Assembly (NCBI RefSeq): GCF_003148805.1
Contig: NZ_QGGX01000003.1
Coordinates: forward strand, 310,001-374,000
Length of the DNA stretch: 64,000 nt
Source of the DNA: Aminobacter sp. AP02
Lineage (GTDB): Bacteria > Pseudomonadota > Alphaproteobacteria > Rhizobiales > Rhizobiaceae
Direction: 5' to 3'
Every line of letters starts with the position of its first letter. The stretch's first letter is position 1. This document shows, in pieces, positions 1-64,000 of the stretch. A model generated the notes under the pieces. It was not told the DNA's origin and ran no database searches. It saw only the letters and a program-made list of their open reading frames with translations. A program made the translations under genes and the position numbers.

Positions 1-1087
1 CGTTTTCGAGCAGATTGCCGAGAATCTCTTCGAGATCCTCGCGCTCGCCCGCAAACACCACTTCACTCGCCGGCAGGCTGAGAGAAAAAGCCGCGCCATG
101 CGAAAGCTTGTCCATGACCCGAACCATGCGTTGCAGGAGCGGCCCGACGGGGGTGCGATAGACGACACTTTCGCGTTGTGCCGCCACGCGGGCGCGCTGA
201 AGATAGTGGTCGATCTGCTTTTGCATCGCCGCGGCGTTGTCAGCGATGAGCTGGCCTTTGGGGCCACCCAGAGCACGCCCCTCGTTGACCATCACGGCAA
301 GCGGCGTTTTCAGGGAATGTGCGAGGTTGCCGACCTGGGTTCTTGACCGCTCGACGATGCGGCGGTTGTTTTCAATGAGTGCATTGGTTTCGTTGGCGAG
401 TGGCTGGATTTCAGCCGGAAAACGTCCAGTCAGCCGCTGGGCCGTTCCCTCCCGAACCATGGCAAGCGCATTGCGCACGCGCGTCAGCGGCTGCAGGCCG
501 AGCAGAATGGCAATCGCATTGATTGCGATCATGCCAAAGCCAAACAGCGACAGATATGTGAACAGGCGCCATTCAAAACCCCGGATCTCATCTTCCAGTT
601 CGGTACGATTGCCCATGACTCGGAAGCGCGCGATGCGGTTTTGCGAATCCAGCACGAACTCGCTTTCGAACACCTCAAGTTCCTCGCCGCCGATTCCAGC
701 GACGCGGTAATGGCGCTGAAACTCGGCGTTGAATGGCACCTCGTCAGCGCCCGGCGAGGCGATCGGCTCAGTCATGGACGAGGAACGCAGCTGCCCGACT
801 AGCCCCTTGGATACCGGTTCAACCGACCAGTACCAGCCCGACTCCGGTTCGGAGAAGCGGAGGTCGCCGAGATCAGGACCCCCGGTCAGAGTGCCGCTGT
901 CCGACACGCCCACCGAGCCGATGAGATTGAAGAGATGCGCCGAAAGCAGGCTGTCGAAACCGCGTTCGCTGGTCTGGCGGTAGAGCGAACTGATGACAGT
1001 GAAGATCAAGGCGAATGCCAGGATCGCCCATACGGTCGAAAATGCGATGACGCGAAATGCCAGCGAGCGTGGACCGAGGTCCAGCAC
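1..1087 (-). CDS. feuQ: Sensor histidine kinase FeuQ-like (3' end cut by window)
   Basis: Membrane sensor kinase, partner of the response regulator just upstream. Reading the minus strand from a GTG at 1087 gives an N-terminal membrane segment (…FRVIAFSTVWAILAFALIF…), a periplasmic domain of about 130 residues, a second membrane segment (…FGMIAINAIAILLG…), a HAMP-like linker and the phospho-acceptor box LAHSLKTPLAV around 345. The frame stays open to position 1, where the N-box (EILGNLLEN) of the ATPase domain is being read, so the rest of the ATPase domain lies outside the window. The His-Ser-Leu-Lys-Thr-Pro box is the PhoQ/FeuQ variety. In Sinorhizobium meliloti FeuQ acts with FeuP on cyclic glucan export genes; that this protein does the same is inferred from context. 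The start is uncertain: no ATG lies near, and GTG 1087 is the first usable codon after the feuP stop. Confidence 0.8.
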   Translation of the reverse strand, partial: MLDLGPRSLAFRVIAFSTVWAILAFALIFTVISSLYRQTSERGFDSLLSAHLFNLIGSVGVSDSGTLTGGPDLGDLRFSEPESGWYWSVEPVSKGLVGQLRSSSMTEPIASPGADEVPFNAEFQRHYRVAGIGGEELEVFESEFVLDSQNRIARFRVMGNRTELEDEIRGFEWRLFTYLSLFGFGMIAINAIAILLGLQPLTRVRNALAMVREGTAQRLTGRFPAEIQPLANETNALIENNRRIVERSRTQVGNLAHSLKTPLAVMVNEGRALGGPKGQLIADNAAAMQKQIDHYLQRARVAAQRESVVYRTPVGPLLQRMVRVMDKLSHGAAFSLSLPASEVVFAGEREDLEEILGNLLEN

Positions 1088-1129
1088 GTAGCGCTTCCAG
1101 CGACCCAGTCGTTTGCCAAGCTTTTCCGC

Positions 1130-1795
<666 letters not shown>

Positions 1796-1861
1796 GCGAT
1801 TTTGCGACCAGTGGAAAGATGGCAGAGATATAGGCGATTCCGCCCTGACGGGAAATGCAGG

Positions 1862-2158
1862 CTAGCCGGCAGGTACAACCACCTCGACGCGACGTGGACG
1901 CTGACCGTCCTTGGCTGGCACCAGCACCACGATCACGCAGACAGATTGCCCGCCCTGATTGGACTCGGTCGCGCGCGCCAACGTGCCGCCCTGCTGGTCG
2001 GCCACCTGCTGACCGATCGAGTAACAATCCGCGGCTGCCACCACAAATTCGCCCGTCTCGGCCATTGGCAAGGGCGAGGCCTCGGCGGAAGCCACGAACA
2101 GGCCTGCCGCGCAAAGCGCGGTAGTGGCTGACCGGAATATGGAACGAAGCGTTTTCAT
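1862..2158 (-). CDS. feuN: Small periplasmic protein, FeuN-like
   Basis: A 98-residue protein with a clear Sec signal peptide: basic start (MKTLRSIFR), hydrophobic core and a probable cleavage after AEA near residue 27. The mature part of about 70 residues contains two cysteines (ADCYSIGQQV and SVCVIVVLVP) that could form a disulfide. It ends in a basic then hydrophobic strand pattern (RPRRVEVVVP). In S. meliloti the feuPQ genes are preceded by feuN, a small periplasmic protein that restrains the FeuQ kinase. Position, strand, size and export signal all fit, but I cannot confirm residue-level homology. The alternative is an unrelated exported protein that happens to sit in the operon. Confidence 0.6.
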   Translation of the reverse strand: MKTLRSIFRSATTALCAAGLFVASAEASPLPMAETGEFVVAAADCYSIGQQVADQQGGTLARATESNQGGQSVCVIVVLVPAKDGQRPRRVEVVVPAG

Positions 2159-2234
2159 GCTGCGATTTCTAATATGCTAGTGCTGAACGTGGAATGAACG
2201 ATGAATTCATGCAAGTGGCGCCATTGCAAGCCCG

Positions 2235-2447
2235 CTAGCTTCTGCCGATGCGTTGCTTGGCCGAAACCCGACCAAAGATAGCAATCAGCCCCGAAAGCGC
2301 AGTGATCGCCTGCAACACCGTATCGGTCAACGTGGGACCGTCGATGCCGTCCACGGGGATGCCAGAAAGACCGGCCACGCCCAACAGCATCGTTACGACA
2401 GATGCCCAGATGGTGCGCGAAAGGTACCAAGGTTTCAGGTTCAACAT
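2235..2447 (-). CDS. Small two-helix membrane protein, holin-like, at end of GTA cluster
   Basis: A 70-residue protein with two predicted membrane helices, about residues 14-30 (WASVVTMLLGVAGLSGI) and 44-60 (LQAITALSGLIAIFG), joined by a short acidic loop and ending in a basic tail (AKQRIGRS). It begins 36 bp after the megatron gene stop, on the same strand, behind a good ribosome site (GGAT/AGAG before ATG). Size and topology fit a small phage holin or holin-like protein, and similar proteins follow tail genes in phages of alphaproteobacteria. In Rhodobacter capsulatus the GTA lysis genes lie elsewhere, so a role in lysis is inference. It might be only an accessory membrane protein. Confidence 0.6.
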   Translation of the reverse strand: MLNLKPWYLSRTIWASVVTMLLGVAGLSGIPVDGIDGPTLTDTVLQAITALSGLIAIFGRVSAKQRIGRS

Positions 2448-2483
2448 TCTCTGATCCTTTCCGGTTAAAAGACCTGACCGACT

Positions 2484-5400
2484 TCACGCCATGCCAATTC
2501 GGCGCGAAACCGGGATGCCCCAGCCGACCGCAACGCTCAGCTGGCGAACGGTGATGTCGACAGCAGCCGGGAGCGCGCCGAAATCAGCAGCGATGTCGGC
2601 CGCCGCATAGATCCAGGCCGGCGTCGAAACCGTCGTCGACCGAACGACAGGTCCGCCCACGGAGGCTATGTCGATGCGATACTCTTCACGCTCCTCACCA
2701 AGCGGAACGTCACTCGATTCCCAGCTGTCGGCGTCAATGCGAGCGCGCCTGATCCAAGAGAGAGCCAGATCATTACCCGCAGTCAGTCGTCCCTGCAGAT
2801 GCGCGGGAGAAAGCGGGGTCAACGCTCGTCTGCCGCCGGCTTCCCGGTGCGCCGAAAAGCTCGCAATTGAAAAGTCACCGTCCAGTGGGCCGACGCGCCA
2901 GTTGAGCAACAGCCCCACCTCGCCAGCCAACAGACCAGCGGGCACGACTCCCGCGTCGAGGACAACGAAAGAAGAGCCGATGGGTGCGCCAGAGGAAGCC
3001 GCGTCGCCAGTGCCGAACTGCCCGCGCAAGAGGCCGCTCAATCGCCAGATCCTGGGCGCGGTCTCTTGCGCCCTCTCGAACTGGAGCACCTCCCATGCGC
3101 CACCGGCGGACCGCACCGCGCCGAAGTTTGCACCGTTGAGTAGCTGCAGGCGACTGACGCTGGCCAGTTCGCCTTCGTAAAGCTCGACCGTCACCACTGC
3201 AGCGTGGTCAATCCTGCCTTCTCGGCCAGGCGAAAGCGCGGCCGTCAGACTGCCCATCTCCGCACGGCGACCGACCGATCCTCGCAACGCAAAGCCGGTA
3301 TCCTCGGGCGAAACGAACAGCGCCTGGCTCTTCCAAGGCTGCTGGGTCACCGCGACCCTGAAATGATCATGTGGCAGCACTGATCCGCCCGCCATCATCG
3401 GCAGATCGAGAAAAACCGCATGTGGCTGCCCGACGACGATCGGCGGCAAAGGATCCACATCGGGGCTGGAAGAACTCCAGGGCGCAGGAACCACACGGGA
3501 CAGCTGGCGAGCCGTCACTTTTCGCACCAGTCCCTGCTCGATCTCGGTCACCAGGAATTCCGAGCGGCTGCCCGACGCCGGCACCTTGACGATGCTGCCT
3601 GGCGCGATGTCGGCGCGCGGCTCGGCAAGGGCGAAGCTCAGGCGCTCCCGCTCTTGCCAGACCCTGCGCATCCAGTCTTCGGCCAGGGCGTTCGCCTGCC
3701 CCGCCTCCAGCATTCCAGGGAACGAGATCACGTGTTGCCGGCTTGTGGCCGCGGCGAACCTCGTGCTCCTGGCCAATGCCGACTGATAGTCAGCGACCGG
3801 ATCGCCATATCTGACCAAGGTCTCAGCCGGCAAATCATGATCGGGCGTGCGAACGGTCTCGACCACAGCGCTTGCACCGTCGAAAGCCAGTTCGGTCAGT
3901 TCGACGGCCACATCCTTCGATGCAGCAGCTTGCCTGAACACCAGCCCAATCGTTTCCTGACTGACCGACAGGCCGAACAGATCGACGAGCGGTTCGAGCG
4001 CAGCTCTTGCCGAGGTCGGATCGGAGATGACGTAACCACTGACCGTGCCTTCGACACCGGTCACGTCAGCCGCCGGCAGGCCGTGATCTGCCAGTATTTC
4101 GTTTACGAGGTCGGAAACTGTCGGGCCGGCAAACCTGCCATTCAACCAGTGGCCTAGATACCAGGCGTCGCCGTCCGACCAAACCTTCGATTGCAATGGA
4201 AAGGCTGGATAGGGTCGCGCGTCCCACGCCCAGACATAGCTGCGCGCCACGTCGATCATGCGCCCGCCATAGATCGGCGACAGGGGATTGTCTGCGCCAT
4301 TGAAGCCGGCAGCCGTCGAATCCCAATGTTTGACATGCGCTTCCAGCAAGCGTCGCTGCGCGATATCCGACCGACCGCCATTGGAGAAATGCGGTGCTGC
4401 ACTCTCGGACGATTTGATGTCGGGAAACATGTTGGGTTGGTTCGGCCCCTTGTCCACGGCAGGGCATCCGAGTTCGGTGAACCATATTGGCTTGCTACGG
4501 GGCACCCAGGCCGTGGATGCCGCGAGCTCTACTCCAGATCGACGATTATGGTGCGGGTTGCCCCACCAGCCGACAAGGTCCTTGTAGCGGAAGACCCAAG
4601 GCTTGCCATGGGCACCGTCGGTGATCGGAGCTCTCGACCGAGCTAGCCGATCTGCCAAGCTGGCATAATACCAATCAAAGCCCTCGCCACCGGCGACCGC
4701 TGCGGCAAGACCTCTGGCATCGTATGGCGACGCAAACCCATCCGGATTGCCACCCGCATAATCCTTGTCGCGCCAGTCCGACAGGGGCATGTAGTTGTCG
4801 ATGCCGATGGCATCGATTGCAGGATGCGCCCAAAGCTCGTCGAGATGGAAATAGACATCGCCGCTTCCATCGCCGGGTTGATAGCCGAAATACTCGCTCC
4901 AATCGGCGCCATAAGTGATACGGCACGCCGGGCCAAGCAACGTGCGAACGTCAGCCGCCAAGGCGCAAAGCGTCTCAACGAACGGGAACGCATCGGCACC
5001 GTCGCGGAGAGTGGTCAGGCCGCGCAACTCGGTTCCAACCAGGAAGGCATCGACACCCCCGGCAGCCATCGCCAAATGCGCATAGTGCAATATGAAGCGT
5101 CGGTAGCCCCAGTCGTCGGGGCTACCTGTAAAGCTGATGCCGTCTCCTGCGTTGGCAAACTGGGTCCGCAGTGCCAAACCGCAAAAAGCGTCGACCTGGC
5201 TCCTTGCCGCTGCCGTGCGGTCAGCAGTACCGGCGAGCCGCGCCGCTGGCATGCAGGTTATGCGCCCTCGCCAAGGATAGCTCGCCTGACTGGTGCCGCC
5301 GTGAGGATCGGGCAAGCTGTTTGCCTTCGGAACATCCATCATGATGAACGGGTAAAGCGTCACCTTCAGGCCGCGCGCCTTGATCTCGGCAATCGCCTCC

Positions 5401-6389
5401 TTGAGGCTTTTGTCGGAGGGCGTGCCACCGTAGGCAGGACCTCCATCATGCGTCGAAACCAGCATTGCATTCGGTCGGGTCACGCCTGACACGCGCCAGG
5501 CCGGCGACAATCCAGCAGTCGAGGCGTTGGTCACCGCCGGCCTCAACCGGCATTGCCCGGCCCTCAGATCGTTGCCGAACCAGGTCGCCACCAGTGCCAC
5601 GTTCTCGAGATTCGGACAGATCATCTGCAACTCGTCGAGCGAAGCCACAATGTCGGTACCGGCGTAGAGCACGTGGCGATTGAGCGCCTCTGTATCCCCT
5701 GGTCGCTTCTGCCGCGTGACAAGACTGGTCGACAGGCCATACTCCGTCGCGCCGGGGATCAGCGTGATCGCACGGATATGCTTGCGCAGCTCGCCGATCG
5801 GCCGGATCACCTCGAACTGCATTTGCGGAATACGGTTGCCGTGTTCGCCGATGTCGAGGTTTTCGACCACCACATAAGCAACGCCACGATAGGCTGGCGC
5901 ATTGCCCGTGCCCTGCTTGGCCGCGATCAGCGGATCGACGGCCTGCCCCTCGGTGCCGCGATGGACGCGCAGGTCGATCGTCTCGCGATCGACCTCGCGC
6001 CCATCCGCCCACACACGCCTGATGCCTGCGATCTCGCCTTCGCACAGCGCAAAGGCAGCATTTCCATAATAAGCGTACTCAGTTACCTTCGGGCCAAGCT
6101 TGCCCTGCCGCCGGGCCGACCGCGTCTCCTTGAAACGCGTCGCCCAGATCAGCGTCCCGCCGACACGTGCCGTACCGTAGATCCTCGGCAGCGAGGCACC
6201 TTCTTCGGCGGTGAAAGGCCGCGCAGCCGTAAGCCGTGGTCCCTCGATCCTTCTGGTGCTGTTGATCAGGGCGCGGTCGAGGGCATAGCCGGCCAGTGCA
6301 CCGGCAGCGGTGCCGATGGTGCTGCCGATGGGCCCAAGCATGCCACCGAGAAATGCCCCGGCAGCCTGCAACAGAATGGTCGCCATCAA
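2484..6389 (-). CDS. GTA megatron: baseplate/host-specificity protein (gp15)
   Basis: A 1301-residue tail-tip protein, close in length to RcGTA gp15 (about 1300). The N-terminus has a glycine-rich hydrophobic stretch (FLGGMLGPIGSTIGTAAGALAGYALD). A TIM-barrel glycoside-hydrolase-like domain occupies roughly 400-730, with DAIGIDNYMPLSDWRD and FTELGCPAVDKGPNQPNMF typical of the GTA TIM-barrel family. A phage tail-3 type domain follows at about 790-960 (VNEILADHGL, ALEPLVDLFGLSV), and a C-terminal receptor-binding region ends the protein. It sits at the tip of the tail and contacts the recipient cell. It is the last large gene of the cluster, 12 bp after the peptidase gene. The frame is intact throughout, which argues against decay. 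Confidence 0.92.
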   Translation of the reverse strand: MMATILLQAAGAFLGGMLGPIGSTIGTAAGALAGYALDRALINSTRRIEGPRLTAARPFTAEEGASLPRIYGTARVGGTLIWATRFKETRSARRQGKLGPKVTEYAYYGNAAFALCEGEIAGIRRVWADGREVDRETIDLRVHRGTEGQAVDPLIAAKQGTGNAPAYRGVAYVVVENLDIGEHGNRIPQMQFEVIRPIGELRKHIRAITLIPGATEYGLSTSLVTRQKRPGDTEALNRHVLYAGTDIVASLDELQMICPNLENVALVATWFGNDLRAGQCRLRPAVTNASTAGLSPAWRVSGVTRPNAMLVSTHDGGPAYGGTPSDKSLKEAIAEIKARGLKVTLYPFIMMDVPKANSLPDPHGGTSQASYPWRGRITCMPAARLAGTADRTAAARSQVDAFCGLALRTQFANAGDGISFTGSPDDWGYRRFILHYAHLAMAAGGVDAFLVGTELRGLTTLRDGADAFPFVETLCALAADVRTLLGPACRITYGADWSEYFGYQPGDGSGDVYFHLDELWAHPAIDAIGIDNYMPLSDWRDKDYAGGNPDGFASPYDARGLAAAVAGGEGFDWYYASLADRLARSRAPITDGAHGKPWVFRYKDLVGWWGNPHHNRRSGVELAASTAWVPRSKPIWFTELGCPAVDKGPNQPNMFPDIKSSESAAPHFSNGGRSDIAQRRLLEAHVKHWDSTAAGFNGADNPLSPIYGGRMIDVARSYVWAWDARPYPAFPLQSKVWSDGDAWYLGHWLNGRFAGPTVSDLVNEILADHGLPAADVTGVEGTVSGYVISDPTSARAALEPLVDLFGLSVSQETIGLVFRQAAASKDVAVELTELAFDGASAVVETVRTPDHDLPAETLVRYGDPVADYQSALARSTRFAAATSRQHVISFPGMLEAGQANALAEDWMRRVWQERERLSFALAEPRADIAPGSIVKVPASGSRSEFLVTEIEQGLVRKVTARQLSRVVPAPWSSSSPDVDPLPPIVVGQPHAVFLDLPMMAGGSVLPHDHFRVAVTQQPWKSQALFVSPEDTGFALRGSVGRRAEMGSLTAALSPGREGRIDHAAVVTVELYEGELASVSRLQLLNGANFGAVRSAGGAWEVLQFERAQETAPRIWRLSGLLRGQFGTGDAASSGAPIGSSFVVLDAGVVPAGLLAGEVGLLLNWRVGPLDGDFSIASFSAHREAGGRRALTPLSPAHLQGRLTAGNDLALSWIRRARIDADSWESSDVPLGEEREEYRIDIASVGGPVVRSTTVSTPAWIYAAADIAADFGALPAAVDITVRQLSVAVGWGIPVSRRIGMA

Positions 6390-6401
6390 CGGTCTCCGGG
6401 A

Positions 6402-6848
6402 TCAGGAATGCTCTGGGTTTGGAAAGGCGAAGGCAGCCGCGATACGTCTGCGCCATTGCGGCACGAGCCGGGTCAGCGTCACACCGTTGTCCTGATAGGC
6501 ATGCACGAAACAGTCCGGCTCGGTCAGGATCGCTGCGTGTTTCGCCGGCAAATGCGGTCGCCAGCGAAACACTATGAGGTCGCCGGCGGCCATTGATGCA
6601 ACCGTTTTCTCCGACAAATGCCTTCGCAATCCGTCCAGCAGGCGCTCCTGTTGAGTGGCTTCGGCCCAATCGGGTGCATAAGGCCCCGGTTGCTCCATTT
6701 CGTGGCTATAAATTTCACGCCAGACGCCAAGTACCAACCCAAGGCAATCGCAGGCCACACCCTTGCGGCTGCCTTGGTGACGGTAAGGTGTGCCGACCCA
6801 CTCCAGCGCCTCTGCCACGACGGACGCAGCAATGTGTTGATCGTTCAT
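6402..6848 (-). CDS. GTA NlpC/P60-family cell wall peptidase (gp14)
   Basis: A 148-residue NlpC/P60 hydrolase of the type found in phage and GTA tail tips. The catalytic Cys is C35 in ACDCLGLV, after the family motif GTPYRHQGSRKG; the catalytic His is H104 in AKHAAILTE. It probably cuts peptidoglycan peptides to help the tail cross the wall of the recipient. Its ATG overlaps the stop of gp13 (ATGA, 6845-6848). Length matches the RcGTA counterpart. It is confidently a member of this family; the exact bond cut is not shown by sequence. Confidence 0.92.
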   Translation of the reverse strand: MNDQHIAASVVAEALEWVGTPYRHQGSRKGVACDCLGLVLGVWREIYSHEMEQPGPYAPDWAEATQQERLLDGLRRHLSEKTVASMAAGDLIVFRWRPHLPAKHAAILTEPDCFVHAYQDNGVTLTRLVPQWRRRIAAAFAFPNPEHS

Positions 6849-7732
6849 GGAACGATCGGCCGACCGTCGAACACGCCGCCTTCCGTGACATAGGAGTAGC
6901 CGGCGTCATTGCCAGGAAGATGCGGAAAGCCCCGAAAATTCAGAGCATTGGCGAACTTCGCCTTGCAGGTCGAGAACGACTTGTCGCAACCGGCGCGGAC
7001 GGAAAAGGCATCGCCTGCCGTGATCGCTGCTCCCGCGTTCGGCGCAATGATGACCGTCACTCCAGAAGCCTCCCGGCGGTGCGCGACGATACGTTCGCCG
7101 CGACCGCTCCTCGGCCCGGTGGTCCAGGTGAGCGTGCCATGTGTAAACCATCCCGATTTGAAGCTGCCGAGGCCCGACACGGACAGCATATCGGGCTCGG
7201 AAAAGGCCGTTACCTTGCCGCTGCCGGAAAACTGCGCCTGGTTCAGCATCACGCCACATCTAGCATCGCCAAGTTCGGCGTCGCAGGCGCGATTGACATA
7301 GCGCCCTCTCGGCTGGTCGAGCGCATGCGTGGCACTTTCCAGCTCGGCCACGAACCGCTGGTCGCTGCGGGTAATCTTGCCAATGGACGCGGTCCGTAGC
7401 AGGACAAATTGCTCAGGCGCCATCCAGTTGACAAGGAAGGTCTCCACCTTGGCATTGTCGTAAAGCCCGGCGGCAATATCGGAGTCGCGAATGCGCTCGG
7501 ACGAAAGCGCGCCTTCGACATCGACAGTATCGACCGCGAGGCCGAGCGAGCTGCGCGCCTCACTTGCGGCGAAGCCCGCTTCCGGCTCGAACATCGTGCC
7601 ATCGAACACCAGCGGACGATCATGGTCGGTAAAGCCGCTCACCGCACCGTCCGCACGTGTCAGTCGCCAGCAGTGGCATATACTGGTCACGGCACGGCCG
7701 AGACGGTCAGTCAGCGCGGCGGGCATCGTCAC
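6845..7732 (-). CDS. GTA hub protein (gp13, DUF2163 family)
   Basis: A 295-residue baseplate hub protein of the family often annotated as phage conserved hypothetical BR0599 (DUF2163). Recognisable pieces are FTDHDRPLVFDG near 35, WMAPEQFVLLR near 97, and a cysteine-containing C-terminal region with CDAELGDARCG and AGCDKSFSTC followed by NFRGFPHLPG. The four cysteines in these motifs are conserved in the family and in RcGTA are thought to hold an iron-sulfur cluster. It overlaps gp12 by ATGA (7729-7732) and gp14 by ATGA, consistent with coupled translation in one tail-tip block. Confidence 0.9.
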   Translation of the reverse strand: MTMPAALTDRLGRAVTSICHCWRLTRADGAVSGFTDHDRPLVFDGTMFEPEAGFAASEARSSLGLAVDTVDVEGALSSERIRDSDIAAGLYDNAKVETFLVNWMAPEQFVLLRTASIGKITRSDQRFVAELESATHALDQPRGRYVNRACDAELGDARCGVMLNQAQFSGSGKVTAFSEPDMLSVSGLGSFKSGWFTHGTLTWTTGPRSGRGERIVAHRREASGVTVIIAPNAGAAITAGDAFSVRAGCDKSFSTCKAKFANALNFRGFPHLPGNDAGYSYVTEGGVFDGRPIVP

Positions 7733-8376
7733 AGGCGCACCTCCACGAGAGGAATGGATGGGATCTGCCCAGCCTTGAAGGCGGTTAGGCTGAGGGACAG
7801 CCGCTCGACATCGAAACGCACGGGCACATGGAATTCAAAACCTGCCGTCACCCGCGCACCCATGGCGGGAATCGAACCGGCCGCAAAAACCACCTCGCCG
7901 GTCGCGCCATCAAATGAGAACGATGCCGATGACAGTGCGGCGCCGGCCACCGCTATCCGCAGACTGGTCACCACCGGTCTGGAAATCAGGCGCTTGTACG
8001 CATTGGCACCGGCGCCATAGGTCTTGATCAGGGAAAATCGCGTTTTGATCCCGTCGCCCGTCCCCAAAACCTGATCCAGCATGTCGGGCGCCTCGCTCGG
8101 CCGGCAGGACTTCATGTCGAACGGGTCGCGGAACCTGAAGGCGTGGAGTGAACCGCGCCGCGCTTCGAAAAACGCCAGGACATCGTGAAGATCGTCCAGC
8201 GATTTCACACCGGTTCCAGCGTCATAATAGTGCCGTGACTGGGAAAAGCGCAGGTTGCGTTTCTCCCGTCCCGAGGTCAGCGACACGATCTCGTTGCGTC
8301 GCTCAGGCCCGCCCGTCGCGCCGAACGAGACGGCGAGCGGAAAGACCTCGTCATGGAAACTGGCCAGTTCGGTCAC
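7729..8376 (-). CDS. GTA distal tail protein (gp12, DUF2460 family)
   Basis: A 215-residue distal-tail (Dit-like) protein of the TIGR02217/DUF2460 family. Characteristic segments are FHDEVFPLAVSFGATGGPER at the N-terminus, SRHYYDAGTGVKSLDDLHDV near 48 and FRFRDPFDMKSC near 81. It would form the ring that joins the tail tube to the hub. It starts 9 bp after the tape measure gene and overlaps gp13 by four bases. Confidence 0.92.
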   Translation of the reverse strand: MTELASFHDEVFPLAVSFGATGGPERRNEIVSLTSGREKRNLRFSQSRHYYDAGTGVKSLDDLHDVLAFFEARRGSLHAFRFRDPFDMKSCRPSEAPDMLDQVLGTGDGIKTRFSLIKTYGAGANAYKRLISRPVVTSLRIAVAGAALSSASFSFDGATGEVVFAAGSIPAMGARVTAGFEFHVPVRFDVERLSLSLTAFKAGQIPSIPLVEVRL

Positions 8377-8385
8377 TACCCCTCC

Positions 8386-8961
8386 TCAAAATGTTCGTGC
8401 GCCACGCGACACCGCGCGTGCCAGCATTCCGGTGATTTGCGCTTCGGACTTGCGGAACGACGCCGCGTCCTGAGCGGTCACGTTGAACACCACATTGACG
8501 GAGCCACCACCGCCGGGTGCCGCAACGCCCAAGGCGCCATCAGCACCCCGGCGCAGGGGCAGGATCGCTTCGGCGCCGGCCTCGCCCATCAAGCCAAGGT
8601 TCTTGCCGTGCGGGAAATAGGTCGGCGACGACACCACGCCGCCGGATGCGAACGGCACCACGCCGCCCGTCACGCCACCCTTGGCGAAGGGCAGCGCGTT
8701 CTGCAGGCCCTGCATCAAGCCCTGGAAGAGTGATCCGCCCAGCGACTGAAGCGGCTTGAGCCCTTGCCCCAGCGCCATGCCGGCGATGTTCATTCCTAGT
8801 CCTCTCAGCACGTCCTCGAGTTCGCGGCCACCTACAGTCGCCATCTTCAGCGCGCTGGTGAGATGGGCGCCGAAAGTATCGGCCCGTTTTTCCAGCGACT
8901 TCAGCGTCGCAACGAATGCGCTGTCGTCCGCCTCGATCTTGACGTTCACTACCTCAACCAA
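8386..8961 (-). CDS. GTA tape measure protein (gp11)
   Basis: A 191-residue tail tape measure protein. It has an N-terminal helical stretch (VNVKIEADDSAFVATLKSLE), a glycine-rich middle (GGVTGGVVPFASGGVVSSPTYFPHG) with the family motif LMGEAGAEAILPLRR near 127, and a C-terminal helix. The length is short, as in RcGTA (about 220 residues). Tail length usually scales with tape measure length, so the sequence predicts a short siphovirus-type tail. The start overlaps the chaperone gene by 8 bp. Confidence 0.9.
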   Translation of the reverse strand: MVEVVNVKIEADDSAFVATLKSLEKRADTFGAHLTSALKMATVGGRELEDVLRGLGMNIAGMALGQGLKPLQSLGGSLFQGLMQGLQNALPFAKGGVTGGVVPFASGGVVSSPTYFPHGKNLGLMGEAGAEAILPLRRGADGALGVAAPGGGGSVNVVFNVTAQDAASFRKSEAQITGMLARAVSRGARTF

Positions 8962-9136
8962 ATTGGATCTCCGCCTGATCGGGAAAGAGTTTCATCAGCT
9001 CAGCAAGTTGCGCCTTGCCGGGAGCTTCGCCCTTGGCTGAGCCAAAGTAGCTCACGGCTTTTTCGAATTCGCGCGGCGTCATTGCCCAGAAATCCCTCGG
9101 CGAAAGCCGCAGCAGGCCGAACCCGGCAGCCATCAC
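8954..9136 (-). CDS. GTA tail assembly chaperone, second part (TIGR02216-like, gp10.1)
   Basis: A 60-residue protein if read from the GTG at 9136 or the ATG next to it. LRLSPRDFWAMTPREFEKAV is the hallmark of the TIGR02216 tail chaperone family. The same frame stays open upstream and encodes EFPWDSV directly before the GTG, which resembles the usual start of the family (FPWDxV), yet no ATG, GTG or TTG precedes it. The product may therefore be made partly by a -1 frameshift from gp10 (see the site at 9178-9186), as for the G/GT chaperones of lambda-like phages. A GGGA seven bases before the ATG could also allow independent initiation. Confidence 0.8.
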   Translation of the reverse strand: MMAAGFGLLRLSPRDFWAMTPREFEKAVSYFGSAKGEAPGKAQLAELMKLFPDQAEIQFG

Positions 9137-9177
9137 GCTGTCCCAGGGGAATTCCGCGCTGGTGCCTGCTGCGGCGA

Positions 9178-9186
9178 CTAAGGGTT
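9178..9186 (-). other. Possible -1 ribosomal frameshift site at the gp10 stop codon
   Basis: Reading the minus strand, gp10 ends AAC CCT TAG. If the Pro-tRNA on CCT slips back one base it re-pairs with CCC, and translation continues as TTA GTC GCC GCA into the open frame of the second chaperone, giving a fused product of about 188 residues. The stop codon in the A site would favour a pause. The site is not a classical XXXYYYZ heptamer. This is inference from frame continuity and from known tail chaperone biology. Confidence 0.3.
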
Positions 9187-9519
9187 TTGGCCGTCCTCCG
9201 CCGTGGGCGAGGAACCGAAGGTCGTGGTCAACAGGTCCGCAACGATCGCGGCGAAACCTGCGACACCGCCTTCAGCGCGCATTTCGCCCACTTCGTCGTC
9301 GGAGAGTTCATGTCCGGCGCCGCGCAAGCCAGCGCCAATGACACGGATCATGTCGGTAGCCGACAGACGCCCGCTCGAAAACCGTTCCACCAGTGCCGCA
9401 AGATCGGCGGCGGCATAGCTCGCTTCAAGCTCCGCCAGGGCCCCCAATGTCAGGCAAAGCCGATGGCTCTTTCCGTCCAGTTCGGCCGCAATCTCGCCGC
9501 GTCGCCTGTTCGCCGTCAT
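9178..9519 (-). CDS. GTA gp10, tail assembly chaperone first part (Phage_TAC_11-like)
   Basis: A 113-residue protein of the GTA gp10 family. The start NRRRGEIAAELDGKSHRLCL, followed by LGALAELEASYAAADLAALVERF and the helical segment MIRVIGAGLRGAGHELSDDEV, is typical. Such proteins act as tail assembly chaperones that coat the tape measure protein while the tail tube forms. Its ATG overlaps the gp9 stop (ATGA, 9516-9519). The next gene lies in the -1 frame and is open across the stop, which suggests a frameshift relationship. Confidence 0.87.
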   Translation of the reverse strand: MTANRRRGEIAAELDGKSHRLCLTLGALAELEASYAAADLAALVERFSSGRLSATDMIRVIGAGLRGAGHELSDDEVGEMRAEGGVAGFAAIVADLLTTTFGSSPTAEDGQNP

Positions 9520-9932
9520 CGCGTCACCGTGAAGCCAATGACGCCGGCGGATTCGAGCGCCACCTCGAAGGCCACCTCGCCATCATGATTGCCGGTGTAT
9601 TCAAGAGCGGTGATCTGGAACGGCCCGTCGACGACGCCGAAATCGGGGACAGCGAGCTGCCACCTCAGAATTTCGCCGCCAAAGAAGCAACTGCGCATCC
9701 TGGCGTCGGATTGCTGATCCTTGAAGATGCCGGACCCGCTCACTGCCGCCCGCTGCACCCCGGTTCCGGCCAACAGCTCGCGCCAGCGTCCCGCGGACTC
9801 CGCATCGGTAATGTCGACGGTCTCGCTGTTGAAGGCAATGCGCTTGGTGCGCAGACCCGCAACCGTCACGAAGCTGCCCAGACCGTTGATGTCGATCTTG
9901 AGCAGAAGGTCCTTGCCCTTCTGTGCGACCAT
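9516..9932 (-). CDS. GTA major tail tube protein (gp9)
   Basis: A 138-residue major tail protein of the TP901-1 type. The N-terminus AQKGKDLLLKIDINGLGSF, the segment TVAGLRTKRIAFNSETVDIT near 22 and the C-terminal strand pair (FQITALEYTGNHDGEVAFEVALESAG) are family features. It polymerises into the tail tube. A clear ribosome site (CAGGAGACC) lies before the ATG at 9932, in the 49-bp gap after gp8. Confidence 0.92.
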   Translation of the reverse strand: MVAQKGKDLLLKIDINGLGSFVTVAGLRTKRIAFNSETVDITDAESAGRWRELLAGTGVQRAAVSGSGIFKDQQSDARMRSCFFGGEILRWQLAVPDFGVVDGPFQITALEYTGNHDGEVAFEVALESAGVIGFTVTR

Positions 9933-9981
9933 GAATTGGTCTCCTGAATGTCTTGAGAAAGTTGTCGCCGCAATCCGGCGG

Positions 9982-10395
9982 TCAGGCGCCTTTGGGCTCG
10001 GTCACCGCGCGAAAGCGCAACAGCCCGTGATGCAGCGAAAGCCTGTCATCGAAACGCGCCTCGGAAAATTCGAGCCGCATGCTCACAAGATGCTGCGTGC
10101 CGAGATTGAGCGTTGCATCGTCAAGCAGCGCACGCACGACCTCCATGATCTCCAGTGCCTCGCGCTTGCCTTGCGACTTTGACCAGACATGAACCGAAAA
10201 CAGCTGCTCGGTACCGCTCTCGGTATCCGTGCTCCAGTCATAGACGCTCGTCCGGCCGAAGGTCAGATAGGGAAAGATCACATTGGCTGGCGCCTGGTCA
10301 TGGATCTTCGGTCCGCCCAGGAGCGCCACCAGCGCTGCATTGCCGCGAAGTGTGGCAAACACCGCCTTCTGCAACTCAGCGGCCGGGGCGGTCAT
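9982..10395 (-). CDS. GTA tail terminator protein (gp8, DUF3168 family)
   Basis: A 137-residue protein of the DUF3168 family, which caps the tail tube below the head. Typical segments are LQKAVFATLRGNAALVALLG near 8, HDQAPANVIFPYLTFGRTS near 32 and the C-terminal RLEFSEARFDDRLSLHHGLLRFRA. It overlaps the 62-aa gene upstream by 20 bp. Confidence 0.88.
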   Translation of the reverse strand: MTAPAAELQKAVFATLRGNAALVALLGGPKIHDQAPANVIFPYLTFGRTSVYDWSTDTESGTEQLFSVHVWSKSQGKREALEIMEVVRALLDDATLNLGTQHLVSMRLEFSEARFDDRLSLHHGLLRFRAVTEPKGA

Positions 10396-10564
10396 CGTCT
10401 CGCTCCCTCAACCTGCGCGGATCTACCCGCCTCGGCGGTGCCGCAGCCTCCCCACCGGAAGCCTCGCCACGGTAGCTCTGTTCAACATCTTCCGCCAGTT
10501 CATGCGCCCTCCAGCGCAGCGCCCGCTTCAGCCCGTCGAGCGTCAGCTTCATCGTCACATTCAT
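10376..10564 (-). CDS. Small protein of 62 aa nested between GTA gp7 and gp8
   Basis: The ATG at 10564 overlaps the gp7 stop in the ATGA pattern seen between other genes of this cluster, and the frame ends 20 bp inside gp8. The product begins MNVTMKLTLDGLKRALRWRA, continues with an acidic helix (HELAEDVEQSYRG) and ends in a charged, arginine- and aspartate-rich tail. No domain is recognised and no RcGTA equivalent is known to me. The ATGA coupling and the amphipathic first half make a real gene more likely than chance. Since the gap between gp7 and gp8 would otherwise be about 165 bp in a cluster without spare sequence, a function in head-tail joining is plausible but unproven. Confidence 0.6.
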   Translation of the reverse strand: MNVTMKLTLDGLKRALRWRAHELAEDVEQSYRGEASGGEAAAPPRRVDPRRLRERDDDRPGR

Positions 10565-10899
10565 GCGCCTTGCTCCCTTGTGCGACAAACGATGTAGCGC
10601 TGCGTTTCATCCGGATCGTGGACAGTAATGATGTCCAGCACACGCTGGTTCCGGCGCAGCCGCATCCCGCTCTTGAGCCCGGCCCGCCATCGCATGGTGA
10701 CCCGATGCGTCGCGGTTTCGAGCGTCTGGTCCGCGCCAAACACACTTTGCGCCGACACCGGTTCGACCAACGCAAACAGTGTCGCCAGTTCGACCCAGCT
10801 TTGTGTATGGCCGCCAAGGGCGTCCGGCGTCGTCACGCATTCTTCCAGCGCAAACTCGCTGCGCAGCGCGCCAGGATCGATGAAGCTCATCCGCATCAC
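10561..10899 (-). CDS. GTA head closure/stopper protein (gp7)
   Basis: A 112-residue head-tail joining protein. FIDPGALRSEFALEE at the start, the strand VTMRWRAGLKSGMRLRRNQRVLDI and the C-terminal YIVCRTRE fit the phage head closure family (Phage_H_T_join, SPP1 gp16 type). It overlaps gp6 upstream by ATGA (10896-10899) and the 62-aa gene downstream by ATGA. Confidence 0.88.
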   Translation of the reverse strand: MMRMSFIDPGALRSEFALEECVTTPDALGGHTQSWVELATLFALVEPVSAQSVFGADQTLETATHRVTMRWRAGLKSGMRLRRNQRVLDIITVHDPDETQRYIVCRTREQGA

Positions 10900-11465
10900 A
10901 GCCTCCGCGCGCGATAGCTGGAAAGCAAGCGGTCGTACCCAGCGGGATAAGACACCGGCTGATCCTCAGGCCCGAAGCTCGTTCGAAACTCGTACCAGTG
11001 TGTCACAAGCAGCAGCATCGCCCGCTTTAGCAGGTCGGGCACTTCCGTCCCTGCCTCGCCAAAGCCGGCGCGGAAGTCGATCTCGACACCATTCATGGTG
11101 CGAAGCCGTCCGGGCGCCCGGTCGAAATGGATGCGTGCGGGCCGCGATAATGTGTCGAGCTGGTATGCGGCCGGATTGACGACTGACGCCGCACCCTCGC
11201 TGCCGAAAACCGTTACCGAAAGCACCTGCCGCACCGGGTGCCGCGCCAGCATCACGAAATTGTCTCTCGGCCACTGATCGAGCACCAATCGCCAGGTTTG
11301 GTCGATCAACGCGATGCCCGTCGTGCGCTCGACATCTTCGCGCGCGGCGCGGATCAGGCCGCTTAGCAGCCCGTCTTCGCTCGTATGACTGATACGCAAA
11401 TGCGCCTTGGCGTCGACCAGCGTCACGGGCTCCAGCGCCGGCGCGACGGTTCTGATCAGGGTCAT
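10896..11465 (-). CDS. GTA head-tail connector/adaptor protein (gp6)
   Basis: A 189-residue connector protein of the gp6-like family (TIGR02215 type). EPVTLVDAKAHLRISHTSED near the start, LIRAAREDVERTTGIALIDQTW near 37 and the C-terminal LLVTHWYEFRTSF are the standard landmarks. It forms the ring beneath the portal. It follows the capsid gene after a 102-bp spacer containing a strong hairpin, the only long gap inside the head block. Confidence 0.9.
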   Translation of the reverse strand: MTLIRTVAPALEPVTLVDAKAHLRISHTSEDGLLSGLIRAAREDVERTTGIALIDQTWRLVLDQWPRDNFVMLARHPVRQVLSVTVFGSEGAASVVNPAAYQLDTLSRPARIHFDRAPGRLRTMNGVEIDFRAGFGEAGTEVPDLLKRAMLLLVTHWYEFRTSFGPEDQPVSYPAGYDRLLSSYRARRL

Positions 11466-11493
11466 TCATCACCTGTGTCTGGGTGGAAAGGGA

Positions 11494-11523
11494 GCGGCCC
11501 CGGCGGGGAGGAACCGGGGCCGC
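11494..11523 (-). other. Intercistronic stem-loop after the capsid gene
   Basis: A perfect 10-bp GC-rich inverted repeat (GCGGCCCCGG at 11494-11503, CCGGGGCCGC at 11514-11523) with a 10-base loop lies between the capsid stop and gp6. No run of T follows on the minus strand, so it is more likely an mRNA-stabilising or attenuating hairpin than a full terminator. It would suit the high dose of capsid protein needed relative to the connector. Confidence 0.6.
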
Positions 11524-11567
11524 GACGGCACTGAGCGGCGAACGGACCCGAGGTCCGCTCAGCCGGC

Positions 11568-12824
11568 CTACGCAGTGCCGTATTTGAGCAACTTGATCGC
11601 GCTGAAGTCCTGGACGCCGCCGCCGACACGCTTGGTGGTATAGAAAAGCACGTAGGGCTTGGCGGAATAGGGATCGCGCAGCACCCGCACGCCCGTGCGG
11701 TCGACGACAAGATAGCCGCGGCCGAAATCGCCAAAGGCGATCGGGGTGGCGTTGGGCGCCGCATCCGGCATGTCCTCGGCTTCGACAAGCGGGAAGCCCA
11801 TCAGCATGGCACGCTGGCCAGGGGCCGAAGGCGGCTGCCAGAGGTAGTTGCCGTCGGCGTCCTTGAGCTTGCGGATCGATGCCTGGGTCTTGCGGTTCAT
11901 CACCCAGTTGGCGTTCTGCCGGTAGCCCGCCTTCACGGTGTAGACAGTGTCGATCAGGATGTCTGAAGGGCTCGATGCCGGCAGCGCGCCCGATACGCCA
12001 GTCACCACATAACCGATGTCGCCCCATGCCCAGCTCGCCTCGGCCACCTTGTTGTAGTCGAGGAATCCCTTGGGCTTGTTGACCCCGTTGCCATTGATGA
12101 AGGCCGTGCCTTCCTGTTCGGCGAAGGCCGTCTCGACCTCCGAGGCGATCCACTGGTCGAGATCAACGACGCTGTCTTCGAGCAACGAGGCCGTCGCCGC
12201 CGGCATGGCGTACAGTTCCATGGTCGGAAACTGCAGTTCGGCCAACGTCGGCGTGGCCGTCTGAGGTCGCGCTGCCGTCTCCGCCACCCATCCCACCGCT
12301 GGCCCTGTGACAGCGAACGGCTTTTTCAGGACTGCGGCTGAAACCTGGCGTACGGAGGCGATCGAACGCATCGGCGACAATGTCGACAGACGGCGCCCGA
12401 TTTCGGCTTCCGTCTCGTTTGGCACCAGGTAGCCGCCGTCCTGGCCGGAGCCATAAGACATCGCCTTGGTGTCGAGCGAGCGCAGCTGCCGATCGCCGCC
12501 GCTGCGTATATAGGCCTCGAATGCGTCCTTGTGTTCGCTCGGCATCGAACGACCGTCGCGTCCAAGTGCCGGCCGCAGCCGCTTCAGCGAAAGACCGTCG
12601 AGCGTCCTTTTTTGTTCGTCGAGCGCGCGCGAAATGCGGTCGACCTTGTCGGAGGTCACCACATCGGCGCCCAGCCTGCCTTCCAGCTGCGCCAGGCGTT
12701 CGTCGTTGCTGTCCTTGAACGCCTCGAAGGTGGTCATGAACTCGCCAAAGGCATCCTTCAGGTCGAGTGCATCGCCAGCCGCCCCTTTGATGTCGGGTGC
12801 GCGCGGCGCGTGGGTCTCATTCAT
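11568..12824 (-). CDS. GTA major capsid protein (gp5, HK97 fold)
   Basis: A 418-residue HK97-type capsid protein. Residues 1-100 form a charged helical delta/scaffold region (DLKDAFGEFMTTFEAFKDSN). The mature capsid begins near AMSYGSGQDGGYLVPNET, the usual protease-trimmed start. The rest carries family signatures such as GWVAETAARPQT, FINGNGVNKPKGFLDYN and NWVMNRKTQASIRKLKD. The ATG at 12824, overlapping the protease stop (ATGA) and preceded by AAGGAA, is preferred to the longer open frame upstream, which is only the protease gene read in another frame. Confidence 0.95.
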   Translation of the reverse strand: MNETHAPRAPDIKGAAGDALDLKDAFGEFMTTFEAFKDSNDERLAQLEGRLGADVVTSDKVDRISRALDEQKRTLDGLSLKRLRPALGRDGRSMPSEHKDAFEAYIRSGGDRQLRSLDTKAMSYGSGQDGGYLVPNETEAEIGRRLSTLSPMRSIASVRQVSAAVLKKPFAVTGPAVGWVAETAARPQTATPTLAELQFPTMELYAMPAATASLLEDSVVDLDQWIASEVETAFAEQEGTAFINGNGVNKPKGFLDYNKVAEASWAWGDIGYVVTGVSGALPASSPSDILIDTVYTVKAGYRQNANWVMNRKTQASIRKLKDADGNYLWQPPSAPGQRAMLMGFPLVEAEDMPDAAPNATPIAFGDFGRGYLVVDRTGVRVLRDPYSAKPYVLFYTTKRVGGGVQDFSAIKLLKYGTA

Positions 12825-13507
12825 ACGCTGTTTCCTTTTTGTTTGATCATGCGCGTGGCCTGCCGAATGCGTTCGGCAAGGCCGCTCTCGGATCCCCATG
12901 CGGCGTCCCGCTTGCGCACGAGGCTGGCGAACCCCTCGGCGATGACCGCCCGGGCGTCGCTCCTGGTCAGCCCCGCATCCCGCGTCAGCCAACCTTCGAA
13001 TTGTCTGGTTGTCGGCAGCATCCCCCGCCCCTTGACCGTGTCGATGCGCGCTTCGGGCAACATGGGAAAGGTCACGATGGAAATTTCCCAGAGATCAGCC
13101 TCCAGTATATGGCGCACACCGCTCGCCTGTTCCTTCCGTGCCTTCACGGCGCGAAAACCTATGGAGAGGCCGTCAAGCGCGCCGCCTCGCAAAAGGTTGT
13201 GCACGTCACGTGCGCGGGCAACGTCCTTGGCCAGCCTGCCACGAACGAACAAGCCACGGTTGTCTTCCTTCAACTCCGTCCACGTGCCGATCGGCTGATT
13301 GGGATCGTGCTGAAACAGCATCCGGATGCCCGCCGCCCCGCGCGTTCGCAGCGATTTGGCAAAGGCGCCCCGCTCGACCACATCCTTGCCGAGGTCAACA
13401 CGCCCAAACAGGCTCGCATAGCCCGAGAAGGTGCCATCGACGGCGACTTCGTCGAGCACGAGATCGATGAACTTCCGTTCGCCATTCCTCGTCGTTGCCT
13501 CATGCAT
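12821..13507 (-). CDS. GTA prohead protease (gp4, HK97 family S78)
   Basis: A 228-residue HK97-type prohead serine protease that trims the capsid delta domain. FSGYASLFGRVDLGKDVVERGAF is the typical entry. The catalytic His is H67 in LFQHDPNQPIG and the Ser is S115 in DGLSIGF. The C-terminal 80 residues form an accessory region (LTRDAGLTRSDARAVIAEGF). The start is one of two adjacent ATG codons (13507 or 13510), overlapping the DUF6107-like gene by a few bases. Translation is coupled to the capsid gene by ATGA. Confidence 0.92.
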   Translation of the reverse strand: MHEATTRNGERKFIDLVLDEVAVDGTFSGYASLFGRVDLGKDVVERGAFAKSLRTRGAAGIRMLFQHDPNQPIGTWTELKEDNRGLFVRGRLAKDVARARDVHNLLRGGALDGLSIGFRAVKARKEQASGVRHILEADLWEISIVTFPMLPEARIDTVKGRGMLPTTRQFEGWLTRDAGLTRSDARAVIAEGFASLVRKRDAAWGSESGLAERIRQATRMIKQKGNSV

Positions 13508-13856
13508 CATGAGCGCCACTCCTCTTGCGTCTTTGGTCTATCCAGCGGCCGAGGCGGTTGCCTTCGAAGGCACGCATGACAAGGCCAAGCGCCCACCACG
13601 CGCAGAGGCTTGCCGCAGCAGCCCCCATCATGGTCATCTCGGTTGGGCTGATCAGCTCTTCGATGCCGAGTTCGGCGGCTATCTTCAGACCAACCGTTCC
13701 ACCGAATACCAGCCCGCAAACCACGCCCACCGAAAAGCGGACAGCGGCCTCGCGCCGCCCTTGCGGCAAGATGTAAGCGAGCGAGATCGCCGAGCCGGCA
13801 ATCGCACCCGCGCCCTTGGCCAGCCAAAGCCAGCCGGGGTCGGACATGTACGTCAT
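13500..13856 (-). CDS. Membrane protein (DUF6107-like) inside the GTA head block (gp3.5 position)
   Basis: A 118-residue protein with three predicted membrane segments: about GAGAIAGSAISLAYIL, FSVGVVCGLVFGGTVGL and AAAASLCAWWALGLVM. It ends in a very basic tail (RRKRSGAHDA). The start at 13856 is chosen because GAAGAG lies before the ATG; a GTG at 13892 would overlap the portal stop and has no ribosome site. It resembles the family named DUF6107 in rhizobial GTA clusters and occupies the place of the small open frame between portal and protease in RcGTA. Its function is unknown. A membrane protein among head genes is odd; it could dock assembly at the membrane or act in lysis. Confidence 0.75.
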   Translation of the reverse strand: MTYMSDPGWLWLAKGAGAIAGSAISLAYILPQGRREAAVRFSVGVVCGLVFGGTVGLKIAAELGIEELISPTEMTMMGAAAASLCAWWALGLVMRAFEGNRLGRWIDQRRKRSGAHDA

Positions 13857-13884
13857 TGCTCTTCGGTCCTGTGTTTCGGATTGT

Positions 13885-15060
13885 TTAGCCACGCGGCGGG
13901 TAGCCGACGGCCTCGCGCTTTTCGTCTTCCGTCAGGAAGTTGGCCCCCTCGACCCTGGACCAAAGCGCGTCGCGCTCGCCGGCAAGGCCCTCGACCTGGT
14001 CGGCGTCGTACCAGAGCCGCAGGTCGGCTCCGAAGGCCGGCGAAAGCCAGGCCGAGAGTTCCTTTGCCGTCCGCGCCACCAGCGGCAGAACGGTAAGGCG
14101 GTAGAAGGCGCGGTTGGCCTCCTGATAGTTCGCGTAGGTGTTATCGCCAGGGATGCCGAGCAGCATCGGCGGTACGCCAAACGCAAGTGCGATGTCGCGG
14201 CTTGCCGAATGCTTGGCCTCGATGAAATCCATATCCTTGGGCGTCAGACCCATCGCTTTCCAGTCGAGCCCGCCTTCGAGCAACAGCGGTCGTCCGGCAC
14301 GGGTCGCACCGGAATAGCCCTCTTCCAGTTCGGTCTTCAGCCTGTCGAACTGCTCGTCGCTCAGATTGCCGCCATCCTTGGGCGCATAAACCAAGGCTCC
14401 GGAAGGCCGCGCCGAGTTGTCGAGCAGCGCCTTGTTCCAGCGCCCGGCCGCATTGTGCGTGTCGAGCGCGATCAAAGCCGCTTCGAGCGGCGGAAAGCCG
14501 TAGTGATCGTCGAGCGGATGGAACAGCGTCAGATGCGCCGCACCGCCCTTTTCGCCGAGCCCAAGGTCAATACGCCGCCGCACCCCGCCCTCACGATGTT
14601 CGAGCGCTGTCGGCCAACCGCTGGCATCGGCTGCCACGGCAACCCGGTCGGGCCGCAGCAGGTGCAGCTCACGCGTCCCGCCACCCGCTTCGACCAACTC
14701 GACATAGGCGTTGCCCGAAAGCAGAAGGTGCCCGTACAGCGTTTCCATGAAGCTGCCGCCTGCCTGCCGTTCGTTTGGCCGCTCGAACAGCTGGAGCAAG
14801 GCGTGATCGTCCAGTTCGCTGGCGCCTTCATAGAGCAACCAGGGTATGGCCGACGCCGTCTCCGAGATCAGGCGCACCGAGCGATGCACGATCGGATTGC
14901 GCATGAAACCCTCGCGCGCAAGTCCGGCATAATCGCGCCGGGTCCAGCGCGCCTCGCCCTGGGCATGCAAGGCGACAAAGCCCGTCGGGCCGCCGCTCTT
15001 GCGTTCAGGTACGACGCTACCCTTCCCGGTCCACCAAGACCAAGGCCAGTTCAAAGCCAT
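13885..15060 (-). CDS. GTA portal protein (gp3, HK97 portal family)
   Basis: A 391-residue portal protein. GFMRNPIVHRSVRLISETASAI near 48, LLLSGNAYVELVEAGG near 112 and AFGVPPMLLGIPGDNTYANY near 295 are canonical HK97-type portal motifs. It forms the ring through which DNA enters the head. The ATG at 15060 follows AGGAAACGAT and lies 12 bp after the large terminase gene. Confidence 0.95.
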   Translation of the reverse strand: MALNWPWSWWTGKGSVVPERKSGGPTGFVALHAQGEARWTRRDYAGLAREGFMRNPIVHRSVRLISETASAIPWLLYEGASELDDHALLQLFERPNERQAGGSFMETLYGHLLLSGNAYVELVEAGGGTRELHLLRPDRVAVAADASGWPTALEHREGGVRRRIDLGLGEKGGAAHLTLFHPLDDHYGFPPLEAALIALDTHNAAGRWNKALLDNSARPSGALVYAPKDGGNLSDEQFDRLKTELEEGYSGATRAGRPLLLEGGLDWKAMGLTPKDMDFIEAKHSASRDIALAFGVPPMLLGIPGDNTYANYQEANRAFYRLTVLPLVARTAKELSAWLSPAFGADLRLWYDADQVEGLAGERDALWSRVEGANFLTEDEKREAVGYPPRG

Positions 15061-15072
15061 ATCGTTTCCTGT

Positions 15073-16353
15073 TCAAAGAAAATCGCGGATTCGCGGTTCA
15101 GTCGACCAGTCCGGCATCAGTTCGCCGATTGCCCAGACAAGCGCGTCGACGCGATCGGGAGAGCGGCCATTCGACAGCCCATTCGGGCCGAAATCGCACA
15201 TCTCGTCTTCGAGTGCGGTAAAGCGCCCGGCATGCAGAACCTTGCCCTGCGCATAGAGTGCGGCGATCGGCTCGGCGCGCAGCCATTTCGACCGCTGCGC
15301 CCGCACCGCCTTCACCGGCGCTGCCGGATCGATGGTACGGATGACTGCCGTCACCATATCGCCCCCCTGGTTGGTCTCGGCAACGATGCAGTCGGCTTCA
15401 AGGCGGTGAAACAGCCTCACCGCCGTTCCTGCCCAGTCCTGCGGTTTCGCTGCCTGGACCGTGGCATCGGCCAGGACCACCGCCCGGCCCCCGCAATCCA
15501 GCCCGACGGCAACGATTCCGCACGCATCGGAGGTTTTTCGAGAACTTGCCGGCGGATCGACCGCCACCACGATGCGGCGCAAGTCGTTCGTCTCTGCCAC
15601 CAGGGCCGCTTCGAGAACATCGCGCGACCACAAGGCGTCGTCGCGATCCTCGATCAGTTCGCCGTCCAGTTCCTGTCGGCCCAGGACACTGCCGCCATAA
15701 CGGCCGCGGACCGCCTTCAGAAAACCTGGCGCGAGGTTGGCGCTGTTTTCGTCCGACCTCATGCGAGTCACCATGACCTCCGGATCTGCCAGCAGCCGCT
15801 TCAATAGCGGTACCGGGCGTGGCGTCGTGGTGATGATCTGCCTCGGCTTGTCGCCAAGCCTGAGCCCGAACTGCAGCATGTCGAAACAGGCCTCCGCATG
15901 TTTCCACTTCGCCAGTTCGTCGCACCACGCCGCCTCAAACTGCGGCCCACGCAAACTGTCGGGGTCTTCGGAGGAAAAAATCTGTGCGACCGCGCCGCTA
16001 TCCCAGACCAGCCTTTTGCGGCTTGGTTCAAAACGCGGCCTGTCGTGACGCGAAATCGTTGCGATCCCGGACGGGCCTTCGATCATGACCTCTCGAACGT
16101 CGGCAAGGGTTTCTCCGACCAAAGCTATCGGCGAATGCCCTCTGGTCGCAAAGGGTGAAAACCCACGCACCATGCTGTTTACCCATTCCGCTCCCAGCCG
16201 TGTCTTGCCTGCACCTCGTCCGCCGACCACCAACCATGTCGCCGGCTTCCGCCCGAGCGGGTATTGCCCTATGCGAGCGAAATGAAGCCACTCCTCATCG
16301 ATCAGCCCCGCCAATCGGCTGGGAACGTTCGTCTGCGACCAGCACCCGTGCAT
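15073..16353 (-). CDS. GTA terminase large subunit (gp2)
   Basis: A 426-residue packaging motor from the ATG at 16353. The N-terminal ATPase has a Walker A motif GGRGAGKT at about 44-51 and an acidic pair in AAWCDELAKW near 150. The C-terminal RNase H-like nuclease has IVVAVDPPAS near 265 and AETNQGGDMV near 325. It fits the Terminase_6 type seen in RcGTA. The frame is open further upstream to 16416, so the start is not certain; the chosen one overlaps gp1 by 59 bp. Confidence 0.92.
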   Translation of the reverse strand: MHGCWSQTNVPSRLAGLIDEEWLHFARIGQYPLGRKPATWLVVGGRGAGKTRLGAEWVNSMVRGFSPFATRGHSPIALVGETLADVREVMIEGPSGIATISRHDRPRFEPSRKRLVWDSGAVAQIFSSEDPDSLRGPQFEAAWCDELAKWKHAEACFDMLQFGLRLGDKPRQIITTTPRPVPLLKRLLADPEVMVTRMRSDENSANLAPGFLKAVRGRYGGSVLGRQELDGELIEDRDDALWSRDVLEAALVAETNDLRRIVVAVDPPASSRKTSDACGIVAVGLDCGGRAVVLADATVQAAKPQDWAGTAVRLFHRLEADCIVAETNQGGDMVTAVIRTIDPAAPVKAVRAQRSKWLRAEPIAALYAQGKVLHAGRFTALEDEMCDFGPNGLSNGRSPDRVDALVWAIGELMPDWSTEPRIRDFL

Positions 16354-16780
16354 AGTCTCGAGCAAGCTCGACGATGCGTCGGTCGATCCTTGCAAGCACG
16401 TCCGCCATTTCTGCATCTCTGTTCGTCTGGCTCACTTTTGCTGCGTCCGCTCCCCGCATCAGCTCGTTGATCTTTTCGACCGTCCTGATGATCGAGCCGA
16501 CCATGTCCAACTGGGCCTTGTCGAGACCGCCTTCGTTTTCCAGCCGAAGCGTCTCGACCTGTCCGACCAGGGATTCGGCCAACCGTTCCAGCCGGTCACT
16601 GAAATCTGCTGTGGCAGGTCTCATCCAGCCATCCCGGGCAACACGCCTGTCGATAGAGGACACCGCGCAACCGCTCGCCGCCGATAGAAGTTCGGCATCG
16701 ACGCGCGCACCCTCGAACAGAGCGCGCAGTGCTCGCCAGCGTTCGTCCGCTTTCGCGACCAACGAGACCTCCATATTCAT
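16295..16780 (-). CDS. GTA small terminase (gp1)
   Basis: A 161-residue protein at the promoter end of the cluster. Residues about 30-55 (AELLSAASGCAVSSIDRRVA) look like a degenerate helix-turn-helix, and the middle (65-125) is a long amphipathic helix suited to oligomerisation (SDRLERLAESLVGQVETLRL). This matches the layout of RcGTA gp1, now seen as a TerS that has lost specific DNA recognition. A good candidate promoter lies 60-90 bp upstream. The family call rests largely on position next to gp2. Confidence 0.8.
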   Translation of the reverse strand: MNMEVSLVAKADERWRALRALFEGARVDAELLSAASGCAVSSIDRRVARDGWMRPATADFSDRLERLAESLVGQVETLRLENEGGLDKAQLDMVGSIIRTVEKINELMRGADAAKVSQTNRDAEMADVLARIDRRIVELARDYARVLVADERSQPIGGADR

Positions 16781-16838
16781 GTTTTGGGAACTGCCTGTCA
16801 GTGCGCCGCTTCGGCTACACTTCTTTGACGATAGCCAG

Positions 16839-16867
16839 ACACTACCAAAGCACCGTCACGCTGTCAA
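16839..16867 (-). promoter_or_regulatory. Candidate sigma-70 promoter of the GTA cluster
   Basis: On the minus strand a perfect -35 box TTGACA (16867-16862) is followed, after a 17-base spacer, by TAGTGT (16844-16839), a partial -10 box. Transcription would begin about 50 bp before gp1. The surrounding 260 bp is AT-rich compared with the cluster and is shared with the divergent penicillin-binding protein gene. No activator site is known to me for this genus. Confidence 0.45.
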
Positions 16868-17041
16868 GAATATATTCCTATTGCCTGATTTTTTTAAATC
16901 CCCAGCTGTGTCCAACTGGCCCTTGTCGCGCCGGCAAAAATCGGTGACAAGTCAGGCGTGGGCCGAAGGGACGCGCGCCCTCAAATTCGCCAGCAAAAGT
17001 ATTTTGGTATAAGCTGCAGTCACGCGCCGGGCTCGTCTCGA

Positions 17042-19198
17042 ATGGAAAATCCCACCGAACCACGCAAGAAGAGAGGCCATGTCGCCGCTAGCCTGCTGGC
17101 CGTCGACGCCTGGCTCGATTCAACGCTCTATGAACTGCGATTCCGCACCCAGCAGTTTTGGGAAAGCGCCACGATCTTTTTTCGTCGCTTCCGCGTCAAA
17201 GGCTGGCGCCGCGGCGTTATCGAGGTCCTGAGCGAGTCATTCACCATGGCTGCCGGCGGCTCGGTAGTGATGCTCGCACTCGCCATGCCGGCTTTCCAGG
17301 AAACTACCGGCAACTGGCGCAACCAGGACGACTTCGCCGTCACCTTCCTCGACCGTTACGGCAACGAGATAGGCCAGCGCGGCATCATCCAGCGCGACTC
17401 CGTGCCTGTCGATGAAATGCCCGATCACGTGATCAAGGCCGTGCTGGCGACGGAAGACCGCCGCTTCTTCGAACACTACGGCATCGATCTGTTCGGGCTG
17501 GTGCGAGCCATGTCGGAAAACATGCGCGCCAACTCCGTCGTTCAGGGCGGTTCGAGCATCACCCAGCAGTTGGCCAAGAACCTTTTCCTGACCAACGAGC
17601 GCACGGTGGAACGCAAGGTCAAGGAAGCGTTCCTGTCACTCTGGCTTGAATCGAACCTGTCAAAGAAAGAGATACTGCAGCTCTATCTCGACCGCGCCTA
17701 TATGGGCGGCGGCACATTCGGCATCGCGGCGGCCGCGGATTTCTACTTTGGCAAGCAGGTCAAGGATCTCAACCTCGCTGAAGCGGCGATGCTTGCCGGC
17801 CTGTTCAAGGCACCGACCAAGTACGCCCCCCACATCAACCTCCCGGCCGCCCGCGCTCGCGCCAACGTCGTGCTCAGCAACCTCGTGCAGGCGGGCTTCA
17901 TGACAGAAGGCCAGGTGCTGTCAGCGCGGCTTCACCCGGCTGACATCGTCGATCGCGGCGACCGCAAGAGTCCGGACTACTTCCTCGACTGGGCCTTCGA
18001 CGAGGTCAAGAAGATCGCCTCGAAGTCGGGCACCCACTCGCTGGTCGCGCGCACCACGATCGACATGAACATCCAGAAGGCAGCGGAGGAGTCGATTGAG
18101 TTTCACCTGCGCCAGTTCGGCAAGGAATTCAACGTCACCGAAGGTGCGGTCGTCGTCATCGAGACCAATGGAGCGGTGCGCGCCATCGTCGGAGGCCGCG
18201 ACTACGGCGCGAGCCAGTTCAATCGAGCCACCAAGGCTCAGCGCCAGACCGGATCGTCGTTCAAGCCTTATGTCTACGCCACGGCCATGGAGAACGGTTT
18301 TACCCCGGATTCGATCATTTCAGACGCGCCGATCAGTTGGGGCGCCTGGTCGCCGAAAAACTATACGCGAGGCTATTCCGGACGCATGACGCTGACCACA
18401 GCGCTGGTCAAGTCGATCAACACGGTGCCGGTGCGCCTTGCCAAGGACCACCTTTCCATTCCACCGATCAAGGCGATGACCGAGGCGATGGGGGTCGAAT
18501 CTCCCGTCAGTTCCCACAAGACCATGGTGCTAGGCACGTCGGGCCTGACCGTCATGGATCAGGCAACCGGATACAGCGTTCTGGCTCAGGACGGCGTCGT
18601 CGGCACGCGCCACGGCATTACCCAGCTCGTCACGCATTCGGGCCAGGTCGTGTACGACTACAGCAAGGATGCGCCGCCGCCGCACCGTGTGCTGTCCGAA
18701 CAGGCGGTCAGTTCGATGAACTCCATCATGGTGCAGATTCCCGAGGTTGGAACCGCACGCAAGGCCGCCCTTCCCAACATCCGCTCCGCCGGCAAGACCG
18801 GCACAACCCAGTCCTATCGCGACGCTTGGTACATCGGCTACACCGGCAATTACACCGCTGCCGTCTGGCTTGGAAACGACGACTTTTCACCAACCAACAA
18901 GATGACCGGCGGTTCGCTACCGGCGATGATATGGCAGCGCTTCATGGCCTACGCGCACCAGAACATGGACCTGAAGCCCATTCCGGGCATCAAGAACCCC
19001 TTCGTCGATCCGGCCGCGATCGCCAAGGCCAAGGAAGCCGAGAAAGACGGAGCCCAGCCCGCGATGGCTGATACGTCTGATCGCCCTCCAGTGCTGTCGA
19101 GCACGACCACGCGTGCGCTGCGCAACATCGCCGATTCCTTCCACAACGCACCGGCCATCGAGCGCTCGGCCGAGCCCGAGACGCTTTCGGCGCTATGA
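17042..19198 (+). CDS. Class A penicillin-binding protein (PBP1-type)
   Basis: A bifunctional peptidoglycan synthase of 718 residues anchored in the inner membrane by one helix near 70-90 (GGSVVMLALAMPAF). The glycosyltransferase domain (GT51) has the catalytic Glu at E138 in ATEDRRFFEHYGID and QGGSSITQQLAKNLFL. The transpeptidase domain has the nucleophile Ser405 in SSFK, the SIN motif (VKSINTVP) and Lys585 in KTGTT. The ATG at 17042 follows a weak site. It is transcribed away from the GTA cluster and is likely a housekeeping cell wall gene marking the boundary of that cluster. The tail (about 650-718) is acidic and alanine-rich. Confidence 0.93.
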   Translation: MENPTEPRKKRGHVAASLLAVDAWLDSTLYELRFRTQQFWESATIFFRRFRVKGWRRGVIEVLSESFTMAAGGSVVMLALAMPAFQETTGNWRNQDDFAVTFLDRYGNEIGQRGIIQRDSVPVDEMPDHVIKAVLATEDRRFFEHYGIDLFGLVRAMSENMRANSVVQGGSSITQQLAKNLFLTNERTVERKVKEAFLSLWLESNLSKKEILQLYLDRAYMGGGTFGIAAAADFYFGKQVKDLNLAEAAMLAGLFKAPTKYAPHINLPAARARANVVLSNLVQAGFMTEGQVLSARLHPADIVDRGDRKSPDYFLDWAFDEVKKIASKSGTHSLVARTTIDMNIQKAAEESIEFHLRQFGKEFNVTEGAVVVIETNGAVRAIVGGRDYGASQFNRATKAQRQTGSSFKPYVYATAMENGFTPDSIISDAPISWGAWSPKNYTRGYSGRMTLTTALVKSINTVPVRLAKDHLSIPPIKAMTEAMGVESPVSSHKTMVLGTSGLTVMDQATGYSVLAQDGVVGTRHGITQLVTHSGQVVYDYSKDAPPPHRVLSEQAVSSMNSIMVQIPEVGTARKAALPNIRSAGKTGTTQSYRDAWYIGYTGNYTAAVWLGNDDFSPTNKMTGGSLPAMIWQRFMAYAHQNMDLKPIPGIKNPFVDPAAIAKAKEAEKDGAQPAMADTSDRPPVLSSTTTRALRNIADSFHNAPAIERSAEPETLSAL

Positions 19199-19310
19199 CG
19201 TTGCTGATGGTCGGCCAGCGATCGCTCTCGCACCGGCTGCAGCCGTTCCCCGCTTGCCTTCCAGTCCTGTGGCGGGATATTCCTCCGCCAACTCCATCCT
19301 GCGGCGGCTC

Positions 19311-19895
19311 ATGCTGAAACAATCGCTCCTGATAGCTCTCGCCCTTGCCGTCGCGGTCGGCGGTGGCGCTGCGAGCGTGGGCATGGTCCTCAATTCGCAG
19401 GAGGGCATCGGTGCCGTGTCGGTGGGTCCGTGGACCGCATTTCCCGACATCGGCACACCGGATGCCGACCCCTATTCCAAGGCGCGCGTGACGCGCGACG
19501 GCGTACTCGCGCTCGGTCGCGCGGAAGGTCTCAGTTTCGTCGCTGAACGCGACTCAAGTGGTGTCACATTGAGAAGCGAGTGTAACTATCGCGTCGAAGG
19601 ATCGCTGCCGGTTGCAAGGTTCTGGACGCTTTATGCCACCGACAGGGCAAGCACCGCGCTCAAGTCGGGAATGCGACGCGACCCTGCGGTGCATTCGCTC
19701 GAAGTTCTCCGCCAGCCGGACAATTCCGTCCAGATTTCGGTTGGCAACCGGCCCCAGCCCGGCAATTGGCTCGCAGTTACGGGCGTGGGCGCCATGAACC
19801 TGGTGCTAACGCTTTACGATACCCCCATCGCCAGCAGCACCGGCCTGTCCGGCATCGAAATGCCACGCATTGTCAGGGTGCAGTGCAATGCGTAG
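19311..19895 (+). CDS. Exported DUF1214-type protein
   Basis: A 194-residue protein with an N-terminal signal or anchor (LLIALALAVAVGGGAASVGM). RFWTLYATDRAS, SVQISVGNRPQPGNWL and the C-terminal NLVLTLYDTPIAS fit the DUF1214 domain. It is followed, with overlap, by a DUF1254-type protein. In larger proteins the two domains occur fused; here they are separate coupled genes. The start at ATG 19311 gives a clean signal sequence; the longer open frame upstream begins inside the penicillin-binding protein gene. Function unknown, probably in the periplasm or at the membrane. Confidence 0.8.
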   Translation: MLKQSLLIALALAVAVGGGAASVGMVLNSQEGIGAVSVGPWTAFPDIGTPDADPYSKARVTRDGVLALGRAEGLSFVAERDSSGVTLRSECNYRVEGSLPVARFWTLYATDRASTALKSGMRRDPAVHSLEVLRQPDNSVQISVGNRPQPGNWLAVTGVGAMNLVLTLYDTPIASSTGLSGIEMPRIVRVQCNA

Positions 19896-20430
19896 GCTGT
19901 TTCACGCGCTGGCAATCGGGTTGATCGGCGCTGGCATCGCGCACATCGTCATCCTGCTGCTGGTGCCAAGCTTTTCCGAGCGTGATGCGTGGTCACGCCT
20001 TGCGATGGTTGCCGCTCCCAACAAGATCGTGCGCCTCGACCAGGACGTCGGCGGCGCACCCGTGGTGAAGTCGCTGGACCCGTCCTTCTACGATGCCGCA
20101 TGTCGTTTCGACCTTACCGAAGGTGTCGTACGCATCGACAACGCCGGCAAGGTTCCCTACTGGTCGGCCTCGGTCTATGACCGGAGCGGGCAGAACATCT
20201 ACAGCTTCAATGACAGAACGGCGACCGACGGCAGCCTGGACTTTGTGGTGCTTACACCTGCCCAGATGATCGACCTGCGCAAGGAATTGCCGCCAGAGTT
20301 CGAAAAATCGATCTTCGTGGAAACGCCGATCGACGAAGGCATCGTCGTTGTCCGCGTCTTTGTTCCCGACGAGAGCTGGAAGCCCAGGGTCTCGCGCTTC
20401 CTCGACGGCATCAACTGCGAAATTCAGTAA
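19888..20430 (+). CDS. Exported DUF1254-type protein
   Basis: A 180-residue protein with an N-terminal membrane segment (ALAIGLIGAGIAHIVILLLV). The rest (VPYWSASVYDRSGQNIYSFN, FVVLTPAQMIDLRKELP, GIVVVRVFVPDESWKPRV) fits the DUF1254 family. The ATG at 19888 overlaps the stop of the DUF1214-type gene by 8 bp, so the two are translationally coupled and probably act together. Nothing in the sequence reveals a substrate. Confidence 0.8.
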   Translation: MRRLFHALAIGLIGAGIAHIVILLLVPSFSERDAWSRLAMVAAPNKIVRLDQDVGGAPVVKSLDPSFYDAACRFDLTEGVVRIDNAGKVPYWSASVYDRSGQNIYSFNDRTATDGSLDFVVLTPAQMIDLRKELPPEFEKSIFVETPIDEGIVVVRVFVPDESWKPRVSRFLDGINCEIQ

Positions 20431-20784
20431 GCGCGCCGGCCCGAGAGCCGGACAGTTCGACAGGTAGGTTCAAAGGCCTGAAGTGTCCTTTGTGCGTCCA
20501 GCGGATGCATGGCGCTTCAATGCCGCGGCAGCGGGTCCTTCCGCCGAGGCGCGGCACTGCGTTGCGTGCGACCGCCCGTTGCCGAAGCCGTTCCCGATGT
20601 GCGCTCGTAGCGCACGCCTGGGAAGATGATTATTGATGCCGACGTTCCCGGTGCACTTGGCGACCGGTGGGTAGCCGCACGACGCGGCATGAATGACACT
20701 ATGCTGCCCATGGCTGGCGATTCCCTCTCGGTTGAACCGGAGTAAGCACGCAACGCCTCCAAAGCCGATAAGGCCAGCAGAGAG

Positions 20785-20799
20785 TTAACAGTCAGTTAC
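20785..20799 (+). promoter_or_regulatory. CtrA-like site (TTAA-N7-TTAC)
   Basis: TTAA, seven bases, then TTAC; the CtrA consensus is TTAA-N7-TTAA. One mismatch. It lies 340 bp before the DUF2336 gene, so its target is unclear. Confidence 0.3.
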
Positions 20800-21021
20800 T
20801 GCCATGCCTTTGATTCAATTCCTGGGGCGATGCGTTTGACACTCTCTTTTTAATCAGGGGGTGTGAAAGGTCCGTGAGCGTTTTGCCAATGTCGGGGCCA
20901 AACTGCATTTTTCCTTTGCAACATTTTAGACCCGGGCTCGCCCGACAACGGATGGCAAGGGGCTAAAGAGAAAGAAACCATCGTAACCTTTTGTTAATGA
21001 ACGTATTTCTTAACAGCAAAG

Positions 21022-21037
21022 TTAACAGTCCGCTAAC
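21022..21037 (+). promoter_or_regulatory. CtrA-like site (TTAA-N7-CTAAC)
   Basis: TTAA, seven bases (CAGTCCG), then CTAAC, one mismatch to the extended CtrA consensus TTAA-N7-TTAAC. It lies 104 bp before the GTG of the DUF2336 gene, a normal place for a promoter-linked site. A TTAA at 21010 is spaced eight bases from it and may add to the binding. Confidence 0.4.
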
Positions 21038-21140
21038 AAATCCGCGCTAAGTTTATCTTCATCTTCGGGACTTCAAGGACGGGTACAGCAGTGCCTACCG
21101 CTTCCGAGGCAGTGTCTAGTTGTGTCAGGCGTAACCGTTC

Positions 21141-22142
21141 GTGTCAGCATCGGACTTCAGGCAAATCGCTATCGGACGCGAATTCGGAAAGCCCGAACGG
21201 CTGTTCCGGGCGGCAGTCTCTGCATTTTGCGCCCTGCCCCGCCCTTCGCGCCGCGAGATCGCGCAACTTGAAGATCTGACGCTGCCGCTTTTCGACAAGG
21301 TGTCAATTGAAGCCCGCCGGTTTGTCGCCGCGGCACTTTCAGATTGCGAATATGCGCCCGTTGGCCTGGTTCGGCGGCTTTGCGACGAAAGCGTCGATAT
21401 CGCAGCACCGCTGCTTGTCCGCTCGCCCGTACTGTCCGACGTCGCGCTCATAGCGCTGATCGGGCGCCACGGTCTGCCGCACGCACGTGCAATCGCCCGC
21501 CGCCCAAACCTCAACACAACAATCGCCGACTTGATCAGGGTGCTCGAACGCCCCCGCCTGGTTCATCCAGAGGGCGCAACCCTTGAAGCGGCATCCGCCG
21601 TTGAAACCCGCCCGGCTGTGGCTGCTCCGGCGCCAGACGCCTCGAGCACCTTTGTTTCCGGTCAACTCGCCGAAGCCACCCGCCGCAGGCTGCGGTCGAT
21701 GATGACGCCCAATGCCCCGCAGCAGTCCAAATCGCGTGATGGGCCACCCCGATCAGCGGCCTACGACAGGCTCAAGACCACCGCCCTTACAGGCAACAGC
21801 ACGTTCTTCCAGACAGCGCTTGCGGATGCGCTGGAAATCGACTTCCAGACTGCACGTTCGATCACGGAAAAGGCAGGCTACTCTTCACTCATCGATGCGT
21901 TGAAGGCGCTCGACCTGCCGGAGGAACAGGCGTTCCTGCTCGCCGCCACGACATTTCCGGGCCAGTTTACCCATGCCGAAGCGATCAGGTTGTTTTTGGA
22001 GCGCTACCGCCTGCTGCATCGCGATGTAGCGCTCGATCGCGTGCGCGACTGGAAGGCTGCGTCCATCGGTGCCCGCATCCGCAGCAACGCCGAACGTCTT
22101 CGGCCACAGCCGAAGGCTGACGCCTCGCTCAGGGCGTCGTAA
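21141..22142 (+). CDS. DUF2336-type protein
   Basis: A 333-residue soluble protein from a GTG at 21141. The N-terminal 130 residues look like helical repeats (LPLFDKVSIEARRFVAAALS, LVRRLCDESVDIAAPLLVRS), as in the DUF2336 family, which is common in alphaproteobacteria and linked to signalling. A proline- and alanine-rich linker follows (about 150-200) and then a second helical domain (FFQTALADALEIDFQTARSI). Candidate CtrA sites stand upstream and a DivJ/PleC-like kinase is encoded nearby, so a cell-cycle link is possible but inferred. It converges on the DUF1491 gene with a 14-bp overlap. Confidence 0.75.
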   Translation: MSASDFRQIAIGREFGKPERLFRAAVSAFCALPRPSRREIAQLEDLTLPLFDKVSIEARRFVAAALSDCEYAPVGLVRRLCDESVDIAAPLLVRSPVLSDVALIALIGRHGLPHARAIARRPNLNTTIADLIRVLERPRLVHPEGATLEAASAVETRPAVAAPAPDASSTFVSGQLAEATRRRLRSMMTPNAPQQSKSRDGPPRSAAYDRLKTTALTGNSTFFQTALADALEIDFQTARSITEKAGYSSLIDALKALDLPEEQAFLLAATTFPGQFTHAEAIRLFLERYRLLHRDVALDRVRDWKAASIGARIRSNAERLRPQPKADASLRAS

Positions 22143-22476
22143 GCGAAACCAGGTCCTTGATCTCGGATTTGCCCGGCTCGATTTCCACGACCCAGATGTC
22201 GGGATCGAACCGACGCTCGCGCTCAAGCCGCTTGTCGATTGCCGTGCCATCATCGTCGCTTTCGAGCAGGCTGAACTGGCGTTCGTCAGGTTTTGCCATG
22301 TCGTAGCTTGTCTGGGGGGCTGGCCCATAGAGATTCTGTTGGCCAAAGCGATCGCGAGTGAGGATAAAGACCGCACCTGCCTCCAACGCACCCCGGTTAA
22401 GAATGGCGCCGAAGCCCCCCTCACCGAAGACCCGCTTCAACAAGGCCGATACCCAAAAATCAGTGGTTAAGCGCAT
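22129..22476 (-). CDS. DUF1491 family protein
   Basis: A 115-residue soluble protein. MRLTTDFWVSALLKRVFGEG, GAVFILTRDRFG and the C-terminal DIWVVEIEP are hallmarks of DUF1491, a conserved alphaproteobacterial family without known function. It lies upstream of nothing on its own strand, and its 3' end overlaps the convergent DUF2336 gene. Confidence 0.88.
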   Translation of the reverse strand: MRLTTDFWVSALLKRVFGEGGFGAILNRGALEAGAVFILTRDRFGQQNLYGPAPQTSYDMAKPDERQFSLLESDDDGTAIDKRLERERRFDPDIWVVEIEPGKSEIKDLVSLTTP

Positions 22477-22560
22477 TCATCAGGCCCGATCGCGATTTCG
22501 ATCCGGCCTCTATAACGTCTTGCGGGCAAGGCGCACAGGCTCTCCGGTCCGAACCGGTCG

Positions 22561-23364
22561 TCAGTTAGTCAGGCCGATCTCGCGCATCTTGGCATAGACC
22601 GCCGGGTCTGGCTCGCCCGTTTCAGGTAGACCGAACAGCGCCTGGAATTCGCGGATCGCCGCTTTTGTCCTTCCGCCGGGCACCCCATCGATCTCGATGC
22701 CGTCATTGCCGAAGGCCTTCAGTCCAGCCTGAATTTTCATGATCCGGGCGCTGGCGCCGGCATCGCCCATCGGCTCAGCACGAACTGGCGCTGGTGCCGT
22801 TTCGGCTCGTGGCGCGGGCGCCGGGGCCGGTGTCGCCTGCGCGCGGGGCGTCGGCTTGGGAGCTATGCCAGCGGTAATCTCAGCTGCGCCCAATTGTTCA
22901 AGCAGCGACTGGTCGATCTCGCCGGTGGCCGCCAAACCGACCTTCTTCTGATAGGCCTGGATCGCACCGCGCGTAGCAGGTCCATTCAGCCCGTCGACCG
23001 TCCCATCATAAAAGGCAAGGTCCTTCAGGATGCCCTGGACCTGTTCGATCCTTGGGTCGCCCTGCGGCCGCGCAACTTCCACGGCTTCCTGCGGGCGCTC
23101 GATCTTGATCGTCGTCTCCGGCGCGTCTTCCTTCATATCGGGGAACTCGACCGTCTCGCGGGTTGAAAAGAATGCACCCTTGTGCGCATAAGGCTGGTAC
23201 CACAGCGCATTCGCCGAGACGTAAAACAGCGCCACCAAAAAGGCTGTCGAGCCGCCGACCAGGACAGGATTGCGCGCAACCAGCCCGCCAAGCGCAAGCA
23301 CACCCTCCTGCAACGGGCTGCGGTCATCTACGATGGGCCTAGCCTGCTTTGCGGAGCGAGCCAT
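22561..23364 (-). CDS. Membrane-anchored peptidoglycan-binding protein
   Basis: A 267-residue protein with one membrane helix near 38-53 (STAFLVALFYVSANALWY) after a cytoplasmic N-terminus. Two peptidoglycan-binding-1 type repeats follow: about 105-160 (LAFYDGTVDGLNGPATRGAI) and 210-262 (FGNDGIEIDGVPGGRTKAAI), joined by a proline- and alanine-rich linker. It would sit in the inner membrane and hold the wall. Its start overlaps the end of the histidine kinase gene by 26 bp, so the two are co-transcribed. Confidence 0.85.
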   Translation of the reverse strand: MARSAKQARPIVDDRSPLQEGVLALGGLVARNPVLVGGSTAFLVALFYVSANALWYQPYAHKGAFFSTRETVEFPDMKEDAPETTIKIERPQEAVEVARPQGDPRIEQVQGILKDLAFYDGTVDGLNGPATRGAIQAYQKKVGLAATGEIDQSLLEQLGAAEITAGIAPKPTPRAQATPAPAPAPRAETAPAPVRAEPMGDAGASARIMKIQAGLKAFGNDGIEIDGVPGGRTKAAIREFQALFGLPETGEPDPAVYAKMREIGLTN

Positions 23365-25114
23365 TGCGCATCTCCCTGTTCCTGCTGGCAGGCAACCGCA
23401 TCACTTCGCCCTTCGTAGCCTCGGGACGGAATGCCGGACCTTCGATCGGCAGGCTGATGGTCACTGTGGTTCCCTGGCCAGGTGCGCTTTCGATCGACAT
23501 GGTTCCGTCGTGCAGTGCGACCAGCCCCTTGACCAGCGAGAGCCCCAGGCCGGTGCCTTCGAAGCGGCGGGTGTAGTCGTTCTGCACCTGCATGAAGGGC
23601 GTGCCCAGCCTCGGCAGATCCTCCTGGGCGATGCCGATACCGGTGTCGGACACCCAAAAGTGCAGGCGCGATCCCAGCCGCTTGGCGCCGATCTCGACCC
23701 TGCCGCCTTCGGGCGTGAACTTCAGCGCATTGGACACCAGATTGATCAGCACCTGCTGCACTGCCCTGCGATCGGCCTTGACCTCGCCGGTGGCGGTGGA
23801 CACTTCGACGGCCAGGTCGATTGCCTTGGCCTGTGCCTGCAGTGCCAGCATCGAGGTGCACATGTCGACAGCCTCGCGGAACCTGAACGGCTCCGGGTTG
23901 ATCGCATAGCAGCCCGACTCGATCTTGGTGACGTCGAGAATCGAATTCACGACTTCGAGCAGATGCTGGCCTGAATCGCGGACGATGCCGACATATTCCT
24001 TCTGGCGCGGCTCTTGGAATCCACCGAACATCTCGTGGAGCAGCATGTCGGAGAACCCGATGATCGCGTTCAGCGGTGTCCGCAGTTCGTGGCTTACAGC
24101 GGCCAGGAAATTGCTCTTGGCAAGCTCCGCACTCTTCACCGCGTCGGCTGCCTTGGCCAACTCGTCGCGCAGGTCTGCAACCGTGTCGTTTTCGCGGACG
24201 ATCGCAACAAACGACTGGCCTTCGGCCTTGATCAGATCCAGCGCAAATGGCCGGAAATTATCGCCGGAATCGCTTTCATTCTGCCGGGGCAGGCGCAAGC
24301 GCAAGTCGACCTGGCGCAGTTGGGCCCCGTCGCGCATGTCGGCCAGGGCGCAGAGATAGGCGACGCGATCCGCAACATGGATGCGATCGAAAAGGGCGGT
24401 GCCCAGCATGAGTTCCGGCTGCAGGCGCAATATCGTCCGGGACTGCTCCGACACGTCCGTCACGTCGCCATTATGGGCAACGCGCAGCACAACCGCCTGG
24501 AGCAACTTGTCCAGGGCATGGGTAGGCGCGACATCCCGTTCGACACGTTGAACCAAAAACGCACGGGCTCGTGCGGCGACAGTGGCCAGCCAGGCAACGG
24601 GCAACAGCCAATGCCATGCCGACACCGCAGCGCCTTCGGCGAATGGCAACGTGCCGAGAAAACCTTGAGACAGCAAAGCGGCAACGGCCGCAGCCGCGCC
24701 AAGAAGAGCCGCCTTGCGCGTGCGCCAGACCCACAGCGCTTCGAGTGGCAATGCAGCAACCAGCAGAGTGGCCGGCGAGGTCACCCCGCCCGCAGCAGCA
24801 ATGATCGAAGCGATTGCGGCTGTTCCGACAACCAGAGATGCCAAGCCAATCTGTTTGGCCTTGCCAGTCGCGGCGACCAAGAGCGCTGCAAGCCAGCTCA
24901 GGCTGAAGGCTACGAAAATGACGGCAAAGGTGGCAGCCGCGCCGAAATTCGCCGTGACCAGGACCACGCCTGCTCCGCCCACGAGAAACGGGGCTGCCAG
25001 CAGCAAGCCGACAAGGCGCTGTTGCAACGGCCGCCCGGAGCCATCGATCGACGGATGGACCAACCGGTCGCAGCCGGCGGCGACCGCGCCGGAAAACTCA
25101 CCGTATCTGGTCAT
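23339..25114 (-). CDS. Membrane sensor histidine kinase, DivJ/PleC-like
   Basis: A 591-residue kinase from the ATG at 25114. The N-terminal 190 residues contain about six membrane helices (AAPFLVGGAGVVLVTANFG onward). A PAS-like region follows at about 210-310. The dimerisation domain has the phospho-acceptor box AAVSHELRTPLNAIIGFSDM, and the ATPase domain has NLVSNALKFTP, DTGIGIA and FEGTGLGLSLVKG. The H-box and the downstream FGGFQEPRQKEYVGIVRDSG resemble the DivJ/PleC/PdhS group that controls DivK and the cell cycle in Rhizobiales. Which member it is cannot be told without a tree. A peptidoglycan-binding protein gene is translationally coupled to it. Confidence 0.8.
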   Translation of the reverse strand: MTRYGEFSGAVAAGCDRLVHPSIDGSGRPLQQRLVGLLLAAPFLVGGAGVVLVTANFGAAATFAVIFVAFSLSWLAALLVAATGKAKQIGLASLVVGTAAIASIIAAAGGVTSPATLLVAALPLEALWVWRTRKAALLGAAAAVAALLSQGFLGTLPFAEGAAVSAWHWLLPVAWLATVAARARAFLVQRVERDVAPTHALDKLLQAVVLRVAHNGDVTDVSEQSRTILRLQPELMLGTALFDRIHVADRVAYLCALADMRDGAQLRQVDLRLRLPRQNESDSGDNFRPFALDLIKAEGQSFVAIVRENDTVADLRDELAKAADAVKSAELAKSNFLAAVSHELRTPLNAIIGFSDMLLHEMFGGFQEPRQKEYVGIVRDSGQHLLEVVNSILDVTKIESGCYAINPEPFRFREAVDMCTSMLALQAQAKAIDLAVEVSTATGEVKADRRAVQQVLINLVSNALKFTPEGGRVEIGAKRLGSRLHFWVSDTGIGIAQEDLPRLGTPFMQVQNDYTRRFEGTGLGLSLVKGLVALHDGTMSIESAPGQGTTVTISLPIEGPAFRPEATKGEVMRLPASRNREMRNGSLRKAG

Positions 25115-25266
25115 GACAAAACTCAACGCTACGCACTCTTCCGTGGCTCGCTTTGCGGCTCTTCTGTAGTTGTCCCTAAAGTCTCACCGAGCCTTTAATG
25201 AAGGGATAAGGCAGGGCGACCGAAAGCCGGCCACATGGCGAATATCGGGATTGCGGCGGCGACATT

Positions 25267-25281
25267 CGAGAACAGTTCTCG
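25267..25281. promoter_or_regulatory. Perfect inverted repeat upstream of the histidine kinase gene
   Basis: CGAGAAC-A-GTTCTCG, 7-bp arms around one base, lies 153 bp before the kinase gene and about 290 bp before the DUF5330-like gene. The 370-bp region 25200-25569 has no gene. The repeat could be an operator; the regulator is unknown. Confidence 0.3.
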
Positions 25282-25569
25282 CCATGGTAAACGGAGGGTT
25301 ATTTGCCGACTTGGTGTCCGCGAATCTGCCTTGAACCTGCCGTCGTGATTTTTAGCAATTTAAATCAATTACTTACGAGTCTCGTGCCAAATTGCATGGG
25401 CGAACATACCTGCCGGTCGGGGCAGTCCGTTAAACTTTGGTGAAAAGCCTTCTCAAAATGCCATCTTTTGAAGCAAGCGCTCCTTCGCTCCTTCATGCCA
25501 TTGTCGACCCAACAAGTTGCATGGCCGCCTAAAGACAAACCGGCCCCGCCAGATCACAAGAGGCTTCCC

Positions 25570-25914
25570 ATGGGCTTTCTCATCAGGACCGCATTCTGGT
25601 TCTCGCTCGTCCTGCTGCTGTTGCCGCTCGGCACCGGCCCGGATGGCGAAAACAGCGTAAGCCCGCTGCAGGCAATCTTCGCCGCGCGCGAAGCGGTCGG
25701 CGACATTGCCGGTATCTGCGAGCGCAAGCCCGAGGTTTGCGAGACGGGCAAGGCCGCCATGCAGACCATCGGTGTCCGGGCACGCGAAAGCGCCCGTATC
25801 GCTTATGAGGCGCTCGACCAGCAGTTCGGTCAGCCTGATACCGCCACCCAGACCGGCAGCGTACCGGCGACGGACGACCTGCCGGCCATCGCGGCACCGG
25901 CTCCGGCCAATTAG
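25570..25914 (+). CDS. Small exported protein (DUF5330-like)
   Basis: A 114-residue protein with an N-terminal hydrophobic segment (FLIRTAFWFSLVLLLLPLG) that acts as a signal or anchor. The conserved part has two cysteines (IAGICERKPEVCETGKAAM) and resembles DUF5330, a rhizobial family of unknown function. The tail is rich in Ala, Pro and Thr. The ATG at 25570 is preferred over an earlier one at 25468 because it places the hydrophobic segment at the N-terminus. Confidence 0.72.
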   Translation: MGFLIRTAFWFSLVLLLLPLGTGPDGENSVSPLQAIFAAREAVGDIAGICERKPEVCETGKAAMQTIGVRARESARIAYEALDQQFGQPDTATQTGSVPATDDLPAIAAPAPAN

Positions 25915-26018
25915 CCCAGGGTTCGAACCATTGCGGCGGCCATTGCCGCTGGTCACCCGCCTCCGTTGGCTCTTTTTTTCGTGACGGGCAGCCGCGCTCC
26001 CACTATATCCAAGACATC

Positions 26019-26447
26019 ATGACGACCTCGATCGACACCATCCGCGACGACTTCTCATTTCTGGAGGAATGGGAGGACCGCTATCGCTATGTCATCGAAC
26101 TCGGCGAAGCGCTTCCGTCGTTCCCCGAAAGCGCTCAGACCGACACGAACAAGGTGCAGGGTTGCGTCAGCCAGGTCTGGCTGGTGACCCACCAGGACGA
26201 CGGTGCTGATCCGGTCATCCGGTTCGACGGCTATTCAGACGCACATATCGTGCGTGGCCTGGTCGCCATCATGCTGGCGTTGTTTTCCGGTCGTCGCGCC
26301 AGCGAGATCAAGGCGATCGATGCCGAAGCAACTCTCAAGGAGCTCGGCCTCAACGAGCACCTGTCGCCGCAGCGCGCCAACGGCCTGCGCTCGATGGTCA
26401 AGCGCATCAAGCGCGACGCCGAGGCAGCACTCCACCAAGTAGCCTAA
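26019..26447 (+). CDS. SufE-family cysteine desulfuration protein
   Basis: A 142-residue SufE-like sulfur acceptor. It accepts persulfide sulfur from a cysteine desulfurase on Cys49 in QGCVSQVWL and passes it to the SUF iron-sulfur cluster scaffold. IRDDFSFLEEWEDRYRYVIE, FDGYSDAHIVRGLVAIML and LSPQRANGLRSMVKRI complete the family pattern over the usual length. It stands alone here, not next to other suf genes. Confidence 0.92.
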   Translation: MTTSIDTIRDDFSFLEEWEDRYRYVIELGEALPSFPESAQTDTNKVQGCVSQVWLVTHQDDGADPVIRFDGYSDAHIVRGLVAIMLALFSGRRASEIKAIDAEATLKELGLNEHLSPQRANGLRSMVKRIKRDAEAALHQVA

Positions 26448-26450
26448 GCC

Positions 26451-27251
26451 TCAGCCCAGTTTCGGGCGATAGTCTGCCGCGCCCCAGTGCAGGACCTTGC
26501 GTCCACGATGGGAACCAGCGCCCGGATTGTAGTGGCGCGCCAGCACGCCCAGTGCCGATTTGAGAACGATCTTGGCCGATCGTACCGGCCAGCTACGCTC
26601 CGCCTCCACCAGTTCCAGGCCCTTGAGAAAGCAGCAGACGTCGATCAGCACCCCCGACAGTTCCGGCCCTACGGCTTCGATCGCCAGATCGACGCGTTGG
26701 CGCGCAGCAAGTGCCGCATCGGTAAGGTCGGCCACTCCACCGCCCCGCTTGCCCGACGAAACACTCGCCACCCAGTTGGCACCCATGCGCGGCATGATCT
26801 GGCCACGAGTATAGTCGGAGCGCAGCCGCTCGCCGGCCGTGAATTCACCATGGCTCAAAAACGGCTCGCCAGCTTTGGTCTTGCGCCTAACGAGTTGGCA
26901 AAGTGGCGACTCCGACAAATTGACCAGCGCTGCATGCTGCCCTGAAACGCCATCTACTATGATGGTGTCCAGATCGCGGTGCTGGCCTTGAAACCGATCG
27001 ACCACGCTCGCTTCGCGCCGTGCGGCCGCCGCCCCTTCCCCCTTCAGCCGCACTATCCGCCCGCTACGGCTCACAAGGCCATCGCTTGCAAGCGCGAGGA
27101 GAACCGTCGCATCGACGGCGATCCGTTCACCTCTGTCGTTTTCGAGGATGAGCTTGCCGCTGCCTGCCGCCGAGCCACATTCGGCAGTTCCTTTGCCCAG
27201 CAGCTTGAGCACCCGGCTCCTCGCCTTGTCGTCCATCATATCCTTGCTCAT
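26451..27251 (-). CDS. DUF6456-type protein
   Basis: A 266-residue protein from ATG 27251, which is preceded by GGAG. The N-terminal half contains short helical segments (RSRVLKLLGKGTAECG, DATVLLALASDGLVSRSG) that look like a winged-helix or similar DNA-binding fold. The C-terminal half (GEFTAGERLRSDYTRGQI, SGVLIDVCCFLKGLELVE) fits the DUF6456 domain. It starts one base after the stop of the DnaA-domain gene, so the two form an operon. A DNA-related role is an inference from this pairing. The longer open frame (to 27395) lies inside the neighbour and is not used. Confidence 0.72.
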   Translation of the reverse strand: MSKDMMDDKARSRVLKLLGKGTAECGSAAGSGKLILENDRGERIAVDATVLLALASDGLVSRSGRIVRLKGEGAAAARREASVVDRFQGQHRDLDTIIVDGVSGQHAALVNLSESPLCQLVRRKTKAGEPFLSHGEFTAGERLRSDYTRGQIMPRMGANWVASVSSGKRGGGVADLTDAALAARQRVDLAIEAVGPELSGVLIDVCCFLKGLELVEAERSWPVRSAKIVLKSALGVLARHYNPGAGSHRGRKVLHWGAADYRPKLG

Positions 27252-27252
27252 C

Positions 27253-27678
27253 TCAGCGCTCCAACCTGTCGCGAAAGGCTGCGATTGCCACCCGTTCGGC
27301 GAGAGACACGATCCGGTCGAATTCGGCATCGTCGCGAAGGTCCTCGACTGTGTGGCAGGCATAAAGCACGGTCGTTCGGTCGCGGCCGAAACCACGCCCG
27401 ACCTCGCTCATGGAGAAGCGGAAGACGACGTGAGCGACATACATCGATATCTGCCGGAGGCGGCTGATGTCGTTGCCTGTCCGTCCAAGCCGGCGCAACT
27501 CCTTGCTTGGCACGCCAAAGAGCGCCGCCATCAGCTCGATCATCGCGTCGCATCGCTCGATGACCTCGTCGCGGCGCAGTTCGGCAAGCAATTCAAGCGA
27601 CGAACGTTCATCTCTGGCAACAGCTTCCCGCGCCTCGTTCTGCCGTTTTGCCAATAGTGCCGATGTGGATCCCGCCAA
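27253..27678 (-). CDS. Orphan DnaA domain IV (HTH) protein
   Basis: A 141-residue protein whose C-terminal part is a DnaA domain IV: ISRLRQISMYVAHVVFRFSM followed by EVGRGFGRDRTTVLYACHTV, the signature that reads DnaA boxes. There is no AAA+ domain, so it cannot be a full initiator. The start is TTG 27678, chosen because GGAGGGG lies seven bases before it; no ATG has such a site. A longer frame exists upstream. It may compete with DnaA for boxes or act as a regulator, but the sequence does not settle this. Confidence 0.75.
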   Translation of the reverse strand: MAGSTSALLAKRQNEAREAVARDERSSLELLAELRRDEVIERCDAMIELMAALFGVPSKELRRLGRTGNDISRLRQISMYVAHVVFRFSMSEVGRGFGRDRTTVLYACHTVEDLRDDAEFDRIVSLAERVAIAAFRDRLER

Positions 27679-27892
27679 ACTCGTTCCCCTCCATGGATAG
27701 GAATAAGTTCTTATATCTGCGACACCGCTGGGTGTGAACAAAAAATGAACACCCAGACTACAATCGGATGGCCAAGCCGTTGTAACAGTTTCACTTTTTA
27801 TTTTTGCGCGAGAAAATCGCCGCAAAGTTTTTCCCCACCCTAAAAGCCACCCGCATCATTGTCCCGTCACGTCACAGCAGGCAGGGATCGCG

Positions 27893-28249
27893 ATGCGGGA
27901 TTTTTCGAGTGAAATTGCAGCGTTCAAAAGAGACAGGCTAGCAGAACTCATGGACGCCAGGCAAAGAGCCGCCTTGCAGCTCTGCTGCGGCATCGAGCTT
28001 TCGAAGGCACTGACGGGAGGGCAGAAATCCACGCTGGCCCTACTCAAGCGGCTCGAACGCGCAATCGAACGCGAACGTCTCAGGGGCGTCAATCGGCACT
28101 GGAGCTACGACCTCAACCGCCACATCGCACTCAAGCAGGTACGCGACCGGCTGAAGGGCGTGTTTCCCGATCAGCCAACGCGGCTTTCCCTTCGTCCGCG
28201 GCAGCGCCGGCCAAAACGCAATGCGGCGCCCGAAGGCGCCGCACGCTAA
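27893..28249 (+). CDS. Small basic cytoplasmic protein, unknown
   Basis: A 118-residue protein with no recognised domain. It is helical and charged throughout (EIAAFKRDRLAELMDARQRA, LLKRLERAIERERLRG) and ends in a strongly basic tail (LRPRQRRPKRN). AGGGA stands before the ATG. It is convergent with mucR, and the hairpin at 28223-28242 lies in its last codons. A nucleic-acid-binding role is possible from the charge only. Confidence 0.65.
   Translation: MRDFSSEIAAFKRDRLAELMDARQRAALQLCCGIELSKALTGGQKSTLALLKRLERAIERERLRGVNRHWSYDLNRHIALKQVRDRLKGVFPDQPTRLSLRPRQRRPKRNAAPEGAAR
28223..28242 (-). terminator. Probable terminator of mucR
   Basis: On the minus strand GCGGCGCC-TTCG-GGCGCCGC, an 8-bp GC stem with a UUCG tetraloop, stands about 25 bp after the mucR stop and is followed by ATTGCGTTTT. 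It lies within the 3' end of the convergent gene. The T run is short, so efficiency is uncertain. Confidence 0.5.
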
Positions 28250-28266
28250 ATAACCCTGGAAGGCCG

Positions 28267-28692
28267 TTACTTGGCCTTGCGCTTGCGGCCCAGGCCCATC
28301 TTCTTGGCGAGCTGCGAGCGCGCTGCCGCGTAGTTGGGCGCAACCATCGGATAGCTGGCGTCAAGGCCCCACTTCTCGCGATACTGGTCCGGCGTCATGT
28401 TGTAGTGCGTCATCAGGTGACGCTTCAGCGATTTGAACTTTTTGCCGTCTTCAAGGCAGATGATGTAGTCATCATGTACCGAGCGCTTTGGGTTGACGGC
28501 CGGCTTCTGCTTGTCGGCAGGCGGCGTCTCGGCAACATTGCCAACGCGGCCCAAGGCTGCGTGGACATCGGCGATCAGCCCCGGAAGTTCACCCACCGGG
28601 ACCGGGTTGTTGCTGACGTAAGCGGCCACCACATCGGCGGTCAGTTCAATCAGCGTGTCGTTACTAGCTGCATGCGTTTCGGAAGTATCCAT
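28267..28692 (-). CDS. mucR: MucR/Ros family transcriptional regulator
   Basis: A 141-residue regulator of the Ros/MucR family, which silences many genes by binding AT-rich DNA and controls exopolysaccharide, motility and symbiosis or virulence genes in Rhizobiales. The N-terminal helices ([19 protein letters not shown]) mediate oligomerisation. The finger has Cys79, Asp82, His92 and His96 ([19 protein letters not shown]), so the second cysteine of the classic Cys2His2 set is Asp. This form is known in MucR and in the Mesorhizobium Ml proteins. The C-terminus is basic ([12 protein letters not shown]). The ATG at 28692 gives the standard family start (MDTSE). Confidence 0.92.
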
Positions 28693-28958
28693 ATGCTTCA
28701 GGCCCCAATGTGACTGGCTGTTTTTTTGCCCGATATTTCGACCGGGGTGCGACGCGTTCTTGTATCGCAATTTGCCACTACGACTCGCGTTCCAGCACTT
28801 TAATGAGCCTGTCTCAATAACAAGTCAATTCACTATTCTTTGCGAATACAAGAACAATGAGTTCAACACTTCTCTAACAAATGAACCTGTTTGATAGGAC
28901 GATGCCATCAATCGAGATCAAGTTACGCAACGCCGTAAGTTGTCGCGAAGGGTCATTG

Positions 28959-29333
28959 TCAGCGGTCAGTTACAAGAGGATCATTCTTCTTTGCCGAATG
29001 GACAGTTGCCCCCAGATCGTCGCTCACCGAGCCGCCCCACATGCGATATCCGGCAGAATATGCCGCTTTGGCAAGCAAATGAGCAGAAATCGGCGCCGTC
29101 AACAGAAGGAACAAGACGCCAGCCAGCGCGCGAAGTGCTGTGGCGGATTCACCAATATGCACGGCAAGTCCAATCAACATCAGGCACGAACCAACCGTTC
29201 CCGCCTTCGAGGCGGCATGCATGCGTGTATAGATATCGGGAAGGCGCAACAAACCTATGGATGCCGTCAGCGCAAACAACGCGCCGATCACGACAAGAGT
29301 TCCGGCAACATAATTACCAACACCGTCAATCAT
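28959..29333 (-). CDS. mnhG: Na+/H+ antiporter subunit MnhG/PhaG
   Basis: A 124-residue subunit G of a Mrp-type multisubunit monovalent cation/proton antiporter in the inner membrane. Three helices and the motif [20 protein letters not shown] identify it. It is the last gene of the operon and overlaps mnhF by ATGA. The C-terminal tail is polar and not conserved in the family. Confidence 0.92.
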
Positions 29334-29644
29334 GACTGCTCCTCCTGAGCTTCCTCTTTCTTGGCGTCGGCGCCACCGCTCATCACAAAACGTGCGAAGG
29401 CAACAGTGGCCAGGAACCCGACAAGGCCGAGCGCGATAGCGATGTCGACATAAAGCGTGAAGCCGGTGCGCAAGCCGAGAACGGCAATGAAACCAATCGC
29501 TACAGCAACAAGCATGTCGAGCGCGAGGATCCTGTCAGGCAGTGATGGCCCCTTCACGACACGCACCACCACCAGAAGAAACGAGATGGTGATCGCGCCG
29601 AGCGCGAAGTTCGCGCACATGTTGAGGAAAGCAGCTCCAGTCAT
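29330..29644 (-). CDS. mnhF: Na+/H+ antiporter subunit MnhF/PhaF
   Basis: A 104-residue three-helix subunit with the family motif [19 protein letters not shown] near 28. The short start at ATG 29644 matches the usual length of about 90-105; the longer frame reaching 30196 is the mnhE gene read in another frame. It overlaps mnhE upstream and mnhG downstream by a few bases. Confidence 0.9.
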
Positions 29645-30117
29645 CACCTGAATGCCTCCAGTATTCTGCGCTCGAACCCCTGGCTGATATCGCGCCGTGC
29701 CTGTTCGGGGTCCGAGCAATCCATGCCGTGCACGAAAAGCGTGCGCCGGTCGTCGGAGACATCGACCGACAATGTGCCGGGCGTCAATGTGATCAGATTG
29801 GCGAGCAAGGTGATTTCGAAATCCCGGTCGACCTTCAACGGATAGGCAAAGATGCCGGGCTTGATATCCATGCGCGGTGACAGGACCAGCCTGGCCACCC
29901 GGAGGGCGGACAGGAGCAATTCCTTGATGAAGAGGCCGATAAGCAGAAGCAACGCCCAAGGCCGAATGACTGTCCTTGTCGCTAGTCGCTGATCGCGCAC
30001 CAGAAACAGGACAATCCAGCCAATCGCAAAGCCAAAGACCAGGTTGGGAATCGAGTAGCTGCCCGAAATGGCGACCCAGATCAGGGCCAGTATCAGTTCG
30101 TTGCGGTACGGGATCAT
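29644..30117 (-). CDS. mnhE: Na+/H+ antiporter subunit MnhE/PhaE
   Basis: A 157-residue subunit E. Hydrophobic N-terminal helices ([20 protein letters not shown]) are followed by a cytoplasmic domain with [19 protein letters not shown] and FVHGMDCSD, typical of the family. The ATG at 30117 overlaps the mnhD stop (ATGA), and the stop overlaps the mnhF start. Confidence 0.92.
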
Positions 30118-31676
30118 GATCCGCCTCCCCCGGGGAAGACCGCGCGAACGTAGGACGAAGCGTCGAGCAGCCCACTCGCCGCAGTCCCCGAGACACGAAC
30201 GAACGGCTCGGGCATGACGCCCATAGCCAGCATCGCCAAGGTCAGGATCACCACGGCGCAACAACCCATTATCGACATTGATCCGCCGGCCACTGCTTGA
30301 ACACCGGCAATTTCGGTGCGCCAGAACGCAAGGATGAACACACGCCCGAGCGCGATGGTGGCAAGGAATCCGCTCAGCAAGATGGCCGCAGCGATCTGCC
30401 AGGCGCCGCTGTCAAGCGCGGCCCTGACCAACATAACCTTGGGCCAAAGCCCCGATCCTGGTGGCAGGCCGGCCACCGCAAGCGAGATGATGAAGGCGAG
30501 CAAGGTGAGAAACGGACTTGCTCCGTACAGACCAGACAGCTGGTGAAGCGAAAAACTGCCGCCGCGCTGGCGCACCAGGCCTCCCAGCAGATAGAGCGCC
30601 GACAATGCCGGCATCGAATGCAAAGCGTAGAATATCGCCCCTGAAAGGCCGCCATTTCCGCCGAGCGCGATGCCTGCGAGCATGGTGCCGACGCCCGAAA
30701 TAACGAGGAAGCCGGCAATCCTGCGGATATCGGACTGCGCCAAGGCACCGAGCGCGCCAAGCAGCATCGTCGCTACCGCGACCCAGCCGATCACCCCTGC
30801 GAGTGCGACGCCTTCGACGGCAAAGATCATCACCAGAATGCGCAGCAACGCATAGATGCCAACCTTGGTCAAAAGTCCGCCGAACAGCGCGCCAGTGATC
30901 GCAGGTGGTGTGTGGTAGGAGGCCGGCAGCCAGAAATTGACCGGAAAGGCAGCGGCTTTCATGGCGAAAGCGAGCAGGAATAGCGACGCCAGCGTCATCA
31001 GCGGGGCTGCATCACCGATCTGCCCGGCCTTTGTCGCCAGATCGGCCATGTTGAGGGTACCGAAGGTTCCGTAGAGATAGCCTGTCGCGATCAAGAACAA
31101 CGTCGTACCGACCAGATTGAGGATCGCATATTTGGTGGCGCCGTCGATCTGCGACTTCTCGGACCCCAGGATCAGCAACCCGAAGGACGAGATCAAAAAG
31201 ACCTCGAACCAGACATAGAGATTGAAGACGTCTCCCGTCAGGAAAGCGCCGCTGACACCAGCCATCATCAGAAGCAGGAACGGATAAAAGCCGTAACGCC
31301 GGCCGGTCGCATCGACGTCTCGCACGGAACTGACGCAACAGCAGACTGCGACGATCGACGCGGTCAGCGAAAACACCGCACCCAGCGCATCGACCGTAAA
31401 GGAAATGCCAAAAGGCGGCAGCCAGCTTCCCATCGTCATCGACACGGGACCTTCGGCCAGCACACGTCGCAGCAAGAGACCATTCGCGCCGACCAGGACC
31501 GCGAGCACCGCGACCGACAGCACCGCGTGCCAACGCACGCTGTGCCGGATCATCAGAAGCACCGCACCGGCAAGGATGGGCAGCAAAACAGGAGCAATGA
31601 CCAACCAGTCGGCCGCAGGCACGGGTGCCGCAATCATCGCCGCGGTCTTGTCGATGATCTCGCCTTGCACAGCCAT
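30114..31676 (-). CDS. mnhD: Na+/H+ antiporter subunit MnhD/PhaD
   Basis: A 520-residue proton-conducting subunit related to NuoM/NuoN of complex I, with about 14 helices. The conserved Glu of helix 5 is in [15 protein letters not shown], the broken-helix Lys regions are in [20 protein letters not shown], and [20 protein letters not shown] follows. The start ATG 31676 lies 5 bp after the mnhC stop. Confidence 0.93.
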
Positions 31677-31680
31677 AGAC

Positions 31681-32058
31681 TCAGTACCCCATCGGCGGCA
31701 GGCCGTCAGCGACGGGCTCGGCAACACGCATGCCGTCGGTGTCGTCAGTCCCGATCTGCTGGTAGGCGCGGTAGGCCAGCACCAGAAGGAAGGCAAAGAA
31801 CGAAAATGAAATGACGATCGCCGTCAGGATCAGCGCCTGCGGCAAAGGATTGGCGACCGCACCCGCCGGCACGTCGAGGCCCTCGGCAATGATCGGCGGC
31901 ACCCCGCGCATGACGCGGCCATTGGTGAAGATCAAAAGGTTCACCGCATTGCCGAACAGCACGACACCGAGCAGGATGCGGATAATGTGCCGCGACAGCA
32001 TGAGGTAGATGCCCCCCGCGAAAAACAGCCCGACAAGGATAGCAAGAACGGCTTCCAT
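31681..32058 (-). CDS. mnhC: Na+/H+ antiporter subunit MnhC/PhaC
   Basis: A 125-residue, three-helix subunit related to NuoK. LSRHIIRILLGVVLFGNAVN and PLPQALILTAIVISFSFFAF are the standard motifs; the Glu/Asp positions of NuoK are only partly kept, as usual in this subunit. The ATG at 32058 touches the mnhB stop. Confidence 0.92.
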   Translation of the reverse strand: MEAVLAILVGLFFAGGIYLMLSRHIIRILLGVVLFGNAVNLLIFTNGRVMRGVPPIIAEGLDVPAGAVANPLPQALILTAIVISFSFFAFLLVLAYRAYQQIGTDDTDGMRVAEPVADGLPPMGY

Positions 32059-32477
32059 CAATCGTGCTCCCGATCTTCGAGCGCGAGCGCAATCGATGTG
32101 AACGATCCCACCACGACCAGATAGACGCCGATATCGAAGATCATGACAGTCGACAGGTCTACGCTGATGCCGAAAAAGCTTGGCGCGCTCCACAATCCCG
32201 TCAGGAAAGGCACGCCGAACACAAGCGACGGAAGGCCTGCAACCGCCGCGACAAACAGCCCGAAGCCGGCAATCGCCATGGGATGGAAGTTAAGCGCACG
32301 GCGCACGGCCGGCACGCCGAAGGCGATGCCATGAATGCCGAAGGCCGATGCGGCGATAAGGCCGCCGGTGAACCCGCCACCGGGCTCGTTGTGGCCGCGC
32401 AGCAGCACGAACACCGAGAACATCAGCATGAGGCCGGTGAGATAGGGGGCAGCGGTCCTGAAGATAAGCGTCTGCAT
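32058..32477 (-). CDS. mnhB: Na+/H+ antiporter subunit MnhB/PhaB
   Basis: A 139-residue subunit B with four helices; [20 protein letters not shown] near 20 is diagnostic. It is a separate gene following mnhA, whereas some rhizobial Pha systems have a fused A-B protein. Confidence 0.92.
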
Positions 32478-32478
32478 G

Positions 32479-34791
32479 CTACGCCTCCTCGGTCGCGGTC
32501 GCCGGCGCTTCCGTCTTTTTCGATCGGATGCGCACCAAGGCCAGGATCGCCAGGCCAGTCACCATCACCACGGCGATCTCGCCCAGCGTATCGAGGCCGC
32601 GGAAATCGACGATGATGACGTTCACGACGTTGCGTCCGTGGGCGATCGTCTTGGAATAGGCGGCAAAGAACTGCGACAGCCGGTCGTCGAACGGCAGCTG
32701 CGTCACCTTCAGGAGCAGCAGCGCGAATCCGGTGCCGCATGCGGCGGCAATTGTCATGTCGAGCAGCTTCTGTCCGAGCGGGCGGTGGTCGGTCGGTGCA
32801 AGTCTCAGTCGCGTCATCACCAAGGCCAGGATCACCACCGAAAGCGTCTCCACCATGAACTGGGTGAACGCCAGGTCCGGCGCCCCAAACAGCATGTAGA
32901 GCAAAGCGACGGCAAAGCCCTGGATGCCGAGCGAGACGATCGCCGTCAGCCGGCTGCGCGCATGGACAACAGCCGCCACGCCAATCACGGCAATGGCCAG
33001 GACACCCCATTCGTAGAAGCGGAATGCCGGCACGCTCGGCATATCGGGCAGTTCGCCAAACAACACCATCGGCACCAACAAGGCTGTAGCCACAGCAACG
33101 AAGGTGACGGTCATATAGACGTCGAGACGGCCATTGTGGATGATGCGGGTCAGACCGGCCGCGAGGCGCAACAGGCCGCGCAGCGCCTGATCGAAACCTT
33201 GGTCGGGTCCCCAGCCGATAGCCTTGAGCGAAGCAGCCATCGCGGCGCGCAGCCGGTCCTGCACCAGATACGCGGCAATTCCCAATGCGATCGTCACGAC
33301 CGACAACAGCAGGGGCATGCCAAGGTGCGGCACCACGGAAATCTGCACGTCGATCGCCTTGCCGGCTATGGCACTAGCGGTCGGCGACGACAGCAAGCGA
33401 TGCGCCAGAGGAAACGCAAGCGACAGGCCTAGCCCCGAGAGGCCCAGAACCACCGGCCCCAGCCACAGCGCCACCGGCCCTTCATGGGCAGGTTTCGGGG
33501 TCTTGGTCGGGGCGCCCAGGAACGGCTTCAGGGCGACGACAAAGGCCACGGCGAACATCAGCGCATTGCCGACAACGACAACCGGTATAGCTACGCTATT
33601 CCAGGCGTAGGACGAGCCAAGTGCCGCATAAATCTCTTCCTTCGCTAGGAAGCCGAAGAACAAAGGCGCGCCGCCCATCGAAAGTGCCGCCATCAAGGCC
33701 GCTGCAAACGTGATGGGCATGGCGCTGCGCAAGCCGCCAAGTTTGGTCACATCACGGGTACCAGCTTCATGGTCGATGAGGCCCGCGACCATGAAAAGCG
33801 CGCCTTTGAACATCGAATGCGCGATCAGATAAAGTGACGCCGCCTCGACCGCCTTGTCAGATCCAAGGCCCGTCAACATCACCAACAGGCCGAGCGAAGC
33901 TACTGTGGTGTAGGCAAGCATCAGCTTGAGATCGGCCTGCCTGATCGCAAGCAGCGTGCCGATGGCAAGTGTTGCTCCGCCAAACAGTGGCAGGATCGTT
34001 TCCCAGGCAGCGGTGTCGCCCATGACGGGGTTGAGACGCATCACGAGATAGACGCCGGCCTTCACCATGGTTGCGGAATGCAGATATGCCGAAACCGGTG
34101 TCGGCGCCTCCATGGCGTTGGGCAGCCAGAAGTGGAAAGGAAACTGCGCGGACTTGGTGAAAGCGCCGCCGAGCACAAGGGCGAGCGCTGCGAGATAGAG
34201 CGGGCTGTCGCGCAAGATGTCGCCGGATGCGAGCAGCGACGACAGCTCGTTCACGCCAGTCACCTGGGCGATGACCAGAAGTCCGGCGAGCAGCGAAAGG
34301 CCGCCGAGACCAGTCACCAGCAGCGCCTGCAGCGCCGCGCGACGCGAAGCCTCGCGCCCATGAACGAAGCCGATCAACAGGAACGATGTGATCGATGTCA
34401 GCTCCCAATAGACGAACAGCATCAGGAACGAATCCGAGACCACCAGCCCCAGCATCGCGCCCATGAACAGCAGTATGAACGAGAAGAACCGCCCCTGCTG
34501 GGCATGCCCTTTGAGATAGCCGCCGGAATAGATGACAATCAGTGTGCCGATGCCTGAGATCAACAGCGCAAATGTCAATGACAGGCCGTCAAGGTACCAG
34601 GAAAATCTCAGACCAAGGCTCGGCGCCCAGTCAAACCCGTTCGAAACAGCAGCTCCGGAGCTCATTGTTTCGAGCATTCCGGCGAAATGTACGAATACAG
34701 TCAATGGAACAGCAGCTAGCAACCAGCCGGCATTGTGTTTCATCAAGCGAGTCAGAAGCGGAGCGACAAGCGCGCCGACAAATGGCAGCAT
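32479..34791 (-). CDS. mnhA: Na+/H+ antiporter subunit MnhA/PhaA
   Basis: A 770-residue subunit A related to NuoL. Conserved parts are [20 protein letters not shown] near 125, [20 protein letters not shown] near 215 and the C-terminal MnhB-like region ([20 protein letters not shown]). Together the seven subunits export Na+ in exchange for protons and help with pH and salt stress. The N-terminus may be slightly longer: the six codons before the ATG (CTGACCTTCCTTATCCTC) extend the usual hydrophobic start, and AAAGAGG stands before that CTG. It is divergent from the oligopeptidase gene. Confidence 0.93.
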
Positions 34792-35001
34792 GAGGATAAG
34801 GAAGGTCAGCGGGCGGGCCCTCTTTGCGTCTCACGTTATTTATCGCTAGGGGCATAAACGCCTAGCCACGTGGGGGCAACCCTGAACCGACCTTGTCAAC
34901 GACTCGTGTCGTCGAGTTGACCAGCAATGCAACTCTGCCCTTGAACCCGCCTTGATGGGCGTGTTCATTCGCCACTTCAGATTCATCTTTTGCGAGACGC
35001 A

Positions 35002-37101
35002 ATGACCAGACCCGCCATTTTCGCCGATATTGCCGCTCCGTCCACCGAGCGCCGCCCTGTTTCAGATACGCGGCACGGCATCACGCGCGTCGACGAATAT
35101 GCCTGGCTGCGCGCCGACAACTGGCAGGAAGTGTTCCGCGACCCGAGCCAACTCGATACGGCGATCCGCAGTCACCTCGAAGCGGAAAACGACTATCAGG
35201 CCGAACTGATGGCGGATACCGTCGAGCTCAGGAAGAAGCTTTTCGAAGAAATGAAAGGCCGCATCAAGGAAGACGATTCGTCGGTACCGATGAAGGACGG
35301 CCCCTTCGCCTATGGCTCATCCTACAAGAAGGGCGGCGAGCAGCCACGATACTTCCGAATTCCAAGCGAAGGCGGTCCCGAGGAAATCATCCTCGACGGC
35401 GACAAGGAAGCCGAAGGCCATGCTTATTTCCGCTTGGGCGGGCTCGACCATTCTTCCGACCATAGCCGCCTGATCTGGGCGTTCGACGACAGGGGATCGG
35501 AGTTCTACACGCTGCGCGTCCGTGACCTGTCAAACAGCAACGAGCTTGACGACATCGTCAGCGACACCGGCGGTTCGGGCGTATGGGATGCAGCCACCTC
35601 CGGCTTCTTCTATACTCGCCTCGATCCCAATCACCGGCCTTCCAAGGTGCTTTACCACGCACTTGGCACCGACGGCGGCTCCGATCGGCTGATCTATGAA
35701 GAAACAGACCCCGGTTTCTTCATGAGTGTCGGTGGCACGCGCTCCAACGAATGGATCATGGTCTCGATCAGTGATCACGAGACATCCGAGTACCGCATCT
35801 TTCCGGCCACCGATCCGCTCGCGTCGCCCAAGCTGGTGGCTGCGCGCGAAATCGGCCTGCAATACGATCTCGAAGAAGGCGGCGACATCTTCTTCGTGCT
35901 GACCAATGCCGACGGCGCCAAGGACTTCAAGATCATGACCGCGCCGGCCAGTAATCCGGTCCGCGCCAATTGGCAGGAACTGGTCGCTCACGAGCCGGGC
36001 CGCCTCATCCTGTCGGTCATCGGCTTCAAGAATTTCATGGTGCGTCTCGAGCGCAAGGAAGGCTTGCCCCGGATTGTCGTGCATGAGCGCGCCACCGGTG
36101 CCGAGCACCACATTTCCTTCCCCGAAGAGGCGTTTTCGCTCGGGCTGTCGGGTTCATATGAATACGACACCGAAACGATGCGCTTTTCCTATTCTTCGAT
36201 GACGACCCCGTCGCAGTTGTTCGACTACAACATGAGGACGCGCGAACGGGTACTGCTGAAAACCCAGGAAGTGCCATCCGGCCACAATGCGGACGACTAC
36301 ATCACGCGCCGTCTGATGGCCCCTGCTCCCGATGGCGAGTTGGTTCCGATCTCGCTGATCCACCACCGCGACACGGCACTCGATGGCACCGCGCCTTGCC
36401 TGCTCTATGGCTACGGCTCCTACGGCATGACCATTCCGGCATCGTTCAACACCAACTGCCTGTCGCTGGTCGACCGCGGCTTTGTCTATGCCATCGCCCA
36501 TATCCGCGGCGGCAAGGACAAGGGTTATGCCTGGTACGACGACGGCAAGCGCGAGAACAAGGCCAACACCTTCACCGACTTCATCGCCGCGGCTCATCAC
36601 CTGGTCGCGGAACGCTACACAGCCCACGACCGCATCGTCGCCCAAGGCGGCTCGGCCGGGGGCATGCTGATGGGGGCGGTCGCCAACATGGCGCCGGAAG
36701 CATTTGCCGGTATCATCGCCGAAGTGCCCTTCGTCGACGTGTTGACAACCATGCTCGACGACACCTTGCCGCTGACGCCGCCGGAATGGCCTGAATGGGG
36801 CAATCCGATCGCCTCGGAGGCGGACTATGAGACCATCGCCGCCTATTCGCCTTATGACAACGTCGCAGCCCTCGACTACCCGCCGATCCTGGCGGTCGCA
36901 GGGCTCACCGATCCGCGCGTGACCTATTGGGAGCCAGCCAAATGGGCTGCGCGCCTGCGTGAACGCAAGTCGGGCAACAGTCCGGTTCTTTTCAAGATCA
37001 ACATGGATTCCGGCCACGCCGGTGCTTCGGGCCGCTTCTCACGGCTTGAGGAGATCGCCTTCAACTACGCTTTTGCGTTGAAGGTGACCGGGCGCGCCTG
37101 A
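35002..37101 (+). CDS. ptrB: Oligopeptidase B (S9 family)
   Basis: A 699-residue serine oligopeptidase that cuts short peptides after basic residues in the cytoplasm. An N-terminal beta-propeller (about 70-410) restricts access, and an alpha/beta-hydrolase domain follows. The catalytic triad can be read as Ser551 in GGSAGGML, Asp637 in LTDPRVTYWEPAKW and His672 in MDSGHAGASGR. FVDVLTTMLDDTLPLTPPEW is the oligopeptidase B signature, which separates it from prolyl oligopeptidase. The ATG at 35002 is taken rather than a TTG four codons earlier. Confidence 0.92.
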   Translation: MTRPAIFADIAAPSTERRPVSDTRHGITRVDEYAWLRADNWQEVFRDPSQLDTAIRSHLEAENDYQAELMADTVELRKKLFEEMKGRIKEDDSSVPMKDGPFAYGSSYKKGGEQPRYFRIPSEGGPEEIILDGDKEAEGHAYFRLGGLDHSSDHSRLIWAFDDRGSEFYTLRVRDLSNSNELDDIVSDTGGSGVWDAATSGFFYTRLDPNHRPSKVLYHALGTDGGSDRLIYEETDPGFFMSVGGTRSNEWIMVSISDHETSEYRIFPATDPLASPKLVAAREIGLQYDLEEGGDIFFVLTNADGAKDFKIMTAPASNPVRANWQELVAHEPGRLILSVIGFKNFMVRLERKEGLPRIVVHERATGAEHHISFPEEAFSLGLSGSYEYDTETMRFSYSSMTTPSQLFDYNMRTRERVLLKTQEVPSGHNADDYITRRLMAPAPDGELVPISLIHHRDTALDGTAPCLLYGYGSYGMTIPASFNTNCLSLVDRGFVYAIAHIRGGKDKGYAWYDDGKRENKANTFTDFIAAAHHLVAERYTAHDRIVAQGGSAGGMLMGAVANMAPEAFAGIIAEVPFVDVLTTMLDDTLPLTPPEWPEWGNPIASEADYETIAAYSPYDNVAALDYPPILAVAGLTDPRVTYWEPAKWAARLRERKSGNSPVLFKINMDSGHAGASGRFSRLEEIAFNYAFALKVTGRA

Positions 37102-37114
37102 CCACACGAAGAGA

Positions 37115-37135
37115 GCCGGGGCGCAATGCCCCGGC
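37115..37135. terminator. Hairpin between convergent genes
   Basis: GCCGGGGC-GCAAT-GCCCCGGC, an 8-bp stem, lies between the stop of oligopeptidase B and the stop of the cytochrome gene. No long T run follows on either strand, but the position suggests a shared, weak terminator. Confidence 0.45.
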
Positions 37136-37140
37136 CTCGC

Positions 37141-38094
37141 TCAACCTGTCGGCTTCGGCTGCGACCCCGAAAACCCGTTGGCACGCCCTGGGATCGCCTT
37201 GAGATAGGCAGCGATCGCTTCTCGGTCTTCGGCGGTCAGCCTGGCCATGTTCTTCTGCACTTCGACCATCGTGCCGCCGACCGAATCGAATTCCGGCGTG
37301 AACCCGGTTTCGAGATAGCTGGCGATATCGCTTTCAGACCAGCCGCTCATGTCGCGCCCTTCCGGCGTGATATTGGGCACGACACCGTCGCCTTCGGCTG
37401 CCTTTGCACCCGCCAGCCATTGGGCATTCTCGGGTCCGCCGGCGAAGCTGCGCGGCGTATGGCATTCGCCGCAATGCCCGGCACCTTCCACCAGGTTGCG
37501 CCCGTGCAAGACCTTTTCCGGTGTTCCGGCGGCCAAGGCGACGACGGGTTCATCGCTGAGGTAAAGCTGCTTCCAAAGCCCGATCCCCCGGCGGATGTTG
37601 AACGGAAAGGCAAGATCATGATCAGGCGCCTTGCCAGCGATGGGCGGCAGCGTCGTCATGAAGGCGTAGAGGTCGGCGACGTCGGCCGGCTTCATGCGGG
37701 CGTATGACGTATAGGGGAACGCCGGATAAAGGTGCTGGCCGTCTCGCGCCACGCCCTTGAGCATCGCGTTGGCGAAGTCCTCGAGCGACCAGCCGCCGAT
37801 GCCGTCTTTGGCGTCAGGAGAGATGTTTGGCGCAACAAAGGTGCCGAATTGCGTCTTGAGTTCGACGCCGCCCACCAACTGCAAGCGCGCGTCGCCCTCG
37901 GATTTTGCCTTGGCGTGGCATGAGGCGCAGCCGCCAGCGTCGAAGATGCGCTGGCCACGGGTCGCGTCCCCAGTCCCTAGTGCAGCCAGTGTCTCCGCTC
38001 CCAACTTCTCGGGAACTGTCAGCCACCAGAAAGCTGCGGCCCCGGCGCCGCCAAGCGCCAGAGCCGCGATTGCGAGTTTCCTGAGAACAGCCAT
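37141..38094 (-). CDS. Diheme cytochrome c
   Basis: A 317-residue exported protein with an N-terminal membrane anchor (LAIAALALGGAGAAAFWWLT) and two c-type heme sites, CASCH (about 56-60) and CGECH (about 209-213), each in its own cytochrome c domain. NISPDAKDGIGGWSLEDFAN and NITPEGRDMSGWSESDIASY show the repeat. This layout matches the cytochrome subunits of membrane dehydrogenases and related electron carriers. It follows the c556-type gene by 10 bp and is likely co-transcribed. The redox partner is not apparent here. Confidence 0.88.
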   Translation of the reverse strand: MAVLRKLAIAALALGGAGAAAFWWLTVPEKLGAETLAALGTGDATRGQRIFDAGGCASCHAKAKSEGDARLQLVGGVELKTQFGTFVAPNISPDAKDGIGGWSLEDFANAMLKGVARDGQHLYPAFPYTSYARMKPADVADLYAFMTTLPPIAGKAPDHDLAFPFNIRRGIGLWKQLYLSDEPVVALAAGTPEKVLHGRNLVEGAGHCGECHTPRSFAGGPENAQWLAGAKAAEGDGVVPNITPEGRDMSGWSESDIASYLETGFTPEFDSVGGTMVEVQKNMARLTAEDREAIAAYLKAIPGRANGFSGSQPKPTG

Positions 38095-38104
38095 CCGCTA
38101 AAGG

Positions 38105-38542
38105 TCAGCCCTTCTTCACGCGGAAAGCTTCATGGCAGGTGCCGCAGGTCTGGCCAATCGCGCCGACCTGCGCTTTCAATGCGTCAAGATCCTGGGCCGG
38201 ATTTGCGACCGCAGCGGCAGTGACGGCCTTGAACTTGTCGACTTGAGCCTGGAACCCAGCTGGGTCCTCCCAGATTTTCGGGGAGGCTGTGGTATCGCCC
38301 TTGTCGCTGCCGGCGGGGAATGACGCGGCAACGTCGATCTTTTGGACATTGTTGTTGAGCGCCGTCAAAGCCGCCAGGACGGCGGCGGCATCGAACGGGG
38401 TTTCGCCCTTCACCATCTTCACCAGCGTGCCGACATCCTTGGCATTTTCCTTCATGACCGCCTGGCGATCGGCAATCACGTCGGCAAATGCTGCAGTAGT
38501 AGCAAGCGCAAGCGCTGCAACGGCAAATACGAGCTTTCTCAT
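38105..38542 (-). CDS. Cytochrome c' / c556-type
   Basis: A 145-residue periplasmic class II cytochrome. It has a signal peptide (LVFAVAALALATTAAFA), a four-helix-bundle body and the heme site CGTCHEAFR close to the C-terminus, as the class requires. Such proteins bind NO or pass electrons; which applies here cannot be said. It is the first gene of a two-cytochrome operon. Confidence 0.88.
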   Translation of the reverse strand: MRKLVFAVAALALATTAAFADVIADRQAVMKENAKDVGTLVKMVKGETPFDAAAVLAALTALNNNVQKIDVAASFPAGSDKGDTTASPKIWEDPAGFQAQVDKFKAVTAAAVANPAQDLDALKAQVGAIGQTCGTCHEAFRVKKG

Positions 38543-38664
38543 TAGGTCCTCTCCGGGTTGCGATAAGCTGCCTAGGGCCAACGGCGAAACTGGCCGAATT
38601 CGTCCCGATATTCTCCTCACGCTTCCGTGATCTCGGTAGTTAATTTCGCAACGTCTCCCAAAAC

Positions 38665-38693
38665 GAAAAAAGCCCCGGACGTGCCGGGGCTTT
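38665..38693 (-). terminator. Rho-independent terminator of sodB
   Basis: On the minus strand the 10-bp stem AAAGCCCCGG / CCGGGGCTTT with the loop CACGT is followed by further T's (TTTTTTCG in total). It begins about 20 bp after the sodB stop. This is the clearest intrinsic terminator in the window. Confidence 0.85.
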
Positions 38694-38713
38694 CGTCATT
38701 CAATGATTGGGAC

Positions 38714-39310
38714 TCAGGCCTTTTCGTACAGCTCGAGCACATAGTCCCAGTTGATCAGGCTGTCGACGAACGCCTCGAGGTATTTAGGGCGGGCGTTGCG
38801 ATAGTCGATGTAATAGGAATGCTCCCAGACGTCGACGCCGAGGATCGGGGTCGCGGCGTGGACGAGCGGGTTCTCGCCGTTCGGGGTCTTGGAGATGGCG
38901 AGCTTGCCGTCCTTGACCGACAGCCAGGCCCAGCCCGAACCGAACTGCGTCGTCCCGGCGGCGATGAAATCGGCCTTGAACTTGTCGTAGCCGCCGAGAT
39001 CGGCGTCGATCGCCTTCTGCAGGGCGCCAGGCAGCTTGTTGCCGCCGCCGCCCTTCTTCATCCACTTCCAGAAGTGGACGTGGTTGTAATGCTGGGCCGC
39101 GTTGTTGAACAGGCCGGCATTCTTGCCGAAGGACTGCTTTACCACCTCTTCCAGAGACAGCTTGTCCATGCCTGCTTCCGCAGCCAGCTTGTTGCCGTTG
39201 TCGACATAGGCCTTGTGGTGCTTGTCGTGGTGATACTCAAGCGTCTCCTTCGACATGAAGGGCTGCAGCGCCTCGTAGTCGTAGGGCAATTCGGGCAATT
39301 CAAAAGCCAT
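38714..39310 (-). CDS. sodB: Superoxide dismutase, Fe/Mn family
   Basis: A 198-residue cytoplasmic superoxide dismutase. Metal ligands are His in YHHDKHHKAYVDN, His in QHYNHVHFWKWM, and Asp and His in GVDVWEHSYYIDY. Gln in NNAAQHYNHVHF, at the position used by iron enzymes, favours the Fe type, but alphaproteobacterial members may accept either metal. A strong terminator follows. There is no signal peptide. Confidence 0.95.
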   Translation of the reverse strand: MAFELPELPYDYEALQPFMSKETLEYHHDKHHKAYVDNGNKLAAEAGMDKLSLEEVVKQSFGKNAGLFNNAAQHYNHVHFWKWMKKGGGGNKLPGALQKAIDADLGGYDKFKADFIAAGTTQFGSGWAWLSVKDGKLAISKTPNGENPLVHAATPILGVDVWEHSYYIDYRNARPKYLEAFVDSLINWDYVLELYEKA

Positions 39311-39418
39311 GGATCATACTCCCTTGCTGGCAATTTCGCGGCATGACTATGCCGTCTACAGATAGGTCGTCATCATCGTGTGACAACAGACGAGAGACGC
39401 TGTTTTTTCTTGCTACAC

Positions 39419-40297
39419 TCAGGCCTTAGCAGTCGAGTGCGCCCACTCCCAATATAGCTCGCGCGATTTTTTTGCTACCGGCCCAGGCTGCAGAATTCGA
39501 TCTTCGATGCGCGTGACAGGAACGACCTTGGAGTGATTGCCGGTGGAAAAGATTTCATCGGCTTCAAGGAATTCGCGCACCGACAGCGTCTTCTCAATGA
39601 CCGAAACGCCCTGTCCGGCAAGAAGCGACATTGTGCGGCCGCGCGTGATTCCGGAAAGAAACGTTCCGTTTGGAGCGGGCGTGAACACCTGACCATTCTT
39701 GACCAGGAAAATGTTGGACGAGCCTGTCTCGGCGACATTGCCCAGCATGTCGAGGACCAGCGCATTATCGAAGCCGCGCATCTTGGCTTCGAGGATTGCC
39801 CTGCCGTTGTTCGGGTATAGGCAACCCGCCTTGGCGTTGGTCGGCATTGTCTCCAGGCTCGGGCGGCGGAATGGCGACAGCCCGATCGAAAATCCCGCGG
39901 GCGGGAGCATGGGTGATTCGTACAGGCACAGGCAAAAGCGCGTCGATGCCGGATCTGCCGGCACCCCCATATAGCCGCCATGCTCGGCCCAATACATCGG
40001 CCTGATATAGACTGCGGTCTTGCCGTCGAACTTCTTGAGCCCATCCCAGGTCAGTCCCACGATCTGCTCGGGACTCATCGTCGGCTTCAGGCCGAGCGCT
40101 ATCGCCGAAGAGTTGACGCGGCGCGAATGCGCCTCGAGATCGGGCGCCACGCCCTCGAACCAACGGCCACCGTCGAACACGGTGGAGCCGAGCCACATGG
40201 CATGGCTGCGCGGCCCGATGAGAGCCACATTGCCCTCGTGCCAGTCGCCGTCAACGTAGGTCCATGTCGTGGATTGTGCAGCCGCCGCGAGCGTCAT
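39419..40297 (-). CDS. ilvE: Class IV aminotransferase, branched-chain type
   Basis: A 292-residue PLP-dependent aminotransferase. AMWLGSTVFDGGRWFEG is the entry motif, the PLP lysine is in TNAKAGCLYPNNGRAI near 160, and GNVAETGSSNIFLVKNGQVF and ISGITRGRT-like FLSGITRGRTMSLL are class IV landmarks. It most likely interconverts branched-chain amino and keto acids, although D-amino acid or other members of class IV cannot be excluded. The start at 40297 gives the standard length. It is divergent from the haloacid dehalogenase gene. Confidence 0.85.
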   Translation of the reverse strand: MTLAAAAQSTTWTYVDGDWHEGNVALIGPRSHAMWLGSTVFDGGRWFEGVAPDLEAHSRRVNSSAIALGLKPTMSPEQIVGLTWDGLKKFDGKTAVYIRPMYWAEHGGYMGVPADPASTRFCLCLYESPMLPPAGFSIGLSPFRRPSLETMPTNAKAGCLYPNNGRAILEAKMRGFDNALVLDMLGNVAETGSSNIFLVKNGQVFTPAPNGTFLSGITRGRTMSLLAGQGVSVIEKTLSVREFLEADEIFSTGNHSKVVPVTRIEDRILQPGPVAKKSRELYWEWAHSTAKA

Positions 40298-40440
40298 GAT
40301 ATCGTTTCCCGTCGCATCTTGTTGAGCGCCAGCATGGAAGAGGCTTTGGCATCCCCCGTCAACCGGCACGTCGCCGAAATGTTGGAGCCAGCCGATAGTT
40401 GCGCTTGCGCTTGGCGCCAAGCCGTTGGAAAACCAAAGGC

Positions 40441-41103
40441 ATGCGCCACGCCGCCTACATATTCGATGCCTATGGCACGTTGTTCGACGTCCATGCGGCC
40501 GTTCGCCGCCATGCCGCCGATATCGGTCCCGACTGCCAGCTTCTGTCCGAGATTTGGCGGGCCAAGCAGCTCGAATATTCCTGGGTGCGCACGCTGATGG
40601 GTGCCTATCTTGATTTCTGGCAGCTCACCGAGCAGTCGCTTGATTTCGCCTTCCAAAAGGTGCCCACGGTCGACCCGGCGCTGCGTAGCAAGTTGCTGGA
40701 CGCCTACTGGCGCCTCGACTGCTATCCCGAAGTGCCTTCGGTCCTTCGCAATCTCAAGGACAACGGGGCGCGGCTTGCCATTCTCTCCAACGGCTCTCCG
40801 GCCATGCTCGAAGCTGCGGTGCGCTCGGCTGGGCTCGACCTGATCCTCGATGAAGTGTTCTCCGTCGACAGTGTGAGACGCTTCAAGACGGACCAGGCGG
40901 TCTATGATCTTGTCGCCAGCAACTGGCGTCTCTACCCCGAAGCCATATCGTTCCAGTCGTCCAATCGTTGGGACATTGCAGGGGCAGCGAAGTTCGGTTG
41001 CCGCACAGTCTGGATCAATCGTTCCGACCAGCCGGACGAGTATCGGGACCTCCCACCCTCGCTGATCCTTCCGTCACTGGAAGGTTTAGTTACAATTGGT
41101 TAG
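40441..41103 (+). CDS. Haloacid dehalogenase, type II
   Basis: A 220-residue HAD-superfamily hydrolase of the L-2-haloacid dehalogenase type. The nucleophile is Asp9 in YIFDAYGTLFD, motif II is ILSNGSP, the lysine is in RFKTDQAVYDL and the acidic motif is SSNRWDIAGAAKFG, as in this group. Substrates of genomic members are often unknown, so dehalogenation of natural 2-haloacids is only likely. The start ATG 40441 is fixed by the conserved N-terminus. Confidence 0.88.
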   Translation: MRHAAYIFDAYGTLFDVHAAVRRHAADIGPDCQLLSEIWRAKQLEYSWVRTLMGAYLDFWQLTEQSLDFAFQKVPTVDPALRSKLLDAYWRLDCYPEVPSVLRNLKDNGARLAILSNGSPAMLEAAVRSAGLDLILDEVFSVDSVRRFKTDQAVYDLVASNWRLYPEAISFQSSNRWDIAGAAKFGCRTVWINRSDQPDEYRDLPPSLILPSLEGLVTIG

Positions 41104-41284
41104 CTAACCATAGGTCAGCATTGTTGCCATAACGCAACAGTGATTGGCCTATCACAGCTTCGCCATGCTTTGTCCACCCTAAGGTCAGATTTGGACCCGC
41201 CTATCACCACGAGCGTTAAGGGGGACGCAGTCAGTTTCCTTTAAATCCACCTCTTCTTTCGAACTGGAATCCTAGATCGCAGCC

Positions 41285-42031
41285 ATGCCTACATTCATTG
41301 ATTCATCCCGCCCGGTCAGCCGGCGCGGCTTCTTAAACTTGGCAGCGGCAGGCGCTGCCACAGCAGCGCTTTCGGCCTGCTCGACCGTCAGCGGAGGCAG
41401 CACGATCGTTGGCGCCCCGGTGATAGTACCGCCTCCGGCTCCACCGGCCATCGACCCTGCCTTTGGCGATTACGTCAGCATGTATGCTCCCGTCAGCGAC
41501 GAGGGCTATGAGGTTCCCGGCATTCCAGTCAAGAAGGTGAAGCCCCAGTTCCTTCGCCAGATCGTCGCCGATCCGACGGGCGAGCGTCCGGGTACGCTGG
41601 TCGTCGATACCTCGACGCACTTCCTCTATCTCGTCCGCGAAAACGGCCAGGCGATCCGCTATGGTGTCGGCCTTGGCCGTGCAGGCTTTGCCTGGTCTGG
41701 CCGCGCCGTCATTCAATGGAAGCGCAAGTGGCCCAAGTGGACGCCACCGGATGACATGATCGGCCGTCAGCCGGAGCTTGAGAAGTACAGCGTCAGGAAC
41801 GGCGGCATGGCACCCGGCCTGAACAATCCGCTCGGCGCACGGGCGCTCTACATCTTCCAGAACAACGAAGACACGCTCTACCGCGTCCATGGATCACCGG
41901 AATGGTGGACGATCGGCAAGTCGGTATCGTCGGGCTGCGTGCGCCTGATGAACCAGGACATCATCGATCTCTACGATCGCGTGCCTTCCAAGACGCCGAT
42001 CCTGGTCACCAACGGCCTCGGCGTGGCCTGA
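41285..42031 (+). CDS. L,D-transpeptidase (YkuD/ErfK family), Tat-type lipoprotein signal
   Basis: A 248-residue cell wall enzyme. The catalytic motif is complete: His202 in YRVHGSPEWWTIG and Cys218 in SVSSGCVRLMN. It either makes 3-3 cross-links or ties lipoproteins to peptidoglycan. The N-terminus has a twin arginine (SRRGFLNLA, Arg13-14) followed by a hydrophobic core and a lipobox-like LSAC ending at Cys32, so it may be a Tat-exported lipoprotein. It stands alone between convergent and tandem genes of other pathways. Confidence 0.93.
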   Translation: MPTFIDSSRPVSRRGFLNLAAAGAATAALSACSTVSGGSTIVGAPVIVPPPAPPAIDPAFGDYVSMYAPVSDEGYEVPGIPVKKVKPQFLRQIVADPTGERPGTLVVDTSTHFLYLVRENGQAIRYGVGLGRAGFAWSGRAVIQWKRKWPKWTPPDDMIGRQPELEKYSVRNGGMAPGLNNPLGARALYIFQNNEDTLYRVHGSPEWWTIGKSVSSGCVRLMNQDIIDLYDRVPSKTPILVTNGLGVA

Positions 42032-42077
42032 TCAGTTCCGATGGCGGCGCGTCCAGACGCGCCGCCATTGGCCTCGG

Positions 42078-43634
42078 TCAGAAACCCTTTTTCAAACTTC
42101 CAAGAATTCCGCGCACCAGCGCACGGCCAACCGACGAACCGACCGAGCGCACCACCGACTTCAGGGCTGCTTCGGTCACGGTCTGGCGGTTCGAAGCCCG
42201 CGGCCTTGGCGCACTGCCGGTCGTACGGCCTCCCGAACCGGCGCCTCCGCCATCATTGCCGAAGCCGGGTATCGTCCATCCGCCGCCGCCGGTATTCGCC
42301 TGCTGGGCTTGTTCCTGTGCCTTTTGCGCGTCGAGCGCTTTCTTCTGCAACATTTCAAACGCCGATTCGCGATCGACCGTCTGGTCGTACTGACCAGCGA
42401 CAGGGCTCTCGTTGATCAGCTTCTGGCGCTCCTGTGGCGTGATCGGCCCGAGCCGCGACGCCGGCGGCCGGATCAGCGTCCGCTGAACCATCGACGGCAC
42501 ACCCTTGGCCTCTAGCGTCGACACAAGTGCTTCGCCGGTGCCCAGCTGCGTAATTGCCTTGGCGCAATCAAAATCCGGATTGGGGCGGAATGTGTCCGCC
42601 GCCGTCTTCACGGCTTTCTGCTCACGCGGCGTGTAGGCACGCAGCGCGTGCTGCACGCGGTTGCCCAGCTGTGCCAGTACGGTTTCTGGCACATCAAGCG
42701 GATTCTGGGTGACGAAGTAGACGCCGACGCCCTTCGAGCGGATCAAGCGCACGACCTGTTCCACACGATCGACGACGATCTTGGGCGCTTCGTCAAACAG
42801 CAGGTGCGCCTCATCGAAGAAGAACACCAGCTTCGGTTTGTCGGGGTCGCCGATTTCCGGCAACACCTCAAACAGCTCGGAGAGCAGCCAGAGCAGGAAG
42901 GTCGCGTATAGCCGCGGGTTCATCATCAGCTTGTCGGCTGCGAGCACGTTGATCGCGCCTCGTCCGTCGCGCGTGGTGCGCATGATGTCGGAGATCTTCA
43001 GCGCCGGCTCACCGAAGAAATGGTCGCCGCCCTGCTGCTCCAGCACCAGCAGCGAACGCTGGATAGCGCCGACCGATGGTCTTGTCACATTGCCGTAGCG
43101 CGCGCCGATTTCTTCGGCACGCTCGGCGACGTTGGCGAGCAGCGCTTGCAGATCCTTCATGTCGAGGAGCAGAAGCCCCTCTTCGTCGGCGATCCGGAAG
43201 ACGATGTTGAGCACGCCTTCCTGTGCGTCGGTGAGGTTCATCAGCCGCGAAAGCAGCAGCGGGCCCATCTCCGAGACTGTTGCGCGGATGGGGTGCCCCT
43301 GCTCGCCGAACAGATCCCAGAAGATTACGGGGAATTCCTGGAACTCGTATGGATCAAGCTTGATCGCCTCGGCGCGGGCAGTGAGAAAATTCTTGGCCTC
43401 GCCCATCATGGCGATGCCCGACAGATCGCCCTTGACGTCGGCGCAGAACACCGGGACGCCCGCATTGGAAAAGCCCTCGGCGAGGATTTGCAGCGTCACC
43501 GTCTTGCCGGTGCCCGTCGCGCCTGTGACGAGACCGTGGCGATTGCCGTATTTGAGCAAAAGCTCTTCGGGCCGCCGGTAGCTGTCGTCCGGCTTGCGAC
43601 TGGCACCAATGAAAATGCTGTCGTCCTGCGCCAT
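42078..43634 (-). CDS. HerA-like helicase/ATPase (DUF853 type)
   Basis: A 518-residue cytoplasmic P-loop ATPase. Walker A is GATGTGKT at 38-45 and Walker B is [15 protein letters not shown] near 250. [20 protein letters not shown] is typical of the family, named after DUF853 and related to HerA/VirB4-like ATPases. The C-terminal 120 residues are glycine-rich and of low complexity ([20 protein letters not shown]). Its role is not settled; DNA translocation is inferred from the family. The ATG at 43634 matches the conserved start. Confidence 0.88.
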
Positions 43635-43816
43635 GGGCTGTCTCTCCGGAAATGCTGCGTCTCGACCACGATTGCGATCACACGCAAGGTATAGTGGCGA
43701 CGCACCAGTGCGACAATGGCACCCGGTCAAAATGAAGCGCCGGAGCCGACACACACGCCGATAGCGAACGCGCCATGCTTGCCATCACATGCTTGTCTTG
43801 GATCGCCGCGTTTCTT

Positions 43817-43839
43817 ATGTTATACGCAAGTTATAACAT
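43817..43839. promoter_or_regulatory. Operator of the AbrB/Doc toxin-antitoxin pair
   Basis: A perfect inverted repeat with 8-bp arms (ATGTTATA / TATAACAT) and a 7-base centre. It ends 11 bp before the antitoxin ATG, covers a probable -10 region (TATAAC or TTATAC) and is immediately followed by GGAGG. The arrangement fits autoregulation by the antitoxin or the toxin-antitoxin complex. Confidence 0.7.
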
Positions 43840-43850
43840 GGAGGCACTCA

Positions 43851-44072
43851 ATGAACGTGACCGTTCGCAAAATCGGAAATTCCGAAGGTGTAATCCTGCC
43901 GAAAGAAGTCCTCGATAGACATAATCTGAGAGCCGGCGACACGCTGGAAATAGTCGAATCCAAGGATGGCCTGACGCTCAAGCCGACTGACGACGTGTTT
44001 GAGCGACAGATGGAAGCCGCGAGCAAATTCATGGACAAATATAAGGTGGCGCTCCAGAAGCTCGCCGAATGA
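43851..44072 (+). CDS. AbrB/MazE-family antitoxin
   Basis: A 73-residue antitoxin. The N-terminal 45 residues form a SpoVT/AbrB swapped-hairpin DNA-binding domain (VTVRKIGNSEGVILPKEVLD), and the C-terminus (VFERQMEAASKFMDKYKVAL) is a helix that should bind the toxin. It is followed by a Doc toxin gene with ATGA overlap. AbrB-type antitoxins more often pair with MazF; with Doc the usual partner is Phd. Confidence 0.9.
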   Translation: MNVTVRKIGNSEGVILPKEVLDRHNLRAGDTLEIVESKDGLTLKPTDDVFERQMEAASKFMDKYKVALQKLAE

Positions 44073-44458
44073 GCCCGCAATTTCTGAGCCGACGTGTCGT
44101 CGAGGCCATGCATGCTGAACAGCTTCGGCGGCATGGTGGGGCGCAAGGACTTCGCGACGAAAACGCGCTGGAATCCGCACTGGGCCGTGCCAAAAACAAG
44201 GCTGCCTATGGCGATCCTACGATCGTCGACTTAGCTGCCGCCTACTTGTTCGGGATCGCACGTAACCATCCCTTTGTTGATGGCAACAAACGCACAGCGA
44301 TCGTGGCAGCGGGTACTTTTCTGGCAGTAAATGGCTACGAATTGACAGCCAACGACGGAGCACTCTACTTATTTGTCATGGGCGTAGCTGCCGGAGAGAT
44401 CGACGAGGGCGGTGCGGCCGCCTTCTTCCGTGATCATACAATACCGGTCGAAGCCTAG
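44069..44458 (+). CDS. doc: Doc-family toxin (death on curing)
   Basis: A 129-residue Fic/Doc protein. The active motif is His67-Pro-Phe-Val-Asp-Gly-Asn-Lys-Arg-Thr (HPFVDGNKRT), complete. Doc phosphorylates elongation factor Tu and stops translation. The gene overlaps the antitoxin by ATGA and runs convergently into the GreA-like gene, with a 4-bp overlap. All key residues are present, so the pair is likely functional. Confidence 0.92.
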   Translation: MSPQFLSRRVVEAMHAEQLRRHGGAQGLRDENALESALGRAKNKAAYGDPTIVDLAAAYLFGIARNHPFVDGNKRTAIVAAGTFLAVNGYELTANDGALYLFVMGVAAGEIDEGGAAAFFRDHTIPVEA

Positions 44459-44922
44459 CCGAGTTCGACGATTTCCCAGTCGTGGCCGTTGACCGAAGCG
44501 ACATCGCCAACGGACTTGCCAAACAGCGCAATCGCCATAGGCGAAACATGGGAGATACGGCCCTTGGCGGCATCTGCTTCGTCTTCGCCGACGATTTGCC
44601 AGACATTGCGCTTGCCGTTGTCATCCTCGACGACAACTTTCATGCCGAAGCGGACGACGGTGCTGCCGGGTTCGGGAACCGAAACTTCGGCCGTTTCCCG
44701 GCGGGATTGCCAATAGCGCAGGTCACGCGACACCGTTGCGATGCGTTCGCGGTCGGCGTCGGCTTCGGCCTTGGCAAGGTCCTCGCGCAAGGCCGCCAGT
44801 TGGGCCTCGATATGGGAAAAACCCTGCTCGGTAACGAGGTTTCGCGATGCACTGACAGGTCGTTCGCCAATGTCGGCGATCACATTTTCACTGTCGTCTT
44901 CACGGGTGAAAGCTCTGCTCAT
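44455..44922 (-). CDS. GreA/GreB-family elongation factor-like protein
   Basis: A 155-residue protein with an N-terminal coiled coil (HIEAQLAALREDLAKAEADA) and a C-terminal GreA/GreB domain (VWQIVGEDEADAAKGRISHV, SPMAIALFGKSVGDVA). Such proteins bind RNA polymerase near the secondary channel and rescue paused complexes, or act as Rnk-like regulators. It differs from housekeeping GreA by a longer polar N-terminus and a shorter coil. A second greA would be expected elsewhere in the genome. Confidence 0.82.
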   Translation of the reverse strand: MSRAFTREDDSENVIADIGERPVSASRNLVTEQGFSHIEAQLAALREDLAKAEADADRERIATVSRDLRYWQSRRETAEVSVPEPGSTVVRFGMKVVVEDDNGKRNVWQIVGEDEADAAKGRISHVSPMAIALFGKSVGDVASVNGHDWEIVELG

Positions 44923-44979
44923 CAACTCAACCTAGGTATTCGTTGCTCCGATAACAAGCCAGCCTATCTGACCGACTGC

Positions 44980-45993
44980 TTACGCTTTTAGGCCGATTGC
45001 GGAGGTAGGCCGAAGGGACGCAACCTCAATGCCGTTCCAGTTTTTCAGCACCGGTTTGGCCAACTCTTGCAACGTGCCTGCCAGTGCCCGGTCATCGGCC
45101 AAAAGCCTTGCCAGAACCGCCGAGATCATGACATCCGCAGCCCTACCCGCACCGTCGTCGCATTTCAATGCGATGCCTACCCCAAGCTCCGGCACGGCCG
45201 CGCAGAAAACGCCCTCGGCGCCGACCTTGACGAAGATGCGTCCGGGTGCCGCCTGCATCAACTCCGTATCAGCCCTGTCGGTTCCAGCAACAAGAAAAGG
45301 TTCCGCCATGCAGGCCGACATCAGCCGCCGCGCCGCCTTGGCCCGCATCGCACCAACCCCTTGGCCGGTAACCATTCGCGCAAATCCCAACGCGAGATTT
45401 TGCAGCGGCACGGCGAAAGTCGGGATCGAACAGCCATCAGTGCCGCGGTTGGCTTCGTTGTGGGGTGCCCCGGTCACGGCTTCCATCGTTTCGCGGACCA
45501 TCTGCTGGAAACGATGTTCTGGCCTGACATAGCCCTGGTGCGCGATGCCGAGATGGCGGCAGGTACAAACAAAACCGGAATGCTTGCCCGAGCAATTGTT
45601 GTGCAGCGCGCTCGGAGACGCCCCGTTGCGAGCCAACGCAATCGTGGCCGCCTGGTTCGAGGGCCAGTGCGCGCCACACTCCAGCGCGTCAGCTTCCAGC
45701 CCGGCCTTGGTGAGCATGGCCTTGGCGAGTTCGGCATGAACCACCTCGCCGGAATGCGAGGAGCAGGCAAGCGCGAGTTCGCGATCGCCGAAACCATATG
45801 CGTCTGCCGCTCCACTTTCGACGAAAGGCAGCGCCTGGATCGCCTTCACCGCCGAGCGCGGGAACACGGCCTGCTGGGTGTCGCCGATGGCAAACACCTG
45901 CTTGCCCGACCCGTCGACGACGACGACCGACCCGCGGTGCGCGCTTTCGACGAGACCGCCGCGCAGCATCTCGACCAGAACGGGATTTGTCAT
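44980..45993 (-). CDS. L-asparaginase, Rhizobium etli type
   Basis: A 337-residue asparaginase of the class 3 type known from Rhizobium etli, unrelated in fold to the E. coli enzymes. The Ser-Lys tandem is Ser47 and Lys50 in FPRSAVKAIQALPF. ACSSHSGEVVH, ECGAHWP and NNCSGKHSGFVCTCRHLG, with conserved cysteines, complete the family. It hydrolyses asparagine to aspartate and ammonia. The ATG at 45993 is used; seven residues upstream are not conserved. Confidence 0.9.
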   Translation of the reverse strand: MTNPVLVEMLRGGLVESAHRGSVVVVDGSGKQVFAIGDTQQAVFPRSAVKAIQALPFVESGAADAYGFGDRELALACSSHSGEVVHAELAKAMLTKAGLEADALECGAHWPSNQAATIALARNGASPSALHNNCSGKHSGFVCTCRHLGIAHQGYVRPEHRFQQMVRETMEAVTGAPHNEANRGTDGCSIPTFAVPLQNLALGFARMVTGQGVGAMRAKAARRLMSACMAEPFLVAGTDRADTELMQAAPGRIFVKVGAEGVFCAAVPELGVGIALKCDDGAGRAADVMISAVLARLLADDRALAGTLQELAKPVLKNWNGIEVASLRPTSAIGLKA

Positions 45994-46062
45994 TGTATGT
46001 GAGCCTTCATGCACCTGCGGTCAAAATAGGTCTGCATTCGCCACCTTAAGCCTCGGTCCGCG

Positions 46063-46791
46063 TCATGCCCCATCCCCCGATAGCCCGGCTGCGGGGAATC
46101 CGCCATCCACGGCGAGTGTATGGCCGTTGACGTAACTGGCCTCGGGAGAAAGCAGGAAGGCGACTGCGGCTGCAATTTCCTCGGGTTCGGCAAGCCGCCC
46201 CGACGGCATGTGGCGCCGGTCGATCCCGCCGTTGCCGGCAGCTTCGGCGGCAGTCGGCCCGGCGGCAATCGCGTTGACGCGCACGCCGCGATTGCCGAAC
46301 TCCAGTGCGAACACCTCGGCCATGAGCTTGAGCCCCGCCTGTGACGAAGCGACAGCTATTTGGCCACGATGAGCGCGCAGGCCCGCAACAGATCCGACGT
46401 TGACGATAGAAAGCGAAGCACCCATCCGTTCAAGTGCCGCCTTGGCCGCGATGAAGGGCCCCACAAGATTTACGTCAAGCGCTTCGCGCAGCATTTCGGC
46501 ACTGGTGTCTTCGGCGCTGGACAGTCTGCCAAACCCGGCAACCGCCACCAGCCCGCCTATGAGACCGAGGCTATCCACCACCTGGTCAAAAGCCTCGGCG
46601 ACATTGTCTTCGTCGGTCGGATCAGTCTCGATGAACACAACATCATCATTGCCGATGGCGTCCTCAGCGGCGGCAAGCGCCACCCCATCGCCATCGATCA
46701 GCGCCACCGGCCATCCATCCGCGATCAAGCGCTCAGCCACTGCAAGGCCGATGCCCGACGCACCACCGATGACCACGGCGGATTGCCTCAT
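46063..46791 (-). CDS. SDR-family protein lacking the catalytic Tyr and Lys
   Basis: A 242-residue Rossmann-fold protein of the short-chain dehydrogenase/reductase family. It keeps the cofactor motif (VIGGASGIG, residues 8-15), Asn108 in DVNLVGPF and Ser134 in NVGSVAG. At the active site, where the family has Tyr-x-x-x-Lys, it has Val147 and Gln151 (QIAVASSQAGLKL). It may be catalytically dead, use another mechanism or serve as a binding protein. Its ATG overlaps the thiolase stop (ATGA), so the two form an operon. Confidence 0.85.
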   Translation of the reverse strand: MRQSAVVIGGASGIGLAVAERLIADGWPVALIDGDGVALAAAEDAIGNDDVVFIETDPTDEDNVAEAFDQVVDSLGLIGGLVAVAGFGRLSSAEDTSAEMLREALDVNLVGPFIAAKAALERMGASLSIVNVGSVAGLRAHRGQIAVASSQAGLKLMAEVFALEFGNRGVRVNAIAAGPTAAEAAGNGGIDRRHMPSGRLAEPEEIAAAVAFLLSPEASYVNGHTLAVDGGFPAAGLSGDGA

Positions 46792-47951
46792 CTAATACGG
46801 TCCAGGATCGAGACGTAGTTGGCGACCGCGGCACCGCCCATGTTGAAGATGCCGCCAAGCTTGGCATCCTTGACCTGGATACCACCGGCTTCGCCCGTAA
46901 GCTGCATGGCCGTCAGCACATGCATCGACACACCTGTCGCGCCGATGGGGTGCCCCTTGGCCTTGAGCCCACCCGAAGGATTGACCGGGAGGCGGCCGTC
47001 CTTGGCCGTGATGCCTTCCATCGCGATTCGTGCGCCCTCGCCGCGCGGCGCGAGGCCCATCGCCTCATATTCGATCAGTTCGGCGATGGTGAAGCAGTCA
47101 TGCGTTTCGACGAAGGACAGATCGTCAAGCGCAACGCCTGCCGATTTCAACGCCTTGGCCCACGCCGCTTCGCAGCCCTCGAACAGGAGGATGTCGCGCT
47201 TCGACATCGGCAGGAAGTCCTGGACATGCTCGTTGGCGCGGAAGGCCACCGCGCGGCGCATGCGCAATGCTGTCGTGCTGTCGGTCAAAACAAGTGCCGC
47301 CGCCCCGTCCGAAACCAGCGAGCAATCGGTACGCTTCAGCGGACCGGCAACAAACGGGTTCTTTTCGCTTTCCTGGCGGCAGAAGTCGTAGCCGAAATCC
47401 TTGCGCATCTGGGCATAAGGATTGTCGACGCCGTTCTTGTGGTTCTTGGCGGCGATCATCGCCAATGCATCCGACTGATCGCCGTGACGCTGGAAATAGG
47501 CCTGGGCGATGTTGCCGAACACGCCGGCGAAACCGGCAGGCGTGTCGCCGTCCTCCGGCAGATAGGATGCCTTGAGCAGGTTCTTGCCGATCTCGGGCCC
47601 AGGCGTCGTCGTCATCTGCTCGGCACCGACCACCAGCACGATGCGCGAGCCAGCGTTTACCGCTCGGATGCCCTGGCGAACGGCTGCCGAACCTGTGGCG
47701 CAGGCGTTTTCCACCCGCGTTGCCGGCTTGAAGCGGAGTCGATCGTCGGCCTGCAGCACAAGGCTCGCGGTGAAATCCTGGGCGGAGAAACCGGCATTGA
47801 AATGCCCGAGCACGATCTCGTCGACATCGTCGGGCCCGATGCCGGCATGCTCGAGCGCCTCGCTGGCGACCTTGGTTATGAGGCTTTCGAGCGTCTCGCC
47901 CTCAAGCTTTCCGAAACGCGAATGCGCCCAGCCAACGATGCACGCGGTCAT
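46788..47951 (-). CDS. Thiolase-family protein (acetyl-CoA acetyltransferase-like)
   Basis: A 387-residue thiolase-like enzyme. The nucleophilic Cys is in TRVENACATGSAAVRQG near 85, and the C-terminal motifs are NPSGGLKAKGHPIGATG and the glycine-rich IFNMGGAAVANY. THDCFTIAELIEYEAMG marks the group resembling lipid-transfer/thiolase proteins rather than classic degradative thiolases. It probably acts on acyl-CoA esters, substrate unknown. The ATG at 47951 follows GGAGGCAGAA. It is divergent from betI. Confidence 0.88.
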   Translation of the reverse strand: MTACIVGWAHSRFGKLEGETLESLITKVASEALEHAGIGPDDVDEIVLGHFNAGFSAQDFTASLVLQADDRLRFKPATRVENACATGSAAVRQGIRAVNAGSRIVLVVGAEQMTTTPGPEIGKNLLKASYLPEDGDTPAGFAGVFGNIAQAYFQRHGDQSDALAMIAAKNHKNGVDNPYAQMRKDFGYDFCRQESEKNPFVAGPLKRTDCSLVSDGAAALVLTDSTTALRMRRAVAFRANEHVQDFLPMSKRDILLFEGCEAAWAKALKSAGVALDDLSFVETHDCFTIAELIEYEAMGLAPRGEGARIAMEGITAKDGRLPVNPSGGLKAKGHPIGATGVSMHVLTAMQLTGEAGGIQVKDAKLGGIFNMGGAAVANYVSILDRIR

Positions 47952-48015
47952 TTCTGCCTCCAATCGCAGGGCGCATGTTGCGCCATTTCAACGGTGAATC
48001 CAACGCCCCTATTCA

Positions 48016-48029
48016 GTTCAATATTGAAC
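48016..48029. promoter_or_regulatory. Perfect palindrome in the thiolase/betI divergent region
   Basis: GTTCAATATTGAAC, a 14-bp perfect palindrome containing the half site TTCAAT/ATTGAA, lies 65 bp before the thiolase gene. It resembles BetI-type half sites, so BetI may also affect the thiolase operon, or an unknown regulator may bind. Confidence 0.45.
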
Positions 48030-48086
48030 AGATTCCACCAATTTTCAACGTCGGAAATAGGGCATCAGGCGGCGGAGTTTTTATTG

Positions 48087-48100
48087 ATTGATGGCTCAAT
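48087..48100. promoter_or_regulatory. betI operator: Probable BetI operator
   Basis: ATTGA-TGGC-TCAAT, 5-bp arms around four bases and flanked by TTG and TAA, matches the form I recall for BetI operators (TTGATTG…TCAAT.AA). It ends 31 bp before the betI ATG, the correct place for repression by BetI relieved by choline. Confidence 0.6.
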
Positions 48101-48131
48101 TAAAAATAGGCTTGGAGATGGAGGAAGCTGA

Positions 48132-48722
48132 ATGCCCAAGATCGGAATGGAGCCATTGCGCCGCAAGGCGCTGATCGACGCGACGATTTCAGCGATCGGC
48201 GAACGCGGTACGCTTGATGTGACCATGTCCGAGATTGCCGGACGTGCCGGCGTATCCGCCGCACTGGCGCATCACTATTTCGGCGCCAAGGAGGACCTGC
48301 TGCAGGCGACCATGCGCTATTTGCTGTCCGAGCTGAACGCCGATTGCCGTACGGCACTCAAGCTGGGCACCACCCCGCGCGCCCGGGTTTCCGCGGTCAT
48401 TTCGGTCAACTTCTCCGAAAAGCAATTCCGGCCCGAGACGATCGCTGCCTGGCTCGCCTTCTATGTCGAAGCGCAAAAGTCACCTGCCCTGCGCCGCCTC
48501 CTCAAGGTTTACGCGCGCCGCCTGCATTCCAATCTGATGAGCGGCCTTTCAGCCCTGCTGCCGCGTTCGGAGGCGGAGCGGGTCGCAGAAACCACAGCCG
48601 CGCTGATTGACGGGCTCTACATTCGCCGGGCGCTCAAGGACGGCGTGCCGGATGCGACGACCGCCGCGGCATTGATCGAGGATTACCTCGAAACGAAACT
48701 CGCTGACGCAAAGGCTGGCTGA
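48132..48722 (+). CDS. betI: Transcriptional repressor BetI (TetR family)
   Basis: A 196-residue TetR-family repressor. The HTH is [27 protein letters not shown] near 30-57, and [20 protein letters not shown] plus [20 protein letters not shown] are typical of BetI. It represses choline-to-betaine genes unless choline is present. It is the first gene of the operon, and its stop overlaps the betC start by one base (TGATG). Confidence 0.93.
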
Positions 48723-50248
48723 TGACCGAGCGGCCAAACATCCTAATCATCATGGTCGACCAGTTGGCCGGGACTTTCTTTCCCGATGGCCCGGCCGACT
48801 TCCTGCATGCCCCGCACCTCAAGGCGCTGGCGGCGCGCGCGGCACGCTTCCGCAACAACTACACCGCTTCACCGCTTTGCGCGCCCGGTCGTGCCAGCTT
48901 CATGACGGGCCAGTTGCCGTCCCGCACCCAAGTCTACGACAACGCAGCCGAATTCGCCTCGTCCATCCCGACCTATGCCCATCATCTGCGCGCCGCCGGC
49001 TATCACACCTGCCTGTCGGGCAAGATGCACTTTGTCGGCCCCGACCAGTTGCACGGCTTCGAGGAGCGACTGACCACCGATATCTACCCGGCCGATTTCG
49101 GCTGGACGCCTGACTACCGCAAGCCGGGCGAGCGCATCGACTGGTGGTACCACAATCTCGGTTCAGTCACCGGTGCGGGCGTCGCCGAGACCACCAACCA
49201 GATGGAATATGACGACGAGGTCGCCTTCCACGCAACGCAGAAGCTTTACGACTTCGCCCGCGTCTCGGATCAGGCCGAACGAAGGCCTTGGTGCCTGACC
49301 GTCTCCTTTACCCATCCGCATGACCCTTATGTCGCGCGGTGCCAATATTGGGACCTCTATGAGGGCTGCCCGGCACTCGATCCAGATGTCGGTTTTATCG
49401 CAGCCGATCAGCAGGACCCGCATTCACAGCGGCTCTACCACGCCAGCGACTATGCCAGCTTCGACATCACGCCGAAGCAGGTACGCCGCTCCCGGCGTGG
49501 CTACTTCGCCAACATTTCCTATCTCGACGACAAGGTCGGCGAACTGGTCTCGGTGCTTGAACGCACGAGGATGCTGGACGACACCATCATCGTGTTTTGC
49601 TCCGATCATGGCGACATGCTCGGCGAGCACGGCCTGTGGTTCAAGATGTGCTTCTTCGAGGGCGCCGCCCGGGTGCCGCTGATGATCGCTGGCAAGGGCA
49701 TTCCGGCAGGATTGATCGAAGCGCCAACCTCCAATCTCGACATCCTTCCAACACTCTGCGACCTCGCCGGCATAGAGCTTGCCGCGATCATGCCGTGGGC
49801 CGACGGCCAATCACTTGTCCCCTTGATGCGTGGCGAAGAGCGCACCGCTCCGGTGCTGATGGAATATGCCGCCGAAGGCTCCTACGCCCCCTTGGTGGCC
49901 ATCCGCGAAGGCCGCTTCAAGTTCGTCCATTGTGAGATCGATCCGCCGCAACTGTTTGATCTGGAATCGGATCCGCTCGAACTCACCAACCTCGCCGCCG
50001 ACCCGGTCCATGCCGATTTGGTCGCCACTTTCACGGCGAAGGTTCGGGCCCGCTGGGACATGGCGGCCTTCGATGCTGCGGTTCGCGAGAGCCAGGCACG
50101 GCGCTGGCTCATCTACCCCGCGCTCCGCAACGGCACCTACTCTCCTTGGGAATTCCAGCCCATGCAGAAGGCTTCCGAGCGCTACATGCGCAACCATATG
50201 GATCTCAACGTGCTCGAAGAGAGCAAGCGGTTTCCGCGAGGCGAATGA
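48722..50248 (+). CDS. betC: Choline-sulfatase BetC
   Basis: A 508-residue type I sulfatase that splits choline-O-sulfate into choline and sulfate. Cys53 in SPLCAPGRASF is the residue turned into formylglycine (C-x-P-x-R). Metal ligands include the N-terminal Asp in IIMVDQL and FCSDHGDMLGEHGLW. The C-terminus (YSPWEFQPMQKASERYMRNH) is specific to choline sulfatases. The enzyme lets the cell take choline sulfate as a source of osmoprotectant, carbon and sulfur. Confidence 0.95.
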   Translation: MTERPNILIIMVDQLAGTFFPDGPADFLHAPHLKALAARAARFRNNYTASPLCAPGRASFMTGQLPSRTQVYDNAAEFASSIPTYAHHLRAAGYHTCLSGKMHFVGPDQLHGFEERLTTDIYPADFGWTPDYRKPGERIDWWYHNLGSVTGAGVAETTNQMEYDDEVAFHATQKLYDFARVSDQAERRPWCLTVSFTHPHDPYVARCQYWDLYEGCPALDPDVGFIAADQQDPHSQRLYHASDYASFDITPKQVRRSRRGYFANISYLDDKVGELVSVLERTRMLDDTIIVFCSDHGDMLGEHGLWFKMCFFEGAARVPLMIAGKGIPAGLIEAPTSNLDILPTLCDLAGIELAAIMPWADGQSLVPLMRGEERTAPVLMEYAAEGSYAPLVAIREGRFKFVHCEIDPPQLFDLESDPLELTNLAADPVHADLVATFTAKVRARWDMAAFDAAVRESQARRWLIYPALRNGTYSPWEFQPMQKASERYMRNHMDLNVLEESKRFPRGE

Positions 50249-51249
50249 TGACAAAGACGACCGTTCCCACACTCGACCACCTCAGGCAGGCATATGCCGA
50301 AACCTCCAAGGCGACGCAACTGACGCCGCTGTTGGAGTCGGCGGCACTCGCCCGCGAAACCGGTGCCAGCCGCGTCTTCGTCAAGACGGAGTCGCTGCAA
50401 TGGGCCGGCTCGTTCAAGGCGCGTGGCGCCTACTGGCGATTGAAGAAGCTGTCAGCAGAGGAAGCCCAGCGCGGCGTGGTCGCCTATTCCTCAGGGAATT
50501 TCGCCCAAGGGCTAGCCGCAGCCGGCCAGGCGCTTGGCATCCCGGTCACCATCGTCATGCCGGTCGACGCGCCAGCAGCCAAGCGCGAAGCGACCAAGGG
50601 TTATGGCGCGCGCGTCGTGCTCACCGACCATGGCGACCGCGCCCGCGAGGAAGTTGCCTCGGCCAAGGCGCGCGAGATCTCGGAGACCGAAAACCTCGTG
50701 CTGCTCCATCCCTTCGACGATCCAGAGATCGTCGCCGGCCAAGCAGGAGCAGGCCTCGAAGCGCTCGATCAACTGGCCGCCAAGGGCGTCAACGCAGACA
50801 TCGTGCTTTGCCCGGTCGGTGGTGGCGGGCTGATCGGTGGTGTGGCGCTCGCCTTCCACTATCTGTCGCCCGATACCCAGGTGTTTGCCGTCGAGCCCGA
50901 AGGCTTCAACGGCATGGGCACTTCGCTTGCCCATGGAGCCCAGGAGACTATGCCGCTTGGGCCGAAATCCATCTGCGACGGGTTGATGGCGCGCCGGCCC
51001 GGCGATGCGCCCTACGCTGCCGTCACCGCAGCCGGTGTGCGCGGCCTGACCGTCGACGATGCTGCCGTGCGGCGCGCCATGAAGGTCGCCTTCGAACGGC
51101 TCAAGCTGGTGCTCGAACCCTCCGGCGCCTCCTCTCTCGCCGCCCTGCTGGAAAAGAAGGTCGATGTATCAGGCAAGACCGTCCTCCTCATAGCCACCGG
51201 CGGCAACGTTTCGCTCGCCGATTTCATGGTCCATGTGAACAATGCTTGA
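50245..51249 (+). CDS. PLP-dependent serine/threonine dehydratase-like protein
   Basis: A 334-residue fold-type II PLP enzyme. The PLP lysine is in [14 protein letters not shown] near 55, the Ser/Asn loop is [12 protein letters not shown], and the phosphate-binding glycines are [11 protein letters not shown] near 192. It would deaminate serine or threonine, or act as a racemase. It is tightly fitted into the bet operon, overlapping betC by four bases (ATGATG) and betA by eight. Classical betICBA operons do not have it. Betaine breakdown leads through sarcosine to glycine and serine, so serine dehydration to pyruvate would link the pathway to central metabolism; this is inference. Confidence 0.85.
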
Positions 51250-52894
51250 AGCAGATTTTGTCATCATTGGCTCCGGCTCGGCCGGCGCGGCCATGGCCTA
51301 TCGCCTGTCCGAGGACGGCAAGCACTCGGTGATAGTCATCGAATATGGCGGCACCGATTTCGGGCCGCTGATCCAGATGCCTTCGGCACTGTCGTACCCG
51401 CTCAACATGAGCCGCTACGACTGGGGTTATTCGAGCGAGCCCGAACCGCATCTCGGCGGCCGCGTGCTGGCAACGCCGCGCGGCAAGGTGCTCGGCGGCT
51501 CATCCTCGATCAACGGCATGGTCTATGTCCGTGGCCACGCCCACGACTTCGACCACTGGGCCGAGCAAGGTGCGACCGGCTGGGGCTATGCCGACGTGCT
51601 GCCCTACTTCAAACGCATGGAGCACGCCAAGGGCGGCGAGGAAGGCTGGCGCGGCACAAAGGGCCCGCTGCACATCCAGCGCGGTCGTCGCAAGAACCCG
51701 CTCTACCAGGCCTTCGTCGAGGCCGGAAAGCAGGCCGGTTTCGAGACCACCGAAGATTACAATGGCTCGAAGCAGGAAGGCTTCGGAGCCATGGAGCAGA
51801 CCATACACCATGGTCGGCGCTGGTCGGTGGCCAACGCCTATCTTCGCCCTGCGCTGAAACGCGGAAATGTACGTATCGTCAATGGCTTCGCCCGGCGTGT
51901 GGTGATCGAGAATCAATGCGCGGTCGGCGTCGAGATCGAAGCTCGCAATAAGATTCAGGTCGTTAAGGCGCGACGTGAAGTGATCGTTGCTGCCTCCTCG
52001 ATCAATTCGCCGAAGCTGCTGATGCTGTCGGGCATCGGACCTGCGGCGCATCTTAGGGCCCATGGCATAGACGTGGTCGCCGACCGGCGCGGCGTCGGCC
52101 AGAACCTGCAGGACCATATGGAGCTGTACATCCAGCAGGAGGCGACGCAGCCGATCACCTTGCACTCGGTGTTCAACCCGTTCTGCAAGGCGCTAATCGG
52201 CGCTGAATGGCTGCTGTTCAAGACCGGCCTTGGCGCCACCAACCATTTCGAGGCGGCGGCCTTTGTGCGCTCGAAAGCCGGTGTCGACTATCCCGACATC
52301 CAGTTCCATTTCCTGCCGGCAGCCGTGCGCTACGATGGCAAGGCGGCGGCCAAGTCGCACGGCTTCCAGGCCCATGTCGGGCCGATGCGTTCCAAGTCGC
52401 GTGGCGCGATCACCTTGCGGTCGAACGATCCATGGGCCAAGCCGGAGATCCGCTTCAACTACATGTCCCATCCAGACGATTGGGCTGACTTCCGCCACTG
52501 CATCCGGCTCACCCGCGAAATCTTCGGCCAGTCGGCTTTCGACCCGTTCCGTGGACAAGAGATCTCGCCGGGCAAGCACGTTGACACCGACGAGCAGCTC
52601 GACACCTTCATCCGCGAACATTCGGAAAGCGCCTACCACCCTTGCGGCACTTGCCGCATGGGCCGCGCTGACGATCCAACAAGCGTTGTCGATCCCGAAT
52701 GCCGGGTCATCGGGGTTGATGGCCTCAGGGTCGCCGATTCCTCGATCTTCCCACGGGTGACCAATGGCAACCTCAATGGCCCCTCGATCATGACCGGCGA
52801 AAAGGCAGCCGACCATATCCTCGGCCGCACGCCACTCGCCCCGTCCAACCAGGAACCCTGGATCAATCCGCACTGGCAGGTCTCAGACAGATAG
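51242..52894 (+). CDS. betA: Choline dehydrogenase BetA
   Basis: A 550-residue GMC oxidoreductase. The FAD-binding motif is [17 protein letters not shown] at the N-terminus, [20 protein letters not shown] follows near 86, and the C-terminal [13 protein letters not shown] contains the catalytic His region. It oxidises choline to betaine aldehyde at the inner membrane. A short hairpin (ATCCGG/CCGGAT, 52901-52917) separates it from betB. Confidence 0.95.
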
Positions 52895-52951
52895 AGCATC
52901 ATCCGGCCCGACCGGATATGACCGCCACGACATACAAAACTGGAGCACACG

Positions 52952-54415
52952 ATGCGCGCCCAACCAAAAGCCTCGCACTATATAAACGGCCGCTTCGTCG
53001 ACGATGAGCGCGGCACGGCGATTCCTGTCATCTACCCAGCGACCGGCGAGGTCATTGCGTCACTGCACTCGGCTACAGCAAATATCGTCGAGCTTGCCGT
53101 CGAAGCCGCACGTGCCGCTCAGCCAGCCTGGGCGCGGCTCAAGCCCGTCGAGCGCGGCCGCATCCTGCGCCGCGCCGCCGACATACTGCGCGCGCACAAC
53201 GAGGAACTGTCGCGCCTGGAAACACTCGACACCGGAAAGCCGATCCAGGAAACACTGGTTGCCGACGCCGCATCTGCCGCCGATTGCCTCGAGTATTTCG
53301 CAGGCGCCATTGCCGCCTTCAATGGTGAGTATGTCGACCTTGGCGGACCGTTCGCTTACACCAAGCGCCAGGCATTAGGCGTCTGCGTCGGGATCGGCGC
53401 GTGGAACTATCCGATCCAGGTTGCCGGCTGGAAGTCGGCGCCAGCGCTCGCCATGGGCAATGCCATGGTGTTCAAGCCGTCCGAAAACACACCGCTTTCT
53501 GCGCTGGCGCTCGCAGAGGTCTATTCGGAGGCCGGGCTGCCGGACGGGCTGTTCAATGTCGTCCAAGGCTATGGCGACGTCGGCGCGGCACTTGCCTCGC
53601 ATGAAGCGGTCGACAAGATTTCGCTGACAGGCTCGGTGCCGACGGGCAAGAAGGTTCTTTCGCTCGCCGGTTCGCATATGAAGCACGCGACGATGGAACT
53701 GGGCGGCAAGTCGCCGATCATCGTCTTCGATGACGCCGACCTCGAAAACGCCATTGGCGGTGCCATGCTCGGCAACTTCTATTCAACCGGCCAGGTCTGC
53801 TCGAACGGCACCCGCGTCTTCGTCCAGAAAGGCCTGCACGACCGCTTCGTCGAGCGCCTCGTGGAGCGCACCAAGACCATCCGCATCGGTGATCCGCTCG
53901 ACCCCGACACCCAGATGGGCCCGCTCGTCAACAAGTCGCAGCACGACAAGGTCACCGACTACATCGCAGTCGGCAAGGCCGAAGGTGCCACGCTGCAAAC
54001 CGGTGGCGGCGTGCCTTCGCTGCAGGGGTTCGAGGGTGGCTTCTTCGTCGAGCCGACAGTCTTCACCGGCGTCACCGACAATATGCGCATCGCCCGCGAG
54101 GAGATTTTCGGGCCGGTGATGAGCGTGCTGTCTTTCGATAGCGAGGACGAGGTCATTGCGCGCGCTAACGATACCGAATTCGGATTGGCCGCCGGCGTCT
54201 TCACCAAGGACCTGCCGCGCGCCCATCGCGTGATTGCCGAGCTTCAGGCCGGCACTTGCTGGATCAACACCTACAATCTGACGCCGGTGGAAATCCCCTT
54301 CGGCGGCTTCAAGCAGTCGGGCATCGGCCGCGAAAACTCGCTCGCTGCCCTCCAGCATTACTCCCAGCTCAAGTCGGTCTATGTCGAGACCGGCGACGTC
54401 GCGAGCCCGTACTGA
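52952..54415 (+). CDS. betB: Betaine aldehyde dehydrogenase BetB
   Basis: A 487-residue NAD(P)-dependent aldehyde dehydrogenase that turns betaine aldehyde into glycine betaine. The catalytic Glu is in [12 protein letters not shown] near 250 and the catalytic Cys is in [12 protein letters not shown] near 285. [20 protein letters not shown] and [19 protein letters not shown] fit BetB. The ATG follows GGAGCACACG. It is the last gene of the operon; betaine made here serves as an osmoprotectant or methyl source. Confidence 0.95.
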
Positions 54416-54445
54416 CCCTCCAACTGAGCCGGTGAGGTGATCGGC

Positions 54446-56686
54446 TCAGTTGGCGAACTCTTCGGTCTTGTCGAGATACTGCGTCAGCGCCGTCACCAGA
54501 TGGTAAAAGATGCTGGCAGGAACTTCCTTGGCCAGCGAGCGGCCGCGCTCGTCGATCTGGTCGATCCACAGCCCCTGCGGCGCCGGGTCGATGTGCCAGC
54601 GGAACAGGCGGCCGACACGTGCCTCGATCTCGGGCTTGAGGTCGGGCCCGCCGGTGCCGTCAAGCGCGACAGCTGCCTTGATCGCCTCGGTCTGCGGCCA
54701 GCTGCGCGAGATGTTGTCGAGCGGCAGGCCCTGCCGAGACACCGCCCCATAAGCCAGCCCCGTCGCACGGTTGAGGCCATTGGCGATCGCCGAGGCATAA
54801 AGCTTGCGGCCGTAGGCGACCAGATCCTTCTGGCCGCTCTTGTCAGCGAAATCGACAAGCAGCGACGCCCATTCGAAGTGATGCCCGGGCTCGGTCCACT
54901 GACCCTTCTCGCCGGGTGCTGGATGCCAGTCGCGGTCGAAAAACTCGCCCAATGTCCAGCTGTCGACCTCGAAGAAATGGCTGCGGAACAGGTCGATGAT
55001 GCGGGCGGCGCGGCGCAGATAGACGCGGTCGCCCGTTACCGCGTGCCAGGCAAGGAAAGCTTCCAGAAGATGCATATGCGGGTTCGAGCGCCGCACACCC
55101 TCTCCATCGGGGCTCTCCATGAAGCCTGTCATGCGCTCGTCTTCAAGATGCTGGTCGAGGAAAACGAATGTCTCGGTCGCGAGGTTCAGCGCTTCCGGGT
55201 TGCCGGAGTGATGAGCATGAGCCAGCGCCAGCAGCACACAAGCATGGTCGTAGGCATCCTCCACCGGGTCGGCGACGCTGCCATCCGCGTTCAGCGCACG
55301 CACCCATCCGCCGCGTTCGGTGCGGCCCTTGTCGGCCATGAAGCGGATGCCGTGGTCGATCAGCGAGTCGGCTCGACCGTCCCAGCCGCGCTGCTTGGCG
55401 ACTGAAAACGCGTAGACTTGGCGCGCCATCGTACGCATGCGCTTGGGTTTGGCGAGCGGTCGCCCATCGAAGCCGAGCGCTTCATGGAATCCGCCGAAAT
55501 GATCGTCGACGCCTGCGGTCGACCACAGCGGCAGCGTTTCCTCCAGCAGCCAGTGCTGCACCCGCTTGCGCCAGGCCCCGTTGGCCAAGACACGGCCATG
55601 GGCGGGCGTGAATTTGGTCTCCAGCCGCCCGCTCTTTTCGAGTTGCTCGACGATCTTCTTGACGTTTTGGCTATGGCTGACAGGCGCGACGAACGTCGCG
55701 TCCGAAGTCGAAACGATCGCCACGTCCTTCAACCCAATCGCCGACAATAGTCGCCCTTCGCCGCGCAGATAGGAATTCTCGCAGTCGATGGCGACGACGT
55801 CGCCGACAATCACGTTTCCGTCCTTGTCGGAGGGGCTGACGTCGAGCAGCGATTGCCACGAACCGAGATCGTTCCAGCGGAAGCTCGCCGGCACCATGGC
55901 AATGCCGCTTACGCGCTCCATGATCGCGTAGTCGATCGAGATCGAAGGGATCCCGGCATAGAGTTCGAGCGGCATATAGATACCGGAGAGATCGCTGGTC
56001 GCCGCCTCGAAAGCAGCTTCGGCCTTCCGCCAGATTTCCGGCTGGTGCTTGAGGAAGGCGTCGCGCATCGCGCTCGCCTTGAACAGGAAGATGCCGGCGT
56101 TCCAGAAGAAGTTGCCCGCCGCGAGGTACCCTTCGGCGGTGGTCAAATCCGGCTTCTCCACGAAGCGGGTTACATCCCAAACGCCGTCGCTTTCGGCGCC
56201 AGCTTCGATATAGCCATAGCCGGTCTCGGGCGTCGCCGGCTTGATGCCGAACACGACAAGACGGCCGGCATTGGCTGCGGGCACGCCGCGCTCGACAGTG
56301 TCCCAGAACTGGCGCTGTGTGGAAATCTCATGATCCGACGGCACTACCAGCACGATGCCGTCGCCATAGGTCGAGATCGTCTGCAAGGCGGCGATTGCCG
56401 CCGCCGCCGCCGTGTTCCGGCCAGTCGGCTCGAAAATCGCGCCGCCGCCGGCCAAATCGATGGCCGCAAGGTCGGCGCGCACACGCGCCGCATGACGTTC
56501 CGAGGCGATCAGGTAAATCGGCGTCTCACCCTCGTCGCGGGCAGCCAGACGCTTCAGCGTCTTGACCAGCATCGATCCGTCACCGGAGAGGTCGTGGAAC
56601 TGCTTGGGATTGTCCTCGCGCGACAGCGGCCATAACCGCGAGCCAACGCCGCCGCTCATGACAAAACTGACGATTCTATCAGCCAT
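54446..56686 (-). CDS. Fused mannose-1-phosphate guanylyltransferase / AGE-family epimerase-isomerase
   Basis: A 746-residue two-domain protein. Residues 1-350 form a GDP-mannose pyrophosphorylase with GGVGSRLWPLSREDNPKQF near 13-31, EPTGRNTAAAAAIAAL near 87 and FVEKPDLTTAEGYLA. From about 365 a second domain of the N-acylglucosamine 2-epimerase family begins (WLLEETLPLWSTAGVDDHFG) and fills the rest (DPVEDAYDHACVLLALAHAH, EPGHHFEWASLL). In the common type II enzyme the second domain is a cupin phosphomannose isomerase; here the AGE domain could do the same isomerisation. The gene next door supplies the mutase. Confidence 0.9.
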   Translation of the reverse strand: MADRIVSFVMSGGVGSRLWPLSREDNPKQFHDLSGDGSMLVKTLKRLAARDEGETPIYLIASERHAARVRADLAAIDLAGGGAIFEPTGRNTAAAAAIAALQTISTYGDGIVLVVPSDHEISTQRQFWDTVERGVPAANAGRLVVFGIKPATPETGYGYIEAGAESDGVWDVTRFVEKPDLTTAEGYLAAGNFFWNAGIFLFKASAMRDAFLKHQPEIWRKAEAAFEAATSDLSGIYMPLELYAGIPSISIDYAIMERVSGIAMVPASFRWNDLGSWQSLLDVSPSDKDGNVIVGDVVAIDCENSYLRGEGRLLSAIGLKDVAIVSTSDATFVAPVSHSQNVKKIVEQLEKSGRLETKFTPAHGRVLANGAWRKRVQHWLLEETLPLWSTAGVDDHFGGFHEALGFDGRPLAKPKRMRTMARQVYAFSVAKQRGWDGRADSLIDHGIRFMADKGRTERGGWVRALNADGSVADPVEDAYDHACVLLALAHAHHSGNPEALNLATETFVFLDQHLEDERMTGFMESPDGEGVRRSNPHMHLLEAFLAWHAVTGDRVYLRRAARIIDLFRSHFFEVDSWTLGEFFDRDWHPAPGEKGQWTEPGHHFEWASLLVDFADKSGQKDLVAYGRKLYASAIANGLNRATGLAYGAVSRQGLPLDNISRSWPQTEAIKAAVALDGTGGPDLKPEIEARVGRLFRWHIDPAPQGLWIDQIDERGRSLAKEVPASIFYHLVTALTQYLDKTEEFAN

Positions 56687-56695
56687 ATCAGTCCC

Positions 56696-58210
56696 TCAAA
56701 ATGTCTGGTTGTAGGCGCCGACCGACGGATTGCGCCTCAACACGGCATCCACACCTTCGAACATTTCGCGTCGCCGCTCGGACGATATGGGGCTTTCCAC
56801 CACCACCACCAGTTCCGGCTTGTTCGAAGACGCCCGCACCAGCCCCCAGGTACCATCTTCGGCCACCACGCGCACACCATTGACGGTGATCAGATCGACG
56901 ATCTTCTGTCCGGCAAAGGTTTCGCCATTTCGCTTCATGGCCTCGAAGTCGGCGACCACCTTGTCGACCACACCATATTTGATCTCGTCGTCGCAATGCG
57001 GCGACATGGTCGGCGTGCCGTAGGTCAAAGGCAATGCGCGGTAGAGATCAGCCATCGACTTGTCGGGGTTGCGATCGAGCATCTGGCAAACAGCAATTGC
57101 GGTAACAATTCCGTCGTCGTAGCCACGCCCGATCGGCGGATTGAAGAAGAAATGCCCCGATTTTTCGAATCCGGCGATCGCGCCCAGTTCGGCGACCCTC
57201 CGCTTGAGATAGGAATGACCGGTCTTCCAGTAGTCCGTCTTGGCTCCGTTCGCAGCGAGCACCTTATCGGTGTTGAAAAGACCGGTGGATTTCACATCGA
57301 CGACGAAGGTGGAGTTCGGATAGAGCGCCGAGATATCGCGCGCGAGCATCACGCCAACCTTGTCGGCGAATATCTCGTTGCCTTCATTGTCGACGACGCC
57401 GCAACGGTCGCCATCTCCATCGAAGCCCAGGCCAACGTCAGCACCCGTCTCCAGGACCTTGTCCCTGATAGCATGCAGCATCTGCATGTCCTCGGGGTTT
57501 GGATTGTAGCGCGGGAAGGTGTGGTCGAGCTCGATATCGAGCGGGATGACTTCACATCCAATGCGTTCGAGTGCCTCCGGCGCGAAGGCACCTGCCGTAC
57601 CGTTGCCGCATGCGGCGACTACCTTCAACTTGCGGGTAATGCGCTTTCCGGCAACCAGATCGTCGAGATAGACCTTGCGGAAATTCGGCACGAATTCATA
57701 AGAACCGCTCCCGATCAATTCAAAGTCGCCGTTGAGTACGATGTCCCGCAGCGCCGACATCTCGTCGGGCCCAAAGGTCAGCGGTCGCTGCGCGCCCATC
57801 TTCACGCCCGTCCAGCCATTCTCATTGTGCGAGGCAGTGACCATTGCCACCGAAGCGGTGTCGAGCGCGAACTGAGCAAAATAGGCCATCGGCGAAAGCG
57901 CCAGCCCTATGTCCTTGACCCGTGCGCCGGCCGCCATCAGGCCCGACACCATCGCAAGCTTGATCGACATCGAGTAAGAACGGAAGTCGTGGCCGACGAC
58001 GATGTCAGGTCCCGCGCCGAGACGACGAATCAAGGTACCGATGCCCATGCCGAGCGCCTGCACGCCGATCAGATTGAGCTCCGGCTCCTTGGTGGAGTTG
58101 GGATGACTGAACCACCAGCGCGCATCGTATTCGCGAAAACCAGTCGGCTTGACCAACGGTAAGGTCTCGAACTCTAGGGTATTCGGGATCAGTTTTTCCG
58201 CCGGCTTCAT
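56696..58210 (-). CDS. manB: Phosphomannomutase/phosphoglucomutase
   Basis: A 504-residue alpha-D-phosphohexomutase. The phosphoserine is in MVTASHNENGWTGVKMG near 130, the Mg site is GFDGDGDRCGVV near 265, the sugar-binding GFEKSGHFFFN follows and the phosphate-binding loop is in VRASSNKPELVVV. It interconverts mannose-6- and mannose-1-phosphate. It is 9 bp before the guanylyltransferase-AGE gene, so the two genes together could take fructose-6-phosphate to GDP-mannose for surface polysaccharide. Rhizobial NoeK is of this family. Confidence 0.9.
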   Translation of the reverse strand: MKPAEKLIPNTLEFETLPLVKPTGFREYDARWWFSHPNSTKEPELNLIGVQALGMGIGTLIRRLGAGPDIVVGHDFRSYSMSIKLAMVSGLMAAGARVKDIGLALSPMAYFAQFALDTASVAMVTASHNENGWTGVKMGAQRPLTFGPDEMSALRDIVLNGDFELIGSGSYEFVPNFRKVYLDDLVAGKRITRKLKVVAACGNGTAGAFAPEALERIGCEVIPLDIELDHTFPRYNPNPEDMQMLHAIRDKVLETGADVGLGFDGDGDRCGVVDNEGNEIFADKVGVMLARDISALYPNSTFVVDVKSTGLFNTDKVLAANGAKTDYWKTGHSYLKRRVAELGAIAGFEKSGHFFFNPPIGRGYDDGIVTAIAVCQMLDRNPDKSMADLYRALPLTYGTPTMSPHCDDEIKYGVVDKVVADFEAMKRNGETFAGQKIVDLITVNGVRVVAEDGTWGLVRASSNKPELVVVVESPISSERRREMFEGVDAVLRRNPSVGAYNQTF

Positions 58211-58415
58211 ACGACTGCACTCCTGGGCGCAACAATTTCGCATAGATTCTCTTCAAGACCGAATACCGCAAGATTGAGACGCTGTCCCCTGCCCCAGCGG
58301 CAGCGCAAAGGCTTAAAAGCTCAACAAGATAGCTCACTTGCGAAAAATCGCGCCAGCCAAACCTTTGGCGCTTGCAGGAAGCAAAAGCGGCAGCTATAAG
58401 CCCGCCGACTGGTCA

Positions 58416-58492
58416 CGGAGTGTAGCGCAGCCTGGTAGCGCACATCGTTCGGGACGATGGGGTCGCAGGTTCAAATCCTGCCACTCCGACCA
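58416..58492 (+). tRNA. tRNA-Pro (anticodon CGG)
   Basis: A 77-base tRNA with a 7-bp acceptor stem (CGGAGTG / CACTCCG), encoded ACCA end, D-arm AGCGCAGCCTGGTAGCGC, anticodon stem CATCG/CGATG with loop TTCGGGA, and T-arm containing GGTTCAAATCC. The anticodon is CGG, which reads proline CCG. No att-like duplication of its 3' end was seen nearby. Confidence 0.97.
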
Positions 58493-58791
58493 GTAAAAGC
58501 AAGTAGATAGCTTGCATCCCGAAAGATCACGGCAATGATAGATCATCATTGCCGCAGCTTTCCCCCTCCTCCGCACGCGTAAAACCTTCCCAGGGCTTTC
58601 TTGCGCGGCCGATTCACATCGCAATCAACGATGTACGCCGCGGAGAAATATCCCCAGTGCGATCAGCAATGGCGCTAGGTTTCGAGCGTGGGGCTTCACT
58701 TCGCCAGGGCGCAATGGTCGAGAGGCCGTCAAGTCTCCACCTGCGAACTGCTGCCGCTCGGCGTTGGACGCTGCCGCCCAGTCAGCGACGA
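58493..58791. other. Gene-free stretch between tRNA-Pro and the TRAP operon
   Basis: About 300 bp without a supported gene. A short inverted repeat (GCAAG/CTTGC at 58499-58515) follows the tRNA but has no T run. An apparent minus-strand frame covering the tRNA is an artefact. The rest shows nothing recognisable. Confidence 0.5.
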
Positions 58792-59226
58792 TCAGTTGTC
58801 CAGCAACTCCGACATCGCGCGAACTGCTGTCGGATATCCGTTCGGCCCAAGGCCAGCAATCACCGCCGTCGCGATCTTCGATACGAAGGAATTGTGATAG
58901 TACGCCTCGCGGCGGTGAATGTTGGAGATGTGCAGCTCGATGATCGGGCCCGGGCACATCTTCAGCGCGTCAAGAATGGCAATCGAGGTGAAGGTGAAGG
59001 CCGCGGGGTTGATGATAACACCCGCCTGTTCGTCGATCGCCTCATGGATCCAGTTGATGATTTCGCCTTCGAAGTTCGACTGATGAAAACGTAGCGGCCT
59101 CTGTCCGGCCGCTTTCCGGCACATGGCCTCCACCTCGGCAAGCGTGGTCGTTCCGTAGATTTCGGGCTCGCGCTTGCCGAGGCGGTTGAGGTTCGGACCG
59201 TTGATGACAAAGATCGGCTTGGACAT
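58792..59226 (-). CDS. aroQ: 3-dehydroquinate dehydratase, type II
   Basis: A 144-residue type II dehydroquinase. INGPNLNRLGKREPEIYG contains the catalytic Tyr, HQSNFEGEIINWIHEA and INPAAFTFTSIAILDAL follow, and the catalytic His is in IELHISNIHRREAYYH. It interconverts 3-dehydroquinate and 3-dehydroshikimate. It is the last gene of a TRAP transporter operon that begins with an aroE-type gene, so it probably serves breakdown of quinate or shikimate rather than aromatic amino acid synthesis. Confidence 0.93.
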   Translation of the reverse strand: MSKPIFVINGPNLNRLGKREPEIYGTTTLAEVEAMCRKAAGQRPLRFHQSNFEGEIINWIHEAIDEQAGVIINPAAFTFTSIAILDALKMCPGPIIELHISNIHRREAYYHNSFVSKIATAVIAGLGPNGYPTAVRAMSELLDN

Positions 59227-59245
59227 GATGGTCTCCATCTGAAAA

Positions 59246-60547
59246 TCAGCCCTGGTAGCCGAGCAGGCGAGGCAGCCACAGAACGAGTGAGGGGAAGAAG
59301 GTGATGAGCGCCAGCGAGCCAATCATCGCATAGAGGAATGGCAGGACGTCCCGCACGATGTCTCTGAGCGGCACCTCGGCAATGCGAGTCATGATGAACA
59401 GCAGCAGCCCATAGGGCGGTGTCACCAGCCCTAGCATGATGTTGACCACCACCATCACGCCGAAATGCACCATGTCGATGCCGAGCGCATGCGCGGTCGG
59501 GATGAGCACCGGCACGATGACCAGCAGGATGGTCGTGCCTTCCAGCACGCAGCCCAGCAATAAGAGCAGAATGTTGACGAGGATCAGAAAGCCGATCGGC
59601 GACAGATCCCATGCGGTCAGGATGACCTTGAGGGATTCAGGGATGTTTTCGACCGTCACGACATAGTTGAATACCAACGCGCCGGCGATCAGCATGCCGA
59701 TCGAGGCGGTGGTGCGTGCGCTCGCCAGGACCGAGCGGTAGAAATCCGCAAAGCTGACGCTGCGATACAGGATCACCGAAATGATCAGCGCATAGGCTGC
59801 GGCAACGGCCGCGGCCTCGGTCGGCGTAGTGATGCCCGAGTAGATGCCGCCCAACAGCACGACCGGCATCATCAACGAGGGAAACGCCCGCCAGGTTATG
59901 CCAGGCAGTTCGCGCAGCGGCGTCGGGGCTTCGACGGGAAAACTGTGGCGCTTGGCCTGATACGCGACGATCGCCATCTGCGACGCCGCCATTAAAAGGC
60001 CCGGAATCATGCCGCCCAAAAACAGGTACCCGATCGAGGCATCCGACACGAGCGCGTAGATGACCATGGGAATCGACGGCGGGATAATCGGGCCGATGAC
60101 GGCTGTCACCGCCGTCAGCGCCGCCGCGTAGCTCGGCGTATATTTGCCGTCCTTGGTCATCATCATCTGCATCATCTTGCCGGTGCCGGCGGCGTCGGCG
60201 ATGGCCGAGCCCGACATGCCGGCGAAGATGATGCTCTGGACGATGTTGACGTGGGCGAGGCCACCACGGAAACGGCCGACAATGGCATCGCAGAAGCGCA
60301 GAAGCCGCTCTGTCATCGAGCCGATGTTCATCAGTTCTGCCGCGAGGATGAACAACGGCACCGCCAGGATGATGTAGTTGGAATACATGCCATTGAGGAA
60401 CTGCTCGGCGGCGGTTCCCATATCGAGGCCGGCAAGAAGCAGATACAGGATCGAGCCGGCGATCATGGAGTGGCCGATGGGCAATCCAAGAAAAGCCAGA
60501 GCGGTGATCGCAACGACGGAAATGGAAAACGGACTAGCGAGGTTCAT
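59246..60547 (-). CDS. dctM: TRAP transporter large permease (DctM)
   Basis: A 433-residue membrane protein with about 12 helices. AGLDMGTAAEQFLNGMYSNY, AGMSGSAIADAAGTGKMMQ, GPIIPPSIPMVIYALVS and VNIMLGLVTPPYGLLLFIM are the family landmarks. It forms the Na+-driven channel of the transporter with DctQ and DctP. The ATG overlaps the dctQ stop (ATGA). Confidence 0.95.
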   Translation of the reverse strand: MNLASPFSISVVAITALAFLGLPIGHSMIAGSILYLLLAGLDMGTAAEQFLNGMYSNYIILAVPLFILAAELMNIGSMTERLLRFCDAIVGRFRGGLAHVNIVQSIIFAGMSGSAIADAAGTGKMMQMMMTKDGKYTPSYAAALTAVTAVIGPIIPPSIPMVIYALVSDASIGYLFLGGMIPGLLMAASQMAIVAYQAKRHSFPVEAPTPLRELPGITWRAFPSLMMPVVLLGGIYSGITTPTEAAAVAAAYALIISVILYRSVSFADFYRSVLASARTTASIGMLIAGALVFNYVVTVENIPESLKVILTAWDLSPIGFLILVNILLLLLGCVLEGTTILLVIVPVLIPTAHALGIDMVHFGVMVVVNIMLGLVTPPYGLLLFIMTRIAEVPLRDIVRDVLPFLYAMIGSLALITFFPSLVLWLPRLLGYQG

Positions 60548-61062
60548 ACGCCCGATCCTGCCTTTGTCGGATCGAATTCCTGCGGCGCCTTGCCGAACAC
60601 GGCTTGCCAGGAGAGCCAGAGGTAGCGGACGATGATGGCTATGACGAAGACGACATAGATCGAAAACAACCAGTCCATGCGGATCTTCAGGTAAGCGGTC
60701 TTTTCGACCTTCATGAACATCACATAGTCGAGCACCGCTGGAAGCGAGATGGTGTAAAGCACCAGCAGCGAGAATGCCGCGATCAGGAACATGATGCGCC
60801 TGACGCGTGGGCGGGCTGCCGCATAGAAGAGGTCAAACCGTATTTCTTCTTCTTCCCGCACTACGAACGCGGCGCCCCACAGCACCAGCCAGATCCACAA
60901 CACGACGCTAAGTTCGTTCGTCCAGCCGATCGGCAGGTTGAGGATGTAGCGGAACACGATCTGCAGGAGGAATGCCACGAACATGGCGACCAGCATCGCG
61001 GCAAGAACGTTTTCCGCACGCCGATAGAGCCAGCCGCAAAGGCTGCGATATGAAGGGGGCAA
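60544..61062 (-). CDS. dctQ: TRAP transporter small permease (DctQ)
   Basis: A 172-residue membrane protein with four helices (ENVLAAMLVAMFVAFLLQIV, LNLPIGWTNELSVVLWIWLV and two more), typical of DctQ. The start is a TTG at 61062, chosen because GGGAGG lies six bases before it; no ATG is near and the open frame upstream is not conserved. It overlaps dctM by four bases. Confidence 0.9.
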   Translation of the reverse strand: MPPSYRSLCGWLYRRAENVLAAMLVAMFVAFLLQIVFRYILNLPIGWTNELSVVLWIWLVLWGAAFVVREEEEIRFDLFYAAARPRVRRIMFLIAAFSLLVLYTISLPAVLDYVMFMKVEKTAYLKIRMDWLFSIYVVFVIAIIVRYLWLSWQAVFGKAPQEFDPTKAGSGV

Positions 61063-61142
61063 GGCGATCCTCCCGCGAAAGCCGAATTTACCGGGGCAAG
61101 GCAGTGAAGCGGCGGGCATGGCTGCCCGCCGCGACCAGCAGC

Positions 61143-62129
61143 CTAAAGCGCGCTGATCTTTTCGGCCATGCCGGCTGGCCAATCCTTGGCGAGATCAGAC
61201 GCCTGGTATTTCTCCTGGGCGAACTTGCGGAACGCCGCGACATCGGGCTCGTAGACATTGAGCCCTTTGCCCTTGAACAATTCCACCAGTTCCTTTTCGC
61301 GGGCGAGGTGCTTTTGCGTGCTGAAGTCGATCGCAGCGTCGGCAGCAGCCTGCACCTTGGCCTGGGCCTCGGGCGACATCGCGTCCCACACCTTGTTCGA
61401 CACGACCAGCAGGTCGAACCCGACGAGATGCGAGGTCAGCACGATCTGCGACATGACTTCGTAAAACTTCATATTTTCGACATTGGGCAGCGGATTGTCC
61501 TGGCCGTCGATCGCCCCAGTCTGCAGACCGGTATAAACCTCGGCATAGGCCATGGCAGTCGGATTGGCGCCAAGCGCCGAACCCAGGAACTGCCAAGCAT
61601 CGCCGCCGGGCATGCGCAGCTTGATGCCAGCCATGTCGGCGGGCGTCGTGATCTTCTTGTCGGGCTTGAGGCCGACCTGGCGGGCGCCGAAATAGGTCGG
61701 GCCGAGAACGTGGATGCCGAGCTGATCGGAGGCCATCTTTTTCAGCTCGCCGCCGAGATCGCTGGCAAAGAAGGTCTTGAGGTGGGCAGCGTCGCGGAAC
61801 AGGTAAGCGGCGGTTACGATCGACCAGGCCGGGACCTGCTTGGAAATGTCCTGCGGCGCAATGTTGCCCATCTCCAGATTGCCGCGCTGGATGGCGACAA
61901 GTTCGGTTCCCTGCTTGAACAGGTTGCCGCCGTAGTAGCCCTCGAAGACGAAGTCGTCCTTGGTGGCATCGGCGAACATCTTCATCATTTCGGCCCGGAT
62001 GTCCTGCTCCGAAAACACCGCCGAAAAGCGAAGCTTGGGCTTGTCCTGCGCCAACGCCGGCCAAGACGTGGCTACGGCGGCAAGCGCTGTTCCGATCAGA
62101 AATTGTCTGCGTGTTGCATTCAGTGTCAT
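61143..62129 (-). CDS. dctP: TRAP transporter substrate-binding protein (DctP)
   Basis: A 328-residue periplasmic binding protein. It has a twin-arginine-like signal (TRRQFLIGTALAAVATSWPA) cleaved after ALA near 26. GIKLRMPGGDAWQFLGSALG with the conserved Arg, then PTAMAYAEVYTGLQTGAIDGQDNPL fits DctP and the binding site for an organic acid carboxylate. GGAGG stands before the ATG. The ligand is likely a carboxylate such as quinate or shikimate, judged from the flanking aroE and aroQ genes only. Confidence 0.92.
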   Translation of the reverse strand: MTLNATRRQFLIGTALAAVATSWPALAQDKPKLRFSAVFSEQDIRAEMMKMFADATKDDFVFEGYYGGNLFKQGTELVAIQRGNLEMGNIAPQDISKQVPAWSIVTAAYLFRDAAHLKTFFASDLGGELKKMASDQLGIHVLGPTYFGARQVGLKPDKKITTPADMAGIKLRMPGGDAWQFLGSALGANPTAMAYAEVYTGLQTGAIDGQDNPLPNVENMKFYEVMSQIVLTSHLVGFDLLVVSNKVWDAMSPEAQAKVQAAADAAIDFSTQKHLAREKELVELFKGKGLNVYEPDVAAFRKFAQEKYQASDLAKDWPAGMAEKISAL

Positions 62130-62238
62130 GGTTTTCCTCCCTTGAAATCCATTCCGTTGCTCAAGCGCCCTCAAAGCGCATTGATCTTTTCAACCGTCCC
62201 CTCCGGCCATTCGCATCTGGCTTGGCAGAACAAACCAC

Positions 62239-63126
62239 TCATGACATGGCCTCGAAGTGGCCGGCCATGGCCGCGCGGTCGGGGGCAATGCCGGTGAACA
62301 GTTCGAAGGCTCGGACCGCCTGGTAGACGGCCATGCCGGTTCCCGCGAGCGCGCGGCAGCCCAGCGCCCTGGCCTTTCTCAACAGTTCCGTTTCCTCTGG
62401 GAAATAAATGATTTCGGCAACCCACTGCTCGGTTCGCAGCAATCCGGACGGGAATGGCACGCCTGGATATTTGGCCATGCCAACTGGTGTGGTGTTGACG
62501 ATGCCGTCAGCGGCCATGACCGTCCCGGCCACATCGGTTTCGGCCACAACCGGCTTGCCGAAACGTGCCGTCATCCGCTGTGCCAGCTCACGTGCTCGCT
62601 CGCCATCGTTGTCGATGATGTGCAACTCACCGACACCGAGTTCCATAAGTGTATAGGCGACCGCCGCCCCCGCGCCGCCGGCACCGAACTGCACCACGCG
62701 CTCCAGCGAGCAATCTGCCATCCCCTCGCAAAAACTCTCGGCAAAACCCCAGGCGTCGGTATTGTGCCCTTGTCGCACACCGTTGGCGAAGACCACAGTG
62801 TTGACGGCACCGATCGCTGCCGCCTCTGGTGCCATCCAGCCCAGATACTGGATCACGCTCTGCTTGAACGGGTGGGTGATATTCAGCCCGGCAAAACCCA
62901 TTTGCTCGGCTGCGGCGATGATGCCGCCCAAATCGCTGTCGGGCAGGCCAAGCCGGTCGAAATCGATCAGAACGTAGCTGTAGCTGATACCGAGGCGCGC
63001 GCCTTCGCGCTCGTGCATGATGGGAGATCGTGACAACTGGATGCCGCGCCCGGCCAATCCGATGAGCACTGCAGCGGACGCAGTGGCGTTCGCAGCTTTA
63101 GGCTGCGCCAAGAGGCGCCCGAGCAT
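62239..63126 (-). CDS. Shikimate/quinate dehydrogenase-family protein (AroE-like)
   Basis: A 295-residue NAD(P)-dependent dehydrogenase. The substrate Lys is in GLNITHPFKQSV near 88, the Asp in GHNTDAWGFAESF near 123, and the cofactor loop is FGAGGAGAAVAYTLM near 150. The start is uncertain because the frame is open far upstream; the ATG at 63126 gives a normal length. It is the first gene of the TRAP operon. A second member besides the biosynthetic AroE would be expected in the genome, and this one may be catabolic (quinate/shikimate oxidation). Confidence 0.88.
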   Translation of the reverse strand: MLGRLLAQPKAANATASAAVLIGLAGRGIQLSRSPIMHEREGARLGISYSYVLIDFDRLGLPDSDLGGIIAAAEQMGFAGLNITHPFKQSVIQYLGWMAPEAAAIGAVNTVVFANGVRQGHNTDAWGFAESFCEGMADCSLERVVQFGAGGAGAAVAYTLMELGVGELHIIDNDGERARELAQRMTARFGKPVVAETDVAGTVMAADGIVNTTPVGMAKYPGVPFPSGLLRTEQWVAEIIYFPEETELLRKARALGCRALAGTGMAVYQAVRAFELFTGIAPDRAAMAGHFEAMS

Positions 63127-63269
63127 GTCAACGAACGATCCGTCCGAATGCTGCAACCTTAGCTCCCTCGCCTCGCAAGTGGTGCGATCAGGCAGCGGCG
63201 GGCGCTGCTCTTGTTTTTGTTCGGGCTTGGCCGGTAAATGGCTGCGCCTGATTTGATGCACAATGTACG

Positions 63270-63281
63270 AACTGGTTAGTT
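63270..63281. promoter_or_regulatory. Candidate operator in the aroE-like/TetR divergent region
   Basis: AACTGGTTAGTT, an imperfect inverted repeat (AACT…AGTT), lies between the divergent genes, 29 bp before the TetR ATG. It is the only symmetric element in the 183-bp region and could bind the TetR regulator. Confidence 0.35.
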
Positions 63282-63309
63282 TAGTCAACGACCAGAACCG
63301 AGGGGCGTG

Positions 63310-63996
63310 ATGGATAGTGAGATGAAGGCGGACCAGCCCAAGAGCCGGCGCAAGGCAAAGAGTGCAACGACACGCACCCAGGACCCCGAGGGCACTCGGC
63401 AGAACATTCTGGAAATCGCCTCGGAAGAGTTTGCGCTGAATGGGCTGTCGGGCGCCCGTATCGACGAGATTGCCGCGCGCACCCGCTCCAGCAAGCGCAT
63501 GATCTACTACTATTTCGGCGACAAGGAAGGCCTGTATCTCAGCGCGCTGGAAAACGCTTATCGGCTGGTTCGCGAGGGCGAAGCCAAGCTCGATATCGAA
63601 GGCCTTTCCCCGGTCGAGGCGCTGTCGCGGCTCGTCGAATTCACCTTCGATCATCACCATCAGCATGAAGAGTTCATTCGCATGGTGATGATTGAGAACA
63701 TCCACCACGGCCAGTTTCTTGAGCGATCCGAGGCGATCCGCGAACTCAACGTAACGGCGATCGACCACATCGCGCGCATCTATGCACGTGGCGTTTCCGA
63801 AGGCCTGTTTCGCGAAGGCATCGATCCGGTCGAGTTGCACTGGCAGGTCAGTGCCCTGTGCTTCTTCAATGTCTCCAACCGGGCGACTTTCTCCAAGATA
63901 TTCGGCCGCGACTTCGGCACAGAAGAACAACTGGACCGGCTCAGGCGCAATTCGGTCGACATGGTGGTGCGCTTCGTGACGCGCGGGGCCGCTTGA
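63310..63996 (+). CDS. TetR-family transcriptional regulator
   Basis: A 228-residue regulator from the ATG at 63310 (a GTG one codon earlier is also possible). An unusually basic N-terminus (KADQPKSRRKAKSATTRT) precedes the HTH (ILEIASEEFALNGLSGARID, RSSKRMIYYYFGDKEGLY). The C-terminal domain (VEFTFDHHHQHEEFIRMVMI) binds an unknown ligand. Divergent orientation to the TRAP-aro operon makes that operon its likely target. Confidence 0.9.
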   Translation: MDSEMKADQPKSRRKAKSATTRTQDPEGTRQNILEIASEEFALNGLSGARIDEIAARTRSSKRMIYYYFGDKEGLYLSALENAYRLVREGEAKLDIEGLSPVEALSRLVEFTFDHHHQHEEFIRMVMIENIHHGQFLERSEAIRELNVTAIDHIARIYARGVSEGLFREGIDPVELHWQVSALCFFNVSNRATFSKIFGRDFGTEEQLDRLRRNSVDMVVRFVTRGAA

Positions 63997-64000
63997 GGAA

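Follow-up and report, generated by a model that had tools for sequence, protein, structure and literature searches.

Does the run of phage-like genes at positions 2235-16780 of this stretch of an Aminobacter genome encode a domesticated gene transfer agent (GTA) or a prophage, and, if the former, is it still maintained? The window, by which we mean the whole 64,000-nucleotide stretch of DNA analysed, belongs to a genome of 5.6 Mb in 72 contigs (G000). Our ORF and profile searches found an RcGTA-type GTA cluster on the minus strand between these positions, with all genes in the RcGTA order and open frames throughout (Table 1), so that the complete one-strand gp1 to gp15 set described in the initial annotation stands. 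RcGTA from Rhodobacter capsulatus, an alphaproteobacterial type I GTA, has the same g1-g15 order and a GafA-type activator; CcGTA from Caulobacter crescentus is likewise encoded by an RcGTA-like cluster and has a two-gene activator, gafYZ. Many named examples of RcGTA-like clusters from Hyphomicrobiales are on record; the cluster described here belongs among them, and nothing in the window sets it apart. It is a well-preserved GTA of an already known kind, very probably a domesticated RcGTA-like GTA carried by a bacterium of the Aminobacter group, and its capsid protein is 95% identical to a record from Aminobacter niigataensis DSM 7050. No paper on an Aminobacter GTA or on DUF6107 was found in the open-access PMC literature. 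The family Rhodogtaviriformidae requires a functionally demonstrated GTA, and its members so far come from Rhodobacterales only (PMC9662315, available text). What makes the locus useful is that it offers a clean GTA outside Rhodobacter and Caulobacter, with activator and particle genes within 25 kb, and that its near relatives, which represent all stages of loss, supply natural controls; how Hyphomicrobiales GTAs exit from the cell and how GTAs are lost become testable questions.

Table 1. Genes of the GTA cluster, its flanks and the gafA region (window coordinates; E values for profile or structure matches).
Feature	Coordinates	Strand	Evidence and remarks
orf1, candidate small terminase (gp1), ~160 aa	16298-16780	-	precedes TerL, 119-base overlap
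gp2, large terminase (TerL)	15073-16416	-	PF03237 1.6e-26, PF17289 3.1e-19; Walker A, AAWCDEL
gp3, portal	13885-15060	-	PF04860 2.4e-82; RcGTA portal 6tba 5.7e-118
DUF6107 protein, gp3.5 slot, start codon uncertain	13500-13892	-	PF19602 7.9e-32
gp4, prohead protease	12821-13519	-	PF04586 4.3e-36; His and Ser present
gp5, major capsid protein	11568-12824	-	PF05065 3.7e-92; RcGTA Rcc01687 6tb9 2.8e-97
gp6, adaptor	10896-11465	-	RcGTA Rcc01688 6tba 1.4e-11
gp7, stopper / head completion	10561-10899	-	PF05521 1.5e-19
gp7.5, small ORF	10376-10564	-	order conserved
gp8, tail terminator	9982-10395	-	PF11367 7.6e-31; RcGTA Rcc01690 6tba 1.4e-5
gp9, tail tube	9516-9932	-	RcGTA Rcc01691 6tba 2.9e-51
gp10	9178-9519	-	PF11836 GTA-gp10 6.9e-31
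gp10.1, tail assembly chaperone, 60-aa ORF from GTG	8954-9136	-	PF09550 1.7e-17 on longer 8954-9181
gp11, short tape measure protein	8386-8961	-	PHROG tape measure families, best 3.1e-14
gp12, distal tail protein	7729-8376	-	RcGTA Rcc01695 6tba 3.2e-65
gp13, hub	6845-7732	-	RcGTA chain 6tba_7A 6.5e-58
gp14, NlpC/P60 peptidase	6402-6848	-	PF00877 3.2e-7
gp15, megatron, GTA TIM-barrel domain	2484-6386	-	PF13547 2e-142, PF23666; RcGTA 6tba_8A 1.1e-279
Membrane protein, 70 aa, holin-like, two hydrophobic segments	2235-2447	-	PHROG 34682 via homologues
GafA C-terminal half (DUF6456)	26451-27251	-	PF20057 1.6e-45; start inferred from sequence
GafA N-terminal half, DnaA-like DNA-binding domain, start uncertain	27253-27825	-	PF08299 4.5e-14
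orf118, gafA-linked, between gafA and mucR	27893-28249	+	conservation among congeners
sufE, downstream of gafA	26019-26447	+	
Response regulator, cluster flank	1130-1795		
PBP1A, cluster flank	16958-19198		named from sequence; orthologues in 9/9 congeners

An RcGTA particle chain ranked first in eight of ten PDB searches, and the portal, capsid, adaptor, terminator, tube, distal tail, hub and megatron proteins of the solved RcGTA particle are homologous to their window counterparts. The remaining two were TerL, which gave no PDB match at 1e-5, and gp14, whose best match is lipoprotein spr, one of the NlpC-type hydrolases, and not an RcGTA protein. The DUF6107 protein has about three hydrophobic segments by hydropathy and a weak match to a PHROG holin family (0.0014), and gp7.5 has no family match in Pfam or PHROG. 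The catalytic and structural residues named earlier could all be located: the TerL Walker A motif at residue 65, the NlpC pair C35/H104 in gp14, cysteines 150, 159, 249 and 256 in the hub, and the protease pair, which is His71/Ser119 when counted from the longer start and 67/115 with a start four residues further on. The ATGA coupling also holds up, with seven four-base overlaps among the 18 cluster junctions listed, six of them valid since the one at gp10/gp10.1 uses a non-start codon.

Selection was estimated by pairwise Nei-Gojobori analysis of five pairs among four genomes (G000, G004, G005 and G006), gp7.5 being left out. All 18 of the ORFs analysed in the cluster have dN/dS ratios of 0.00-0.31 (terL 0.07-0.11, capsid 0.05-0.08, gp15 0.10-0.14, orf1 0.15-0.31, membrane ORF 0.00-0.17), values that are rough because dS is often near 1; the gafA parts gave 0.10-0.30 and the host neighbours 0.00-0.17, including PBP1A at 0.05-0.07 and the response regulator at 0.00-0.02. 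The cluster ORFs evolve under purifying selection. A GTA that is intact and silent, with genes still clean since regulation or release was lost recently, would accord with the sister clade being devoid of the cluster and with the lack of an RcGTA-type endolysin in most cluster-bearing congeners (both described below), but it appears improbable in view of an intact gafA and of purifying selection in every ORF tested among species at a synonymous divergence of ~0.5-1.3.

The cluster occupies one and the same place in related genomes, flanked by the response regulator and PBP1A, the housekeeping genes that had been recognized on both sides; post-loss scraps lie there too, and the full clusters of Aminobacter group together in the gp15 tree. 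The GTA has been inherited vertically at one old chromosomal site. No integrase, repressor or replication gene occurs among the flank ORFs read or in a Pfam scan of 10 flank proteins, and between the two flanks (1-2234 against 16781-24000) no exact direct repeat is longer than a single 15-mer at 1114 and 19964, away from the cluster ends; the absence of an att duplication is borne out to that extent. A true prophage with an integrase, a Prim-Pol and a long tape measure protein resides elsewhere in the same genome, on contig C15. That the window cluster is itself a prophage or prophage remnant and no GTA is highly improbable, for although its genes are of phage origin and inducible RcGTA-like prophages occur in the same order (PMC11409702, available text), its flanks, its identical site in relatives and the quite different look of the C15 prophage all speak against this. 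The closest phage parallels, vB_MseS-P1 and the LC1-LC5 prophages of Methylobacterium nodulans, have head and tail genes homologous to those of the window; unlike the window GTA, they carry phage functions and are inducible (same source, in the portion available).

Ten genomes of the genus were compared, of which five have a full cluster with capsid and full GTA_TIM matches (G000, G004, G005, G006 and G008), one has a collapsed cluster in which GTA_TIM is truncated and the capsid goes unmatched (G001), and four have scraps only, with neither match (G002, G003, G007 and G009). The old site of these four holds pieces of the membrane ORF, accompanied in G007 and G009 by pieces of orf1. A tree built from ten host proteins of the flanks unites G001, G002, G003 and G007 in one clade (100/100) that adjoins G000 (99/99) and places G009 apart, indicating about two independent losses in the genus. 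GTA maintenance is specific to the lineage of the window, and the sister clade has lost the cluster. A domesticated, maintained GTA, as originally proposed, is the best reading of the locus, with the qualification that maintenance is a property of this lineage, the cluster having been lost in five of the ten genus genomes. Loss of GTAs through cheaters has been proposed (PMC10883770, available text).

The initial annotation had suggested looking for a gafA-like regulator and lysis genes elsewhere in the genome. A split gafA operon (26451-27825), which does not figure in the initial annotation, lies in the same window as the cluster, between sufE and mucR. The DUF6456 profile match (E 1.6e-45) spans 26451-27395, with the start of the C-terminal gene placed at 27251. 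A GafA split in two genes, with sufE downstream, is known for Hyphomicrobiales and distinguishes the window from RcGTA (PMC9638019, available text). The operon is likely to be the GTA master switch. The adjacent orf118 has no Pfam match; it is 76-86% identical in the five other gafA-keeping congeners against 34-74%, and partly fragmented, in the four gafA-losers. Within the genus DUF6456 scored above the cut-off in six of ten genomes (the five with a full cluster and G001), and gafA is missing in exactly the four genomes with GTA scraps only, where it has gone from between sufE and mucR, except for 29 residues left in G007 and some fragments in G009. The same association is visible in 131 genomes of the family, taken here as the Rhizobiaceae of GTDB: both GTA_TIM and DUF6456 are present in 94, GTA_TIM alone in 3, DUF6456 alone in 13 and neither in 21 (Fisher p 1.3e-12, a value that ignores relatedness). 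Eleven of the 13 DUF6456-only genomes were inspected (G105 and G142 were left out). At least one of the 13 should not be counted, as G085 has a full cluster cut by a contig end; in G146 and G088 the contig stops before the GTA site, G137, G151 and G160 have irregular GTA remains, and G072, G080, G090 and G161 keep DUF6456 with no GTA gene within the stretch fetched. These last four, together with G001, which combines gafA with a collapsed cluster, show that the coupling of gafA and GTA is not absolute.

The gene at the head of the cluster, orf1, has a match in 61 of the 82 related clusters whose upstream sequence is long enough and belongs to no Pfam or PHROG family. Its AlphaFold2 model (pLDDT 86.3, pTM 0.42) comprises three N-terminal helices, a helical hairpin and a long C-terminal helix; a fold search against the PDB returned nothing with E up to 0.001, the best weaker rows being short helical hairpins. 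On position and predicted helices orf1 is a candidate TerS. Published GTA TerS proteins have 92-125 aa, and RcGTA gp1 is without a DNA-binding domain, a feature its authors connect to random packaging (PMC6854486, available text). The ~160 aa of orf1 differ from these in an extra N-terminal helical unit, a region the initial annotation did not describe and which may bind DNA.

The last gene of the cluster, whose likely nature had also gone unmentioned, encodes a 70-aa membrane protein found directly downstream of gp15 in 68 of the 74 clusters reaching far enough (not in L045, L046, L052, L091, L132 and L141). Among its homologues 27 of 32 match PHROG holin family 34682, with a best E value of 1.3e-12, and the ORF erodes where the GTA is lost. 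Both the sequence and the transmembrane segments suggest a holin-like protein with a putative permeabilising role; no mention of this conserved ORF was found in the open-access literature on Hyphomicrobiales clusters, as far as its text was available. RcGTA uses a holin and an endolysin for release, and CcGTA is released through LypABC without a holin-endolysin system (PMC13236601, available text), whereas the window has its holin-like gene inside the operon and most cluster-bearing congeners lack the RcGTA-type endolysin. That endolysin (Glyco_hydro_108, PF05838) occurs in five of the ten genus genomes, one alone of which has a full cluster, and is absent from four of the five full-cluster congeners; the copy in G000 sits at the end of the C15 prophage. 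Its presence does not track the GTA within the genus, and it was rejected as a GTA partner; of the two kinds of gene to be looked for elsewhere, the regulator proved to be close by, and no GTA-linked endolysin of the RcGTA type was found.

By analogy with RcGTA and CcGTA, on which our view of induction, packaging, transfer and the part of the membrane protein is modelled, we propose that under stress a few cells would make the two-part GafA (27825-26451), which together with RNA polymerase would switch on the operon from 16780 to 2235. TerS and TerL would then load host DNA into a small capsid, gp6-gp8 would seal the particle, and the short tail (gp9-gp15) would be added. Cell lysis may follow, possibly aided by the last-encoded 70-aa holin-like protein.

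Comparison of related loci revealed a repeated route of collapse. Seven genomes from six genera (G001, G013, G017, G066, G118, G196 and G404) have the same in-frame deletion of ~11-13 kb that fuses terL to gp15, joining TerL D166-E167-L/A168 to gp15 G641 in the reading W-x-D-E-(L/A)-G-C-P-A (numbering of the window proteins, gp15 being counted from TTG 6389). The joint splices the Walker-B end of the terminase (W-x-D-E-L/A) onto a strand of the gp15 TIM barrel (GCPA). All seven fused frames are open and encode 799 to 836 aa from the start ATG; in six full clusters the two joint motifs lie 11.2-12.9 kb apart. Five of the genomes (G001, G013, G017, G066 and G118) were detected as GTA_TIM matches beginning at profile position 204-209, and G196 and G404 by a search with the joint pattern, which hit six of 394 family genomes (a sample that does not include G001 and G008) and none with the reversed control pattern. 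Viral contigs contained no exact match to the joint. In a sample of 297 genomes of the order, 13 of them from the family of the window, there was one match (G622), taken as chance, as its ORFs show no GTA gene. The fused genomes keep gafA in all seven cases, and orf1 and the membrane ORF in six, neither being found in G013. For an alignment of gp15 fragments 30 were prepared, and one of them, L046, was left out. A gp15-part tree of 88 rows, with the full-length congener G256 among them, requires seven changes for the fused form, as do 200 bootstrap trees over their 5-95% range. The fused form arose at least six times, since one regain in G256 would cut the gains to six. Other joints exist: in G133 TerL and gp15 are joined at another place, near residues 206 and 455, again in frame, and in G122, one of the DUF6456-only genomes, TerL after W-C-D is joined in frame to the membrane ORF. 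All six TerL::gp15 joints found without a frame or joint criterion (G001, G013, G017, G066, G118 and G133) are in frame, a count from which G196 and G404 are excluded because they were found through the joint itself. No paper on a terL::gp15 fusion was found in the open-access PMC literature, and none on Hyphomicrobiales clusters mentions a recurrent deletion in the text available.

What explains this deletion? We give about even chances to ordinary decay at a mutational hotspot, the fused product having no function. Fused and full forms coexist within single genera (g1, g87 and g110), so that the deletion events may be young; the TerL part evolves at a dN/dS of 0.43 between G118 and G196, above the 0.07-0.11 of whole TerL in Aminobacter; and the AlphaFold2 model of the G017 chimera (mean pLDDT 78.5) is highly confident mainly within gp15 and disordered where the two parts meet, residues 156-200 falling below 50. 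Yet the seven open frames are at odds with decay, and the sequence around the joint makes a poor hotspot. In the six clusters that could be evaluated of 13 tried (the other seven gave no result, the motif or the full pair not being found), the junction similarity was outscored by 266 to 4317 of ~5000 diagonals, and four clusters have 2631-5159 in-frame microhomologies of at least five bases each, yet the same one was used. A repeat-driven hotspot was rejected on these grounds. Nor does the modelled chimera support selection for a folded hybrid domain.

Spread of one old fused allele among lineages by recombination is unlikely: the junction codons are identical, and synonymous divergence between G118 and G196 is 0.11-0.24 at the junction against 0.33-0.47 further on, but among lineages the junction is just as divergent at synonymous sites as full clusters are (0.52-0.68 in 15 fused pairs, G196 left out), lineage-specific residues appear within 3-13 codons of it in G001, G013, G404 and G118, and the fused rows are scattered on the gp15 tree with the seven changes noted above. 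Neither synonymous divergence nor the residues near the joint support recent horizontal spread of the fused joint between lineages.

Our more speculative proposal, put forward tentatively, is that in this family GTA loci collapse recurrently via one in-frame deletion which leaves a GafA-controlled mini-operon kept for a function of its own, consisting of the TerS-like protein, the TerL::gp15 chimera and the holin-like membrane protein. Open frames in all seven cases and in-frame joints with two different partners suggest that the fused product is functional; possible roles include GafA-driven, particle-free lysis or interference when phages or other GTAs are packaged. Another idea is that an unbroken upstream reading frame preserves expression, under GafA, of the final gene, which encodes the holin-like protein; this would agree with the in-frame rule and with the TerL::holin case but not with G013, where that gene is lacking. 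If the repeated deletion is confirmed, GTA loss would not be random decay and would pass through a preferred, possibly selected, intermediate. Between G118 and G196 the dN/dS is 0.14 for the gp15 part and 0.06 for the membrane protein, beside the higher TerL value given above; these ratios were not accepted as proof of function, since G118 stands no further from the full-length congener G256 than from G196 (dS of the response regulator 0.14 for G118-G256 against 0.27 for G118-G196), and the two deletions may therefore be separate and young. In one further genome, G020, the GTA_TIM match is split.

A second holin candidate of the GTA cluster is the DUF6107 protein, encoded within the head genes (Table), which is put forward as such on the grounds of roughly three hydrophobic segments and a weakly scoring match to a PHROG holin family (0.0014). 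The small ORF lying opposite the split activator operon gafA gave dN/dS values of 0.08-0.11, and it is eroded in the congeners that lack gafA. The flanks of the cluster contain one 15-base direct repeat, the two copies of which are positioned away from the cluster ends.

Features located in the window and on contig C15 of the same genome
Feature	Position	Context
DUF6107 GTA gene	window 13500-13892	between portal and protease
118-aa ORF	window 27893-28249	strand opposite gafA
15-base direct repeat	window 1114 and 19964	cluster flanks
Prophage loci	L150 (10122-11426), L151 (13-18795)	C15; integrase, Prim-Pol, terminase, portal, capsid, 795-aa tape measure protein, tail tip protein
Glyco_hydro_108 endolysin	C15:85324	C15 prophage

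The element on contig C15 of the window's own genome is an ordinary prophage. Among the related genomes, G036, G068, G074, G082 and G162 each have more than one match to GTA_TIM, the TIM-barrel domain of the gp15 megatron; their best matches (E about 1e-156) outscore the GTA copies, and these top-scoring copies may belong to prophages or to a second GTA-like element.

In several relatives, GTA genes appear interrupted or replaced. Stretches of about 3.7 kb split the protease gene in G095 (L192 1418-5177) and gp15 in G074 (L216 12780-16419), and in G063 the region spanning gp10.1 through mid-gp15 is replaced by 3.9 kb without GTA matches (L210 6585-10487). Two separate gp15 matches were found in both G061 (L212 near 7510, break near residue 470) and G110 (L213 near 7120, break near residue 671), reflecting either decay or sequencing error. 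In the gp15 tree, the GTA of locus L132, from a record named Bacillus subtilis SK6B4, adjoins those of Pseudochrobactrum; this record is probably misnamed or mixed.
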